Below, piece after piece: positions 1-64,000 of a stretch of DNA of 64,000 nucleotides (its first letter is position 1; every line of letters begins with the position of its first letter). Made by a program: the position numbers and the translations under genes. Under the pieces are notes generated by a model. The model searched no databases. It had not been told where the DNA came from and saw only the letters and a program-made list of their open reading frames with translations. Source of the DNA: Adineta ricciae (taxonomy: Eukaryota; Rotifera; Eurotatoria; Adinetida; Adinetidae); the NCBI GenBank assembly GCA_905250025.1, contig CAJNOJ010000140.1, positions 124,001-188,000 of the forward strand, read 5' to 3'.

Positions 1-1982
1 GGTACCCGTTTACGTGTGACTGAAATTACAAAGCTTACAAAAGGAGTAGTCGTAATTCGCTTGAGCGAAGAAACGAACCAAGATGGTGAGAATGCGCCTA
101 TTGACACTGCAACATCATCAATACCCGAGACGACGTCTTCGAAAAAAGTTAATATCACAACTTCAAACCAAGCGAATGGTAAGATTTCGTTCCTTCAACA
201 AGGGTGTATAAAACCAATTCTCGTTCTTATCATCTTTTCGATTGTTTTAGATCTGTATGCATCTTCAAACGGTGATCAAGCATGTCAGTTTCGAACAGGT
301 GAGTAACTATAAACGATACGAAATAAGTATGCAACCGCCTCGATCAAATGCTCGCTTTTTAGAACCACGATGCTTTGACTATCAGTATCATGAGAACGGA
401 AATCGATCCATAGTAAAGCCAGATGAACTTGAAATTTACTTACAGCATCCTCCGTCCACTACACAAGCAGATACTATTGATCGCATTTCTGGATCGCTCA
501 TTGGAATGGCTTTGGGTGATGCTCTCGGTGCTCATGTCGAATTTCGACCGAGAGACTTCCTCTTGGAGCATCCTGTAACAAACCTTGAGAGCGGTGGAAC
601 TTGGGGTCTGGAAAAGGGACAGGTAATTTACTGATAGAAGGGCAGAAAAAATAATCTGAGGTTTTTACTTCACTCTTCATCATCAACATGTATTTTAGTT
701 CACGGATGACACGTCCATGGCTTTGTGTTTAGCTATTTCACTTGTGGCTCGTCATGATTTTGTCATGTACGATCAATTAGTACGCTACAAATGGTGGTTT
801 CAGCATGGTTATATGTCATCAACCGGATCTTGCTTTGATATTGGCACGGCCACTAAACAAGCTATATTGGAGTTTGAACAACGTCAGAAAGAATTTGCAA
901 AGTCTCACAACATACCTCTTAATCGAATAGACTATCTTTCTGATCCTTATCTACTCTCGGCATTCGACGCCAGATGCAGTCAAGATGGTGTAGCTGGTAA
1001 TGGCGCTTTGATGCGATTGGCTCCCGTACCCTTGTTTTTCTATAAATATCCCGAATGTGCTGTCGAGTTGTCTGGTTTAAGTGGTCTAATTACTCATGGT
1101 GATCGGAAAGCTTACGATGCTTGTCGCTATTATGGCGCTCTTATTGTTGCAGCTGTTCGAGGCGAAACTAAGAACGCATTGACCGATAATAATTTCTATT
1201 ATAATCACGAACAATGGTTTAATGGTGTTAAACTTTGTCCAGAAATTATGGAAATTGCTAGAGGTTCATACAAACGAGAAGGGGGATACGATGAGGGCAT
1301 TCGAGGCAAAGGGTACATTGTCAGTGCACTTGAAGCTGCTCTGTGGGCTTTTTATTATGATAGCAATTCGTTCAAAGTCGGTGCGTTATCTGCAGTTAAC
1401 CTTGGTGACGACACTGATACGACAGCTGCTATTTATGGTCAATTGGCAGGTGCATTCTATGGTTATCATAGTCTACCTCGTGAGTGGGTACAGCAAGTTT
1501 ATGCTAGAAAATTTATCCTTTGTCTGAGCGATTGGATTATTTACGAAGGCAATCAATGGGGTCCGAAAAGATCGATGGTCAATCAACTTCTTCCATTGTC
1601 ACGGCATGAGAACGATGTTGATATTCATTCATTGCCTCCAAAGAAACCAACAAATACTGCTAAACCAAAGGAAATGTTCAATCCTAATCCGCCAGCTGGA
1701 AGACTATCTCGCAAAACTTCCTTTGTTGCGAAGGAAGAATCCATGCTGTCTACAAAAAAGTCACCGTCTCAGGCCCCTCAAGGTGCAAAATCATTCTCAA
1801 AGACAAGAACGAGCCCACCAAGAGCACAGACTCGTAGGAATAGCGTTCTCGATGGACGCAAACCTAGTTCATTATCTAGACAAAGAGTGAATTCTCAAAA
1901 CTCCAGAGAAAAGCCTGTTTCTAAAACAGCTCCACCCGTCCATCAACCTCAAAGACTTCGAGCGTTCAGTCAAAAAAAATGA
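1..1982 (+). CDS. ADP-ribosylglycohydrolase family protein, 5'-truncated by window edge
   Basis: Predicted to remove ADP-ribose from proteins or small molecules (DraG/ARH family). The model has exons 1-298, 363-622 and 699-1982, with GT-AG introns of 64 and 76 nt; the frame is open to base 1 with no ATG, so the true start lies outside the window. Family signatures seen are SLIGMALGDALG, the FTDDT metal-binding motif formed across the second splice junction, GNGALMRLAP, LITHGDRKA and the C-terminal LGDDTDTTAA motif, so the Mg-binding Asp/Thr set looks intact. About 613 residues are visible. Unusual additions are a hydrophobic segment near visible residues 72-90, which suggests a membrane-anchored N-terminus, and a Ser/Lys/Pro-rich tail of about 100 residues. 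The next large gene on this strand is an ADP-ribosyltransferase. The family call is firm; the substrate is unknown. Confidence 0.88.
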
Positions 1983-3059
1983 CAACATATCAGCAAAATC
2001 TTGTATCTAATCAATGGCATTTTTTTCGAAAACAATACATGAAAATCGTCTTCTATTTGATGTACAATGATGCTTCAAAGTTTGAAACGCTGCAACAGAG
2101 AGCATAAGTAATCTATGTAATAATTAGTTGATCAAAGACCAGAGAAATTCTAACCGATATTGCAGCACATTGTAACAATGGTTATGTAGTAGACGAAATC
2201 ATTGCATAAAAATCTGATCAATCATTATCATATACCTTTCCCTGCCCATATGTCTATCATTCAAATAGCAAACAAGAAGAATCATTATGAACTAAGTATC
2301 AGAGTGTCTATACATTATTTGTTCACTCTAAAATATAAATCTTGTCCATATAGGTTTGAAATAAAATATGCAAGGCTCATATGTACACTTCACCATTGAA
2401 GAATATAATCCATGAGTAGCAGTATCAAATGAAGAACACGATACTTTCAATGATTTAGGTCATACGGCACTCACAGACATTTAAGGGATAAATTTAAGTT
2501 TAAAAGTCGATTTACGTATTATATCACAATGAACAGCACATTAACTTTAGTTCTTTGCATAAGCAAACGATTCAGCTTGTAAACAGATAGATATATTTGA
2601 AAATAGAATTATTAACAAACGACTTTTTAGCTTCTATTAAAAATTATATACGGATGATGATCGTTCAAGTGTCATAGCTAAAAAGGAATATGCAAATGTA
2701 TAGATTTATTCATATATTTTTTTGCGTATTTTATTTTTCATTGAAAATCAATAACCTGGTGGGGAAGTTGATCTTGATATTTTTCTGTGCACTTTAAATT
2801 CCCATGATCAAATTGTTTCTTCGCGACAAAATAAGAGCCTGTCAAAACAGGAACTGCACAATTCTATAATGCATCACGATAATTAGTACCGAAAATTCAA
2901 ACGAATTTCGCTACTAACGGCGCAAACTTCGTAGAGGAGTGTGTCTCGGGCAATTTACAGGCAGTGAATCGTAACGGGTACGTAATCATAGTTGAAAAGA
3001 ATCAATAAAGAAAAAAATGCACATAAATTTGCATTGAGTTAGGCTTTTGTTTAATGGTG
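1983..3059. other. Intergenic, no gene seen
   Basis: AT-rich sequence downstream of the ADP-ribosylglycohydrolase. Only short open frames without family motifs occur. The right end holds the promoter of the small secreted peptide gene. Confidence 0.6.
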
Positions 3060-3068
3060 TATAAAAGG
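3060..3068 (+). promoter_or_regulatory. TATA box of the small secreted peptide gene
   Basis: TATAAAAGG matches the core TATA consensus. It lies about 30 bp before a likely start site near 3090 and is followed by a short 5'UTR exon, a 57-nt intron and the ATG at 3199. A strong TATA box suits an inducible, highly expressed gene, which is inference. Confidence 0.6.
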
Positions 3069-3198
3069 TAAATTTGATTTGGTTCTGAAAATAATTTCAA
3101 CTGCTTCATTCGTCGTCATTCCTACAAAAGTATTGTAAGTATTCGTGTCCTTCAATTGGTTTAAAACTGTTTATTCAACTTTGACATATAGTTCAATC

Positions 3199-3408
3199 AT
3201 GAAATCAAATTATCTTCTATGTCTACTTGTTCTTGGTTTATTAGTCTGTTTTGCTGTAAGTCTTCCAGCTGCATCAAATGTGGAAGCGGCTGACTTTAGG
3301 AAAATAAGCTTGGATTGTACTTTACGATGTGGTTGGTGGAATGCTTGTATGTTTAACGGTGGAAGTTGTCCTGAGCCAAGCGATTGCCAATGTCGACAAT
3401 TCGGTTAA
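3199..3408 (+). CDS. Small secreted cysteine-rich peptide, defensin-like spacing
   Basis: A 69-residue precursor starting MKSNYLLCLL. A clear signal peptide of about 20 residues is followed by a short pro-region and a mature part with six cysteines spaced C-x3-C-x5-C-x6-C-x5-C-x-C, ending in CxC as in many disulfide-rich host-defence peptides. The ATG at 3199 is preferred over an upstream in-frame alternative because a 5'UTR intron (donor GTAAGT at 3135, acceptor AG at 3190-3191) removes the upstream part and the signal peptide starts exactly here. The spacing is not the classic CS-alpha-beta pattern, so it could instead be a signalling or structural peptide. No homologue is recognised. Polyadenylation-type AATAAA lies near 3488. 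Confidence 0.65.
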   Translation: MKSNYLLCLLVLGLLVCFAVSLPAASNVEAADFRKISLDCTLRCGWWNACMFNGGSCPEPSDCQCRQFG

Positions 3409-3623
3409 ACACAAATTTCTGTCGACAAAAAAGCCTAAAACACCTTTTCTCATATTATCGAGATCATTCCATTTTACTTTTCACGAAATAAAAAAAACGA
3501 GAATGTGAATGCGTCCAATTAAGTATAAACTAATCTGTCAAAATCATCAAGATTTTTTATTTATCGGAGAATAAAAAGAAAAAAACACGAAATATATACA
3601 TTAAATACTGAGAACGATCGATT

Positions 3624-4463
3624 CTATTCTACAACGGTAACTTCCTGGTTTGTTTGTTTATTTACATCTTCCAAATAATCCGAATGATAAAGAAATGGCT
3701 GAATTATGGTTATCGCTTTCGTTGCTTCTTTTCGCTGCTCTAATGTTTGTAACTGATCGTAAATTTGATACCATTTTTGAACATTTAACGTTAACGATTG
3801 TCGATATAAGAGAACTTTCATATGGAGATCTTGTAAAATATCTGTGAATGTATCTTGAATCTTTAGTTGTCGATAAACATCAACTAATTTATCTAAGTAT
3901 TGAAAATTCGTTCCATTTATTCCATAGGCTTGTCCAATTCTTAGCGATTGCTCTTCCAATGTCAAGTGTTCTTTTAAATAAAATAAACTTTGACTATTTA
4001 CAACACATGTCAATGCATATTCAGTTGTATTGCGATCGGGAAGAGTTATTTTAACGAAATCGTATGTATAAATATTCATAACTGTCTGGTTGTAATGTAC
4101 TGGAGTCTCACGTTTAACAAATGATTTGATAAATGGAATAATTTCTTCATTGAATGCAACAAATAATGCGCCATGAACAAAACTACTTGACTGCTTTATC
4201 AAACCCATCGTTAATCCTTTGAAATCCAGTGTACCACGATAGACGAAATCTTCGCAATAGAAACCTTTCTGGTAGTCTGGAAGTACACAGTTTGATATCA
4301 TTTCGTTAATATGTTCAATTGGTTTCCATAATAATGATCCATAAGCAAATATGGAGATTCGCTTATTCTTCTTAATCGACGAAATGATTTCATTCCTCTT
4401 CGATGGATTATTATGTAAACCGTTTAATAATTTTAAACTGTCGTCTAATTGTGAATAATCCAT
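3624..4463 (-). CDS. ChaC-type gamma-glutamylcyclotransferase
   Basis: Predicted cytosolic enzyme that cleaves glutathione (gamma-glutamyl peptides) to 5-oxoproline and Cys-Gly. The 279-residue intronless product has the ChaC substrate loop YGSLLW at residues 41-46, a RGTLDFKGLTMGL segment at 76-88 in place of the usual RGT-P-G-GL block, a KRETP segment whose Glu119 aligns with the catalytic glutamate, and an AYGINGTN motif. The start at 4463 is preferred because the frame upstream has only a TTG; its ATG has an A-rich context (aaaacaaaATGG). It is longer than vertebrate ChaC1/2 (about 180-220 residues) through a C-terminal extension of about 90 residues. It diverges from the ADP-ribosyltransferase gene across a gap of about 1 kb. 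Confidence 0.85.
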   Translation of the reverse strand: MDYSQLDDSLKLLNGLHNNPSKRNEIISSIKKNKRISIFAYGSLLWKPIEHINEMISNCVLPDYQKGFYCEDFVYRGTLDFKGLTMGLIKQSSSFVHGALFVAFNEEIIPFIKSFVKRETPVHYNQTVMNIYTYDFVKITLPDRNTTEYALTCVVNSQSLFYLKEHLTLEEQSLRIGQAYGINGTNFQYLDKLVDVYRQLKIQDTFTDILQDLHMKVLLYRQSLTLNVQKWYQIYDQLQTLEQRKEATKAITIIQPFLYHSDYLEDVNKQTNQEVTVVE

Positions 4464-5504
4464 TTTGTTTTCTTTTTTTCGGAAGAAAAAAATGAAAAAA
4501 GGCAAGTCTTTTATAACAACAGCCAGGACAATCTAAAGTATTCTACATCCATACATCGTCAGCGTGATAGGCCGAGGTCGATTTTTCCTGTTCTGACATT
4601 TTTTTCTTCGCGATTCTGGTACACACAACGTGAGAGAAACATCACGCGCGTGTTGCTGTTTTGTCTATTTTTTCTCTCCTCGCACCAGAGAACGAAGAAA
4701 TGCGTTGGATGTCATTGTCCAAGGAGAAACACATGATCTTGTTTCTTATCGATAAACAACCTTTTTTTTCTCTCTCTTCTCGATCATCAGATTATAGCAC
4801 TGTCAGCCTTTTTCGCGTATCATTTCAAGGTCGATTTCAAAGCACCTGATCGTACACGAACACACCAATCGACTGACTACCGAAAACATTCAAGGACGAG
4901 TTTTGATGTTTTTCACAAAAACAACGCAGTAACACACACTTTCTTTTGGTTACCAGAAGAAAAGCAAAACAACAGATGTGTTTGCTCTCTTCATCCCGGG
5001 GGAGGCACGCACGCACCCCTTGTCTCGGTACAGATATCTGTCGAGTTACATATCAACGCCATTTCATAATACGCGTAAAGTCAGTATTCGAGTAATTTGT
5101 GGCATCTATTAACTGAATGTACATACTTCGTCGAGATATTTACATGTGAACTTGAATTTTTGTCACAAAAGGACAAAGTGTAAAACGGTTTAGTGCCCTG
5201 TAAGTTTGATTCTTTCATAATTTATTTTGTCATGATAAAGATAAGAAGAAGAAAAAAAACTTGCCGAGTGAATATGATTAGTGTACTGGCAGACATGAAA
5301 AAAATGCATATCTACTCGCTCGATGATGTTTTATCTCACAAGTTTGAAGGGACAGACAAACGAATGCGACTTCAAATATTGAAAGAAGTCGGAAAAAAAC
5401 AAGTGTGCTGTGAAGTGAAGTGTGACTAGGAGATAAGAACGAAAGCATAAAACATGTGCAATCACTTCCTGTCGTAATATTCAATCATTTCAGTTTTTTA
5501 ATAA
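4464..5504. other. Divergent intergenic/promoter region
   Basis: Lies between the ChaC-type gene (-) and the ADP-ribosyltransferase gene (+). It contains pyrimidine-rich tracts and a short GC-rich island near 4995-5020. A GTAAGT at 5200 and an AG at 5492-5493 could bound a 5'UTR intron of the ADP-ribosyltransferase gene; this is weak. Small open frames here show no coding signature. Confidence 0.45.
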
Positions 5505-7550
5505 ATGAGTTGGCTGAGACGAACAATCGCTTATCTCAGTGATGGTAGGAAGAACAAAGTAACAACTAATTCTGTTAGAGATTTTCGTATCGTATGGCTT
5601 GACAAGTTCATTGATGTTGCTAATGATTCTCGTTGCGCGAATACTGTTGCACAGCTGCAAGAAATCGTTGAAGATGTTCGGACATTTACAGATGTTAACG
5701 AATGTATCGAGTTTATTGATGGTCTGAAGGAAGAATATATATTAATGGTCGTATCTGGTTCACTTGGCGAAATGATCCTGCCGTCGATTCACGATCTTGA
5801 TCAGATCAAATTCTTCTGTGTGTTTTGTCAAGATCAACAGCGTCATCGACAGTGGGCATCGAAATGGAGTAAAATCGGAGGTGTTGTTACAGATATTGAT
5901 TCACTTTGTAGAACGATTCAAAAAATGATTGAACATTCCGATCAAGATTCAACGCCCATCAGCATCGTCAATACGACGGATGATAAAATCGAGAAAGATC
6001 TCGATCAGCTCGATCGCTCCTTCATGTATTCACAAATTCTCAAAGAAATTATCCTGGATATCGATTTTGGGCCCAGACGTGTTCAGAATTTTCTCACTTA
6101 TTGTCGAGAGAATCTCTTCCATGGCGACATCAAACTGCTTGAAGATGCCAAGAAAATCGAAGAAACCTATCGCAAGCATGACCCAATTTGGTGGTATACT
6201 TCTCCATCATTTCTATATGCTTATCTGAACAAAGCATTACGAGACATGGACCTAGACGTGATTATCCGCATAGGCTTTTTTATACAAGATCTTACAGATT
6301 ATCTTGCCATTTTGTACTTTACACAACACTTTAGTCGCCACGATGGAAAGACATTTTATCGTGGTCAAAAATTATCGGAAGAAAGATTTCAACAAATAAA
6401 GAAATCAACAGGTGGGCTGTTGTCATTTAATAATTTTCTATCTACAAGTACAGAAGAGAAGGTGGCCATGAGATTTGCAGGATCGAAGATGAAGGAGCCT
6501 GGCTTGGTTTCTGTCTTATTTGTTATTCGAATCGGCACGTCGCCGTGTTCGGTATTCTATGGCAATGTTCGCGAAGTTAGTTATTATCCCAACGAGGAAG
6601 AAGTTCTCTTTGGGATGCATTCGGTTTTTCGAATTGGAGAGATCGAAGTTGTCAATGCATCTGATGATTCATTCTGGAAAATCCATTTAACGTTTACCAA
6701 TGATAAAGATGAACAACTGCGTCGCCTAACAGACTGTATTCGACGAGAGACCTTCACGACCGAGAGCGGCTGGTATCGATTAGGTAATCTGTTAAATACG
6801 CTTGGTGAATATTCAAAAGCCGAGCTGGTTTGTGACACAATGTTCGCTCTATCTACAAGACAAGCGGATCTCGCAAGCGTTTATCATCTATTGGGAATGA
6901 TTAAATACGGACAAGGAAAGTACAAAGAATCGATTAAAGCTTATAATACCTCTATTGAAATTAAGAAGAAGGTTTTCTCACCTACGAGTCCATCCTTAGC
7001 TGCTACTCATAGCAATATTGGCGAAGTGTATAACGCACTAGGTCGATATAGTGAAGCATTCTCATCTCATAGTGATGCGCTAAAAGTCAAACAAAGCCAT
7101 TTAGCTGAAGATCATCCTGATTTAGCAATATCTTATGACAATATTGGTTCGGTATTATACAATATGAGCGTATATTCTCAAGCAATACTGCACTATGAAA
7201 AAGCCTTGGAGATTCGACTAAAAAATCTTCCTTCAACTCATCCTGACATCGCACAGTCTTATCACAATCTGGGCTCGGCTTATTTTCGTCTGGAAGAAAA
7301 TTCCGAAGCACTTTCATATTTCACCAAAGCTATTGATATCAAGCAGAAAAGTCTTCCTGACAAACATGTCAGCTTGGCTACTTCTTATAAGAGTATCGGT
7401 GCAGTACATGAACGTTTGCAAGAATATGAGATCGCTCGATCTTACTACCAAAATGCTTTGGACATTTCTCAAAGTGCATCACTGACACAGCACCCGACTT
7501 TACGTAAATTACAAAAAGATTTTGATCGTGTTAATAAAAAATGTCATTAG
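5505..7550 (+). CDS. ADP-ribosyltransferase with shared N-terminal module and TPR repeats
   Basis: A 681-residue single-exon protein. Residues 27-142 form an alpha/beta-looking module (IVWL at 29, GSLGE at 85-89, IHDLDQ at 95, FCVFC at 104, RHRQWASKW at 113) that recurs in the transglutaminase-like gene at 25253. Residues 220-400 carry an arginine-type mono-ADP-ribosyltransferase domain: FYRGQ with Arg286, STST with Ser313, and NEEEVLF with Glu364-x-Glu366, giving the full R-S-ExE triad that uses NAD to modify protein side chains. Residues 435-672 hold about six kinesin-light-chain-type TPRs of about 42 residues, likely for partner binding. No signal peptide is seen, so it is probably intracellular. 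Its stop lies 35 bp from the stop of the convergent DEG/ENaC gene, and an AATAAA (7533-7538) sits inside the last codons. The target protein is unknown. Confidence 0.85.
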   Translation: MSWLRRTIAYLSDGRKNKVTTNSVRDFRIVWLDKFIDVANDSRCANTVAQLQEIVEDVRTFTDVNECIEFIDGLKEEYILMVVSGSLGEMILPSIHDLDQIKFFCVFCQDQQRHRQWASKWSKIGGVVTDIDSLCRTIQKMIEHSDQDSTPISIVNTTDDKIEKDLDQLDRSFMYSQILKEIILDIDFGPRRVQNFLTYCRENLFHGDIKLLEDAKKIEETYRKHDPIWWYTSPSFLYAYLNKALRDMDLDVIIRIGFFIQDLTDYLAILYFTQHFSRHDGKTFYRGQKLSEERFQQIKKSTGGLLSFNNFLSTSTEEKVAMRFAGSKMKEPGLVSVLFVIRIGTSPCSVFYGNVREVSYYPNEEEVLFGMHSVFRIGEIEVVNASDDSFWKIHLTFTNDKDEQLRRLTDCIRRETFTTESGWYRLGNLLNTLGEYSKAELVCDTMFALSTRQADLASVYHLLGMIKYGQGKYKESIKAYNTSIEIKKKVFSPTSPSLAATHSNIGEVYNALGRYSEAFSSHSDALKVKQSHLAEDHPDLAISYDNIGSVLYNMSVYSQAILHYEKALEIRLKNLPSTHPDIAQSYHNLGSAYFRLEENSEALSYFTKAIDIKQKSLPDKHVSLATSYKSIGAVHERLQEYEIARSYYQNALDISQSASLTQHPTLRKLQKDFDRVNKKCH

Positions 7551-7585
7551 CTGTACTTCATATGTACGTTTGTTTTCATTTGATA

Positions 7586-9245
7586 TTATGCCGATGAGGA
7601 CTGCTGATCTCTATTCAAAAGTTGGTAAACTTTGGATCGAATGAGGCGATAGATCATTTCGGCAATTTCCATCAGTGAAAGAAAACTGATACCAATCCAT
7701 AAGCCGGTTTGACCACCCACGTTAGATAGGAGATCTACAGGAGAGATTGATGCTGATTCTATGAGCGTTTGAGCTCGAGTAGTTTCACTGACCACTTCTA
7801 AGCCAACATAGTTTTGAGAAAGATCAGACTGCCATGTAGTCGACCAATTAGTGGGTAAGTGTACACCGAGTGCCTCAACTTTCGTTTTAAGATCATCTAG
7901 CAACCATGGTGATGGAGCCAGAAGAGATGATAGTTTTGCTGTGAATTCCACAGTATTGCATTCTGATGGACATGTTGGACAGTTTTCTATCCATAGATCA
8001 TAGTTATTATTTATCAAGTCAAGTTCTTTTCTATAGCAAGTATCATTTTCATTACACACGGGCGCAATTATTACTTTATCGGTACCTGGTACCGCAATAT
8101 AACGAGCGGTCCATTCAGTCGGATCAATACAACCACACATTTTGTAACTGAAAAGGATATTGATCATTAAACATGACATACAAAGTCAAAGTGTAAACAA
8201 ACTTACACATACGCTTGTATACAAACTGTAGCACATATAAACTGTTCGTAAGCATAACTACCGTTACTGAAATGATTGAATGCAACTTGTAGCGCATATG
8301 GAACTTCAGTACTGCAATCGGAATAAGGTGCTGGCAAGTGAGTCTGTATTGTTTTAGTATAAACCATTCGGTGGAGTCGTCCTGGTATGAGATATTGTCC
8401 CTTCCATCGCATTGTAGGTATCTGATCATTATCGTGGATTTGAACTATCATTCCAACTCCTATGATTCGTTAAACGAAAAGCAAAGGATAAGTATACTAA
8501 CATGCAGATCGTTTTACAGACCAGAGGACCAGTATGGAACATATTGATTACTGTGTACATAAAAATCCAGTTGTAAAATTCCCCAAACACCATTCTCAGC
8601 CAAGTGGTATAGGGAGCCATTCCTAATATAAGGGGATTTAGCGTTAAATGTATAACAATTGCCATAAAGCGCATTAGAGAATGAGATGAAATCTTCTTTG
8701 GTGCACTCGAGATTATTGAATGTACACTTTATCAACAGATTGTCCAATGTGAATGAATACTCAGTAACTGATTCATTTCGGTTTAATTTATAACGAACAA
8801 ATTCTTGAATTTGCATCACTTTTCGTTCCGCTAATGTTGAATTTGCTGAATAGGTAATGTTCGAAGTATTGGTATAATTTAAAAAATCGTCCATAAATAG
8901 ATCATAGCGAAATGGCGAATAATTACAAATTGAAACAGCCGGGAAGTTCTGAGTGGGGTTATCCACAACTCCTATTGATACTTGAGTAGGGTATTGAAAG
9001 AAATTTAGAATCGATTCTGTGATAAAATAAGTCATAACACCAGCAAAAATAATTGTACTTATCGTCCAAAATATTCGATTTGTCACAGTCTGACTACGTG
9101 CAATACCAGGAATACCGTGAGTCGACGTATTTAAACTAAACTCTCTAATGATTGATCTGGCACGTTGACGAGAAGTTTCAGCTTTGTATGTATTTCTATC
9201 GGGGGAGTTATTCATATCCATATCGGTATTTTCGAGATTCGTCAT
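7586..9245 (-). CDS. DEG/ENaC-family sodium channel subunit, copy A
   Basis: Predicted amiloride-type/peptide- or acid-gated cation channel subunit of 512 residues. Exons are 9245-8522, 8459-8207 and 8147-7586 (introns 62 and 59 nt, phases 1 and 2). Seen: the cytoplasmic THGIPGI gating motif, TM1 (about residues 60-85), the post-TM1 signature FPAVSICNYS, a large Cys-rich ectodomain with N-glycosylation sites, the CGCIDP segment, and a pre-TM2/TM2 segment GLWIGISFLSLMEIAE holding the G-x-S selectivity filter. The ATG at 9245 is chosen because the frame upstream only offers TTG. It is paralogous to the gene at 22034-23715 with identical intron positions and phases. Gating stimulus unknown. Confidence 0.9.
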
Positions 9246-10382
9246 ATCCAACGATTTTGATTTCTAGAAGAAATAATATGTGCTTGATACTCAATTCGAG
9301 GATCGAATGCACTCCCCTTGAATAATACAGATTTATTTATTTGCAGAAAGAACGAGCACGGCGCCTCAGAGTTAGACAAAATCGAATCTAGATTTATTTA
9401 TGCAAACAAAAAATATACAAAATCAATAGTTTGGTATAGTGAAAAGAAACAGTCTATTTCGAATAGGTTTTTTTCTACAGAACGGCATTGTTTCATATAG
9501 CTGACAAGTGGTCTCTATTTCAATTTTGAATGACGAGTGTGTGCGTTCTTATTCATCATATGGTTTGCAATTCGGTTCGTTATATCGATAACTGAAAAAA
9601 ATCACTCATATAAACAAATGGCAATGCTAGTGTTGTGTAAATATGGAGAACGAGTATGTGATTCATCTTAGGCGCTAATAAACAACAAAATCAATGAATA
9701 CCATGATAACACGAAAACACATTATTGAAGTCAAAAAGTAGGTTATGACCCTATTGTTAGTCATTGGAGTGACATCACATTGCCGTATCTGTAGACCATG
9801 ATTTATTGAATAATTTCACAAGTACTAACTTGACTATTTTGGACTGTAATTGCCGTGATTGTTATCTGCAACTCTTGGTAATTTATACAGATGATAAAGC
9901 GAAGGAGAAATGAGGATTGAACAAGTCTGTATTCGTTTAGGATGAACTTTGAATACAATTAGTCGATCGTTGGAGTCTTAGTCTCACTCTTGGCAATGTT
10001 TGCATTCAAATAATCGAACGAGAGTCGGTGGTAATCGTATCAGAAATCGTTTAATAAAATCTAGCAGTTTATTATATTTCAGTATACACAATGAACATTT
10101 CTCAAATAACGACATCAAACATAAATTCTTTTTTAGAACTTGAGGACGTCAGAAGGTCATAAGTGAAATATTTCTTTTTCTTGTTCTTACCCTCACAACT
10201 CACTGAATTTCTCGTTTCTATCAAAAGAACATATATCTTCGTCACATTCACCATCGTCAACTTGCGTCCTTGGAATAGAAGGTGTGTCATAGTAAATCAT
10301 ACTTCCCAACGACATACATTCATATGAATTCGATTAATTATAGGAATATAGACGCTGTCTTGTCGACATTTTTCAAACACGA
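9246..10382. other. Intergenic, no gene seen
   Basis: AT-rich divergent spacer between DEG/ENaC copy A (-) and the Ly6-like gene (+). No convincing coding or RNA signal. Confidence 0.55.
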
Positions 10383-10847
10383 ATGATGGTTTCTCTTGCT
10401 TATCTAATGATCTTTTCTGCTACTATTCAACTTGTATCATCCCTTCGATGTTATGGATTTGTTCGTAGTACTGATACTAGTTCATCGACCGTTGGCTTGC
10501 AAGATTCACTTTATATACCAAATGCATGTATGAATCAGACTTGTTTGTGTATTAGCTTTGTATTTCAATGTATCGTCAATAATACTTTATGTACTACTAA
10601 GCAATTGCAGCATGAAAGTACTGTTTGGACCTACGCATTGACCGGAGTTGGTACATGTCAGCAATTGATTCAAAGTTCAATTATAAAAAATCTTACCTGT
10701 TGCTATACGGATTTATGTAACAATCAATCAGTAAATTCTATTCTAACAACAACACGCAATGTTGCGATAATGCCATTGAATAATAACACTTCATCGCTTT
10801 TTCGTTCAATTCTGCTACTTCTTTTACTTGGTCTTTGTGTTATTTGA
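10383..10847 (+). CDS. Ly6/uPAR-like three-finger GPI-anchored protein
   Basis: A 154-residue single-exon protein with a signal peptide (residues 1-20), then LRCYGF and ten cysteines ending in the hallmark CCYTDLCNN, which defines the Ly6/uPAR three-finger fold. It closes with a Ser/Asn-rich spacer and a C-terminal hydrophobic stretch (about 138-154) typical of a GPI-attachment signal. The start has two adjacent ATGs at 10383/10386. Invertebrate relatives modulate ion channels or septate junctions, and the next gene upstream is a DEG/ENaC channel, but a functional link is only inference. Confidence 0.8.
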   Translation: MMVSLAYLMIFSATIQLVSSLRCYGFVRSTDTSSSTVGLQDSLYIPNACMNQTCLCISFVFQCIVNNTLCTTKQLQHESTVWTYALTGVGTCQQLIQSSIIKNLTCCYTDLCNNQSVNSILTTTRNVAIMPLNNNTSSLFRSILLLLLLGLCVI

Positions 10848-12179
10848 TGATAAAATGAGTTCTTGACTTATGTTCAATCCATTGTTTTTTTTATACAAAA
10901 GATCGTGTCAAAAGAAAGATTTGTTTCGTTTTCACTGATTCTGCTTAAATAACTTGAAACAAAGTACGTTTCAAATGTGTGTCTGTGCTCGATTTTCATT
11001 TATTGTTATAATAAATTCGTACTTTAGGTAAACTATGGAATGATACTAATGTCAAATACCATTGATAGAATTTGTGAGTAAAATAATTTCTGGATAATGA
11101 TATTATATACGTGGACGAGCCTGAACTAGACGTTCGTTGTTGATCTTGATTATTAAACCAAGTAATGACATTTAGCAGCAAACGTTTTGTAGGCCATGAC
11201 TTTGTTGACGTCACACATCTGACCGGCAATCACAAACACATATTATCGGAATTGAAGAAAAATTTGTTGTCAAACTCGTCAAGACTGAGAGTATAACAAA
11301 GAGCAATCAAGAAACGAATGTCGTGAACCGAAAGGGATTCCCAACTATTGAGCTTACGGAGTCAGCTAATCCGGATATCATCGTAATTAATTGTTCGACA
11401 GACGCACTCCAAATAATACATCAAACGAGCTACATCGTTGTCCGCAATGACAAATAGTATGTCCAATCACTTTCATTTCACATTCGCTGTATTGAAAGTG
11501 TGATATTTTCAAAGCTATGAATGTAGAAAACTGATTAAATATTACAAAGGCGTCGTATTTTTATAGAGAAAAACGCGTCCTTTCTAGAGTGTATTAATAT
11601 CACGCATAATACAAAGTCGTCAGATGACATGTTCCATATAGAATCATGCTTTGAAATTTCCAACACTATATTGTGTTACTTCTTCACGACATACATATCT
11701 TTTCATATAAGACTCAGTCAGGATTATAAGAAAAAACATCAGAATTATTCACTAAGTTTCTTTTACTTTCTAGTTGGAAAATTCCACTGCATTTCTTTTT
11801 ATAATATCAGCTGTCAAAACGGGTTTTTTAATCAGTGAGACTCATATTTTTTTTACTTTTGTTTATTTCATCATAGTTTCCAGGTACCATGTCTGTCTGC
11901 CTTGTAAATCCCATGCTACAATTCTTCGCCTCTATGTGACTCCGTTGCGGAAGACACTGCCACTAAGTACTTATGCTATCTTCCCTTCTAAGCAGTCTCA
12001 AAATTAACGAAGTTTTATTAACAAAAAATATTTATAAAAACAACAACAATCACCGGATGTGCTTAGCTGGAATAGCAATGAAAATTTTGTTTCAATGAAA
12101 ATCTTTTGATAACACCAACTTTTCATATCACATATCTGCATAGTATTTTCATAGAGCAGAGCTTGATCGGCGCGGGTGT
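10848..12179. other. Intergenic; one Met-less open stretch
   Basis: Downstream of both flanking convergent genes. A + strand frame of about 80 codons near 11208-11458 is open and coding-like in composition but has no ATG and no recognised motif; it may be decayed coding sequence. Otherwise AT-rich with nothing supported. Confidence 0.4.
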
Positions 12180-15100
12180 TCATGTCCATAAGGACATTGG
12201 CGCAATGCCTATGCAGAAAATAGAGAACATCAAAGGATACTAAATAAGAACGAAACAAACCTTCTTGTGTATTCCACTTAGGTTTAATATTATCATCAGC
12301 GAGAAAATCTATTGGAAATTCCACGAGAAAACCTTGAATCTGTTTGCATTTATCATATGCCTAGAAAAAAATCGTTTTCTAATGCAACAAATTAGTTTAA
12401 CGCAATCCTACTGTATGAGGATCTGTTTCTTTCAATTTGGATTGCTTGTTATATTCTTCAATATCAGCGAATCGCCTTATTTTATTTGTTGGTACAGTAT
12501 TGAAAACTTCTTCATAGATTTCAGTGTTCTTCTTTGCTATTTGACAAAAATAGTTGTACAGTTCATCTGAACATGGATCGTCGACGTCGATCTTGTCATC
12601 ATCTTTTATACCTAACACCTGTCTTAGAAATCAAATATATAAAAGACGTACGATGCAAGATTAAAATAGAAAGACGATAGAAACCTGAATAATTTCTTTC
12701 GCCAAGTAGAGCAGAACACACCGACTTTCTCCGATCGTCCATTCAAATGTGAATCAACCATTTCAATATCATTGACAACTAAGCATACTTCCGAATCTCG
12801 AGTTCCTTGAAACGAGCGATCGTTAATATTCGCCGATCCGCAAATACACATTCGATCATCAACAATCATCAACTTCGAATGAACGTAAATAATCTCCGTT
12901 ACCTTCAAGGAAAACGAATGAAATTCCCAAATTCGACACAATTCACTTACTAAACTACCCATCAGTATATCCCAATTTCGCATTCCATTAAACGTCACAT
13001 ATTGTCCAGGTTCCTCAATTCCTATCAGAAGTTTTTCTTCTAATTATATGTCAATGTATACAAATGTACTAACCATATCGTTTTAATCTTTGATAGAGTG
13101 ATTGATCATCTTTATTTATCGATCTCATAATATAGTAAAGCTCAGCTTGAACTGCATTACTATTGGCAAAGCCAGGTAACAATGGTAAAAGAATAAAGAT
13201 TCGAAATTTTTCGTGATTATTATGTGCACGAATGATACGTTGATAGAGCGCTTCACCGATCTCATTCTTTATTGTATCATCTTCAGCAATTGTGACAAAA
13301 AATTGGTTCTAAATGTTGTTTTTGGCAAAGTCGTTAAATTTTAATCGACTTACTTCGATGTAGATAAAATGTTCAGCATTTTCAATCATGTGAATATAAG
13401 CAGTATGAATTGAACGTTCGACTTTCTCAATTCCACATGACCAAAACGAAGCTGAACGAACGCATTGAGCATCGATGCGAACAGGAGGACGATCACCTGG
13501 AAGAATTGCTTGAAGCATAGATGGATCAGCTAGTCGACTATCATCATCGGTTTTTGGAAGAAGATAAGGATATTTATCATTGAAACGAAATTTATCTGCC
13601 TGTAACGAAAAAGATTCATTTTATATGAAACATCTCGATGAATAATAAGAACAACTTTATGAATATTCCATCGTTGAATGAAGTGTCTGGCACAATCTCT
13701 TGCTGCTTCACCTGAAACAGCCAATACTTCGTCATGCCATGGCATGCGGGGCGCAAGTTTTCGGTCGATATAATCTATTGAAAGACGAAAACGAAATGAA
13801 GAAAATTGAAATTAAGATCAGACGAAACCTTCATCGTATTTTTCGACGAACTCAAAATCTTTTTGATAATAGTTTGAATAATCTTTGCCCAAAAAGAACT
13901 GACATTTACTATCCGCAACCGGCGTAACGCCAACAATTGGTTTCGGTCGTTCGTCGGATACTTCATCGACTTCTTCATCAGATGAATTCTCGTCGTCATC
14001 AGTACTTTCCGCTTTTTCTCTCTAGGATTCAAATTCAACAATCAAATCGGACATGAATGCTAGGCAGAACTTACTTTAATGAAACGTTGCCATTTATGCT
14101 CATGTCGACGTTTTTTTCTATCTTCTGTATCGTCTGTGTCGCCGAATATTTCCGATAACTTTTAAAATACGAATTTGAGAAATAAATTCTCATTTTCTTT
14201 TGTTTCACAAAGTCTTACTAGATGGTGCTCATTCGAGTTTGTTGCCATCTCATCAGCTGTTTCGATAGCAGCTTCTTCTTTATGTGATTCTTCTTCAGGT
14301 TTTTGAGCTATTTCTTCTGGAAGTTTCAATTCCGTGATATTCTCATCACTCAAATCAACCAATCTATCCTCAAGAAAAAATAAGGCAAACTTTCATCTTG
14401 TTATTAAACTAACCGATAGTCATCTGTATCCCATCGTCCCCAGCAAAGATCAATGCCACCAATAAAAGCCAATCGTTGATCGATGATCACAGTTTTCTCA
14501 TGGTGAGAAAAGAGAAACGACGATTCAGTGCCAGGTAATATTCGATGGTCAGGATGCCGAATGACCTTTAATCTAGGAAGTTAAATAAATCCAAATATTT
14601 TTGCTAGATAAATTACTTTGATATTTTTCTTCGTTGGACTTCTCGATAGCAATTTTCTTTTCGTATGTAAACTATTCAAACCAACAACTTTCACGATATC
14701 TTTGAAGATCAACACGTACACACGAATGCCTTCTTCCTATATTTATCTTCTTTACAAAAAAATAATAGAATATATGAAGGTAATGCTTACTGCTCGCTTG
14801 CCAAGAAGATGGTCCAATCGCATGGAATCATCATGAGCTGGACGAACTAGCATGATTTCAGGTGAAAGCCACCAATCGCTGATGAAAATTTCTTCACGTG
14901 CTGATAAAATCGCTTTAGCTAACGCTTCCATATACGATTGACCATTAATAAACCATTGAGCATACTGCTGTTGTCGTTGTGGTGCAAATGAGTCAAATAG
15001 GTGATTTTGCGTAAAGATCGATTTCTCTTTCATTTCCATTAGGCCGTCAAACCAAAGATTTCGCTCGTCTTCGCCTCGACATTTAACAATCATTTGACGC

Positions 15101-16275
15101 TGTGAGTTTTTTATGCGAATTCCTTGTTTCGTTCGTGTTTTTCGAAATGTTCGATCAAGCGAAAAATCTTGATCAACAAGCATTGGAAAACCGATAAGGG
15201 CGGAGTTCAGTGTCATATATACAACATACGAATCTTTGATAACAAACCATTTGTCTTCGTGGAAAACTTTACATGGGTCACATAGAAGTGGAATGCGAAT
15301 TAGAATTGATCGACCACGATGATCATCATTGGATCGTTTCGATAGGTTTCCTTCTCCGAAACTTTTTCCTAAACCTTCAACAAATGTCAGCGGACTAACT
15401 CGAAGAAATTTTCTCTATGAAAACAGAAGTAGCCAATAAAAAGTCCCAGCGACAAACAAAACTTACCATAGCAATATGTTCACGAAAGAATGGATTTTCA
15501 AGAACTTTGCTGAGATAGTTTTGTAGCATTTTCTAGAAAAACAACGAACATGTTTTGTAGAAAACAATGAAAATAAACGTACGCATCTCTCGTTGATATT
15601 TCTTTCGTTGATAAATCCAATGCGATCGTTCTGAGTAGGAAAACAGGGATAATCTTTGTGATCGATAGATGTTCGCGAACTGAAAGAGTCACTATCAACT
15701 ATTTTGTATATGACTTCGAATTGTACCTGTTTAAATCAAGTCGAGATTTTTTAAATTCCAATTTAATAGAATCTCGAAGGGCATTATGAAGCTCAGCAAA
15801 TTGTCTATAACGTCTTTTGATCGTCCATTCATATGTAGATCCATAACGAAGAGTTATACTATACCTACACATCGATTCGACGAAAAATTCGGTCAAAATC
15901 TGCCAGTTACTTTCGTAAAATAAACTTACAAATACGGATAGAGAAATTCAGTAACGGCATTGTATATTCTTTCTGCTTCTAGTTTAATAACTTGAACTGT
16001 TTCATCACGTGCAAATGTTTGGTTACATTGCGAGTAGATTTGTTCCAACGAGCACGCATCACTCATTCGACGTTCTTCTGTAGTTTGTTCAGGATACGGT
16101 AAATATTCCACATGCCTTTGTGTAATGTGATCTTCAAATGAATTCGATCGGACATGTATCTTCAATTATACACTCAATGACATCACTTACTAGCGGTTAA
16201 AGTTAACCCGACAACATCCTCCATCGATCGCACAATCCCATGGATACTTTCTGCTGGATGAACTTCAGTATTCAT
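12180..16275 (-). CDS. Phospholipase D (PLD1/2 type, PX-PH-HKD), 18 exons
   Basis: Hydrolyses phosphatidylcholine to phosphatidic acid; membrane trafficking/signalling enzyme. Exons (5' to 3'): 16275-16191, 16131-15930, 15864-15727, 15679-15583, 15532-15467, 15414-14791, 14736-14617, 14565-14414, 14363-14219, 14158-14075, 14021-13829, 13774-13656, 13599-13354, 13308-13074, 13021-12685, 12622-12412, 12360-12261, 12208-12180. Introns are 45-65 nt. The total is 3183 nt, giving 1060 residues, close to mammalian PLD1 at about 1070. Domains: PX (about 90-190, [10 protein letters not shown]), PH (about 215-330), HKD1 [10 protein letters not shown] (His466, Lys468, Asp473), an acidic loop (about 490-600), and HKD2 [10 protein letters not shown] (His883, Lys885, Asp890). 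The last tiny exon restores the C-terminal MSLWT end that animal PLDs need for activity. Looks fully functional. Confidence 0.92.
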
Positions 16276-17106
16276 TGATAATTATCTGAAGTACAAGTTG
16301 ATGATTCTCACCGAGAGAATGAGAAATGATACATTCACTGTAGTACATAAATGGCGTCAGCTATTTTCTCCTTCTCTTTTGTTCTCCTTATGTTGTACTG
16401 CAACGCACTGCGTCAGTATCACTATTACCATTATCATTGACTCTCATTCGATGAAAGAGGAAGAAAGAAAAAGAACATTTTTCTTTTTCATTTTCTCTCG
16501 TAAAGGAAGGATAAAAAACGTGGAGTCATTCTTTGCGTTTTTTTTCAATACGCAAGACATAAAAACACTCTTTGACATTTCTTTTTTTGTAAGGTTCTGA
16601 CTGAAATCTGCGAGATCGTTGACGATACAAAAGCTCGACTTAATCACTGCAATCATTTACAAATTTATTTCTCTAAAAGTGGAAAGAATTGGATTTTGTG
16701 CAAATACTTATATCAAGGCAACCTCCTTCTGTACACATCCCATTATACTTCTTAATCCCTTATGTATGTTACTCATGTGTATTTCTTATCCTTTGTCTTA
16801 TGCTTGAATACCGTGGTAGTTTGTTGTCTTCGAAATTTTCTTTTATCTGTTCTGTGCTTGACTTCGAATATTGATAGTTTCTTCGTTTTATCGAAATGAA
16901 ATGAACTCGATGACATCAAACCGGCTACCGGAGAGGTCGTTTGTAGAAATTAGATAATGAAGGAGTGATTTGAATGATGTTATAGTTCCATGATGTGTCA
17001 AAACCTGAAAAGATGTTGATACATAGAACACAAATCAGATGGGTAATTAGTCTGGAAACGAAAATAAACCGTAGAGTGACTTTTGCTTTGAAGAATTAAT
17101 GAAATT
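16276..17106. other. Intergenic, no gene seen
   Basis: Upstream of the phospholipase D start and downstream of the ceramidase-like gene. Pyrimidine/purine-rich tracts around 16440-16600; no supported coding region. Confidence 0.5.
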
Positions 17107-17940
17107 TTATGTCAAATGTTCGATCTTCTTGTTAATGAAAGACGTGTCAGCACGAAAATATTCGTAAATGGCAAGAACTGAACAAGCTGCACATATATGC
17201 CAAACGGCATGTAATTGAAACCATGAATGCGGCCAGCAGACAATCTTCGATGCATCCAATTGACCTGAGACGACTCCGATGATGAGTGATAGCGCACCCA
17301 AGCCAAACCATTTCAGTTGCTTTGCTGTTATCGATTTTGATCGCAAATGAAAGCCTTCCGATAAGACAAATATAACAATTAGTATTGTGGTCAATAGTTT
17401 TTCTTCGTTATCGTATGATTGTGGATAGTAGATATCGCTAATAATCCACAAGATGAAGCCATTTGCCAAGAAAATCAACGTGAATAGAAATGTTTTGATG
17501 TTCGCATGACGAATTAAACTGTAAAAACTAATGAAAACAATAATGAGCCACATACCAGTTAGATCAAGTCGATGTCCAAGTTGACAACGACATGCATGAT
17601 TGAGCCATGAACCGATGGCATGTGCACAATTTGCTAATCCATTAATCAATGATAAGATTGTATTCTTTGCACGAGCTTTTTGCTGACCTTCGATGGCTTG
17701 TACTAGCATGTAAAAACCCACTGCGAGAAAAGCAAAGTCAGATAATGAATTGCTTCGTTCTCGGAGAAGACTAGTCGATCGATCATATTCACAGAACGGT
17801 ATTCCATCTATTCGCTGCTTTGTACTCGATTCAAAATGGTGCCATGGCGATTTGCCGGTCAGATAGCTGTCAAGCACAAGAACCGCCGCAAATAAAGTAA
17901 TGAATATCAACACAAAACAAATACGTACAAATATCATCAT
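17107..17940 (-). CDS. CREST/alkaline-ceramidase-like membrane hydrolase
   Basis: A 277-residue multi-pass membrane protein with about seven hydrophobic segments. Motifs fit the CREST superfamily (alkaline ceramidases, PAQR, Per1): CEYDR, SNSLSDFAFLAVG, GSWLNHAC in place of the usual G-x-GS-x3-H, DLTGM, and a C-terminal HSWFQLHAVWHICAA that gives the paired histidines for zinc. The likely reaction is hydrolysis of a lipid amide such as ceramide in an internal membrane; the substrate is inferred. The ATG at 17940 is chosen because the upstream extension starts only at TTG and an AG acceptor (TTTCATAG) just before suggests a 5'UTR intron. Single coding exon. Confidence 0.75.
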   Translation of the reverse strand: MMIFVRICFVLIFITLFAAVLVLDSYLTGKSPWHHFESSTKQRIDGIPFCEYDRSTSLLRERSNSLSDFAFLAVGFYMLVQAIEGQQKARAKNTILSLINGLANCAHAIGSWLNHACRCQLGHRLDLTGMWLIIVFISFYSLIRHANIKTFLFTLIFLANGFILWIISDIYYPQSYDNEEKLLTTILIVIFVLSEGFHLRSKSITAKQLKWFGLGALSLIIGVVSGQLDASKIVCWPHSWFQLHAVWHICAACSVLAIYEYFRADTSFINKKIEHLT

Positions 17941-18272
17941 AATAGTCCTATGAAAACTAACATATTCTTTCAAAGCAACAGGGATAGATAAGATAAAATT
18001 AAATATGTAAGATACCGTAGCGAGTTTTTCACGTACAGGTGTTTTTATTCCCTTGTCTGAAAGAAAGGGTTATAGCGTCATAAATACAGTGATGAAAATG
18101 CATAAAGTTTGTTTGTTTGGTTTCTTGCATAAGCCAATCAGATTGCAGCATATTATGAATCAATGAAATTTACCTATAGTCATCAAAGATTGACCACCGA
18201 CGAGGTAATCGAAGTGGAGGATTTCGAATCCGGTGTCAGTTTCTCGAAATTCTAATTAGCTAGTTACTAATT

Positions 18273-18460
18273 CGCTTTTCTGAAAGAAAGGGTTATACAG
18301 CGTTTGAATGCTGTGTTAAAAAGCCTACAGCCTGTCCTATCCAATCAGAAATCAGCACTTCTAAAATCAATGAAATTAATCGATAGTTGCTAGAAAATGA
18401 TTACCGGTAGGGTAATCGAGGTCGAGGATCACGAATCCGAGGTTAGTGTTGCTTAATTAA
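18273..18460. repeat. Second, diverged copy of the left-end repeat unit
   Basis: Starting with CTGAAAGAAAGGGTTAT near 18279 and ending with GTAATCGAGGTCGAGGATC..CGAATCCGAGG near 18413-18443, this repeats the order of motifs of 18057-18240 at an offset of about 221 bp. It is a diverged direct repeat within the left end of the element. Confidence 0.6.
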
Positions 18461-20124
18461 TTATTAGCTTTTCATTAACTAGCCACGACTTATTAACATC
18501 CATTTCCAGAGTAGACCACAGGATTTCTGACGTCGGGAAATTCGAATTTGAGGATGAATTTCGTTTTATTGGCTGAGCCTGGGCTTATTCCTTCCTCTTT
18601 ACAAAGGAGATATTTTTCTTTATCTGTTCTAAAATCTTTTGTAGAAGATAGTGAGCTGAACGCTATTCACAGACGTCATGTGTACAAAGATAGTAGCTCA
18701 AGAACTTACACGAAAATATCTAATGCATTGTATATAATGATGTTTCTAATTGAAGAAATCCGAAAAAGTGATATGAGCTTATAGTATCATCTTTGCTTTG
18801 TAGGCTACATACATCATGTCCTTTCATGGGACTTTAGTAGAAGTAGTTCGCAAAGCGATATAGTCGTCGGTGGAATTCCATCTTAGTAATTACAGACGCG
18901 TGGACGGTGGAAACAGTATTCTGAACACATGCAACACTATGAAAAATGAGATTTATCACTGTCTCAACGAAAGTCAATGGTCTTTGAACGAACACAATGG
19001 ATGTGTTTTCGAGCTTCGAGAATAGAGATTGCGCATTATCAGCACTTCAAATTGAACAGAGCAATAGAATATGTACTGTAAACTACACAGTTACGAAGGG
19101 TTTTGATAACTTCGATCAGAGATCGACGAACGACTAGGCGTTTAAATGCTAGATTAATCCTAAAGTGTACGCTTAGAATAACCTTGCCAAGCCTCCGATA
19201 ATTTTGAAAGGGATTTGACGAATGAATATTCCTCAATGAAAATATTCGACAAGGTATCATTTTGTTGACAGAAGAGGAAAGAATCGGATTATCGCTGGAA
19301 GATACAGGCGAATGTTCAAATGTTTCAAGTAGTCTACTGTATATCATCCGTCTATGAGTGACTTATTAAAGCATTTATGCAAGTTTCAATGCGCGTGATA
19401 TTAAAATAGAAAAACAGATAACAAAGGTCAATTGTTGGCCGTCTGACTAGCCGTTGAGCGATGAATTTTCCAGTCAATATAGTTAGTGCTGGAGAATTAT
19501 CCACTGACAAATGGCTAATCGGCCTGATTCCTAGAAATACTTTTGCATCCTATTGATTCTAGTGTGTGACATAGTGCCATGATTCAGTTGAGCACTAGTA
19601 GCAATCGCAGTGCGTTTTGTCTCTTTCGAAGTCTCTGAATGTGTTCAGCGTTCGAAAAAGTCTTTCAGAAAAGGGTCAGCGAATCCAAAGGATGAGCGTT
19701 ACTTGTATTATATGAATACGGTTATACATTGTGTAGAATTATACCGGGTTATATCAAACTCTTGTAGTTCAAGACTAAATTTGACGTAAACAATAAATAT
19801 CTAATTAGTGTTGATGTTTACTGTACGCACTTAACCATCAGAATAAATTTCTTTACAAAAGTACTCTACTTATTTTAACTGATAATTTCAATAAGTTGCA
19901 AACCACTGTACTGCTTTGAAGGAATTCTCAAAAGACTCTAATCGACAAGTAACGCGGCCTAGTAGCCGCTAAACCCTCTACTGAAAGGATAGTATTAGAG
20001 CGCTACTATTCGTCCAAAGAGAGAAAAAAGTTGTTTCAGTTGAACGATCTGATCATTTGATAGTTTGTCAGAATGTTTTACTTAGACCAATTTCGATTCC
20101 TGAAATCTTCTGAAATTATAACGC

Positions 20125-20816
20125 CTAGTCGTTTGTCGGCCTCTCTCCGGTCGACCACTCACAGCTAGCCGTCGGTACCTAATAAGTGTTTAATGATATT
20201 TTCATATTAAAAAGTACCTCGTTCTTGTTGAGTCCGTCTCTAGCAAAGTTGCCGAAATTCTTCGCAACTTCATGACCTACAGTATATCTTTTATTATCAT
20301 TTTTAGTTGAATATGTCGATGATCTACATAGTTGTTTCTTGAAGCTCGAAAAGATGTCATATATATATACCTTAGAAAAATGATGGCCACTTTGCGACAG
20401 TCTTATAAATCTCACTTTTCAACTAATTTTCAAAAGAAACAACTAGTCGTTCGTCGGCCTCCCTTCGGTCGGCCACTCACGGCTAGCTGTTCCCATGCGT
20501 ACTCATTTTACTATCTTAACTTCATTCGGACGAAGACGCGTTCTGCAAATGAGCACATTTCGGAAAATCAATTCATAATCCAAAACTTAGAAGCTGTACA
20601 TAGCTATATGATTCTCAGGAAAAGGTTTCAATCTTCTCTCCACCACGAGGAACCTTAAATGGCTGCCAGCTATGTTCGTGCAGAACAACGATTAACTTCT
20701 AACCAAGAAATCTTAAAGCTCTATAAAAATCACAAAGTTTGTTCTTAAAAATATGATTCTGCAAATCGACGACTAGTCGCTCGTCGGCCTCCCTCCGGTC
20801 GGCCACTCGCGGCTAG
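20125..20816. repeat. Three dispersed 44-bp palindromic motifs
   Basis: Cores at 20125-20168, 20443-20486 and 20773-20816, each exactly 44 bp, each bounded by CTAG at both ends, each holding GTCGGCCTC..CCGGTCG in the middle. The arms (CTAG-TCG-..-GGCC against GGCC-..-CG-GCTAG) can pair as a hairpin of about 17 bp with a few mismatches. Spacing is 318 and 330 bp, and the DNA between copies is not similar, so they are iterated motifs, not a simple tandem array. Confidence 0.75.
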
Positions 20817-21180
20817 CCGTTACATGTAAATTTTCACTCTTCCATTTAGTCTACAGCCACTTTTGAAAGTAGTCCATTCATTCTTTTCTATTCCATCTTT
20901 AAAAGTCACCCTCTTTATGCTACTGTAACTCTCGAAGACAACACCTGACAAGCGAAACATTATTTTAAATGACTGGCATCAGATGATATCCCTATAGTAT
21001 AGCTGTTTCTAAAAGTGTGTGATCTCATTAATATGCTTATGACTATGGAGATCCGCTGATCGGACGTCAGTCAGCTATTACATTTTGCTCTACATATTGC
21101 CGCTTAAAACATTATCGCCTAAAAAATTGATCCTTTCTCGCAAAAAACGGGTTAGAAAGTGTTCATGAAAAAACTAACCT

Positions 21181-21460
21181 CGGATTCGAGTTCCTCGGCC
21201 CCGATTACCCTTCAGTCAACCCTTACTCGACAACGAAAAAAATTTCATTGCTTAATTAGCTAATTAGCTAATGAGGTAATTAGAATTTCAGAAATCTAAC
21301 AGCGGATTCGGATTCCTCGACCCCGATTACCCTTCGGTCGACCCTTACTCGACAACGAAAAAAATTTCATTGCTTAATTAGCTAATTAGCTAATGAGGTA
21401 ATTAGAATTTCAGAAATCTAACAGCGGATTCGGATTCCTCGACCCCGATTACCCTCCGGT
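21181..21460. repeat. 122-bp tandem repeat, two full copies and a partial third
   Basis: CGGATTC recurs at 21181, 21303 and 21425, a spacing of exactly 122 bp. Copies 1 and 2 differ at about six positions in the first 45 bp and look identical over the remaining 77 or so (TCGACAACGAAAAAAATTTC through TCAGAAATCTAACAG). The third copy stops after about 36 bp, where the sequence turns into the right end of the element. The unit is the reverse complement of the segment at 18201-18240 and 18413-18443. Confidence 0.85.
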
Positions 21461-21522
21461 AAAACTTTGTCCTCCACTAGGGTCACTGAATAGTCACTAT
21501 CGAACAGTGATGTGAAAGAACG

Positions 21523-21549
21523 AACCAACCAACCAACCAACCAACCAAC
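21523..21549. repeat. (AACC)n microsatellite
   Basis: About six to seven consecutive AACC units inside the right end of the putative element, mirrored in the left end by a looser GTTT/GGTT run. Confidence 0.85.
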
Positions 21550-21612
21550 ATCAACTCGTTTTTTTTGTAATACCTGCTCGACGCATAACCCTCCTTTCAG
21601 TAGAGGGAATAA

Positions 21613-22033
21613 GCGACGATAATTATAAGCAACAAAGAACGAAAGGAAATTTGTTCAGATGTAATATTTCGATGTTTTGGATAGTCTGATTAAGTGGGAG
21701 CGCCTGGTTTTTATCTCTTTTCTTCTTTGAAATGAAACACCCAAGTCATATAACGTTTGCTTTTCGATTTTACAAGTATATGACATCATAAATTGTATTT
21801 ATGAACACATATACATCATTGGTTGGAAGTTCATGTACATTCACGATCGAAATGTAACGTTGACCTGTAAGGACTGAAAGTAAATCTACTTTTTCAAACA
21901 AAATGACATTTGAGTAATGCAAAATGAAGGACATATATAGTTAAAACGAAGTTCATTTATTTGTATATGTAAAAAATATGTAATAACGTTTGCAGTTTCG
22001 GTATGATGTAGTTTCCAGAGAATAGGATGATAT
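21613..22033. other. Intergenic between element and DEG/ENaC copy B
   Basis: AT-rich 3' flank of the channel gene; nothing further supported. Confidence 0.5.
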
Positions 22034-23715
22034 TTAACTGAATAGTCTTCGTACACGCTGAAATCGGTGTCGAATCAATCGATAGATCATTTCAGCAATT
22101 TCCATTAATGAAAGAAAACTTATGCCAATCCACAGACCCGTCTGACCACCGACATTAGAAATAACATCAACAGCACTCATAGAAGCTTGTTGAGTATAAA
22201 CTTCCACTCGAGTGGACTCACATACAACATCAAGACCAACATAGTTGTGTTCAATATCAGCAAGCCATGTCTGCGACCAATTCTTCGATAGTGGAATCGT
22301 AGTAGATTCGACGAATTCCTTTACATCTGTCATATACCATGGGGTGGGCGATGCAACCGATGATGTTTTAACAACAAATTCATTAGAAGTACATTCTAAA
22401 CCACAATCATCGGCGTATTGACTACTGATGGAATCTGAACTTCGAAATACATCAGCCGCTTTTGAGTAACAGGCATCAGATACGTTACATAGTTGAGCAT
22501 AAATAACGTTTGTAGTGCCTGGCAAGACAATGTAACGTGCAGACCACTCATACGGGCTGACACAACCACATTGCTGATACCTAGTGTACGAAGATAAACA
22601 TGCATTTTGAAAAGATTACAATGAGAATACAAACGTATATGTTTGTATGGCAACCTTAAAACATAATTCTTGTGAATAATCATATTGAATGCCTGTGTAT
22701 TGGTCATACAAAGCTTGTAATCCAGGTGGTGACGTTTCACTGCATGTTGTATAAGGTGTAGGCAGAAGAGTATAGGTCTTCTTACTATAGCCAAATTTGT
22801 ATTTCCGTCCTGGTACTAAAAAGGTATTGACTCTATCAATGAGTGGCATTTGTTTATTATCGTGGATCATAGTGACAATTCCTACACCTGCACAAACAAG
22901 ATGTAATCGTTACATTATTACTAGAAAAGATCGATTCTACCGTCTGTTAAATATGGAACATATTGATGACTGTGCGTGTACAAGCCTAATTCTAATACAC
23001 CACTTTTACCATTTTCATTATTATAATGCAATCCGCCATTGTTAATGTACTGGGATAGGGCATTGAAAGTATAGCAGTAACCATAAAGAGGTAACTGGAA
23101 TCGTACAAAATCAGCAGCAGTACAATTGATACCGTTGTAAATACATTTAACTAGCATTGACTCGAGTGAAAGGTATAAATCATTCAACGACTCATTTCGG
23201 TTCAGTTTTGCTTGTAAGAAATCGATTATGTACGCTCCTTGGTTTCTCGTGAATTTCGTTGTATTTGTCGTATTCGTTAAATTGAGCGAATTCGTGTAAT
23301 TAAGGTAAGGCTGTATAAATTGATCGAAGTGGAGAGGCGAATAGTTACAAACAGTGACTGCTGGAAAAGATTGTGGCCATTGTCCAACAAAATCTACCGA
23401 TGTTTGTGTCGGATATTGAAAATAAGCTAGAATGGCTTCAATGATAAAATAGCACATAATACCGGTGAAGATGATAAATGAAATTGTCCAAAACAGACGA
23501 TTTTGTATACTCTGACTTCGTGCAATACCTGGAATTCCATGCATGGACGTATTCAAGCTGAATTCTTTGATAATTGGTCCTGTATTGCGCATTTTGGGAT
23601 CTGGCTTTACGGCTTCGGGTGTGATTGGAAAAACAGTTGCTATTTGGTTCAAAGCACTGTCCATTGGCCTTAGCTTATTTTTGGACGAAAAAGTTTCCGT
23701 TGCAGATGAAAGCAT
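22034..23715 (-). CDS. DEG/ENaC-family sodium channel subunit, copy B
   Basis: A 524-residue paralogue of the channel at 7586-9245. Exons 23715-22941, 22887-22635 and 22580-22034; introns of 53 and 54 nt interrupt at the same codons and phases as copy A (after the YLTDG/YWSSG position, and just before the CGC segment). Seen: HGIPGIARSQS before TM1, FPAVTVCNYS after it, Cys-rich ectodomain, CGCVSP, and GLWIGISFLSLMEIAE with the G-x-S filter. The N-terminus is longer than copy A and rich in charged/polar residues. The ATG at 23715 begins the open frame. Likely a subunit of a homo- or heterotrimeric cation channel; ligand unknown. Confidence 0.9.
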
Positions 23716-25252
23716 ATTCGTTTTCGTTCTTTGCTTGCAGAAACCGGTGAATGTGCCAATTTTGATACGTATTTACGAATGTTAATTCATGTTATGCTTG
23801 CCTTAAATAGATTGAAAGCATATAGAAGACATAAATGTATTTCGTGCTTTTTCAATACAAGCACAGTGTAGGTGTTCTAAATATTACCGGAAGGCTTTTG
23901 AGTATGAGTCAGAAGAAAAATATTGTTTTTGTCATGTTCGTTTCTTAAATATAATAAATATTTGGTCATGCATGCAAATTTAATACACGAGGTAAAGCTT
24001 ATGTCGAAGTTTATTCTACAATGATCTAGACAGTGTATTTATTCATTCTGCGACGAAGATTGTATTTTACGTACAATCTTGACATAATTGAGAGCATCAG
24101 TGTTTCGATCTTTTTAAAATGCTGTGGAATAAGGATATTTTGTGAAGTTTTCAACAATCAATGAGTGCATATGACTGGAAATAAGGTCACCAACCGCCAA
24201 TTGGCTAGCGATTTCTTTTATACAACCTGTGTCATAGGTTTGAATGACTTGTAAACTATCAATTGTATTTACTGAATAGAGCAAAAATACTATATGATCA
24301 TCACTGTTATTACCGAAGGCCTACTTTTTTTTCTCTTAATAAATCAACTGAATAAAGAAAAGCATTGCATCGGAGAGAATAAGTTTGACCTGTTTTTCTC
24401 CTTCATGAATGGATAAACGATGTTCGAAACCTTTCGTTTCATTGATATTTCTCCTCACTCTTGTGCGGTGAAGATTGGCAAATGTCTAGGTCACTTTTGA
24501 CCCATATCATCTGGATATTACAGATACTAGATTTAAAAACAATGATGGTAGCTAAAGGTTCGTATCCGAAATGAAATAGTTCTAATTACATGTTTGTTTA
24601 TCATAAAAAATTCTAACAGTCGAATGATTTATCGAGTATGTTTTATTAATTATGATGTATACAAGAATATGCTTGAAACATGAGCGTGTTTCGCAGTTAC
24701 CTATATCACCGGTGATTTTGAGATTTCTCTTCAGTTTAGACTCTGTGCTGCAAATGACTCGCCTTTCGTTTCACCCTAGTGCAAACTGATATATCTATCG
24801 ATAAAAAGTCTAAAATCACTGGTAAACTCCCACAATTGTTGAGACGTGTGGCTCGATGAATTAAAGTGGAGTTTCACACACATGCATTCAAGCCAGCCGA
24901 ACTTTTCGATTATGTCATAAACGAAAACATTGTCTTTTTCACCGAAAGAAGCAGAAGGCAACGCGTATCTTAACAAGGTTTGTTTTTCTCTCTTTTTAGA
25001 TGTAATTCTTTCTCATTCTTTCTGTTTTTTCTTGCTTGCATCGACTGGTAAATTTTATTGTGTAATTTTCAACGAGCGACGAAAACAGCAACAGTTACTT
25101 CCTTTAGACAAAAAAGACTTCTTCTGTTCGTATTTGATGAAAATCTCATTGTGTTTTCAGACATATAAAAACTTCGAGTAACTTAATTTTTAGATTCGTG
25201 AGGATCACCAAGAAGTATTATCATTTCAACGAAAAAAATTTTCGAAGACAAC
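23716..25252. other. Divergent intergenic region with possible 5'UTR intron
   Basis: Between DEG/ENaC copy B (-) and the transglutaminase-like gene (+). No gene is supported. A donor-like GTTTGT near 24977 and an acceptor TTTTCAG near 25160 could bound a 5'UTR intron of the gene at 25253; this is tentative. Confidence 0.4.
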
Positions 25253-27634
25253 ATGGCGCATGCAAGTGGTGCAGCCGAAACGGTTAAAGAACCACGGATA
25301 AGGGCGACAAATTATCAGCTAGTTTGGTTAGCGCATAATATTGAGAAAATACAACAAGATTTTACTCAATCGTTCAATGATTTACAAAGTATGACAAAAT
25401 CCATGGAAGTATTCAGTAGTGCTGATGTACTAGTGAATCATATATTTGAAAATAATCGAAACAAAATCATTTTGGTGATAGCCGGAGCTCTGGGAGAAAA
25501 TACGATACCTATTATTCACGATGCACCTCATCTTGATGCTGTCTTCGTCTTCTGTCTTAATCGAAGTCGACACGAAAAATGGGCTAAAGATTGGACAAAA
25601 GTCGCGGGTGTTTATGACAAGATCGATGCCGTGTGTGAAGCAGTAAAACAGCGCTTACAAAGTGAAGCTTCAAAAGAGCCTCCACAGATTACCCCAGAAA
25701 CAGATCCAATAAGTGATCCACCTCAGCCACCACGACGACATAGTAATCGGGTTAAATCGACTACTCTCGATGATCAAAAACACGAAAAGAGAAGAAAACG
25801 GTCACACGACCGTCGAGATCGATCACACGAGACCGTTCGACCCAATGATGACGTGTCAGCAACCACTATTCATGCAGCTTCATCTGCCGATTCGATAATG
25901 ATGGAAAAGGAGATGCCCAAGGATTCATCTAAACAGGATGACGACGACCTTATTTCATTGGTAAAGTTGCGGTTGCCACCGAAACGAGATGCATCCAGTT
26001 CGAAACCTTCATTACCGACCACGTTAGACCAACTGAGGGAAACTCTAATTACTATAACAGAACGAAAATTAGGTACAACTACTCTTCGCAAGAGTGATCC
26101 TCACGGTCCAACATCATCAGCGAGTAAAGGTGTATCCGATCGATCGGAACATACTCTTATGGAAACTATTCGAGAAGGCGTAGACACCAAGCCAAACGAT
26201 ACTAACGAATTAAGCAAGATGTTTAATGACTTGAAGCAATCGCTGCTTGATACGCTTGCACAACAACAACCATTGTTATTGAAAGAACTGATTAAAGAAA
26301 CGGTTGAAGAAGCGATTAAAAGTCAAGAGAAACCAATGGCATCTACTACTCCTAGGACGACTGCGTTGCCTACTCTTCGACGAACAATTACGCTAGCTTC
26401 AGTTCCAGAAGTACAAATCACTGCTGATTCGAAGAAAACCCGTACTGATGCTGCTTTTCGTCAACAGCGTGCTGCTGTTGTTGCAAATAAAGATTTTCGT
26501 AATAGGGTTCGGCAATGGTCAACAGTAACCTCAATGGCTGATCTTGTATCGAACATCAAAGCATGTGGTTCGAATGATTTAGAACATACATGGTTACTAT
26601 TTTGTTGGATAGGTCAAAATATTAAGTATGCATTGCACTGTAATAACAATGCCGCGGAAACTGTTTTTCGAACAAGACAAGGCGTTTGTCGTGGCTTCGC
26701 TAGTCTCTATCACGAATTTTGCACATTACTCGGTATTCAATGTTTTGAAATAAGTGGATTTGCTAAAAATAATTTCGTGCAAGGCTTTGTCGAACTGAAG
26801 CAGTCACCTCATGCATGGAATAGCGTTGTAATCGATGATCATACCTACTTAGTCGATCCAACGTGGGGTGCTGGTGGCCGTGATAATGAAGTAACGCTCG
26901 AAGATTTCTATTTTCTGACACCACCGGAGGAATTTATTTATTCACATTATTGCCTCGGAACACAATTACTCGAACCTGAGATAACTATCGATGAATTTCT
27001 TAGTTTGCCAGTTATGAAATCGTCCTATTACCAATTTGATTTGAATTTATTATCGCCAAAGCAAGGTTTTAATCCCATTAACGATAATCTGTTCAAAGTA
27101 TCAGTTCGAACACCAAAGCATGTCGAATTGACTGCCAGTTTGCAAATCGGCCATGAACAATATCCACGTAATCTGCACACATTATGTCAACGAGATGAGA
27201 ATAATCCTGATATATTCAACTGTTTCTTTGCTCCACCTGTCGATGGCCTTTATAATGTCGATATCTACGCAAAGACCAGTGAAGAAACATCCTATCAAGG
27301 TGTTATCAACATGCGTCTACAGGTTTCCAATCTGATGAGTAGTTTTACTTTTCCCCAAACCTATTTGACTTTCTCTCAACACAACTGTATTCTAATTCAC
27401 CCATTACAACGTCTTGTGTACAAAAACGATGAAATACTAATTCATATGATTATACCGAATGCCAATGTGATTAAAATTGAGAATGGCGATTATCAAATCG
27501 TTCCCGATAAGGATGAATATAAAAAGGGTGTTTTGCAGAAAAAAATACGTGTTCAAGGAAATATTAAAATTTGTGGCCGGTGGGATGCAAACGCTGATAC
27601 TATCTCAGTCATCTGTATATTTCACATGGCTTAA
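25253..27634 (+). CDS. Transglutaminase-like (kyphoscoliosis-peptidase type) protein with shared N-terminal module
   Basis: A 793-residue single-exon protein. Residues 21-135 repeat the N-terminal module of the ADP-ribosyltransferase at 5505 (LVWL at 23, GALGE at 78-82, IHD at 88, FVFC at 98, RHEKWAKDW at 106). Residues 140-390 are a charged, Ser/Arg/Pro-rich linker, probably disordered, with a short helical LLKELIKETVEEAIK stretch. Residues 440-560 form a transglutaminase-like domain with a complete triad: Cys479 in RQGVCRGF, His520 in PHAWNSV, Asp535 in VDPTWG. The C-terminal part (about 600-793) resembles the beta-sandwich repeats after the domain in KY-type proteins. It could act as a protease or cross-linking enzyme; the target is unknown. 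AATAAA lies at 27652. Confidence 0.82.
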   Translation: MAHASGAAETVKEPRIRATNYQLVWLAHNIEKIQQDFTQSFNDLQSMTKSMEVFSSADVLVNHIFENNRNKIILVIAGALGENTIPIIHDAPHLDAVFVFCLNRSRHEKWAKDWTKVAGVYDKIDAVCEAVKQRLQSEASKEPPQITPETDPISDPPQPPRRHSNRVKSTTLDDQKHEKRRKRSHDRRDRSHETVRPNDDVSATTIHAASSADSIMMEKEMPKDSSKQDDDDLISLVKLRLPPKRDASSSKPSLPTTLDQLRETLITITERKLGTTTLRKSDPHGPTSSASKGVSDRSEHTLMETIREGVDTKPNDTNELSKMFNDLKQSLLDTLAQQQPLLLKELIKETVEEAIKSQEKPMASTTPRTTALPTLRRTITLASVPEVQITADSKKTRTDAAFRQQRAAVVANKDFRNRVRQWSTVTSMADLVSNIKACGSNDLEHTWLLFCWIGQNIKYALHCNNNAAETVFRTRQGVCRGFASLYHEFCTLLGIQCFEISGFAKNNFVQGFVELKQSPHAWNSVVIDDHTYLVDPTWGAGGRDNEVTLEDFYFLTPPEEFIYSHYCLGTQLLEPEITIDEFLSLPVMKSSYYQFDLNLLSPKQGFNPINDNLFKVSVRTPKHVELTASLQIGHEQYPRNLHTLCQRDENNPDIFNCFFAPPVDGLYNVDIYAKTSEETSYQGVINMRLQVSNLMSSFTFPQTYLTFSQHNCILIHPLQRLVYKNDEILIHMIIPNANVIKIENGDYQIVPDKDEYKKGVLQKKIRVQGNIKICGRWDANADTISVICIFHMA

Positions 27635-27851
27635 GCTTGTTTTTCCATTTTAATAAAATGTCACGTAAATTTGCTTTGTCATTGATGTATATGTTACTGT
27701 TCGTCACGTTCTTTTACAATGAAAAGAGAAGTTTTCTTTCTGTCTTTCGTTTTATTGGAGTATATAATAACACGTGCTTTCTTTTATTATATGCACTTTT
27801 AGAAAAAGAAATAGTCATAGCTAGAATTTAATAGTTTACTACGACGAGAAT

Positions 27852-28616
27852 ATGTCGACAAAGCCACTTGCTATTATTACCGGTGCAGCATCAGGAATTG
27901 GACGTGCTGTAGCTCAACGATTAGCGAAAACACATACATTGTTATTAGTCGATCGAGCTGAATTCGAAAAAGGTCTAGAAGCCGAAACATTTCAAATCGA
28001 CGTTTCGCAAGCAGATCAATGGAAGACGATCACAGAAGCAATCAAAGATCGACCGATCGATTTTATTATGTTAAATGCAGGTATTGGAAGCAAACCATCG
28101 TGGACTGATCCAACTGGATGGCGTACGATGATCGATACGAATTTATTCGGTATCGTCAATGGCATTGCAACTATTCTTCCATTGATTGAAAATAAAAAGG
28201 CAACAATTGTTATCACTGGATCAAAGCAAGGTATTACTAATCCGCCTGGAAACCCAGCATACAATGCATCAAAAGCGGCCGTGAAATCTGTTGCTGAAAG
28301 TCTTTCTTATGATCTTCGTAAGACAAATATAGAAGTGTATCTTCTCATTCCTGGATATACTTATACTGGTATGACTTCCGGCACGTCGACAAGTAAACCG
28401 GATGCAGCATGGACTCCCGAACAAGTTGCATCGTACATGTTTGATAAAATCAAACAAAAGCAATTCTATATCCTGTGTCCTGATAATGATGTTACAAATG
28501 AATTAGATTACAAGCGTATGACTTGGAATTTACGTGATATTACCGAAAGTCGTCCAGCTCTTTCCCGGTGGCGTGAAGAAACTGCTGATGAATTCGCACA
28601 ATTCATTAAACAATAA
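27852..28616 (+). CDS. Short-chain dehydrogenase/reductase
   Basis: A 254-residue NAD(P)-dependent oxidoreductase of the classical SDR type. Cofactor motif TGAASGIG at residues 10-17, NAGIG motif near 75, catalytic Ser in ITGSKQG, and the YNASK active site with Tyr137 and Lys141. A PG motif after the active site suits classical SDRs. The N-terminal part is short between the glycine loop and the first acidic residue (VDRAE), which suggests NAD preference; this is inference. Single exon. It is convergent with the BAHD-like gene: stops are 65 bp apart and each strand carries its own AATAAA in that gap (28637 on +, about 28649-28654 on -). Confidence 0.88.
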   Translation: MSTKPLAIITGAASGIGRAVAQRLAKTHTLLLVDRAEFEKGLEAETFQIDVSQADQWKTITEAIKDRPIDFIMLNAGIGSKPSWTDPTGWRTMIDTNLFGIVNGIATILPLIENKKATIVITGSKQGITNPPGNPAYNASKAAVKSVAESLSYDLRKTNIEVYLLIPGYTYTGMTSGTSTSKPDAAWTPEQVASYMFDKIKQKQFYILCPDNDVTNELDYKRMTWNLRDITESRPALSRWREETADEFAQFIKQ

Positions 28617-28681
28617 ATCATGTTCCTTCTTTTTTAAATAAAGTTCATTTTATTATTTAAATAAAAAATTCTACTCTATTT

Positions 28682-30061
28682 TCAACGGTATTTATGTATC
28701 ATTTTCTGTTCGAGTAATCTTGTGTAATCACTTTCTCGTAATGCTAACACGATGTTCACTGATTCATCCCGTTTGTGTGAATCCATCATAGCAAAATATT
28801 GTGGAAATACTTGTTTTGTTGGTCCACTATAGATTGGATAATTATCACCACCACCAAAATTGCCTCCTAACATGTTCACCTTTCGCCATGATGCGCAATG
28901 AAAATCATGATTGATGATGTCAGCATCGACTTGGTTTTTTCCAATTTTACCATCACCGCTAGTTAAGTAGGCATTGTAATATTTCAATGATTGGACCGTT
29001 TGTTTTGCGTGCATTTCATGAATCCATTTAGCCAAGGACGGAAGCGTTGGTGGTTCATCTGCTGTCCATGTGTCATACAGCCAAAACGCAAACGAACCAA
29101 AATAATAGAGTGTCTCTGGTGAATACGAAACGGCAAAACGTGTTCGTCCATTTAACGACTGAAGAATTTTGATTTTATCGTTGCCTACAAATGATTTTTG
29201 TGTTGCCTGAGCAATCACTAATACCATGTGTGCATAAAGCGCATCATATGTACTGATGTAATCAACAGCTGATGAAAGATCTTTCATCGCTGCTACTTTG
29301 ATGTTCTTCAATTCATCGGCCGAAAAATGGTAAACACGAGAGATCACACGTTCTGAAAATCCAGCTCGAACAAGCACAGTTTCTGGTGACGGAATAAGAT
29401 CACGAGTAAAGACGCAATTGGCAGGACGAGTCAGCGGTGCGCGCTGCTGTTGCTCCTCTGTTGAAAAGAGAACAAATGACTTGTCCATCATTGGTAGGTT
29501 TTTCGGCGTTCCACCAGCAGCCCAGCTTGTGATAAAATGCGCTGAACTTTGTGCATCCATCAAACAATGGCATACTACTATAGATATGACCACAGAATCG
29601 CACTGAAGGCGTGTTACTTGTATAGACATCAACGGTCCGGTGAAATCATTCGGTATGAGAACATCCAAATCCGTTGAATTGATGTGTTCATAGTCGAATT
29701 CTTCATCATCTGTTCGTTGAATGAAATAATCCAATGATTGATCTGGACATTGGGCGTCAGTGTAAAGAACACCTTCATTATTCAAATGAACGGTGACGTT
29801 ACCATTTTCATCTTCTGTTCCACGGCCAGCTAGAATTGTAAAATAGTTGAGTGTGTTTGATAAAGTCAACTGTAATTGTTTCGACGGCATAAATTCATCC
29901 CTGGTTTGTTTCAATTTGTTTGGATAGAACCAGACCATACGAAGAGGCCAAGCTTTTGCATTAGATTCGACAGCCATACAAGTAATTGATTCAGCAGCGT
30001 TTTGATCCATTGGATTCGAACATTTAATAATAATAGATGGATCTTTGGTAATCGTACACAT
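28682..30061 (-). CDS. BAHD-type acyltransferase
   Basis: A 459-residue single-exon enzyme predicted to move an acyl group from CoA to an alcohol or amine. The BAHD/HCT signature HxxxD is present as HCLMD (His165, Asp169) near the end of the first half, at the usual position. The second structural motif, normally DFGWG, appears as NFGGG in the WRKVNMLGGNFGGG segment. Length is typical for the family (about 430-460). BAHD enzymes are mainly plant and fungal; presence in an animal genome suggests acquisition. The altered DFGWG motif may shift substrate choice. The ATG at 30061 begins the frame. Confidence 0.8.
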   Translation of the reverse strand: MCTITKDPSIIIKCSNPMDQNAAESITCMAVESNAKAWPLRMVWFYPNKLKQTRDEFMPSKQLQLTLSNTLNYFTILAGRGTEDENGNVTVHLNNEGVLYTDAQCPDQSLDYFIQRTDDEEFDYEHINSTDLDVLIPNDFTGPLMSIQVTRLQCDSVVISIVVCHCLMDAQSSAHFITSWAAGGTPKNLPMMDKSFVLFSTEEQQQRAPLTRPANCVFTRDLIPSPETVLVRAGFSERVISRVYHFSADELKNIKVAAMKDLSSAVDYISTYDALYAHMVLVIAQATQKSFVGNDKIKILQSLNGRTRFAVSYSPETLYYFGSFAFWLYDTWTADEPPTLPSLAKWIHEMHAKQTVQSLKYYNAYLTSGDGKIGKNQVDADIINHDFHCASWRKVNMLGGNFGGGDNYPIYSGPTKQVFPQYFAMMDSHKRDESVNIVLALRESDYTRLLEQKMIHKYR

Positions 30062-30837
30062 ATTCTCAGTTGATAAAAATAACGTGAGTCAAATCCGATG
30101 TATGTTAGTTGAATATCTATCGTCCTGCGGCTCTTTATACCTATCTGGATTTGATGTCGAAATTACACCGTGTACTGATGAAAGTATAAGATATTATCAG
30201 TGACGGCAAATACAATGAGTAAATATCAGTGGTATTATGTGGACATATTTGCTCTATATTTCGTGTAGAACAATGAATCAAACACAAATCCTTCTTTGCA
30301 CTAAGGCTAGATTCAACAATCTAAACGTGTGATCCAATTCATTCTGCAGGTCGTCAAATATTTGTATATTGTTAGTGCATAGATGTCACATATTGGCAAC
30401 AGACATAGATGCCTTCTAGGTACGTATAGATTAATAATAAGTACTATAGTTAGCATTTCTCAGGTCTTCATCAGATTGAATTAACTGCAGTGAATTCACT
30501 AGGAAAGTCAGCAAAGCAACTATTCATGCTGTAAGTGTTTTATTTATTTACATCATGATTAAAAGATCATCATCATAACGAAAGTTGACAAGCGAGTTTG
30601 TTGTAGGTGAATTTTTCTGACAGCCGAAGAGGGAACTAATGAATCTAACTAAGATGTTGCACTCATTGGATGCATATAACGGTCACACAGCTAGAGTACA
30701 CTATTGTCTTGAGATCTTCCATGCGTGTAATCGCGAATATATAAATTACAAGTTAATCTGAAGAATACGTGTATGAAAAACGACTGAGTAAACCATCTTC
30801 CGACCTTCAAGATTTGATTTGATTTGATTGTATGAAA
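30062..30837. other. Intergenic, no gene seen
   Basis: Spacer between two minus-strand genes; AT-rich with short open frames only. Confidence 0.5.
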
Positions 30838-31821
30838 TTAACGTAAATCATTTACACACACCTGAGCATGTCTCGTTGTATTGTTTGTACAGTCTTGTAC
30901 TGAATCCATCGGTCGTTGTGGAATCCAATAAAATAGTTTATTTTTCAAAACTTTGCGAAATTCGCTTGATTTATAAACATAGATATAAAATGTGAAAACG
31001 TAATTGAAATGATAGAAGATCAAAATAACTTGTCCAACAAATGCTTCGATTGCAATTTGTGATGCGCCTTTATGCAAACCACTTGTCAAATCAAGATACA
31101 TGTTTTGAAAACCGAAAGGGATGCCAGATATAGCAAGTATCACCAATTGAGGCATGAGCATTGCTCGCACTTGTTTTGCAAGTTTGGCGTGTGTTTGCTG
31201 GACATCACTACAACGAAGATTTCTAACTGTACCTAGTGTGCAGTAAGCAATCATGCCAGCAGGACCTATACCATAGACAAATGGTGTGAATACATAGGTA
31301 TTAAACTTTGTGTATGCTCCAGGTAGAAATACACACACATGATTGATAATGCCTGTATGGAATATAATTGGAATATAGATTAATATCCAAAAAATAACGC
31401 TGCAAACAATAACTAATCGGACAACACGAAGTGAACTCCAGCGATTCCGAATCGTAACATATCGGGAAGTAGCGACATATTGATCGAACGCAGCCCAGCA
31501 TGGAAATGATATGGCTGCAACGGTTGTGACATAACGTAAATATGTATGCTCCTTACAAGCTGCTACATCGGCGTTCATTAACGATACGTTAAAGCCATAT
31601 ACAAGGATCATTTGTATGTAGATTGTAGGAAGATGAATGCCAGTAATGATCGCGCCAGCCAGTAAATATGTCAAACTTGTATTTTGTCGAAATGAACGTT
31701 TCTGAAGGATGACAATAATAATCAATAGTGATCCAATCATTCCCAGAATCAACATTGGTATTGCGAATATATAATTGAGCAAACGTGTAAGCAAGTTGAA
31801 CGTTTCTTCTAAAGACATCAT
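30838..31821 (-). CDS. Rhodopsin-like GPCR (orphan)
   Basis: A 327-residue seven-helix membrane protein without introns. TM1 has GMIGSLL in place of GN, a Cys before TM3 (ACKEH) can pair with an ECL2 Cys (HVCVF), and the end of TM3 reads FDQYVATSRY, a variant of the DRY motif. A short N-terminus precedes TM1, and the NPxxY region at TM7 is replaced by FTFYIYVY. Two adjacent ATGs lie at 31821/31818. The ligand cannot be inferred. One of six GPCRs in the window. Confidence 0.82.
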   Translation of the reverse strand: MMSLEETFNLLTRLLNYIFAIPMLILGMIGSLLIIIVILQKRSFRQNTSLTYLLAGAIITGIHLPTIYIQMILVYGFNVSLMNADVAACKEHTYLRYVTTVAAISFPCWAAFDQYVATSRYVTIRNRWSSLRVVRLVIVCSVIFWILIYIPIIFHTGIINHVCVFLPGAYTKFNTYVFTPFVYGIGPAGMIAYCTLGTVRNLRCSDVQQTHAKLAKQVRAMLMPQLVILAISGIPFGFQNMYLDLTSGLHKGASQIAIEAFVGQVILIFYHFNYVFTFYIYVYKSSEFRKVLKNKLFYWIPQRPMDSVQDCTNNTTRHAQVCVNDLR

Positions 31822-33243
31822 TGCTGTGGTCGCTGGTTCGAATTTTTTAAATCTAAAAGTGTTGTTTAGACAAAAGATGAATTGATGTGAAGATTCATTT
31901 GCTCTTTTTCAGACGAAACGTCCGATATGCTGTAGAGAAAACACTTTGCACGACAAATAGTGAGTGCAAGTTCGAAGTTAAGATTCTAGCACATTACCTA
32001 TCGCTCTCAGACACGTACACAAAAAGTGCAGGGATTATGGTAAGCTGTGTATCACTTTACTTACGAAAATATACGGTTAAATCAGTTGTTACCAGAACTA
32101 GGTTTCTGTTTTCAAAACTTCGTCTGTTTAAGAATGTTTCAGTAATGTGTGCATGTCGGTTTCACCTTCTGGTTTCCAGAGGCTGCGCCAATGAACTTTT
32201 TTTGATAACGACTATAGTATCTTTTCAAAAAGAGAGAAAATGTTAGAGAAATATCTATGACTTTTAGAAGATGACCTTTGCAGTTGTTATTTTCTAGAAA
32301 TAACAATAACCGTCGTTTATCATGTTGAATGAACCTGATTGTTGCAAAGGATATTGTTTAGATTTTCAAACAAGCAATCTTTATTGTGCTTTGCCCTCAG
32401 GATGGAGTCGAGCGCATGACTTCGCCCGAATAACTCAAAAGAAAAAACGTCCGTCCGTATATTGTGTCAGTGAAGCGCAAGATACAAAAGTATGATAAAT
32501 ATTTAATCTCGGTGTCAAAGCATCGTTGAATATGAAGTTCTACGTACAAATAGCATGACTTTAGATGCATCAGACTATAGCTCACGAATACTGAACATCG
32601 CAAGTGATTGGTTACTGTATTATCTCTCTGAAAGTGGCACCTTAAACCTCATTATTCCAGATTCGTTTAGTCTTAATCATATGAGTTGGAGTTATGTCAT
32701 CTAACAACATTGCGTCCTCCTGAGCATTAATATCTTCGTTAGCATTATAATGAAAATCCTTCGAGTTAATCAAGTTGATTCAACAGCATGAATGACGGTT
32801 ATTTGTCGTTTCTAGCAAAAATGACTGAGAAAGTCATATTAGAAAAGCGTTAGACATTTTCTCTGTGCCTGATAATATGTCATTGCCATTCTGAAAACAT
32901 CAAACTACTTTATATTTTCCGCTAATAAATTATTATATTTCTCATTATCAAAGATGTTTTCTGAAGCAAATCGATATTCATGGTTTTACTTTAAAACTAA
33001 TCATAAGACAGGAAAAGACAAGTTTATTTCATCTTCTTAATTACACACCGTGCGTTATCTCGTATCAAACAATTAGCCCACTTATTATTATTGCCCTCAT
33101 TTGAACCTTTGCAGATAATTTGTCCACTTGGGCATGTCAATCTATGTCACTTGGACACACAGCTGCATTTTTAAGTACCTTTACGTTCTTCTACTACATA
33201 ATAAAAATCTAGATTACAACGCCAAAGTACCTTAAAACGCATT
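31822..33243. other. Intergenic, no gene seen
   Basis: AT-rich spacer between the GPCR and the 3' end of the acid phosphatase. A 119-codon + strand frame at 31887-32246 has no motif and atypical composition; not called as a gene. Confidence 0.45.
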
Positions 33244-34977
33244 TCAGTTTAAATTGCTAGTAGGGAGCAAAATAAACGCAAATGATATGAGGATCACATC
33301 GATTTGATACATTTTGTTAAAACCTAGTCCAGCCATTGATGACGACGATTTGCGAGGCATGCATTCTGTCTTCATATCTTGCTTTGGTAACCTATTTTCC
33401 AGCCAAGGACGTAACACATCTATAGAGCACATTGCTTCTGAACACGCTATACATAGATAGATGAACACATTGAAAGACACGTGATTATTCAAGATAAAGA
33501 TCTTACGTGGTGGTTGAATTGCATAGCCAGCAAAACTATCTGATGAGTTAAGGTATTCGATTTTCAATGCGTAGTTATTATTTGCTTTTAGGAAACGAAG
33601 AAAAACGTATCGTTAGTAAACAGGAGAAGGAATGCATGCGGTAAAATACCTGGTAGATAATACAGATCGAAGAGTAACGTAGCACAATAGGGAGGATGAT
33701 GAAAGTAATTAGCATCGAAGAATGATAAAACAGCGACAATTGATGCATCATGCTACAGAATGGAAAATAGGTGTTGCGCTCGGTTTAAATCAAGTAAAGT
33801 TTATTTACACCGGAATAGATTTTGGTTTTATATCCACGAGATTGGTTTGCGATTAAATTCTGAATATTACTCCAGATGTCAGCTATTAGTGGACCTATAA
33901 AGATGAAGAATGAGATACAATTCATTTGTATTGAATGAATTTATTTCACCGGCAATTAATCGATTCGTGTCTGGCGAATCGAAAAGATAATAGAATGATA
34001 AATCAACAATTTGCTCAAGTTTCGCAAGAGTCATAGTGTCGGCCCATGATCCACTAACGTTATATAGAGCCTGGAACAAATGAGAAGACAACATAGTTTG
34101 CTGATATTGCCAAGGCTCACTTCAGTCAAAATAGCATCAGCTAGTATCCAAGCATCGAATAAATTGTTCACTTCCGATCCGGTCCAGTTCGATAAATGAC
34201 GAAAAAATTCCTAATCGTACAAGTTTGCTATTGAACCTATTTGAACAGAGCAATAGAATTTTACTTGAAAGTCGTTGCTGATATTTCGAACTTGTTCTCC
34301 ATTTTGAATCTGTTCGACAAGTTCAACGAAATATGGACATTGACTAACACCCATGATCTTTAAAGGAGAATTACATTTTTACGAGAAACTCTGTATCTAT
34401 ACGAACATAATCTTCTGAGGCTGGAACAGTATGGACAGGTATCGGTTGCCAGGGAAGCAATTCTGGCCATTCATCCTGATTCGATAAGTTTGATAGTATT
34501 TTTTCGTTTAATTTATCTTTTGATATTGGGTATAAACCCACTAGATTTGAATAGGCCGACATTAATGCTCTATCAGAGTCCGAACTGCGTACGTATAGCT
34601 GAAAAAAGTAAAGAAATCTAAAACATTAGATGAATTTCGTTGTAACATACCTCCGAAGCAACATAAGTTGTATTTAGTAATCGAGAATATCGTTGTCGAA
34701 GATGCTGACCGAGACGAATGTGTTGAAGTTGGCCACGACGTGTCAGTTGTCCAAAACCGTTGTGCCAGAAAGATGCAGAGACTGAGCTAGTTGAATATGC
34801 AAATATAGGCGTCCGATCTCCATGACGATAGACCTTTATGAAGAATGTATTAGTTAAATGGAGAGTTTTATTTCACGTTTATATAGTTACAATATGTGTA
34901 CCGATCAATCGCGCATCTTGATCGACAGATCCAATTACGTGAAAAATTAACAATAAAATCGGGGAACTACGAAGCAT
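33244..34977 (-). CDS. Histidine acid phosphatase (prostatic/lysosomal type), probably GPI-anchored, 10 exons
   Basis: Phosphomonoesterase of the histidine-phosphatase clade 2. Exons: 34977-34891, 34833-34651, 34598-34407, 34357-34265, 34210-34121, 34070-33950, 33894-33809, 33752-33650, 33584-33507, 33446-33244, total 1236 nt, 411 residues. Signal peptide (1-17), catalytic RHGDRTP (Arg32, His33), SSDSDRALMSA, WQPIPVHTVP (a near-exact family block), CPYF, and the proton-donor pair His285-Asp286 in YSGHD. A C-x5-C pair and TEC near the end match prostatic acid phosphatase, and a hydrophobic C-terminal stretch suggests a GPI anchor or membrane tail. The exon 3/4 junction (donor GTTCGT, 49-nt intron) is the least certain; reading straight through meets a stop. 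Confidence 0.85.
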
Positions 34978-35285
34978 AATCGAGAAAAATAACTGTTCAA
35001 AATTCGCTGTCACTTCACAAAATAACAGTTAGGTAGAGATGAAAATAGAAAAAGAAGAAGTTGATTACCATATTCCTTTTCATAGTACTTTTTATAATAA
35101 GACACGAGTAAATAGATTAGGAACTATGTCACGGGTATCTAGAGTAAATATCAACAATTCTGATGTCATGCGAGTGACTCATATTCAGAATAAATCACCA
35201 AGTGTAAAAGTCAGTCTGTTCTTTTTTGTTACTGGCTGTACAGAGCCAATAATAATATTTATTCAAATAAATTAAAGAAGCATAA
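34978..35285. other. Intergenic
   Basis: Short spacer between the acid phosphatase start and the metallophosphoesterase stop, both on the minus strand. Nothing supported. Confidence 0.5.
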
Positions 35286-36173
35286 TTAACAATTCGATGT
35301 AGAAACAGGTTCTGTGACACTTACTGCCCCGTCGTCATACAATGTAATCCTCAGATTAGGTCGAAAACCTGTCGTTTCATGAGCATACCCCAATTGATTA
35401 CTGACAACTCTTGTTGATTTTATAATAAGATCCGTTGATGCATGCGTATGACCATATATCCATAGACGAACAGGATCTACACAATCTGCATCGTGGTCAT
35501 TGACAAAAGCATCGTCTATATCAAGATCTACGTCATATTTTGGAAGAGTATGATGACGAGAAGGTGCATGATGTGTGATGATAATAACATGTTCGCGATT
35601 CTTACGAGCTTTACTGATTTCTTCTAGCAACCAAGCGTGCTGTTGAGCATGCCATCGATTCGTATCGTCAACTGTGATCAGACGTCGTGTTTGGATGGTA
35701 TCATCTCCTTCAAGTTTCTTATCTCTAGTCCAAATGTGATGATAATCGTTTAATAGTACGCCAATTGTGGATGCTTTCTCCTCGGAAACATGAGTCCAAA
35801 GCGTGGTTCCGAGTATCCTCACATTAAACGGAAGTAAATAACTTTGATTGTGTAAGAAGTGAATATGAGGATGAAGATTGTTTAATTCCTGAAGTTGCTG
35901 AAGACGCGTTTCGTACTCTCCTTCGTAGAAGCAGTGATTTCCCGCCACATAAAATATATGTTCGAACCTTTGACATTGAGCTAGAAGAAATTTTTGAAGC
36001 GATGGTAAATCAGGTCGTCCAATATCACCAGCGAGTATCAAGATCGATGCAACAGCTGGAAATTTTGGAACAACTTGTTGAGAGAACTCGAGATGTAAAT
36101 CACTCATCAGCATGGTTTGAAAAATTGCCTTTGCATTGGGTCCAGGAGTTGTCTTACTCGTTTGACTACCCAT
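35286..36173 (-). CDS. Calcineurin-like metallophosphoesterase
   Basis: A 295-residue single-exon enzyme with all metal-binding blocks of the family: SDLHLE (Asp25, His27), LAGDIGR, AGNHCFYEGE, ITHHAPS and YGHTHAS. It likely hydrolyses a phosphodiester or phosphomonoester at a two-metal centre. The N-terminus MGSQTSK fits the N-myristoylation consensus (Gly2, small residue at 6), so membrane targeting is possible. The substrate cannot be told from the sequence; relatives are common in bacteria and protists. Confidence 0.85.
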   Translation of the reverse strand: MGSQTSKTTPGPNAKAIFQTMLMSDLHLEFSQQVVPKFPAVASILILAGDIGRPDLPSLQKFLLAQCQRFEHIFYVAGNHCFYEGEYETRLQQLQELNNLHPHIHFLHNQSYLLPFNVRILGTTLWTHVSEEKASTIGVLLNDYHHIWTRDKKLEGDDTIQTRRLITVDDTNRWHAQQHAWLLEEISKARKNREHVIIITHHAPSRHHTLPKYDVDLDIDDAFVNDHDADCVDPVRLWIYGHTHASTDLIIKSTRVVSNQLGYAHETTGFRPNLRITLYDDGAVSVTEPVSTSNC

Positions 36174-36600
36174 TGTTGCTCGTTATAATATGATTGACGT
36201 CCTGTCTGAAGGTAAATCAATATAACAATACAAAAAAAAGTTTACTATAGAGCAATCATCGAAAGAGCATACTACCGCCCATGAATGTACTCCGACGTGT
36301 TTATGATGTGACTCATTCCTCTTTCTTGCATAACGTTACATTCATTTATAGTAAAGCTCCTTTGTGTCCACAACAGATTCATCCACTTACTGTGTAACAA
36401 TGACATCATTTCTTGCGTTATGATTGTTTCTTCGAGTTACTTTACATGATGATTCTAATAGTTTGTCATATTCCGAAACAATCTTAAGGTCACAAAACGC
36501 ACTATTCAAGTTTTTTCCCTTTGCATTGAGAATCGAAGATAAGAAAACAAAACATGTGTTCACTTCCTTGAATATACAATTTCAAAAGTTTATTATGAGG
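36174..36600. other. Intergenic
   Basis: AT-rich spacer between two minus-strand genes; nothing supported. Confidence 0.5.
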
Positions 36601-37074
36601 TCAAGATTTTATTCTTTGTAAAAGGCTTCGCAAAAAAGTCTCAGCTTGTTTGTAAATTCCGGGTGACGTTTGTTCTCTTGGGCCGGCAACGTTCAATGTC
36701 TCAATCTTATTTGTGTTAAGCCATTCAATGACCTGTCCTTCATCTATTTTTTCATTTAAATTAACTATAAATAGAGGTTTATGATGCTTTGCTGCCAAGG
36801 CTATCGTCAACTTTGTTCCCGAGCCCATTGACGCTCCATCTGCACTAATTATAAGAGTTCCGTCTGAATCTTCCACATTCATTTCAGTACGTTGTGAATA
36901 TCGGCTAGCTGATGTTTCCTTGAGATTCGCGTATTTAATCGGATCAATAGTTCCGTCTTCTGCTCTTCGGTTGCGGGGACACCAACCACCGTATGGCCAA
37001 TTTAATTCAATGGCCACATCCAAAGCCGATCGGTCCACACCAGTTTGTCCACCGGAGACAATTTTCTTTAACAT
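36601..37074 (-). CDS. Putative molybdenum-cofactor-carrier/SLOG-like protein, bacterial type
   Basis: About 157 residues with MLKKIVSGGQTGVDR at the start, then GGWCPRNRRAEDG, ETSASRYSQRTEMNV and GSGTKLTIALAAKH, the signature blocks of bacterial proteins annotated as putative molybdenum carrier (Rossmann-like, SLOG-related). The ATG at 37074 is chosen over the ATG at 37092 because bacterial relatives begin at this point and a TATA box lies only about 30 bp upstream. The family is almost wholly prokaryotic, so horizontal origin is likely. Role: probably binds a nucleotide-like ligand; experimental function uncertain. No introns. Confidence 0.8.
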   Translation of the reverse strand: MLKKIVSGGQTGVDRSALDVAIELNWPYGGWCPRNRRAEDGTIDPIKYANLKETSASRYSQRTEMNVEDSDGTLIISADGASMGSGTKLTIALAAKHHKPLFIVNLNEKIDEGQVIEWLNTNKIETLNVAGPREQTSPGIYKQAETFLRSLLQRIKS

Positions 37075-37104
37075 TACTCTGGAGAATGACATCAACACTA
37101 ACTG

Positions 37105-37113
37105 CCTTTTATA
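37105..37113 (-). promoter_or_regulatory. TATA box of the molybdenum-carrier-like gene
   Basis: TATAAAAGG on the minus strand, 31-39 bp upstream of the chosen ATG at 37074. If it works as a TATA box, transcription begins almost at the start codon and the 5'UTR is nearly absent. Confidence 0.5.
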
Positions 37114-38737
37114 GTTAAACAAGCTTTCGAATACGACAGTTTATTTATTTATTCTTTCTTCATTTATTTCGAAAAAAAACAGTTGCAATAACTCAAATGA
37201 ATAGTGCAATGCAATTGGCTAATCCTTCTCAATAAGTGTAATATTGAGTGCATGAAGAATGTGATGCATATATCTCATAAAGATGGCGCACTCGCATTCA
37301 CAATCTCTACAAACGAACAAAATTTTGACTTAAAACACTGTCAAAGTACGTGAAAAGTATCGTTTTATTTACTCTAACAAATCAACAGTGAAACAGTCTG
37401 TTCACACGAAAATGTAAAAAAAAACAAAAAACTTCTGTATTCTGTTGTTACCAGAAGCTGGGTGCTCTTGTTTTCGAGATGTTCAACAGAATGATCAGTG
37501 AGTATACTTGTAACAGTAAGCAATTCAATGGTCAAGACTCCAATTAGAAGCAGTTTCACTTTTTCAGTTCTACACGCGCTATAATTCGACTCTACATGTT
37601 TGCAGAAGTTTTCATATATCTGTCGGTGATCGCTGGAGTTCGTTGTTGAACCAGTTAACGCAACGGAAAACTAAGTATATGTGATGTATTGTCAGTGGAT
37701 ACTGGTTGTACTGTTGTAAAAATCGTCTCACTATCGGCGATATCGAATGATGCAAACGTATTAGATTTTGCAGAATATTGATGTTATGTAGGAAAAAAAA
37801 CGAATTGGTTTTAGAACCAGTAAGGACAAATAATTGGAAGAAAATGTGTCAATATCTACCTAGCGTTTTTCTACGTCAATAAATGGTTGCTCTAGTCCAC
37901 AGTAACGACAAAGTGCATAGAAGTTTGCTAAACTATGACTTTCATTTATTGTTTAACGTCTTCGACAGTCTTATCAATGAAAGAATTTGAGATCAATCTG
38001 TCTTTAGCTAATAGTGTCATATTTATTGGGCTTCTACTATAACAAATAATCCGATCAGTTATCGCTTTTCTTTCGTATGTATTCTAATCTTCAGCGATTG
38101 CAAGACCATCGAATAGTTCTAAGGTTAATGGGCAAATAAGACGTAAGTTTTTATCAGTTGTGAACATATTTTCTGTTCTACTAACGCTGCAAACGATGAT
38201 GATGTAATTGAGAGGAAGACGTATGTGAATTCTTATCTTTTCTTTCCATATAAGTGCATAAAAAACAATGTGTCCTTTTAATTCTCTTTTAAGCAAAATA
38301 ATTATTAAAGAATACTCAGAAATCATGTCAATAACTACATATAGTATCAATCGTGCAAAATTGTTCATGGTTCTCGTTTTTTTTTATTAAGAAATAGTCA
38401 GAAACTAACGCGCTGAATGTCTGCACACGTCAACACTTTGTTGTTTAATCTTTTTACATTTCCATCCGAGTGCGTCATTGCATTTTCATATGTGCGGTAA
38501 AAATAACGAACGATGACGTAGTTAAATGTACAGCACCATCACAATTAAATAAGAAAATAGTTTTGTACGTCACTGGATGCGTAGCTAATGTTATAAACAA
38601 TAACTTTTGCGCTGCACGTGTGTGTTGCCGTAGATTGTGCAATAATGAAGAGAAATACTTTCAACCAATGACAGAATATTTACGATCGTACACAAAAACA
38701 ACAAAGTTGTCTAAAATATTAAAACTTTGCCGCTAAC
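37114..38737. other. Intergenic, no gene seen
   Basis: A long AT-rich divergent spacer. Short open frames on both strands lack motifs. The right end is the promoter region of the gene at 38738. Confidence 0.45.
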
Positions 38738-39352
38738 ATGCCAGCTCCTTTCGACACAGAAGGTGTAATCAGTTTATTCGATGAAGCCATTGGCGAGTGG
38801 CCCGAGAAATTTCAAACAACAACGGATGAATTATTAGCAAATATTCAAAGGTTATTCGGTGTTTGTACAGAAGCATTGATTCAATTATCTAACTGTACAG
38901 ATGACAATGAACAAGGAGTCAAAGATCAAGCAAATTCCGAACGTATTGTCTCGAAAGTGAAAGAACTAAGACAGTCACTTGGTAGTCGATGGCCAGAAAT
39001 CTATAATAGTTTTGGCAGAGATATTTTTTATGTTGATACATACCGGATCGAAGCAGCAGAGTTTTTTCAACCTATTCCATTCTATCCTGATGATGATACT
39101 ATTGTCAAGCTTTATCGTTGGTCAGTTTATGATACAAATGATACAATTGTTTGTCGGTACTTCCTCGAGAAGAGTGAGATTATATCTGGCCAACCGTATT
39201 TTGTTCTAGGAAAAACATTTCCTTCTGGCCATGCGCAAGTTAGACCATACGGTAATCTCCAGCCAAACTATAATCAAATGAAAATTCATCTTATTGAAAA
39301 TTTAAAAGGTCAAGGTCCTCCTCCAGTTGCTTCTCTACTAATACCATCATAG
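38738..39352 (+). CDS. Conserved-looking protein of unknown function
   Basis: A 204-residue single-exon frame with an ATG in good context (cgctaacATGCC) and coding-like composition. No signal peptide or membrane segment. The N-terminal half looks helical (DEAIGEWPEKFQ, VKELRQSLGSRW); the C-terminal half looks beta-rich and ends in a Pro-rich tail (GPPPVASLL). The middle holds YRWSVYDTNDTIVCRYFLE. I do not recognise the family. Confidence 0.6.
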   Translation: MPAPFDTEGVISLFDEAIGEWPEKFQTTTDELLANIQRLFGVCTEALIQLSNCTDDNEQGVKDQANSERIVSKVKELRQSLGSRWPEIYNSFGRDIFYVDTYRIEAAEFFQPIPFYPDDDTIVKLYRWSVYDTNDTIVCRYFLEKSEIISGQPYFVLGKTFPSGHAQVRPYGNLQPNYNQMKIHLIENLKGQGPPPVASLLIPS

Positions 39353-39620
39353 AATTCAACATAAAACATAGAGAATATTATATCTGCTATTATTTTCAAG
39401 TGAATGTTGCTTTTTGGTGATTTGTTTTTCTCAAATATATCTTCGAACAATAGCTTTGGTCTGTGCCAATTTCAATTCCAGTGTAACATAACGTCAGTAC
39501 CAAGTTATGGTAACACCGTGCATTTTTATACTTAAAAATTGGTAGGAAAAATAGAATTCGGATAGATACAAAAAAGTCGGCATCTATTATTCTGAGTTCT
39601 TTGTCTTCGTAATTTCGCAT

Positions 39621-39980
39621 TTACGACGAATCATTGAATAAGTTTGGCACTGCTTGTTTCGCATTCAATAGTTTGCTATTCATTGCTCCTGATCTCGCCA
39701 AATCATGATAACCGAAATCATCATCCTCCTGTTTTGTTTCTGTCCACGTTCCTGCTGTGCTATCCAGTTGCCAGACTTGAATCGGTGCATCTTCCGTCAA
39801 GTTGACCTTGAGTTCTGCACCATGATTTTCAATGGTATATTCACCTAAAGGTAAATTATATAAACCTCGGAATCCACCTTCAATTGGTACGGTAACAGTA
39901 ATTCCGTTGGCCCTGTTTGTAATTTTGAGTTCATCTTTCCATAGATCTCGTAGAATCAGATACGCTCCAGCTGAGGTCAT
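39621..39980 (-). CDS. Small protein of unknown function
   Basis: A 119-residue frame from the ATG at 39980, preceded by an acceptor-like TTATAG that suggests a 5'UTR intron. Beta-rich N-terminal part (GLYNLPLGEYTIENHGAELKV) followed by an acidic linker. No signal peptide or known motif. The upstream extension of the frame is not used because it lacks an ATG in frame before the putative acceptor. Confidence 0.5.
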   Translation of the reverse strand: MTSAGAYLILRDLWKDELKITNRANGITVTVPIEGGFRGLYNLPLGEYTIENHGAELKVNLTEDAPIQVWQLDSTAGTWTETKQEDDDFGYHDLARSGAMNSKLLNAKQAVPNLFNDSS

Positions 39981-40609
39981 TTTTTTTCTATAACGAAAGT
40001 ATGTCAAATAGAAGTAAGTAAAGAGCTTTTGCCAATTGAGATTGAATGAAGAAAAATAAATCCGGTTAAGCAAGTTTTTGTACGATCAAATGGGATACGT
40101 TTTTTGCTCGTTCCTCTGTGTTCTTTTGCGTCATTCAATCTTCTCATCTGGTTTCTTAATCGACATGTATTTAAAAACAAGAATACTATTTGGAAAGAAT
40201 TGTTACAAGATGTTGAATAACTTGGTGAATTGTATACCTTTCTTCTAACAGCGACAATGCGAAAGTTTTTTCTGATTGGTTCGAACCTCATTTCTTTTAC
40301 AATTGCTAGTTTTCTTTGCAAGAAAAAAGAAAATAAGTATTAATCATTGTGTTTTTTTTCACTTCCGTCCAGTTTCGATGCCTAGGATATCAATTTTTCT
40401 ACTGAAAAATCTTTTCAACATTCTCCTATTTTAAAATATATCCCTCATCAATCAATGTATATATAATGACGAATATTCTTTCATGGTTGAGTTGCTTGAT
40501 TTTTTTCCTTCAGTCGCCCACAACCCGTCTTATTAATAAAACCCCATGACTTTGCTACTTTTGCATATTTTCTCATACGACTATTCATTTCAAGACATAG
40601 TATTTCTAC
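39981..40609. other. Divergent intergenic region
   Basis: Between the small unknown gene (-) and the YscW-like gene (+). May hold a 5'UTR exon and intron of the former; nothing else supported. Confidence 0.4.
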
Positions 40610-40939
40610 ATGGCTTCAACACCCATCAGCGGTCAAATTACCTCAAACGATTCATCTCATGTATTTGAAGGCGGCGAGAAAGTTCAAGTATCAGCCGTGG
40701 ACGCCTCTCGTATGGATGCGCCAAGTGTTACACTAGGAGAACAGGAAATTATACTCAAACAAGGTCAAACATTTCCCATTGATTTTCAATTCTCTTATGA
40801 CAAATCTCGTGCTGGACAAGGCTACGGTGGATTATGCATGCAAGCAAGAATCACAAGCAAAAGTCTACGATTGATTTACATAAACGATACTCGTACACCG
40901 CTGGTCGAAAATGTGACAATCAATGTTGTTAAAACATAA
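40610..40939 (+). CDS. YscW/YbaY-like small beta-barrel domain protein
   Basis: A 109-residue protein matching the pattern of the bacterial YscW/YbaY lipoprotein-chaperone family: GQIT near the start, GEKVQVSAVDASRMDAPS, then QTFPIDFQFSYD and a C-terminal strand with ENVTINVV. Bacterial members carry a lipoprotein signal; this one has none and starts MASTPISG, so it should be cytosolic. Single exon. The family is bacterial, so horizontal origin is plausible. Role in the animal unknown. Confidence 0.65.
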   Translation: MASTPISGQITSNDSSHVFEGGEKVQVSAVDASRMDAPSVTLGEQEIILKQGQTFPIDFQFSYDKSRAGQGYGGLCMQARITSKSLRLIYINDTRTPLVENVTINVVKT

Positions 40940-41529
40940 ATGCTTCTCAACACACGAATTATATTCGAAGTCTAGAAATCAGAAAGAAACTAATTTTTAA
41001 TAAATGCGCGACTGTACGAATTTTAATCTAACATAGTTTATTGACAAATAAAAATTAGTTGAATAGTTGCATCGATGTAAGCGGGTTTATTCTCAGTCAT
41101 CTATTGTATTTTATAATCTAGACCAAACGATATGTCTCAGAGCAAGACGACATAGATAATATTGATCGTATTATCAACAATTAAAAAAAGGCACGTAGAT
41201 CAAATCCGAAATAAAAAGCGTCGGTGTTTTTTTTTTCGTTCTGTCATTTAATATCAATAAAAAGGCGTAGCTTATCGTGCTATAATCTATTTTTCCACGG
41301 CGGTACAGTATAGAAATAGCTGTTTCTTTACAGCTGTTGCATTCTTACTACTTCTCCGTTTGTGACTGTCATCTATGCACGATGTTCTGCTTCTTTCATT
41401 CTTTTTAAATCACATTCAAATTATTGGTTGATTCTAAGCGTGTAATGACGCCTTCTGTTTTGTCATGTGATTATATATTGATCACGTATGTCGAATCTAA
41501 GTAGTGTTTTGCATTTTTGACTGTGAATT
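40940..41529. other. Intergenic
   Basis: AT-rich spacer with a T-run near 41229; nothing supported. Confidence 0.5.
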
Positions 41530-42012
41530 ATGAGTGACAAAAACGACTGGGTGTTTGTCGAGAACGAGGACGAGACGAATGATGAACTCGGAGTGGTTGC
41601 GATCGAGGAAAATACAGATGAAAATGCTGAGGGACGAAGCAAGCCAAGTTATGCTGCTACTCTGTTGAGAAATATCGAACCAAATCATCAGCAACAACAA
41701 CGACGACCGGCGTTATCATCGATCGGATCAAAAAAGATGAAATCAATGAATAACAAAGCTGACGAAGAGAAGGGAATCATGGCGTATGTCGAAGCAAAGC
41801 CTGGCAGTCAATATCGAAATCCTCGTGACAAAGCAGGTAAAAATAAAGTTCATGATGCTCGAAAAAGATCGAGTTCCCCACCGCGAAATATCGGCAATTC
41901 AGCAAAAACTGGCTGCTCATTTTGTAATACCAAATTGACAAATCGTATTGAACGTACTCGAAATGTACGCCAACAATGTTCGAAAGTAAATTGGAAAGAT
42001 TACGATTATTAA
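41530..42012 (+). CDS. Disordered acidic/basic protein with N-terminal WVFV motif
   Basis: A 160-residue protein. The N-terminus DWVFVENEDE is a Trp followed by Val three residues later, flanked by acidic residues, which fits the core of an LC3/Atg8-interacting motif; this is only a short-motif resemblance. The middle is Gln/Arg/Lys/Ser-rich and likely disordered; the C-terminal part has a CSFC pair and ends NWKDYDY. No family recognised. The ATG at 41530 is the only sensible start. Confidence 0.55.
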   Translation: MSDKNDWVFVENEDETNDELGVVAIEENTDENAEGRSKPSYAATLLRNIEPNHQQQQRRPALSSIGSKKMKSMNNKADEEKGIMAYVEAKPGSQYRNPRDKAGKNKVHDARKRSSSPPRNIGNSAKTGCSFCNTKLTNRIERTRNVRQQCSKVNWKDYDY

Positions 42013-42210
42013 CTTGTATCAAGTTTTCATAAACATATTTCGTCGCGGTTTCTATATGCTCATCTTTCTGTGAATAGATCAAATACTCATGAAATGACCG
42101 ATTTAAGCATATGATTAACGGATTGTAAAATAAAGAAGTGGAGATCTTTTATTTTCATCATAGATTATATTCTTGAAAATTAAGACGCACAAATAAACGA
42201 AGACATGTAT

Positions 42211-43538
42211 TTAAACTCGCGGTTTTAATACTGCTTGATATAAGGTTCTCTGTGTGTGTTCAACTAATGACAAGGTCATTTGTGAACTGTTGACTTCAAC
42301 CATGCTAAAACCACCAAGGAGAAGTCCAGTACCCCAGAAATATTTCAGTGAACCGGCAGGAACAGCAGCAGCATGTTTCTGACTATTTTCGACGATATTT
42401 CCGGCGCCAACAACGAAATAATCCATATGTGAACCATCGGAATCTTCAGCCAAATGCTTTGAAATAGAAAAAAATTTATATTTGATAAATTTTATGAAAT
42501 CAGTGTTACTTGAAGATTATGATCATGACCACAGATATAGGCTGTTGCCTTGTATTGATGAAGTAAAGGACGAAGACGGTCAACGAGACATTTAGTCGGA
42601 CCGTGTTCAGCAACGGAATAGACTGGAAAGTGACCACTGACGATTAAGTATGGGGCACTTGAAGGGAAAAAGAAGTCGAGGAAGAGAACTCTTTGAAATT
42701 ATCCTTTTGTTTTTAATGTAGCGACTTACGTGGATTGACGAAGTTGTCCTTCAATCCATTGCCAATAGGCTTCGGCAACGCGATTATTCTTTGGACCATC
42801 TACTTCTGTTTCTTCCCAATCGGTTAAGTTTCCTCCTCCACATAGTAAAACGGTATCGATTATAACAAAGTCGACCAATTTTTTCGATTTGTCACTTTCC
42901 CATAAGCTGAATGCATAGAAATAATCTGGATAGACCCTGTAGAAAAAATAACACAACATGCTGATCGATCCGTTGTCTGATCGCAAGTAAACGATTTACC
43001 ATCGATGTGACACTTTGCTGTATTCGATCTGTGCGGAAACGTTACCTAGATGATCATGATTACCGGCCAACACATACCAAGGGGTTTGTAAAGATTTGGC
43101 GGTAAACACATCTTCGAATGTATGCTAGAAAAAAGATATTGAATAAAAACGAGAAAGAGGCCAATTCATGTTAATCGAACTTTAAAACGTGGATCTGTAA
43201 CTGATTGAACACCATCATAGTAGAAATTGTCACCTAATGCTAATTGAAAGCTAGTATTGAATTTTTCACCGATATGACCCATAGCAGCTGCTACTGCTAC
43301 TTCGGATGGTGTCTTATATGGCACAAATGGTAAACCACCCCAATCACCGATAATCAAAAATCGTGCATTACCATCATCAGTTGCTTTTGCTGCAACATCA
43401 TTTTGTCCTGCAAAAAATCGTAATTCAGAAAGTGAAAAAGAAAAGCGATGGTTGAGTACAAAACTTACCGAAGTTCGATGGAAATCCGAATGAAAATTGA
43501 TAGAAGATGGTAAGAGAGAAAATCGCGATGAGAAGCAT
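42211..43538 (-). CDS. Purple acid phosphatase, TRAP/ACP5 type, 6 exons
   Basis: Secreted or lysosomal binuclear metallophosphatase. Exons 43538-43469, 43407-43181, 43124-43000, 42936-42730, 42657-42510, 42456-42211; introns 53-66 nt; total 1023 nt, 340 residues, near mammalian ACP5 (about 325). Signal peptide at 1-18. Metal ligands sit in [37 protein letters not shown] and [10 protein letters not shown], all family blocks. The C-terminal segment [16 protein letters not shown] is also conserved. Looks complete. The name reflects family similarity; tissue role in rotifers unknown. Confidence 0.9.
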
Positions 43539-43770
43539 GTTGTGGGTATAAAAAACACGCAGATAGGCGAAATGACGGTGTGAAAAGAAGCACCAGCAAA
43601 ATATATACATGTGGATTTCTCTCACGGTCGAATACGCAGATGCATTCTATTCTAGAACAAACGAGTTTTTCGCGTTGTGATAAAAAAAAGCGTCATAAGC
43701 ATTACCGATAAGAAAGTTATGTACGTTAAAAAAACTGGAACGACAGATTCATCTTTTTTATTGAAAATAT

Positions 43771-44820
43771 CTAAAAGAAAAGTCGAGATTCTTTCTTCAA
43801 TTTCTGTACATTGCAGCCAGTTACTCGTTTAAAATTTGTTTGCATAGTTTTGACTTCTTCGCTGGGAAGAACGTCCAACAAATTCGTGGAGTCGTTCGGC
43901 GCACGTTCACGATCAACTTTTAAAATCTCTTTGGAACCGTAATGTCGTGTTGCCAAAATCATCTTATTCGAAGCTGAACGTCGAAGATCATCGCATGCTT
44001 GTAGACCTTGAGGAGTAGCATCGTATCGATGGAAAGAAAGAATCCATCCGCGAACATCAAGTACTTTCACATGACCAGTCATCGGTAATCCATTGATAAT
44101 AATTGCCGGTTTCACAAGTTGATGCATATCAAGAAAACTCAATTTCATATTGGATATCAACGGCAGGAGATCTTGCAATCTGACCCATGTTATTCTAGTC
44201 AGGTATTTTCTGAGATAGTTGTACTATTGCATCAGTGATTCGAGCAGCACAAGTCCTATTGATAAGATTTTTTATTTATATAATAAATGATAAGTTCCAC
44301 GTCATCGGGATTATCCATGAGAATGATTGTTCGTCCATTCAAGTAGAGTTCATCAAATGGTCTGATTTCAAGGTAAATATGAAATCCTCGCCAGTGAGGA
44401 CATCCTACATCAGGATATAAAATTTCGCGTACAGTAGAATTAATTTTTGATTGAGTTGAGTAGCTGTTTCACCGATTTTATCTCGTACATGACGAAGCAG
44501 TAACTGTTAAAAGTCATCTTGATGCATTGACGCCTCGTGCTTCTCCATCAATCGGCTGTCGTTGGCGTGTGCAAAAAAGCGCCTTACCAGTACGAACACT
44601 GATTTCATCCATTTCATATTTGAGTCCAAGTTCATTCAACAATTTTACACAAAACGATTGAAAGTTAACAGCATAAGCCAATCGGCTCATGAATAAGAGC
44701 GGAATAGCTATCACTATGCAAATATAGTGCAGTAACTAAGCTACCTGTTTGAGCACCAACAATAAGAACACTGGCAATGTTCGATTCAGTTGTTTCGTGT
44801 TCATCAGTAATAGTTGCCAT
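43771..44820 (-). pseudogene. Decayed FAD-dependent monooxygenase
   Basis: Fragments of a flavin monooxygenase (FAD-binding-3/PHBH-like group) lie in the right order but in different frames. From the ATG at 44820: SVLIVGAQTGSL, a degraded FAD-binding glycine loop. A second frame, 44714-44517: NFQSFCVKLLNELGL..RQPIDGEARG, then a stop. A piece near 44506-44445: LLLRHVRDKIGE. A third frame, 44444-44256: STVREILYPDVGCPHWRG, then a stop. Last, 44178-43771: the C-terminal ACDDLRRSASNKM..ERAPND..FKRVTGCNVQ block. The central region and the GDAAH FAD motif are missing. No set of normal introns repairs this, so it is read as a pseudogene, probably of bacterial origin. Confidence 0.7.
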
Positions 44821-45520
44821 TGCACTGTTAGAAATGACTGACCTAATTTATCTATTCGTACCATATGACAGTAAGAGAAAGCATACGAAACGTGTCACAG
44901 AAAAGAAAAAAAACAATTATGTCACCAGTAGAGAAACGAAAAATAATACACATAATAGGGTATATCGTGTCGTCATTTAAATCATCGATTAACACTTTGT
45001 TCGACTTATCAAATGAACTTTTTAGTATCAAATATTGTACTACGAGGTTTTCTATATTACGAACATTATCGGTGACCTATCCGAATAACACAATCCGGTA
45101 TGCTATGTCCATTCGAAAACTCAAAGCAAAACTGATTTTGCGAGTGCTTTAATCGTTTTCACATTTTATGCAATGATGTAGTCTACTGCATGTTCTTCGT
45201 CTGATTTCTTTTCTTACGTTCATCTCTTCCGTATGTGAGATTGGCAATGATTGTTGCGAAATGCATGTCGTCAAACTGCGTCAAGATGTATAGTAATTAA
45301 ATCAGTAAATCTGTTCGATCAATACTAGTCAACTCAAGAGGGATTGATCAGTACGTACTGTAAATAGGTTTTTCCTAATTTTATCCTTACCCTTTCGTAG
45401 TATATTCGAAAATAATAAGAAAAACAAGATACATATCAGGTACTATGATGATATTATATTTATCAAATAAGTAATGTGTTCTATACAAAAAAAGATAATT
45501 TTCGACAAATTAGTCACCGG
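44821..45520. other. Intergenic, no gene seen
   Basis: AT-rich spacer between the pseudogene and the VWA gene. Frames at 44777-45152 are short and motif-free. Confidence 0.45.
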
Positions 45521-46816
45521 TTAATCAAAAAGACCAAACCCCATATCAGCTTCATCACATTCTTCTTTCAAATGAGCCTGATGACGGTACCCTTGTGAAA
45601 TAATTTTCGAACTCATATTTTTGTTTTGAAATTTTTTCTGCATGTGCTCGGCTAATCGAAGTAACATGGACACCGATCCTTTATCGTCATCAAATTGTTC
45701 AACATCTTTAAGTAGTTGAATTTGTTTTTCGACAACTTCAATCGCAGCCTGTCGTTGGCCACCTGCCATCAATTGAGCAATTTGTTTATCCATTTCAGAT
45801 GCTTGTTGAGAAGCATACATAATCTTCACGCGAGGATCAACATCTATAACAAGTGCATCATCTTCAACAAATCGAATCGATAATGTATTTTTAATGGAAC
45901 ATGGTTCACCAAGAAGATTATCCGGTTGATTATATCGTAATTCGTAGGCGAGAACTTCAACATCAGTGTTCGCTGCGCCGGTGGTCGTAAACTCACATAG
46001 AATTGATCGAGAGTTATTGCTAAAGAGATCACCGAGACTTGCCCCAGCAACGAGATCGTCATGTCCCCAAATTTTGGTGACAGTTGCTCCGTTTTTACCA
46101 CGCACAAGAAGACGAACACGGGAAGCACATACGCCAAAGACACACACAAGTGCTTTAGTAACAAGTAATTCGATCAAATCAGACGAAGCAAGAAAATAAA
46201 ATCGTGCTCCACCAGAATCAGCAATACCTTTCATAACTTCGCTGTCGAAATCAGCACCAATACCAAACGAGTCAGTTATAATACCTTTTGTATTGTATCC
46301 AGCAACGAGTTTCGTTAACTCTTCTCGCCTTGTCATTCCAACATTGGCTTGACCATCAGAAAAGAGGAACATTCGTCGTGCAAATCCTTCGTAGACATAT
46401 TTTTCGAGAAGGCCTGCACCGATTTCGAGAGCACCGGATATGTTTGTTGATCCAGCCGTTTCAATATCGTCAACCAAAGGATAAAGATATTGACGAGAAG
46501 ATGCTCGAGCATTTTCAAAGATAACAGACACATCACTATCGTAAGCTATGAGATGAACAACATCGTCATCATGAAGAAGATTGAGGACGGACACAATAGC
46601 TTTCTTGGCAAATGTTAATTTGTCGTTTGATTCCATCGAACCACTGCGATCAAGAACAAGGACAAGATTGAGTGGTGTGCGTTTGTCATTTTCTCCTTTA
46701 GCTTTCGTTTCGATGTCGAACCGAACTTTTTTCGTATTTAAAACTCCACTAAGAGAATTTGGATTGTCTGGAATGCAGCGAAGATGAATCGTTGCCAGTT
46801 CGTTTTCAGCAGTCAT
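45521..46816 (-). CDS. von Willebrand factor A domain protein, bacterial-like
   Basis: A 431-residue single-exon protein without signal peptide. The VWA domain spans about 45-240, with a complete MIDAS: DRSGSM (Asp56, Ser58, Ser60), GSTNISGAL supplying the Thr, and FLFSDGQAN supplying the Asp. The C-terminal half is beta-rich, then helical with EVVEKQIQLLKD, and ends in acidic DEADMGFGLFD. The overall layout resembles bacterial VWA proteins of the calcium-activated-chloride-channel-like/YfbK group more than animal integrins or matrilins. Likely a divalent-metal-dependent protein-binding module. Possible transfer; uncertain. Confidence 0.8.
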   Translation of the reverse strand: MTAENELATIHLRCIPDNPNSLSGVLNTKKVRFDIETKAKGENDKRTPLNLVLVLDRSGSMESNDKLTFAKKAIVSVLNLLHDDDVVHLIAYDSDVSVIFENARASSRQYLYPLVDDIETAGSTNISGALEIGAGLLEKYVYEGFARRMFLFSDGQANVGMTRREELTKLVAGYNTKGIITDSFGIGADFDSEVMKGIADSGGARFYFLASSDLIELLVTKALVCVFGVCASRVRLLVRGKNGATVTKIWGHDDLVAGASLGDLFSNNSRSILCEFTTTGAANTDVEVLAYELRYNQPDNLLGEPCSIKNTLSIRFVEDDALVIDVDPRVKIMYASQQASEMDKQIAQLMAGGQRQAAIEVVEKQIQLLKDVEQFDDDKGSVSMLLRLAEHMQKKFQNKNMSSKIISQGYRHQAHLKEECDEADMGFGLFD

Positions 46817-48658
46817 GTTGAGTTAATACACTGAAATTGCTCTTCGTTAAGAAAGAATTAAAGTCACGTATATATTGTTTCCACCGTTCGAAAAAGTCAA
46901 ATGCTGTGAAGGTATTACCTTGTCGCTAAATAAAACTTTTAATGAATACATATTCAAGGTGTACTATTCCTTTTATATGTCGCACACGGCGAGAAGCTGT
47001 TGTGCAATACTGAGTTGAGTCATGTTATTTCGTAAGTATGATTAAAAAGATACTAGATAAGTTAGCCATATGCCACGATTCAAATGAAATTGTTTCGTTT
47101 CAACCTCTTACTCATTTCAACATTCCTATGCTACGTAAATTTAATCTTTATAGTATCAAGCACTTGGTATTGTAGTCATGTCATTTTTCAACAGCATTCA
47201 TTATTGAAGTGACAGACATAACTGGAAGAGCATTTTCAAACGACAAAAACGAAAATATTTCTGTAAATGAGTATCGAGTATGGCTATGTATCAATGCATG
47301 AGTAACTGCCACTAGGACAATCCGCTGTCATGATAATATTATGATTTAACATAGCGTTACATATGTAACTCAATCAATAGAAAAACTACACTATCGCCAA
47401 TAATGTCGTTAGTGACACTACTAAGTGGAATCGGATAATCTAATGGTATTATAAACAAGCAAATATGGATTATTTGAAAACTTAATACACAAACTATGTC
47501 AAACGTACCAAAATATAAAATACGGAACTTGAATATTTAAAAGTACGAAATCTTTTAACGGAGAACATTACTGAGTTGACCGTAAGACCAAAATTTCATC
47601 TTATTTACTGTATTAATGAGTTTTCCAATCTTCTGAACCAAGCAAATATTCGACCGAGTTTACAACATATGTCTGTTCTTGTTAGTGGAAATCTGAAAGT
47701 CTTTTCGTCAGATACAAATTAATTGAAAATGCTGGTGCTATATAGAATGAGCTTTACTTTCTAATGAAGATTCTGATTTAGAATACGGTTTCAGTTAATA
47801 TTGCAGCGTTGCAGTATACAGAATAAACTAGCAAGCCTTATGAATTTTTGATAGGATCCGTTTCTCATTAAAAAGAACACACCAGTATCTGATACTATTT
47901 TAATGAGAAGTATGAAATACTTGACTGTTTTTTGTTGGGCCTGCTTCATAACATACCTTGCATTTTACCAATTACGTTTCTACGTTCCACAAATGTATTG
48001 ACCCTTTTGCAATGTTTACGTCTCTCTCTTTTTCTCTGCTTGTAAATTATGTTAATTTCATCACAACTAATTAATTACACGAGTAATTACTTGTGCGACG
48101 AATCATCCGTCCACCATAGGCGTATTGAACAAGACGGGTTATATTAGGATTATCCGTATCAACATGGAAAGATAACATATTGAAACACAAAGCTTTTAAG
48201 TATCATATTGATGCATATCATCTTCTAATTACATTTCTTGGAGAAGACCGACTATTATAGAAATATCTGTCAGTGCCATATTAGCTTACAGGTGAAAATG
48301 CTATTGGACAAATTCTACTGTATACAAATCCGCTCAGATATGATTTCATTTCGTCGGTACGCAGGAGGTGGTACCATATAACGCGATAGATGTTTTTTTT
48401 GCTGTCTATGTCCCAGCTGGTGGAAAACGAATTTCTGTTCAAGAGAACATGAGAGAAGTACCAAATAACTGCTGAAACTTTCCTCCTGATACAAATTGAA
48501 TTTTAAACAAAAAACAAACTGAATAGAAAATTAGAAGTCAAAGAAATGATGTCGCGATGCATGTCTAACGAACGTCTTTTTATTAATTATTTAAAAAATA
48601 TTTTATTTATAATCAGTTTCATAATATTCTAAAGATTCACGTTCCCATGCTGAACTTA
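46817..48658. other. Long intergenic region, no gene seen
   Basis: 1.8 kb of AT-rich sequence with stops in all frames. No transposon motif, repeat array or RNA gene noticed. Confidence 0.45.
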
Positions 48659-49579
48659 TCAGTCTTTCGCACAAATCTGTTTATTTGTTCTGAGTAATAA
48701 CAAATTCTTCAAATGCTTTCGATTGTACATTTTCTTCATATGAGGCGCCAGGTATGGTATAAAAATTGAAGTGATAATCAGAGCAACAATAGTTAAAACC
48801 CATTCCAACGGCACTAACCATGTTGGAAGTTTACCATAGATAAGGTAAACAATAGGGAAAACAGCGTGTGGTATAGCACTTGACGAAAGAACTGATAGTA
48901 AACGAACTATACGTTTTAAAATAGTCAAATCTCGACGAACGCGAACTCGCTGCTTGAAAGTAACAATAGTTGAACTATTCTTTCGAACATAAAATATCGT
49001 ATGGAAATAGCAACAGGCCATAATAGTGAACGGAAAAAGGAATCCAACTAGACAGACTGTTAACGATCCACGCATATTTGCTGGCGAGAATTGGCAATAA
49101 AAGTTATATGGTAAATATTGAATGTCGCCTATGATCAAACTTGGAAACAATTCCACTGCAGACAGAATCCATTGACCTATTGAAATGACAACATACAAAC
49201 TAAATGGTTGGCGCGTCGTTTGTAACGGATAAAGAATTCGACAGATACGATAGATCGCTTGGATTGAAAATGAATGGAAAAACGTATAGCCGCAAATGTA
49301 AAGAATATAAGCTCTTAGACGACATGACCGAACATTGAATGATAGATGAGGGTACAAATATCCATAAAGATAATGAAGGGACATGTCAATGAAAAGGCAA
49401 CTGATAAAAAACACGGCAATATAAGTATTGGCAATAAGGAGACAATGAATACATTTGCCTTTGATCGCTATTCGATGGAGAATCATAATAATGAAAATAA
49501 AAGCGACGATACATATCTGAACGCACGATAAAATGAAAAGAATGGAGTACAGAATAAGATTTACACATTCTTTGGACAT
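48659..49579 (-). CDS. Rhodopsin-like GPCR (orphan)
   Basis: A 306-residue single-exon seven-helix protein. The TM3 end reads IYRICRILYP instead of DRY followed by a basic residue; a Cys before TM3 (RSCRLRA) and one in ECL2 (FYCQF) can form the usual disulfide. A basic intracellular loop 3 (KQRVRVRRDL) precedes TM6. No long N-terminus and a short basic tail. Ligand unknown. Confidence 0.8.
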   Translation of the reverse strand: MSKECVNLILYSILFILSCVQICIVAFIFIIMILHRIAIKGKCIHCLLIANTYIAVFFISCLFIDMSLHYLYGYLYPHLSFNVRSCRLRAYILYICGYTFFHSFSIQAIYRICRILYPLQTTRQPFSLYVVISIGQWILSAVELFPSLIIGDIQYLPYNFYCQFSPANMRGSLTVCLVGFLFPFTIMACCYFHTIFYVRKNSSTIVTFKQRVRVRRDLTILKRIVRLLSVLSSSAIPHAVFPIVYLIYGKLPTWLVPLEWVLTIVALIITSIFIPYLAPHMKKMYNRKHLKNLLLLRTNKQICAKD

Positions 49580-50824
49580 TATATGAACTAAGACTTAACA
49601 ATTTGTGCGTTACGCTCAAATAAACAATGTGTTTATAACAACCTTTAACTATCTAGAAAATAATTAATAAATATTAAATAAATAAAAGAAGAAACTGAAA
49701 ATGACGTCTGTGCAATAGAATTTGTTAATGAAGAAGGAAACGCACTCAACATATTACACTTACTGGTGTAATAAAGTAATGATGACGGTTATCATTAAAT
49801 GAAAAACACTGTAAATGATTTGCTGCGTTGGTGATAGAAAGTACATAATCCCAAATGGGATGACGATCCACTAGAGACAAAGCGGCCTTAGAAGAGCTTA
49901 AGCTTGTGATTTAGATTAAACGTTCTTCATGCCCTCAAAAATTTGTCTTCAAATGTTCGAACTACTGTTGTATTCATCACTTTCTTTCTTGTTTTCTCTT
50001 TCCTATTCGTTCAAACATTAGAATTGTCGAGAAGCAAATGAAGGATATGTAGTCCACATATGATCAAAGTACAACCGTGTAGAGAGAAACGGAGAGGAAC
50101 GAGATTAGTGATGTCAGTGAGCACAGGAAGGATTCCTAATACTTTGTAGTTACTTTTCAAACGATGAATCTAGAGTTTCTGATTATTATATTTTACAGAA
50201 AAGAGAAAAGCTCGTGTTTCCATTTGGATTGAATTACAGAAGTTGTTGTTCTGTTTTCTAAAGAAAAAGAGGAAATTGAAGGCAGCTTTACTCGAAACAC
50301 TATGAATTCAAAATACGGATTTGAAAACATCCTTCGAATGGTCTGATACACATTTCAGGCAAAACAACAAGATAAATACATAGAAAATACCAAACAGATT
50401 GAAGGAAAGTTGCATGTTCGCTATATTTAAAACCTCTTAGTAGCTCAAACTGCGGCTTATTCGGTGTTCTTTCTTCACATATGGCGTTACTTAGCAAACT
50501 TCGGATTTGGTATTGATTTCTATGGTTTTAATCGTTGACATTAATCTAATTTTCATTTCTTTAAACTTCATCAATTTAATGCATTTGAAAAACAGGAAAC
50601 AAACCCGAGGTCATCTATTATATAAACCGCCTTCTGAAGTAAAGAAAAATATGAAACAAATCACTGATGAAAGAAACAAAGATTGCTATCTTATCATGTT
50701 TTTACTTTCTAATAAAGATTCAAGGCACGTTATCTACGGCACGATCAAAACACGATATTTGATTAGTCGAGAGCAACACTGGTGTAATATTTTTGCTTGT
50801 TTCTCATCTGTTTTTCTATAGCAA
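49580..50824. other. Divergent intergenic region
   Basis: AT-rich spacer before the alpha-L-rhamnosidase. The sequence TTTTTCTATAG directly before the ATG at 50825 looks like a splice acceptor of a 5'UTR intron; the donor was not placed. No gene supported. Confidence 0.45.
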
Positions 50825-53749
50825 ATGTATTTGCTACCAACTGTGTTATGTCTGGTTTTGCTAGGGATAAATAATATTTCTGATGCCCAGAAAACATCAT
50901 ATAGTCAGTTGCTTCCGGCGAACATCCAGCCGTGCCATGTTCGTATACAACATATGGACGTCACTACACATTCGGATATTGTTATTGATACGCATACACC
51001 ACATTTTTCATGGCAATTGGCCGACGAATATTCTTTAAGTGGTGAGCTAATTCGAAATATTCGACAGATAGGTTACCATATCCGAGTGTATAATACGATC
51101 GCCGATCAGTTAGCTTGGGATAGTGGTTATGTGTCATCGCCGCTATCATTGTATACTCAATACGCAGGTGTTCCTTTTTCTTCTGATACACGTTACAATG
51201 TTTCCATTAAATACTATACAATCGAACGTGAAAGTCAATGGTACACAGCACGATTTCGTACAGCACTGTTTTCTCTGACAGATTGGACAGGTCAGTGGAT
51301 TGGTAGTAATTATATCAATATGAATCAATTACGAACTGTTGTTGATCTTAAACCAATAAAAATTCAATCTGCTTCTGCTTTCATCAGTGGTGTTGGCTTC
51401 TATCAAATGTATATTGAAGGTCAATTAATTGATCCATCGCGTCGTTTAGATGTTGGCTGGACTACGTATCAGCAACGTACACTCTATACGTCATACGATT
51501 TGACCGATATAATAAATACGACGAATGAACGAATGGGCGTTGGCATTGTATTAGGACAAGGCTGGTATAATCAGCAACAATGGGCAATTTCACTTAATCC
51601 ACATATTACACTAGCTGAGCAGTATGGTCCACCACGTGCATTGTTACAATTGAACATTCGCTACGTTGATGGTACTAATCAATCAATTGTTACCGATTCC
51701 TCATGGCTAGGTAGAGAAGGTGAACATCGGTTTGATTCAGTCTATATGGGTACAACGATGGATCTTCGAGCGACACTTGCGTGCTGGTCATGCGCTAATT
51801 TTAGTAACTTTTATTCAGCATGGTTGAACGCTTCTATATTATCGTCACCCGTCGATTTTACAGCTGGAGGTCAGTTTTCATTACAAATCATGGATCCGAT
51901 TCGAATCGGTCCTGGCGCACTTCATATTGCAACATCAGGTCAGTTTGGTCAACTGGATGGAGTTCAAGGTGCCAGTCTAACGGATGGCGGTGTTCTCAAA
52001 CCTATTTCTCAGGACATGATCAATGGGCAAGTTTTTGATCTTGGTCAAAATTTTGCTGGCTGGTGTAAAATATCGTCATTGAACGCAAGCAAATCAACGA
52101 TTATTCAAATGCGTTATGGGGAGCTGCGATATTCACGTGGTGTCAATGGTATTGATTTCGCTGGATTATACTATGAAAATTTGGATAGTATTGCCGTGAT
52201 GGATACCGTTGTTCTGAATGGAACAGGGAACGAAGCATTCGAACCTCTATTCACTTCTCATGGATTTCGTTATTTGTTAGTAAATGGTTACAATAAAATT
52301 ACTAAAAATGATGTTGAATGTTACAATGCTCATAGTGAAACAACGTTGATCGGTAATTTTAGTAGCAGTAGCGTTGTTTTAAACCAAATTCAACATAACA
52401 TTCTCTGGTCACAATTGAGCAATTCCATGTCTTTACCTATGGGTTGTCCACAACGTAACGATCGAACAGGATGGTTAGGTGATGCAGGTCTCAGTGTTGA
52501 CGCTGCCTTGTATAATTTTGATTATATCGGTTTTTATTTGAATTTTTTAACTATGATTGCTGATAATCAAACACCCGAAGGTGCCGTCAGTGATACCGTA
52601 CCATTTATGACTGGTTTTCTTCCTGCTGATCCTAATTGGGGTACGGCGTATGTAACTATTACGTGGTGCTTATATGAACACACAGGTGATATGACTATAC
52701 TGGATAGATATTACGTTGGTATTCAAAAATGGATTGATTATTCAATCGGAGGATATAATAAAACTGGTCTAGCAAATATGTACTTCCATTTTGGAGATTG
52801 GGTACCAGTGCAGAAAGTGAGTAACAATTCGTTGGTATCTTCATATGCTTTTTTGCGTGATGTATACACGTTTGTGAATATGAGTCAGCTGCTGAATCGT
52901 ACGGCAAATATTGAAAGATATTCGACGTTTTATCAACAATTAAGTGAAGAGTGGAACCGTGTTTTCTATAATGCAAGTGTAAATGGATATGTTGATGGAA
53001 GTCAAACAGCAAATATATTATCACTGGCTTCGCCTAATGTTGTACCAAGTGCTCTTCGTGACACAGTTCTAAACTCGCTGATCACCAATCTGCAAAGCAC
53101 GGGCTATTTTACAGGCGGTATTATCAGCGTTGCAGCTTTGTATCCGCTGCTATCGAAAGAAGGATATCACGATTTAGCATTGAAACTTGCACTTTCGACC
53201 TCTTACCCATCGTACGGTTATATGTTTAACAATCAGATACAAAATGCAACGACCACATGGGAACAATGGAATAGTTTACCAAATGGTGCCAGATCGTCTT
53301 TGAATCATCATATGTTCAATAGTATCGGAGGATGGTTCTATCGATATTTAGCAGGAATTGAATTGAATGCATTAAATATAATTACGATTCAACCGCGTAT
53401 GACCTACGCAGCCGATCTTTTGAACTTTGTTGAAGCAGAAGTTGTTACAATAAGAGGATCCATTGAAGTGAAATGGAGACGCGCATCAAATGAGAGTATC
53501 CTTTTGTCCGTTGTTATTCCAAACAACATGAATGCCGTTGTTCACTTGGATCCGTTGATTCGGAATGGACGTTGTATGAAATTAATGTGCGATGACAATA
53601 TTATCTGGATAGTTGAAAATCAGGTCGGTCAACGAATTTGGTCAAAGCATGTACTTGGTGTGACTGATCTTATGGAAGACCCGGTAAAAGGTACACTTTT
53701 AGTGAAAGTAGTATCTGGTGCGTATAAGTTCATGGCAACTTGGGAATAA
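50825..53749 (+). CDS. Alpha-L-rhamnosidase, glycoside hydrolase family 78
   Basis: A 974-residue secreted glycosidase predicted to release terminal rhamnose. Signal peptide at 1-21. N-terminal fibronectin-like and beta domains follow (FSWQLAD; DWTGQWIGS; YIEGQLIDPSR..VGWTTYQQR; GVGIVLGQGWYN), then the (alpha/alpha)6 barrel with CPQRNDRTGWLGD at 541-553, DTVPFM, PNWGTAYV, HFGDWVP, and SLNHHMFNSIGGWFY. Length matches bacterial GH78. In most family members the motif reads CPQRxERxGWxGD; here Asp546 sits where the Glu is expected. Many NxS/T sites suit secretion. Single coding exon of bacterial/fungal type, so horizontal origin is likely. Confidence 0.9.
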   Translation: MYLLPTVLCLVLLGINNISDAQKTSYSQLLPANIQPCHVRIQHMDVTTHSDIVIDTHTPHFSWQLADEYSLSGELIRNIRQIGYHIRVYNTIADQLAWDSGYVSSPLSLYTQYAGVPFSSDTRYNVSIKYYTIERESQWYTARFRTALFSLTDWTGQWIGSNYINMNQLRTVVDLKPIKIQSASAFISGVGFYQMYIEGQLIDPSRRLDVGWTTYQQRTLYTSYDLTDIINTTNERMGVGIVLGQGWYNQQQWAISLNPHITLAEQYGPPRALLQLNIRYVDGTNQSIVTDSSWLGREGEHRFDSVYMGTTMDLRATLACWSCANFSNFYSAWLNASILSSPVDFTAGGQFSLQIMDPIRIGPGALHIATSGQFGQLDGVQGASLTDGGVLKPISQDMINGQVFDLGQNFAGWCKISSLNASKSTIIQMRYGELRYSRGVNGIDFAGLYYENLDSIAVMDTVVLNGTGNEAFEPLFTSHGFRYLLVNGYNKITKNDVECYNAHSETTLIGNFSSSSVVLNQIQHNILWSQLSNSMSLPMGCPQRNDRTGWLGDAGLSVDAALYNFDYIGFYLNFLTMIADNQTPEGAVSDTVPFMTGFLPADPNWGTAYVTITWCLYEHTGDMTILDRYYVGIQKWIDYSIGGYNKTGLANMYFHFGDWVPVQKVSNNSLVSSYAFLRDVYTFVNMSQLLNRTANIERYSTFYQQLSEEWNRVFYNASVNGYVDGSQTANILSLASPNVVPSALRDTVLNSLITNLQSTGYFTGGIISVAALYPLLSKEGYHDLALKLALSTSYPSYGYMFNNQIQNATTTWEQWNSLPNGARSSLNHHMFNSIGGWFYRYLAGIELNALNIITIQPRMTYAADLLNFVEAEVVTIRGSIEVKWRRASNESILLSVVIPNNMNAVVHLDPLIRNGRCMKLMCDDNIIWIVENQVGQRIWSKHVLGVTDLMEDPVKGTLLVKVVSGAYKFMATWE

Positions 53750-54174
53750 AATCCGACGATAAGAACATTCAGAGAAAGAATACATTGTATGCCGGTGCTT
53801 TAGACACACTCTATTGTTTCCTTTCACTTTTTCGACGATCAGTAGACATATTTAACGTTATCGGAGACTTTCAATAGAAGAATTATCGTTTGATTATAGA
53901 ATTTACTCCAAGTCTTATAATAATATTCATAAAAAAAACTGTCTGTTTTTAAGTATTCACTGATCGACTACTTCGTACTAGAGAATTTTCGATCGCTCCG
54001 CAATACTTACATTTTTGTGTAACGAACAAAAAAAGGTATAGTCTTAATAAGTATAAACATCTTCTAGATTTGCTCATTTATTTTTCTGAAAGGAACGTTT
54101 TTACAATCAATCTATTAACACAAATTGAAGTGCTTTGAAGCATTACACAGCGTGTCTTAAGTCACGAGGAAATA
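53750..54174. other. Convergent intergenic spacer
   Basis: Between the rhamnosidase stop and the GPCR stop. AT-rich; nothing supported. Confidence 0.5.
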
Positions 54175-55107
54175 TCATCTATGTATAGGATATATACGAT
54201 GCTGTTGTTGTCTGAATGTTCTTGTGCGACATTCTTTCGTTGTAACAATATAGGCAAATGGTGTAGTTATATAAATAAAGTAAGGCATATAGTAGAGCCA
54301 AATATGTGAGACGTCGATGAGAAAATCCGGCACTAGGAATATTTGTACCAAGCAGAGAATAGCTAAAGGGACTTGTGTAATAAGGAATACGATAGTGATA
54401 CCAAGTAACTGGATAAGTAAGTTCGCTGTTTTACGCCATTGCAATCGTCGATTTTTAAAACTTGATCGAAGCCAAAGTTTCTGCACAAGAATTCTTACTA
54501 GAAGAAGTAAGTTGACGATAATGATTATCATTGCAGGTATGAGAACAAGGAGAATCCAATCCGTCGTCGCTATTATTGAGTTTATGTTAAAACATGGTCC
54601 TCCACATAGAAATCGCGTTTCATCGAACCAATTTTCAGTACACGGATGAGTAATCGTGACGATAACATACCAAAGAACAACGAAGCCATGGATAATTATG
54701 AGCGGTAAGTCACACCTGGTAAACGTACTTAATAAGCGATGATAGAATATTAGAAGATATCGATCAATAGATGCCCATGCCATCAACCAAGCTGAAATGC
54801 CCTGTAATGCATAGTTACCTGTGACCCAGTACAAGCACAATGATAAATTGTAGATACGTCCGGTTTTCAAGTAAGGCATGGTTATGGCTGCAAGATCGTA
54901 TGTAAGTTCAATAAAATCAACAATAATAATGCAGATCATAACATGATTCGTACGATGACGTAGTTTATGTTTACGTGCAATACATATCATGATATGAAGT
55001 GAACATAGAAGTGATGGCCCTAATGGAATTGCGAAGAGTATCAATTTAATAGTACGTGTGAGAGAAGTTTCGATACTATTTGTCGATGATGATGTTTCAT
55101 TTGACAT
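54175..55107 (-). CDS. Rhodopsin-like GPCR (orphan)
   Basis: A 310-residue single-exon seven-helix protein. The N-terminus has glycosylation sites (MSNETSS). TM3 ends in WASIDRYLLIFY, a canonical DRY. The expected Cys pair is visible (LSLCLYW before TM3, FLCGGPC in ECL2). The TM7 region reads ITTPFAYIVTT. Closest in layout to the GPCRs at 59500 and 60881. Ligand unknown. Confidence 0.85.
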   Translation of the reverse strand: MSNETSSSTNSIETSLTRTIKLILFAIPLGPSLLCSLHIMICIARKHKLRHRTNHVMICIIIVDFIELTYDLAAITMPYLKTGRIYNLSLCLYWVTGNYALQGISAWLMAWASIDRYLLIFYHRLLSTFTRCDLPLIIIHGFVVLWYVIVTITHPCTENWFDETRFLCGGPCFNINSIIATTDWILLVLIPAMIIIIVNLLLLVRILVQKLWLRSSFKNRRLQWRKTANLLIQLLGITIVFLITQVPLAILCLVQIFLVPDFLIDVSHIWLYYMPYFIYITTPFAYIVTTKECRTRTFRQQQHRIYPIHR

Positions 55108-55595
55108 ACTTCTTGCTGTCGAGTGGGTTTTGTATTATGATGGAAGTTTTTCAGAGAATACTCTGACATATAGACAATAAAATCTATTTTTTCTCTTTCA
55201 TTGAACGTCAAATAGATAGTTCATTATAATTTTTTTGTGTCATATGACTAATTAATAGAATATTCTACTTTAAAATAAAAAGTCTTTTTAATTGCATCTA
55301 CTAATTTCGTCATTCAATATGGAAACTCTTTCGAAATAGATGATGCGATGAGGCATAAATTTTCACTTATCATCTCAATTAGTGGCTCATAGCCGACTAA
55401 TGCTATTCCAAGAGCATTTTTTGCATATAACTAATAAAAATTATCTCTTTGATCCCTATGAACTCTATAGTACCTCGTTCTTGAGAAAAACAAAACAAAA
55501 TCAACGTAGAAGTCATATTTGATACATAAAACAAACTGCTTATTTGTTTTTCTTATTTAAGTTCTACTTGTTCATGAAAGATTCCATCCAATACG
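55108..55595. other. Intergenic
   Basis: AT-rich spacer between two minus-strand genes; nothing supported. Confidence 0.5.
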
Positions 55596-57041
55596 TTAAA
55601 CTTGTTCGATGCCTATCACCTTGATTGGTACCTTCTGAGGATACTCTCCTTCCAACCAAGAAAAGTACAACATCTCATCACCGATCAATATTGGACATTG
55701 AGGACTAATCGATTTTGTATCGGCAAGTTTCAAATCTATGCGCTTGATCACTTTACCCGTATCCATATTAAGCGCAGTAATAAAATAAACATATTTTTGT
55801 TTTTGATAAAACGGTGAGCCTGATACGACGTAAATAACACGACGTTTACGATTCATTGAGATGCAAAATGATATTAAATTGTACGTTTTTATTTCACTTG
55901 CTGTTGCCAACGATGTCGTCCATAAAGTTTTCCCCTGTTTATCAATGGCGAATGCCAAAGGTATGCTGGCCATATAAACCGTTCCATTTTCATCTATAGT
56001 AGGCGCTGTTATCATATCATTGTTGAGGATAGATGCAGGTGCCTTCCATGTCCAACGCGTTTTAATCTCGTGCGTTGAAACATCACTGGATGAAACAAAG
56101 AGTTTCCATGGCAAACTCGAACCATCTTGCCAAGGTCGGACGATAATTTCTTCCTGTGAATCCAAAACAAAGTCTATGCCAGATAAACCCGGTTGTGTGT
56201 CGTTATTGAATATTTTATGTCCATCGTAATCGAACTTCAACAGACGATCATCCCCGCCTATCCATAATATATCTCCCGTTTTCAGGTCACATCGATATTG
56301 TCCTTCCATACCAGCTCCAAAAACATGTCTATCGATCCAAATCATTTCTAGGGTATTTTTATCTAGCACAAGCGGTATCGATTCAAAATCATTGTCGCTC
56401 ACCGCAGTAATCAAACGATTGTGATTCTCTTCTAAAGTCAATGGCGCATTCACATACATAAATAGATCGTAATTTTCAACACACTCTTGTGTAGGATGCG
56501 ATGTTTGAGCATGGGTAACTCGACAGATCTTGGCGGTATAGATCGTATCACCTGACCAAGAGATGGTATAATAGAGAACGCCTTGTCGATCGGACACGAT
56601 ATTGGAAACACCAATAGGATCCATTTCTGGGACTGTTTCGACAAATAAAGTCCATCGAACTTTTCCATTCAGAGTTAAGCAAATAATCCAATCAGCTAAA
56701 AATACCAGATTTACATCTCAGTGAATGAAGATTCCACGATTAGAAACATTCATACCTGGATGACCTCTTATTTGACTCTGAAAGAAATACATATCGCCAT
56801 TGATTCCAGCAGCAAAACCAAATTGAGTGGTGTCTTGCGATGTTAAATTGAATTCATATGTCCATGGAAGTTTAGAATAATTCGTCGGCAGAGACGGTAC
56901 TATACGAAAAGTATTTTGAGGATTACCTTTACCCATAGACCACAGTCCATCCGGTTCGTCATTGTTCACTCGTGTAGCACGAATATCGAGGCACTGATAG
57001 CAAAGACTATAAACTAGCAACCACACGCAATAATATTTCAT
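55596..57041 (-). CDS. Secreted beta-propeller-like (PQQ-type repeat) protein, 2 exons
   Basis: Exons 57041-56756 and 56695-55596 with a 60-nt phase-1 intron give 461 residues. Signal peptide at about 1-22 (MKYYCVWLLVYSLCYQ). Repeating blades of the kind G-x-V-x-W-T and W-x-D-x-x-T-G-x-x-L can be seen: NGKVRWTLF, KTGDILWIGGD, YDGHKIF, ENGTVYMAS, KQGKTLWTTS, DTGKVIKRID. This fits a PQQ-like/quinoprotein-type beta-propeller. No catalytic residues of PQQ dehydrogenases are identified, so an enzyme role is not claimed. Confidence 0.7.
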
Positions 57042-57616
57042 CTCGTACGTTTAGAAAAGAAAGAAATTCATTAAGCACGAAAAGATAGCTTTCTACTTTT
57101 TATCTAGATATTGAAGTATAAATCATCTGCCGATTTTCACACAATTAGATAAGAGCATACTCGTTTAACGAAAAGTATATATACTGAGATAATCTCTACA
57201 TTAAAACAGAGCACTGTGCTTTATCGGTGGTATACATTCAAACAATATCTAATATCGATACAACAGTAGAATTATTTCTCCGCACTGTCGTCAAATTCCA
57301 TACGTGTATTTAATTATTTAAAAAGCACGACAATAATCACTACATGTCTGATACTGATCGATAGTCCACGACAAAATTACACAAACAAGGATATATTAAA
57401 ACTGCTCATTGAACTCTTCAGAAAGATAATTTCATATTGTGCGCTTGTTTTGATCTTAATCGACGTGAGAGAGAGTGAGAAATTGCCATTTCTATTCACC
57501 TTTTATTAACATGCTTATCGATGAGTAGACGCAGTTATTTTACCTGATAAACCACTCGTAATAATGATCATGAACATGGCTGTAGAATATCAGTTTCTCG
57601 TTTCAGAATATAACTG
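57042..57616. other. Divergent intergenic region
   Basis: Promoter space shared by the propeller-like gene (-) and the THI20-like gene (+). AT-rich with no clear motif. Confidence 0.45.
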
Positions 57617-59303
57617 ATGTCGTGCTATCCATCAGATTCTTTGCCAACGATTCTGACGATTGCGGACTCCTATAGTGATAGTAGTAATGGAATACAAATC
57701 GATCTTCAAACTTTTACATCATTATCAACGTTTGGCATGTCTGGTGAGTTCAATAGCTTTCTGTAGCTTCGACTGAGTATTCATTTGTATTTACTATAGT
57801 AACTACTGCATTGATACCAATGGAAAGTTCGAATAATGATGCGATACAATCGGTACCTATCGAATTCATTTCGTCTCAATATTGTGCACTCGTCAATAGA
57901 ACGAAGTTCACAGCTTTAAAAATAGGTATCTACACTCATTTGCCAATATCGAAAAAAGATTCGTTCTTAACGCCGAAAGTTTTAGGTACATTACAGTCGT
58001 TGTCTCTGATTAATTGTATCATACCACTACTTGCTGATATACAAATACCTATTCTTATTTTTGATCCGGTGGTAGTTAGTAATAATCTATCATCAAATAC
58101 TCTTGATATTCTACGAACTCAACTTCTGCCAAAAATCACATTAATAATGCCTACAATTGATGAAGCAGCTGCTCTACTCCAATGTGAAATCGATTCATTT
58201 GAAGGGATGAAAGCAGCTGCCCAAAATCTTCATCACTCAGGTGCAAAATATGTTTTGATTAGAAACAATAGTTTCGCTGATCGTTCATCACAATTCACTG
58301 AAGACGGTAATAGCAAAAACGACTTTATTATGGACGTACTTTTCGACGGCACGAATTTCACTCCTTTCAAAAGTTTTTATTTTTCCGGTGCTAACCGTTG
58401 TAAATACTCTGCAGCTATTACTGCATTCTTAGCTAATGGTATCGATATAAAGCAAGCGATTGAAGATGCTATTGCATACACTAGTAATGTTTCAAAATAC
58501 GTAGAATCGGACAGCGTAGTTGATGATAATACAGCACAGGAAGAAAATCCATACGAAATAGGAACACCGCACGGATCTTTGTCAAAGTCATCATTCGTTC
58601 AACTATTGAAAACACAATGTGCACAAGAATGGGTAAATTAGTGATTCTACGCTTCGATCACGTACTTTTTTTCCTATTGTAGTTCGATTACACTCACCAT
58701 CGGTTTGTACAAGAGCTGGGCCGTGGCACTCTACCACAAGCAAGTTTTCAACATTATCTAATTCAAGATTATATATTTTTAACCCATTTTGCTCGATGTT
58801 ACAGTTTAATCGCATATAAGTCCAATACTATGGATGAGATTATGCTTGCAGCCAAGAACGTCTGCTTTATCGGATACGAAAGTAAACTTCATATTGCATA
58901 CTGCGCTGAATGGGGTATTGACATTACCAAGTTGAACACGATGAAAGAAGCACGCGCTAATTTAGCTTATACACGCTATACTCTTGACGTAGGTATGACT
59001 GGTGGTTTGCTAGATCTCTATATTGCCCTTGCGCCTTGTTTATTGGGTTATGGCGATATTGCACTAAGATTATTTGAAGATTCAACGACTGATCATCAGT
59101 CACCGTATTGGAAATGGATATCAAACTATGCCGCGAATGACTATCAACAGTCTTGTCGCCGAGGCGAACAATTAATTGAACGTTTAGCAATTGAATATGG
59201 CGTCTGGCATGCTCCTTGCCGTATGAAGAAACTTATCGATATATTTAGAACTGGAACACAACTCGAGATTGGCTTTTGGGATATGGGTTTACATATGGAA
59301 TGA
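57617..59303 (+). CDS. THI20-like fusion: HMP/HMP-P kinase (ThiD) plus TenA domain, 3 exons
   Basis: Exons 57617-57743, 57800-58632 and 58683-59303 (introns 56 and 50 nt), 526 residues, near the fungal Thi20 length of about 550. The ThiD part (about 9-270) has LPTILTIADSYSDSSNGIQ, LQTFTSLSTFGMSVTTAL, IFDPVVV and MPTIDEAAALL; it phosphorylates hydroxymethylpyrimidine for thiamine synthesis. The TenA part (about 305-526) has HHRFVQELGRGTLP, YLIQDYIFLTHFAR and LAPCLLGYG with the catalytic-type Cys; TenA releases or salvages the pyrimidine. Oddity: the ThiD anion-hole motif, usually GTGC, reads GANRC, so kinase activity is doubtful while TenA looks intact. Both introns are bdelloid-sized. The ThiD-TenA order is fungal. 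Confidence 0.88.
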
Positions 59304-59499
59304 TAGATTAATTATCCAATTCATAAAAACAATTTAATCTTCTTCGCGATTGTATTTTTGAGATAGTTTTCCGAGATCTTTTATTGCGTAACTTACAATA
59401 AAAGTCATATTTTCAACTGAATTTTATTTCTTCGTTACGCGACTGCTCATCAATGATTAATCTAATGCAAATTGAGAATACTTTTCAAAAAACTGAAAG

Positions 59500-60453
59500 T
59501 TATATTAACGTATTTTTCCTGAACGAAGTTACACGTGCAATTTTTCGACAAAAAGCACGCCGAAATAATGGACTGGTTAACATATTCACAGGAAATGATT
59601 TGGCAAAATTCACATAAAAAACAGTAAGTGAAAGTTTATTCAAAGTCATTTCAATTGTACGTCTCCCACTATCTTTCACTATATTGTACGTCCATGTCTC
59701 ATACAATAGAAATCCGCAACGAAAAGACGTTAATAATACTCCTAATCCCACTTGTACCAGGATGATCATGATTAAATGTCGATCTATATTACGATGCATT
59801 CGCGATTTCCGTTTATTATAAAATAATTCCAAACGGTATCTTATTGATCGAATTCGTTTGAGAGTAGTCATAGTACAGCTGAACATGATTGTATATATGA
59901 TGAATGGACTACTAAAGAATATCAAAATAGAAAAAAATTTCACATAGAGACCACGCTGAGGTATACAATGATACTCTTGATTGGACGCTTTATGTTTTGA
60001 ATTTAGTTCAAAGAAGAAAAATATGTGAGAGTAAGATATTAATGTAAATAATAAACTGAACATCGCTATAGGCCGAGCAATGTGTACTTGACTAAAACCA
60101 CGCCATTTTCGTGAGCTCGATGTTGACAAACACCGATCAATAGATGCAAGCACGAGAAAGAGAGTTGATAAAGACGGCAAAACTATCACTAAATACATTC
60201 GACATTTACAAAACAAGATAGAGCGACTAGATAGTAAATATTTATAATGATCATTTATTAAACGCGTTATACCACCAAAAAGTAGATAAATAAGATCAAA
60301 TATAGTCGAACATAAAAGATAAAATGAACATGAACTATATCGTAATTGTTTCGATGTTAGTACTGACAGATTACAAAGACTACCGATCGTACCACAGAAA
60401 ATAGTTAATATCGGAATGTAAAATGTTATCCAGATGGTAATTTCATGGAGCAT
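59500..60453 (-). CDS. Rhodopsin-like GPCR (orphan), tandem cluster member 1
   Basis: A 317-residue single-exon seven-helix protein. TM1 has GTIGSLCNLSVL; a Cys before TM3 (LFCKCRMY) and one in ECL2 (YHCIPQ) can pair; TM3 ends in ASIDRCLST, a DRC variant of DRY. Basic ICL3 (RLELFYNKRKSRMHR). TM7 reads FYVNFAKSFPVN. Resembles peptide-type receptor layouts of invertebrates, ligand unknown. Three GPCRs follow one another on this strand from here to 63146. Confidence 0.85.
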   Translation of the reverse strand: MLHEITIWITFYIPILTIFCGTIGSLCNLSVLTSKQLRYSSCSFYLLCSTIFDLIYLLFGGITRLINDHYKYLLSSRSILFCKCRMYLVIVLPSLSTLFLVLASIDRCLSTSSSRKWRGFSQVHIARPIAMFSLLFTLISYSHIFFFFELNSKHKASNQEYHCIPQRGLYVKFFSILIFFSSPFIIYTIMFSCTMTTLKRIRSIRYRLELFYNKRKSRMHRNIDRHLIMIILVQVGLGVLLTSFRCGFLLYETWTYNIVKDSGRRTIEMTLNKLSLTVFYVNFAKSFPVNMLTSPLFRRAFCRKIARVTSFRKNTLI

Positions 60454-60880
60454 TTTGCAAGTGTATTCTTCTGGAGCGCAAAATTAATGATTAAAAAATA
60501 GAAAGAATTCTCAAATAGAATATATTCATCAATCTTCCAAGTACGTCAGAGAATACTTACAAAATTAGAGAACACAAACGCCCCGAAGATTACTATTTGT
60601 CTCACATTTCAATGCTCTCTTTACGATTGTGCGACATATAATTCTCTACGGATTATGAGCATAACACATCACAAGTGAAATTTCACTTTGTTGCTCAGAG
60701 AGTATCAGCGTACTTTACTGTAATCGTCATACAAAATCCACAACATCTGGAAGTTTCGAGAAACAACCCGGACTGTAATCGTGTTAATTATACGCGTGTC
60801 AAGGTTATATGCATGACTGAACGTTCCACTAATTAATTCGGAAAAAGGAAAGTTCGGATTTTTCTTTCTATATTTATTAA
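60454..60880. other. Intergenic
   Basis: Spacer between tandem GPCR genes; nothing supported. Confidence 0.5.
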
Positions 60881-61912
60881 TCAAGTAAGAGATACAACAT
60901 GTAATTCTACACGATCTTTTTCAAAAATTTCTGCTCTATTTTCATCTTCACGTGCGATCACGATCGTTTTTCCCAATATTTTGTAAACCATTCGTTTTAC
61001 TTCATTGCGAAAAGCTTTCGATACGATAATAAATATAACAAAGCTACAACAAAATGGTACATGATGCAAAAACAAAAGGAAGTTTTCAATAAAACTCTCT
61101 ATTGTTGATCTCAATGCCGTCCGTATTTGAGATTTGGTTGCTGCATCGTATACATAATATACATTTATGAAAATACTAAAACTGATATAAACAAGATCAT
61201 GAGCGAATAAACATCGAAGTAATTGAAAGTCTTTTTTAGTCATTGTTCGAAGTTGTTTGCGTAATTGCTGAGTTGGTATCACGCGAATATGGCGAACATT
61301 TTTAAATGCGAACATCGACAATACGATCATTGTCAAACAAACCGCTCCGTTAATAACCAATGAGGAATAAGAGACAAAATTCAGATAATTCGCGTCAAAA
61401 TAACACAAGTAAAAGCCGGGATATAATCGAATGATGTTTCCTTTGATAAGAACGTGGACGAAGAAAATTGACCAAACACCTGTATTCAAACCAATAGAAA
61501 AATATGCCAAACGTCGAGAACTATACAGACGCGTGCTTGTATCTTGGGACGAAATTAGTAAGCGATCAATTGATGCGAGAATGAGAATTGTAGGGAAAAA
61601 TGTGGAAAACGTAAATCCGACGTAGATATATAATTTACATAATAGTACACTAGAATTCTGCGCATTGATACCAAAACCAGTGATGAACACGGTTGAAATC
61701 ATATTAGAGTTAATATAACATGTGTTGGTGAGCAAACAAACAAGAAAATAGAATACACAAACATTCTTTTTCCAAGACTTTTTAAGAAAGATTACAGCGG
61801 TTAGGACGTTTCCAATGTTACCCACTATACAAAGTATAGGAACAATGTAACGGTAGATAAAGGTAGTGGTATTCTTGAGACTTGTTATGTAGTATTTTTC
61901 CGATGCACTCAT
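60881..61912 (-). CDS. Rhodopsin-like GPCR (orphan), tandem cluster member 2
   Basis: A 343-residue single-exon receptor starting MSASEKYYITS, with N-glycosylation NTT before TM1. The ATG at 61912 is preferred; an upstream ATG at 61957 is followed by a TTACAG acceptor-like site that may mark a 5'UTR intron. TM1 has GNIGNVLTAV with the conserved Asn; TM3 ends ASIDRLLISS, a DRL variant; Cys in LLCKLY and FYLCYF. TM7 ends in FVIFIIVSKAFR. C-tail acidic/basic of about 35 residues. Ligand unknown. Confidence 0.83.
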   Translation of the reverse strand: MSASEKYYITSLKNTTTFIYRYIVPILCIVGNIGNVLTAVIFLKKSWKKNVCVFYFLVCLLTNTCYINSNMISTVFITGFGINAQNSSVLLCKLYIYVGFTFSTFFPTILILASIDRLLISSQDTSTRLYSSRRLAYFSIGLNTGVWSIFFVHVLIKGNIIRLYPGFYLCYFDANYLNFVSYSSLVINGAVCLTMIVLSMFAFKNVRHIRVIPTQQLRKQLRTMTKKDFQLLRCLFAHDLVYISFSIFINVYYVYDAATKSQIRTALRSTIESFIENFLLFLHHVPFCCSFVIFIIVSKAFRNEVKRMVYKILGKTIVIAREDENRAEIFEKDRVELHVVSLT

Positions 61913-62147
61913 CTTGGAGAAAAGCGAGCAAATGATGAAAAAATCCTGTAAGAACATTTTAAACTTATTTAAAAGAAACAAAAAGAATCATCGCACTAGT
62001 TGTACAGCTTTTGACAAAAATGTCGAAAACAGAAAAGTATTTTTGTCTACTGTGCTCTTGACATTCAATTGTGGATTACATATCAGTGAGAATTCTGATA
62101 GGAAACTGAGTGGAAGAATTCGATATTATTTGCTCTCCAAATGGACT

Positions 62148-63146
62148 TTAATATTGTCTCAAACGGACATAAACGATTGTACGTTGATAGATTTTGCAGA
62201 GTTCTTCGGTGAATGTCGGCGATGGAAGGATGAAAAGAAAAAGAGACGTTGGCAATGGTATCAAGTAGATAAAATATGCAATTAAATAGATTGCGTTTTG
62301 CCAGGATTGTGTAATGCAATTAAGACGAAAGTTAACGACAAGATAAGGAATCGTTAAGATGGTGAGAACGTAAGGAATGGCGATGTTGCCTTTGTAAGTG
62401 TTTAAAACATCTTTGAGACTAGACCAAAATCTTCGATTTTGTTTCGAATCTAGTTTATCTTTAGTAAGAATCATGATCATGACGATCGGTGAAGTCAAAT
62501 TGAGAATGAAAGGTAAGATGAGATGCATGGTATTGATTATCGTAACAAACCTAGTGAGTGAATAATTCTGATGATCCGAACTACACCAAGAACGAGTTGG
62601 TTTGTACGGGTCACGAAGTAATTGATATTGAAATGGTATATAAAGATTGACAATCAGATGATAGATAATTAATACGGGAATCACTAAACTGGCTGTATGT
62701 CGACTGCTTTCTTTATCGAAATGTAAATGTTTATGTGCGACAACGGTTTGCTCGATAAATACACATGCTGTTAACGAATAATATAGAACTGGAATGACAG
62801 ATATGAGATACTCGAGAAGAAAACAATCAAGAATTCCGCTGCTTTGTCTGCTGATGATAAGAAATAATCGAAGAGCAAATACGATTGTTCCACATTGTCC
62901 AACAATTGTCACCCATAATCGATAGATCCGGTTTCCTCGTCCTTTCGATGCTTGACAAAATGTAGCGATCGATAAAATGTTACATATCGTTCCAAAAGCA
63001 AGCATAACAGCGATACCGCCAAACGCAATCTCTTTGGATAGAAAAGGCATATCTAAGAAAGTCTCCATCGAAATACCAGAATACAGCGTAGTAAACTGAC
63101 AGATTGATCCATAGAAACACGATGGACACTGTGCTGTTGAATTCAT
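62148..63146 (-). CDS. GPCR-like seven-helix protein with Cys-rich N-terminus, cluster member 3
   Basis: A 332-residue single-exon membrane protein. The N-terminus CPSCFYGSICQF looks like the last part of an EGF-type unit, followed by TM1 (AVMLAFGTICNILSIATF). Where DRY is expected the sequence reads FIEQTVVAHK, so the G-protein motif is much altered. TM6-TM7 hold NIAIPYVLTILTIPY and LPTSLFLFILPS. Probably an atypical or adhesion-derived receptor. It could be the 3' part of a larger gene, but an ATG at 63146 fits and no upstream exon was seen. Confidence 0.7.
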   Translation of the reverse strand: MNSTAQCPSCFYGSICQFTTLYSGISMETFLDMPFLSKEIAFGGIAVMLAFGTICNILSIATFCQASKGRGNRIYRLWVTIVGQCGTIVFALRLFLIISRQSSGILDCFLLEYLISVIPVLYYSLTACVFIEQTVVAHKHLHFDKESSRHTASLVIPVLIIYHLIVNLYIPFQYQLLRDPYKPTRSWCSSDHQNYSLTRFVTIINTMHLILPFILNLTSPIVMIMILTKDKLDSKQNRRFWSSLKDVLNTYKGNIAIPYVLTILTIPYLVVNFRLNCITQSWQNAIYLIAYFIYLIPLPTSLFLFILPSPTFTEELCKIYQRTIVYVRLRQY

Positions 63147-64000
63147 TCTGTACTAATTAATTATCTGTTAAATAAGAAAAAAGCATTAGAATTAGTATGG
63201 TTTTAACCGAAAATAGATCTATCCGTTCGGTAGGCTAAGGCGTCAGAGACGTTGCCATATGGAAAAAAAAACATTCTTACAGTATTCAATTTCATCTATT
63301 TACTTTACTCTGATGGAAAGAAGAAAACGAAAACTTTCATGCATCAAATTATATACTTTTTTATGGATGAAAACATCGATGTTTTTCTTTACTTGTTGTT
63401 CTGACTAATGTTTTAAAGCTTTTTCTCTCATTCAAAATGATACTTTCATTGCTCTAGTGCGTATTTGTGACCTGGAGGTAACACGTGCTCATCTCTGCAC
63501 ATCGAAATACATTGAGAAAGGTTATGCACTTTCCTGTGAAAGAGAGTTCGCAAATCGAGATGATTAGTATTATTTAACTTGATGAGTTAATCGCTGGAAT
63601 GTAGAAATTTCGTTTTCTTCAACCAGAAGCTAAATAAAGAAATTTTTTATGATGACCATAAAGGTATCGTTCTGAAAAGAAAAAGAATTCGAACGTGGGT
63701 GCGTGTGTGCATTTTTATAGATGCAATACAGTTACTCATTCTACAAATATTGTATTCAGATAGTCAGGATTTGTATATTGTCTGGCTGATATAGATTGTG
63801 TGGGGAAAAGAGTATTATTTCAATCGGATCATGGTATGCGTTTATTTATCGTGTTAGAGTGTCGTTCTATTTCTTGAAATAGATTTGATAATTATATTTT
63901 AAGCATTTTTAAAACGAGAAAGAGGAAAGTTCGGTCCAGGACACGTGCGACCAACATTGAATTGATCATGAGTGTAGATATTGATACCTCGATAACGGCG
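63147..64000. other. Right-edge intergenic, no gene seen
   Basis: AT-rich sequence with no supported gene up to the window end. Confidence 0.45.

Follow-up and report, generated by a model that had tools for sequence, protein, structure and literature searches.

A shared N-terminal module on ADP-ribosyltransferase-TPR proteins and on a transglutaminase-like protein of the rotifer Adineta ricciae, and a candidate receptor family built on it

The stretch analysed here, a window of 64,000 nucleotides from contig CAJNOJ010000140.1 (C140) of the rotifer Adineta ricciae, encodes two proteins with similar N-termini and different effector domains, which raises the question whether a single module has been joined to two enzymes and, if so, what kind of family it belongs to. 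The first protein (P0001, 5505..7550, + strand) is a single open frame of 681 aa. Its N-terminal module, residues 27-142 (5583..5930, +), is followed by an arginine-type ADP-ribosyltransferase (ART) domain at 6189..6695 (+; PF01129, E 6.5e-6; PF03496, E 5.1e-6) and by a TPR array of the 42-residue kinesin-light-chain type at 6756..7484 (+; PF13424, E 5.8e-64). Among PDB sequences the TPR region matches engineered TPR proteins first and then kinesin light chain chains, the latter with a best E of 4.6e-22. Within the ART domain, YRGQ (6357), SFNNFLSTS (6423) and EEEVLF (6594) carry the R, S and E that we take to be the motif of the arginine mono-ART family; by motif, P0001 thus possesses the residues required of an arginine mono-ART (PF01129) and is predicted to have transferase activity.

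The second protein (P0002, 25253..27634, +) is a single open frame of 793 aa in which the module, residues 21-135 (25313..25657, +), was recognised by BLASTP and by hhalign to the ART module. It is followed by a charged linker, judged by eye to be disordered (25670..26542, +), by a transglutaminase (TG) core at 26552..26848 (+; PF01841, E 3.9e-9) and by a KY-like Ig domain at 26990..27355 (+; PF23265, E 5.7e-14). The ART profile finds no match in this linker or in that of the homologue on contig C143 (L031, L032). GVCRGF (26681) and HAWN (26810) lie inside the PF01841 match and VDPTWG (26852) just past its end; these are presumably the carriers of the Cys-His-Asp triad, and by motif P0002 therefore holds the triad required of the PF01841 core.

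In order to decide on the homology of the two N-termini, pairwise, shuffled and profile comparisons were used. BLASTP aligns residues 26-159 of the ART protein with residues 20-151 of the TG protein (28% identity, E 4e-18). A local alignment of residues 27-142 with 21-135 scores 175, compared with a mean of 26.7 (sd 4.6, maximum 50) over 2000 shuffles, whereas the remainders of the two proteins score 50, inside the spread of their own 200 shuffles (mean 39.6, sd 5.0, maximum 56). The hhalign comparison of the ART-type modules (20 sequences, from 19 loci and the window's own module) with the TG module pair gives a probability of 99.8% (E 2e-30). The N-terminal module common to the ART and TG proteins is a real homology. 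An earlier note on this DNA had proposed one module on two proteins whose remainders are unrelated, and had named the profile-profile alignment beforehand as a check; these results bear it out on each point. Its list of conserved blocks stands in part: all 20 sequences of the ART-type alignment share W, C, S, G, H, C, W and K, but the Glu of the G-S/A-L-G-E block and the Arg of RH vary in a 29-member alignment. In the latter, which includes standalone forms, one Trp is invariant while a Ser, a Gly and a second Trp are conserved to 90%. The module of the ART gene has a 94% identical counterpart on the homologous contig C143, where the homologue of the TG gene is 91% identical in the module.

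The module, about 115 residues long, was next compared with known domains. No Pfam model is convincing over either N-terminus, and matches to the 29 module members are scattered, the best (9e-4) being found in one member. PDB sequences yielded nothing below E 0.12 to the 29-sequence profile and PADLOC nothing below 0.006, while the best NCBIfam match (E 3.3e-5) concerns a family matched by 2/29 members with 23.6 of 133 bits, far below its cut-off. The earlier note had suggested a receiver- or TIR-like fold. At the sequence level this is not supported, given a hhalign probability of 0.1% to CheY (one typed CheY sequence, a weak test) and the absence of both receiver and TIR among the 25 of 31 Pfam families listed for the 29 members. 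The note knew of no established name for the module, and no Pfam model covers it; a searchable profile now exists for this unnamed domain. No module was confirmed in bacterial or viral sequences among genome contigs (597 pattern matches) and viral contigs (75 pattern matches), nor was there a match in the plasmid collection. Among the titles and abstract beginnings listed from the open-access literature, none concerned a module-ART-TPR family, and the accessible portions of PMC9503650, PMC8195603, PMC7159879, PMC3482391 and PMC2861651 do not describe one.

The genome, 130 Mb on 1033 contigs, was then surveyed for further copies. Arrays of TGTGGG, considered as a bdelloid telomere repeat, are present on 6 contigs, but the control was a rotation of that repeat and makes the comparison uninformative. 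With the ART-type module as query, the best 150 of 638 candidates were scored and 150/150 match (window module included); with the TG module, 150/150 of the best 150 of 565 candidates do. The union of both query lists, merged by hand, comes to at least 172 module places, and the counts that follow are lower bounds. At least part of an ART region is carried by 164/172 of the listed places; five short places (C298, C803, C101:248066, C259 and C822) are counted among the 172 but not among the 164. An ART match (ART query, best 150 of 784) lies 373-424 bp downstream of 111/172 listed modules. The other 61 places comprise 2 TG genes, 40 and 13 places with ART, the locus L005 and the five short ones. 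Each of the 40 further stretches downstream of modules has a match to the ART region, spanning fewer than 150 profile columns in 9 cases, so that truncated copies are among them. Of 14 other module loci, 13 are followed by ART on the same strand (partial in 3), and the remaining one, L005, is truncated, its sole ART match being on the opposite strand. The idea of a module spread over several effectors is thus not upheld as the main picture, since the listed places are nearly all of ART type and TG is represented by one homologous pair and one case of neighbouring genes.

Two apparent exceptions to this architecture were rejected. ART without module seemed to occur at 39/150 listed ART places; of 20 examined, 16 hold the module by profile (3 partly), and in the remaining four (L104, L107, L109, L111) the sequence is cut by N just upstream. 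Likewise, a 3469-residue frame with a module (contig C220) adjoins a run of N. In the stretches read, the module is an integral part of the arginine-type ART family. By pattern, the ART motif retains R in 43/46, S in 42/46 and E in 43/46 loci; all three parts are present in 37/46 and the motif is incomplete in 9/46. The motif is thus largely kept and most copies could be enzymes.

TG cores (PF01841) match at 17 places in the genome, some of them fragments, and the module is in frame with TG at 2/17, the window and its homologue on C143. Nine of the other 15 were examined upstream and seven are without module, including C542, which ends at a contig edge (818 bp). At C5 and C2 a separate module gene stands about 450 bp upstream of the TG gene on the same strand; the two module genes, of 224 residues in C5, are 88% identical; as the two copies are homologous, the adjacency counts as a single event. 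A tree of 61 rows places the TG modules within the ART-type clade (99/96), at the end of a branch of length 1.64. An ART gene was hence probably the donor of the fused module, although the long branch calls for caution in reading this tree. Seven other TG frames (L121-L127) hold an MGC start, possibly a lipid-anchor signal, unlike the module-bearing TG.

Two further module queries added 51 places beyond the 172 listed; among those read, four (C153:35223, C416, C281 and C331) are again ART. Eleven genes (L122, L123, three in L131, L132-L135, L140 and L141) were read as standalone module frames of 222-471 aa with possible introns to further exons; the frame of L134, which reaches the edge of its stretch, is listed whole as 259 aa. 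Eight standalone sequences form one clade (99/98) in the same tree, and profile comparison of seven standalone modules with the ART type gives 99.4%. In L131 (contig C130) three standalone genes follow one another downstream of the module-ART gene C130:55731. The frames of L140, which contains an N, and L141 are 440-471 aa long, and by eye their longer second half may be a second, diverged module copy.

In order to see which part of these proteins changes, selection was compared among module, ART and TPR. Median omega over paralogue pairs, which are not independent and whose TPR value covers part of the TPR region, is 0.29 for the module (65 pairs) and 0.31 for the ART (67 pairs) compared with 0.52 for the TPR (67 pairs). 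Between window and C143, omega is 0.19 (module), 0.43 (ART) and 0.43 (TPR) in the ART gene and 0.35 (module), 0.43 (linker) and 0.20 (part of the TG region) in the TG gene. The module is constrained, on the TG protein too. Sites with pN above 0.3 number 2/120 and 1/120 in the module in two clades compared with 5/42 in the TPR in each.

From the first part of each array, 75 TPR units of 42 residues were collected in 34 loci, with the register set from conserved TPR residues. Their median identity is 0.857 over 58 within-gene pairs and 0.619 over 2,717 between-gene pairs; inside the young clades M and Q the contrast all but vanishes (0.81 within and 0.81 between genes in M, 0.83 and 0.81 in Q). 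At positions 2, 5, 9, 12 and 13, within-gene pN/pS, a counting method applied to the TPRs of this family alone with pairs that are not independent and repeats that may recombine, reaches 1.66 in clade M, 2.02 in clade Q and 2.38 in the remaining loci, compared with 0.47, 0.90 and 0.46 at the unit's other positions (P for the excess, by permutation of positions, 0.008, 0.006 and 0.0004). Over all pairs these ligand positions display 1.55 versus 0.48 elsewhere in clade M, 1.36 versus 0.72 in clade Q and 0.68 versus 0.38 in the rest. The set was picked after the variability of these same units was known and the published list was read afterwards; according to the part of Magliery and Regan (PMC1261162) available to us, positions 2, 5, 9, 12, 13, 33 and 34 are the most variable of the TPR and lie on its concave face. 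When the ligand set was slid over 29 offsets, the canonical register was best (pN 0.442, next 0.377). Furthermore, the seven most variable positions of one set, tested in another, give a pN/pS of 1.97 (M to Q), 0.86 (Q to M), 1.41 (rest to M) and 1.09 (rest to Q), compared with 0.56, 0.50, 0.44 and 0.78 for the other positions. In light of within-gene pN/pS and of what is known of TPRs, the TPR groove diversifies and would therefore likely recognise changing ligands. The groove is likely to act as the sensor and the ART as the effector, with the module serving as a conserved part for docking or signalling. The module had been described beforehand as a sensing or docking part: sensing now appears less likely for it than for the TPRs, given its purifying selection and the diversifying ligand positions of the latter, while a docking or adaptor role would be the simplest reading of a module that is constant, is shared with TG and standalone proteins and, in one standalone gene, adjoins TG.

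We propose, with a probability of about one half, that these genes encode a rotifer receptor family, probably intracellular, in which the TPR groove recognises, the ART modifies and the module relays. The C-terminal TPR array, with its fast-changing groove, would bind a partner that is likely to be non-self or linked to damage. An arginine on a target would next be modified by the central ART, and the N-terminal module would relay or hold the signal; its simplest way of doing so would be to bind like modules, whether on other copies, on standalone module proteins or on the transglutaminase. This proposal builds on the homology, copy number and constant order of the domains, the largely kept ART motif, the purifying selection, the excess at TPR ligand positions and the existence of standalone and TG-fused forms. 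Against it count the pN/pS of 0.68 over all pairs outside clades M and Q, the 0.86 of the Q to M test, the similar likeness of repeats within and between genes in these two clades and the motif that is incomplete in 9/46 loci. An immune role is our best guess, and the innate-immunity or stress-response logic imagined in the earlier note gains indirect support, on its immunity side, from the evolution of the TPRs.

The main rival, which we consider rather unlikely, is stress signalling under desiccation or damage, in which the TPRs would bind many clients, the ART would modify them and the module would anchor the enzyme, with no non-self receptor involved. In Adineta vaga, the accessible parts of two studies report ADP-ribosylation as enriched among genes over-expressed under each of the two desiccation conditions compared (PMC10809525) and among genes under-expressed in spaceflight (PMC12220480), and the present family is putatively another candidate source of these gene sets. 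These studies work at the GO level in the parts available, however, and one of them explains the enrichment by PARPs, matches to which are also many in this genome (125, counted exon by exon). Moreover, fast within-gene change at the TPR ligand positions fits changing ligands better than fixed clients.

That change might itself arise from repeat homogenisation together with relaxed surface constraint in a duplicating family, without selected recognition. Repeats that over the whole set are more alike within than between genes would agree with this, as would the several copies that are truncated, contain stops or end at assembly gaps, and variable ligand positions are, in the available part of PMC1261162, a general property of TPRs, which counts against a reading by selected recognition. 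Yet within-gene pN/pS exceeds 1 at the ligand positions in 3/3 sets and is below 1 elsewhere, and the ART and the module stay conserved, which makes homogenisation distinctly unlikely in our judgement. It is improbable, finally, that the module is an enzyme or nucleotide sensor of Rossmann-like or receiver-like fold instead of a docking part. Chou-Fasman averages give a hint of strands alternating with helices, and the top PDB hit of the profile, a sugar-nucleotide dehydratase, aligns with the SGSLG block, although at an E of 0.12. Against this stand the lack of any significant match in Pfam, PDB and PADLOC, the NCBIfam score far under its cut-off and the lack of a CheY match, as well as the fact that ART, TG and standalone forms have a single invariant Trp in common, which leaves no catalytic set.

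The proposed receptor family invites comparison with fungal NOD-like receptors (NLRs), in which, as far as the accessible text of PMC4986451 goes, TPR repeats are internally conserved (85% identity over 100 aa) and the repeats evolve under a selection regime that may resemble that of the TPRs described here; for the latter it is gauged by counting pN/pS, for such NLRs by likelihood tests of positive selection on the repeat surface. Perhaps shared with them are C-terminal repeats that are alike within a gene and change on the interaction surface; shared too are frames of widely varying length with a conserved N-terminal part; our within-gene TPR identity of 0.857 (0.81 in clade M, 0.83 in clade Q) is a different measure from the 85% in that source. 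Unlike fungal NLRs, the present proteins hold an ART in the middle, belong to an animal genome and begin with a module that matches no listed family, and NACHT and NB-ARC are absent among the 25 Pfam families listed for P0001 (E up to 10, in a list filled with TPR families). The ART resembles arginine-specific mono-ADP-ribosyltransferases (PF01129) in its R-S-ExE type motif and Pfam match but differs by its fusion to an N-terminal module and C-terminal TPRs (164/172 listed module places). Similarly, the 42-residue repeats are those of kinesin light chain by type and PDB matches (E 4.6e-22 and weaker), and depart from it by their likeness within a gene, their changing ligand positions and their context of ART and module. 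The window TG protein has the Cys-His-Asp motifs and KY-like Ig domain of KY-like transglutaminases (PF01841 and PF23265), yet its N-terminal part consists of the module and a long linker, unlike most other TG frames with known start (MGC).

A more far-reaching and doubtful, though possible, extension is that these proteins form an animal class of their own, intracellular receptors for non-self without NTPase, with the fast-evolving TPR groove for recognition, the ART as effector and a new homotypic adaptor module linking standalone adaptors and a TG executor. Bdelloids are known for lacking sex, and if this were right a lineage without sex would keep a repertoire of more than 100 receptor genes with a diversifying recognition surface, and an ADP-ribosylating effector would stand where fungal NLRs have an NTPase switch. 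The receptor reading would also provide a concrete target for the question of how bdelloids meet pathogens.

Several neighbouring genes were observed in the window. An ADP-ribosylglycohydrolase gene, apparently of two exons (251-1982, +; PF03747, E 1.9e-5 and 2.9e-52), precedes the ART gene by about 3.5 kb and has a counterpart on C143; it is possible that an eraser stands here beside a writer. Such linkage was rejected as a general rule, since a listed ART or module is found no more than 6 kb away from 2/45 ADP-ribosylglycohydrolase places (58 rows, minus 13 neighbouring fragment rows dropped by hand), namely this locus and its homologue. Elsewhere in the window are a circularly permuted YpsA SLOG family protein (36604-37140, -; PF12694, E 2.6e-53) and a ceramidase-family membrane protein (17110-18069, -; PF05875, E 6e-10). 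Two similar sets of frames, named by eye as DEG/ENaC-type channel-like, are also found on the minus strand, one just after the ART gene (7586-9263) and the other a little before the TG gene (22034-23772).
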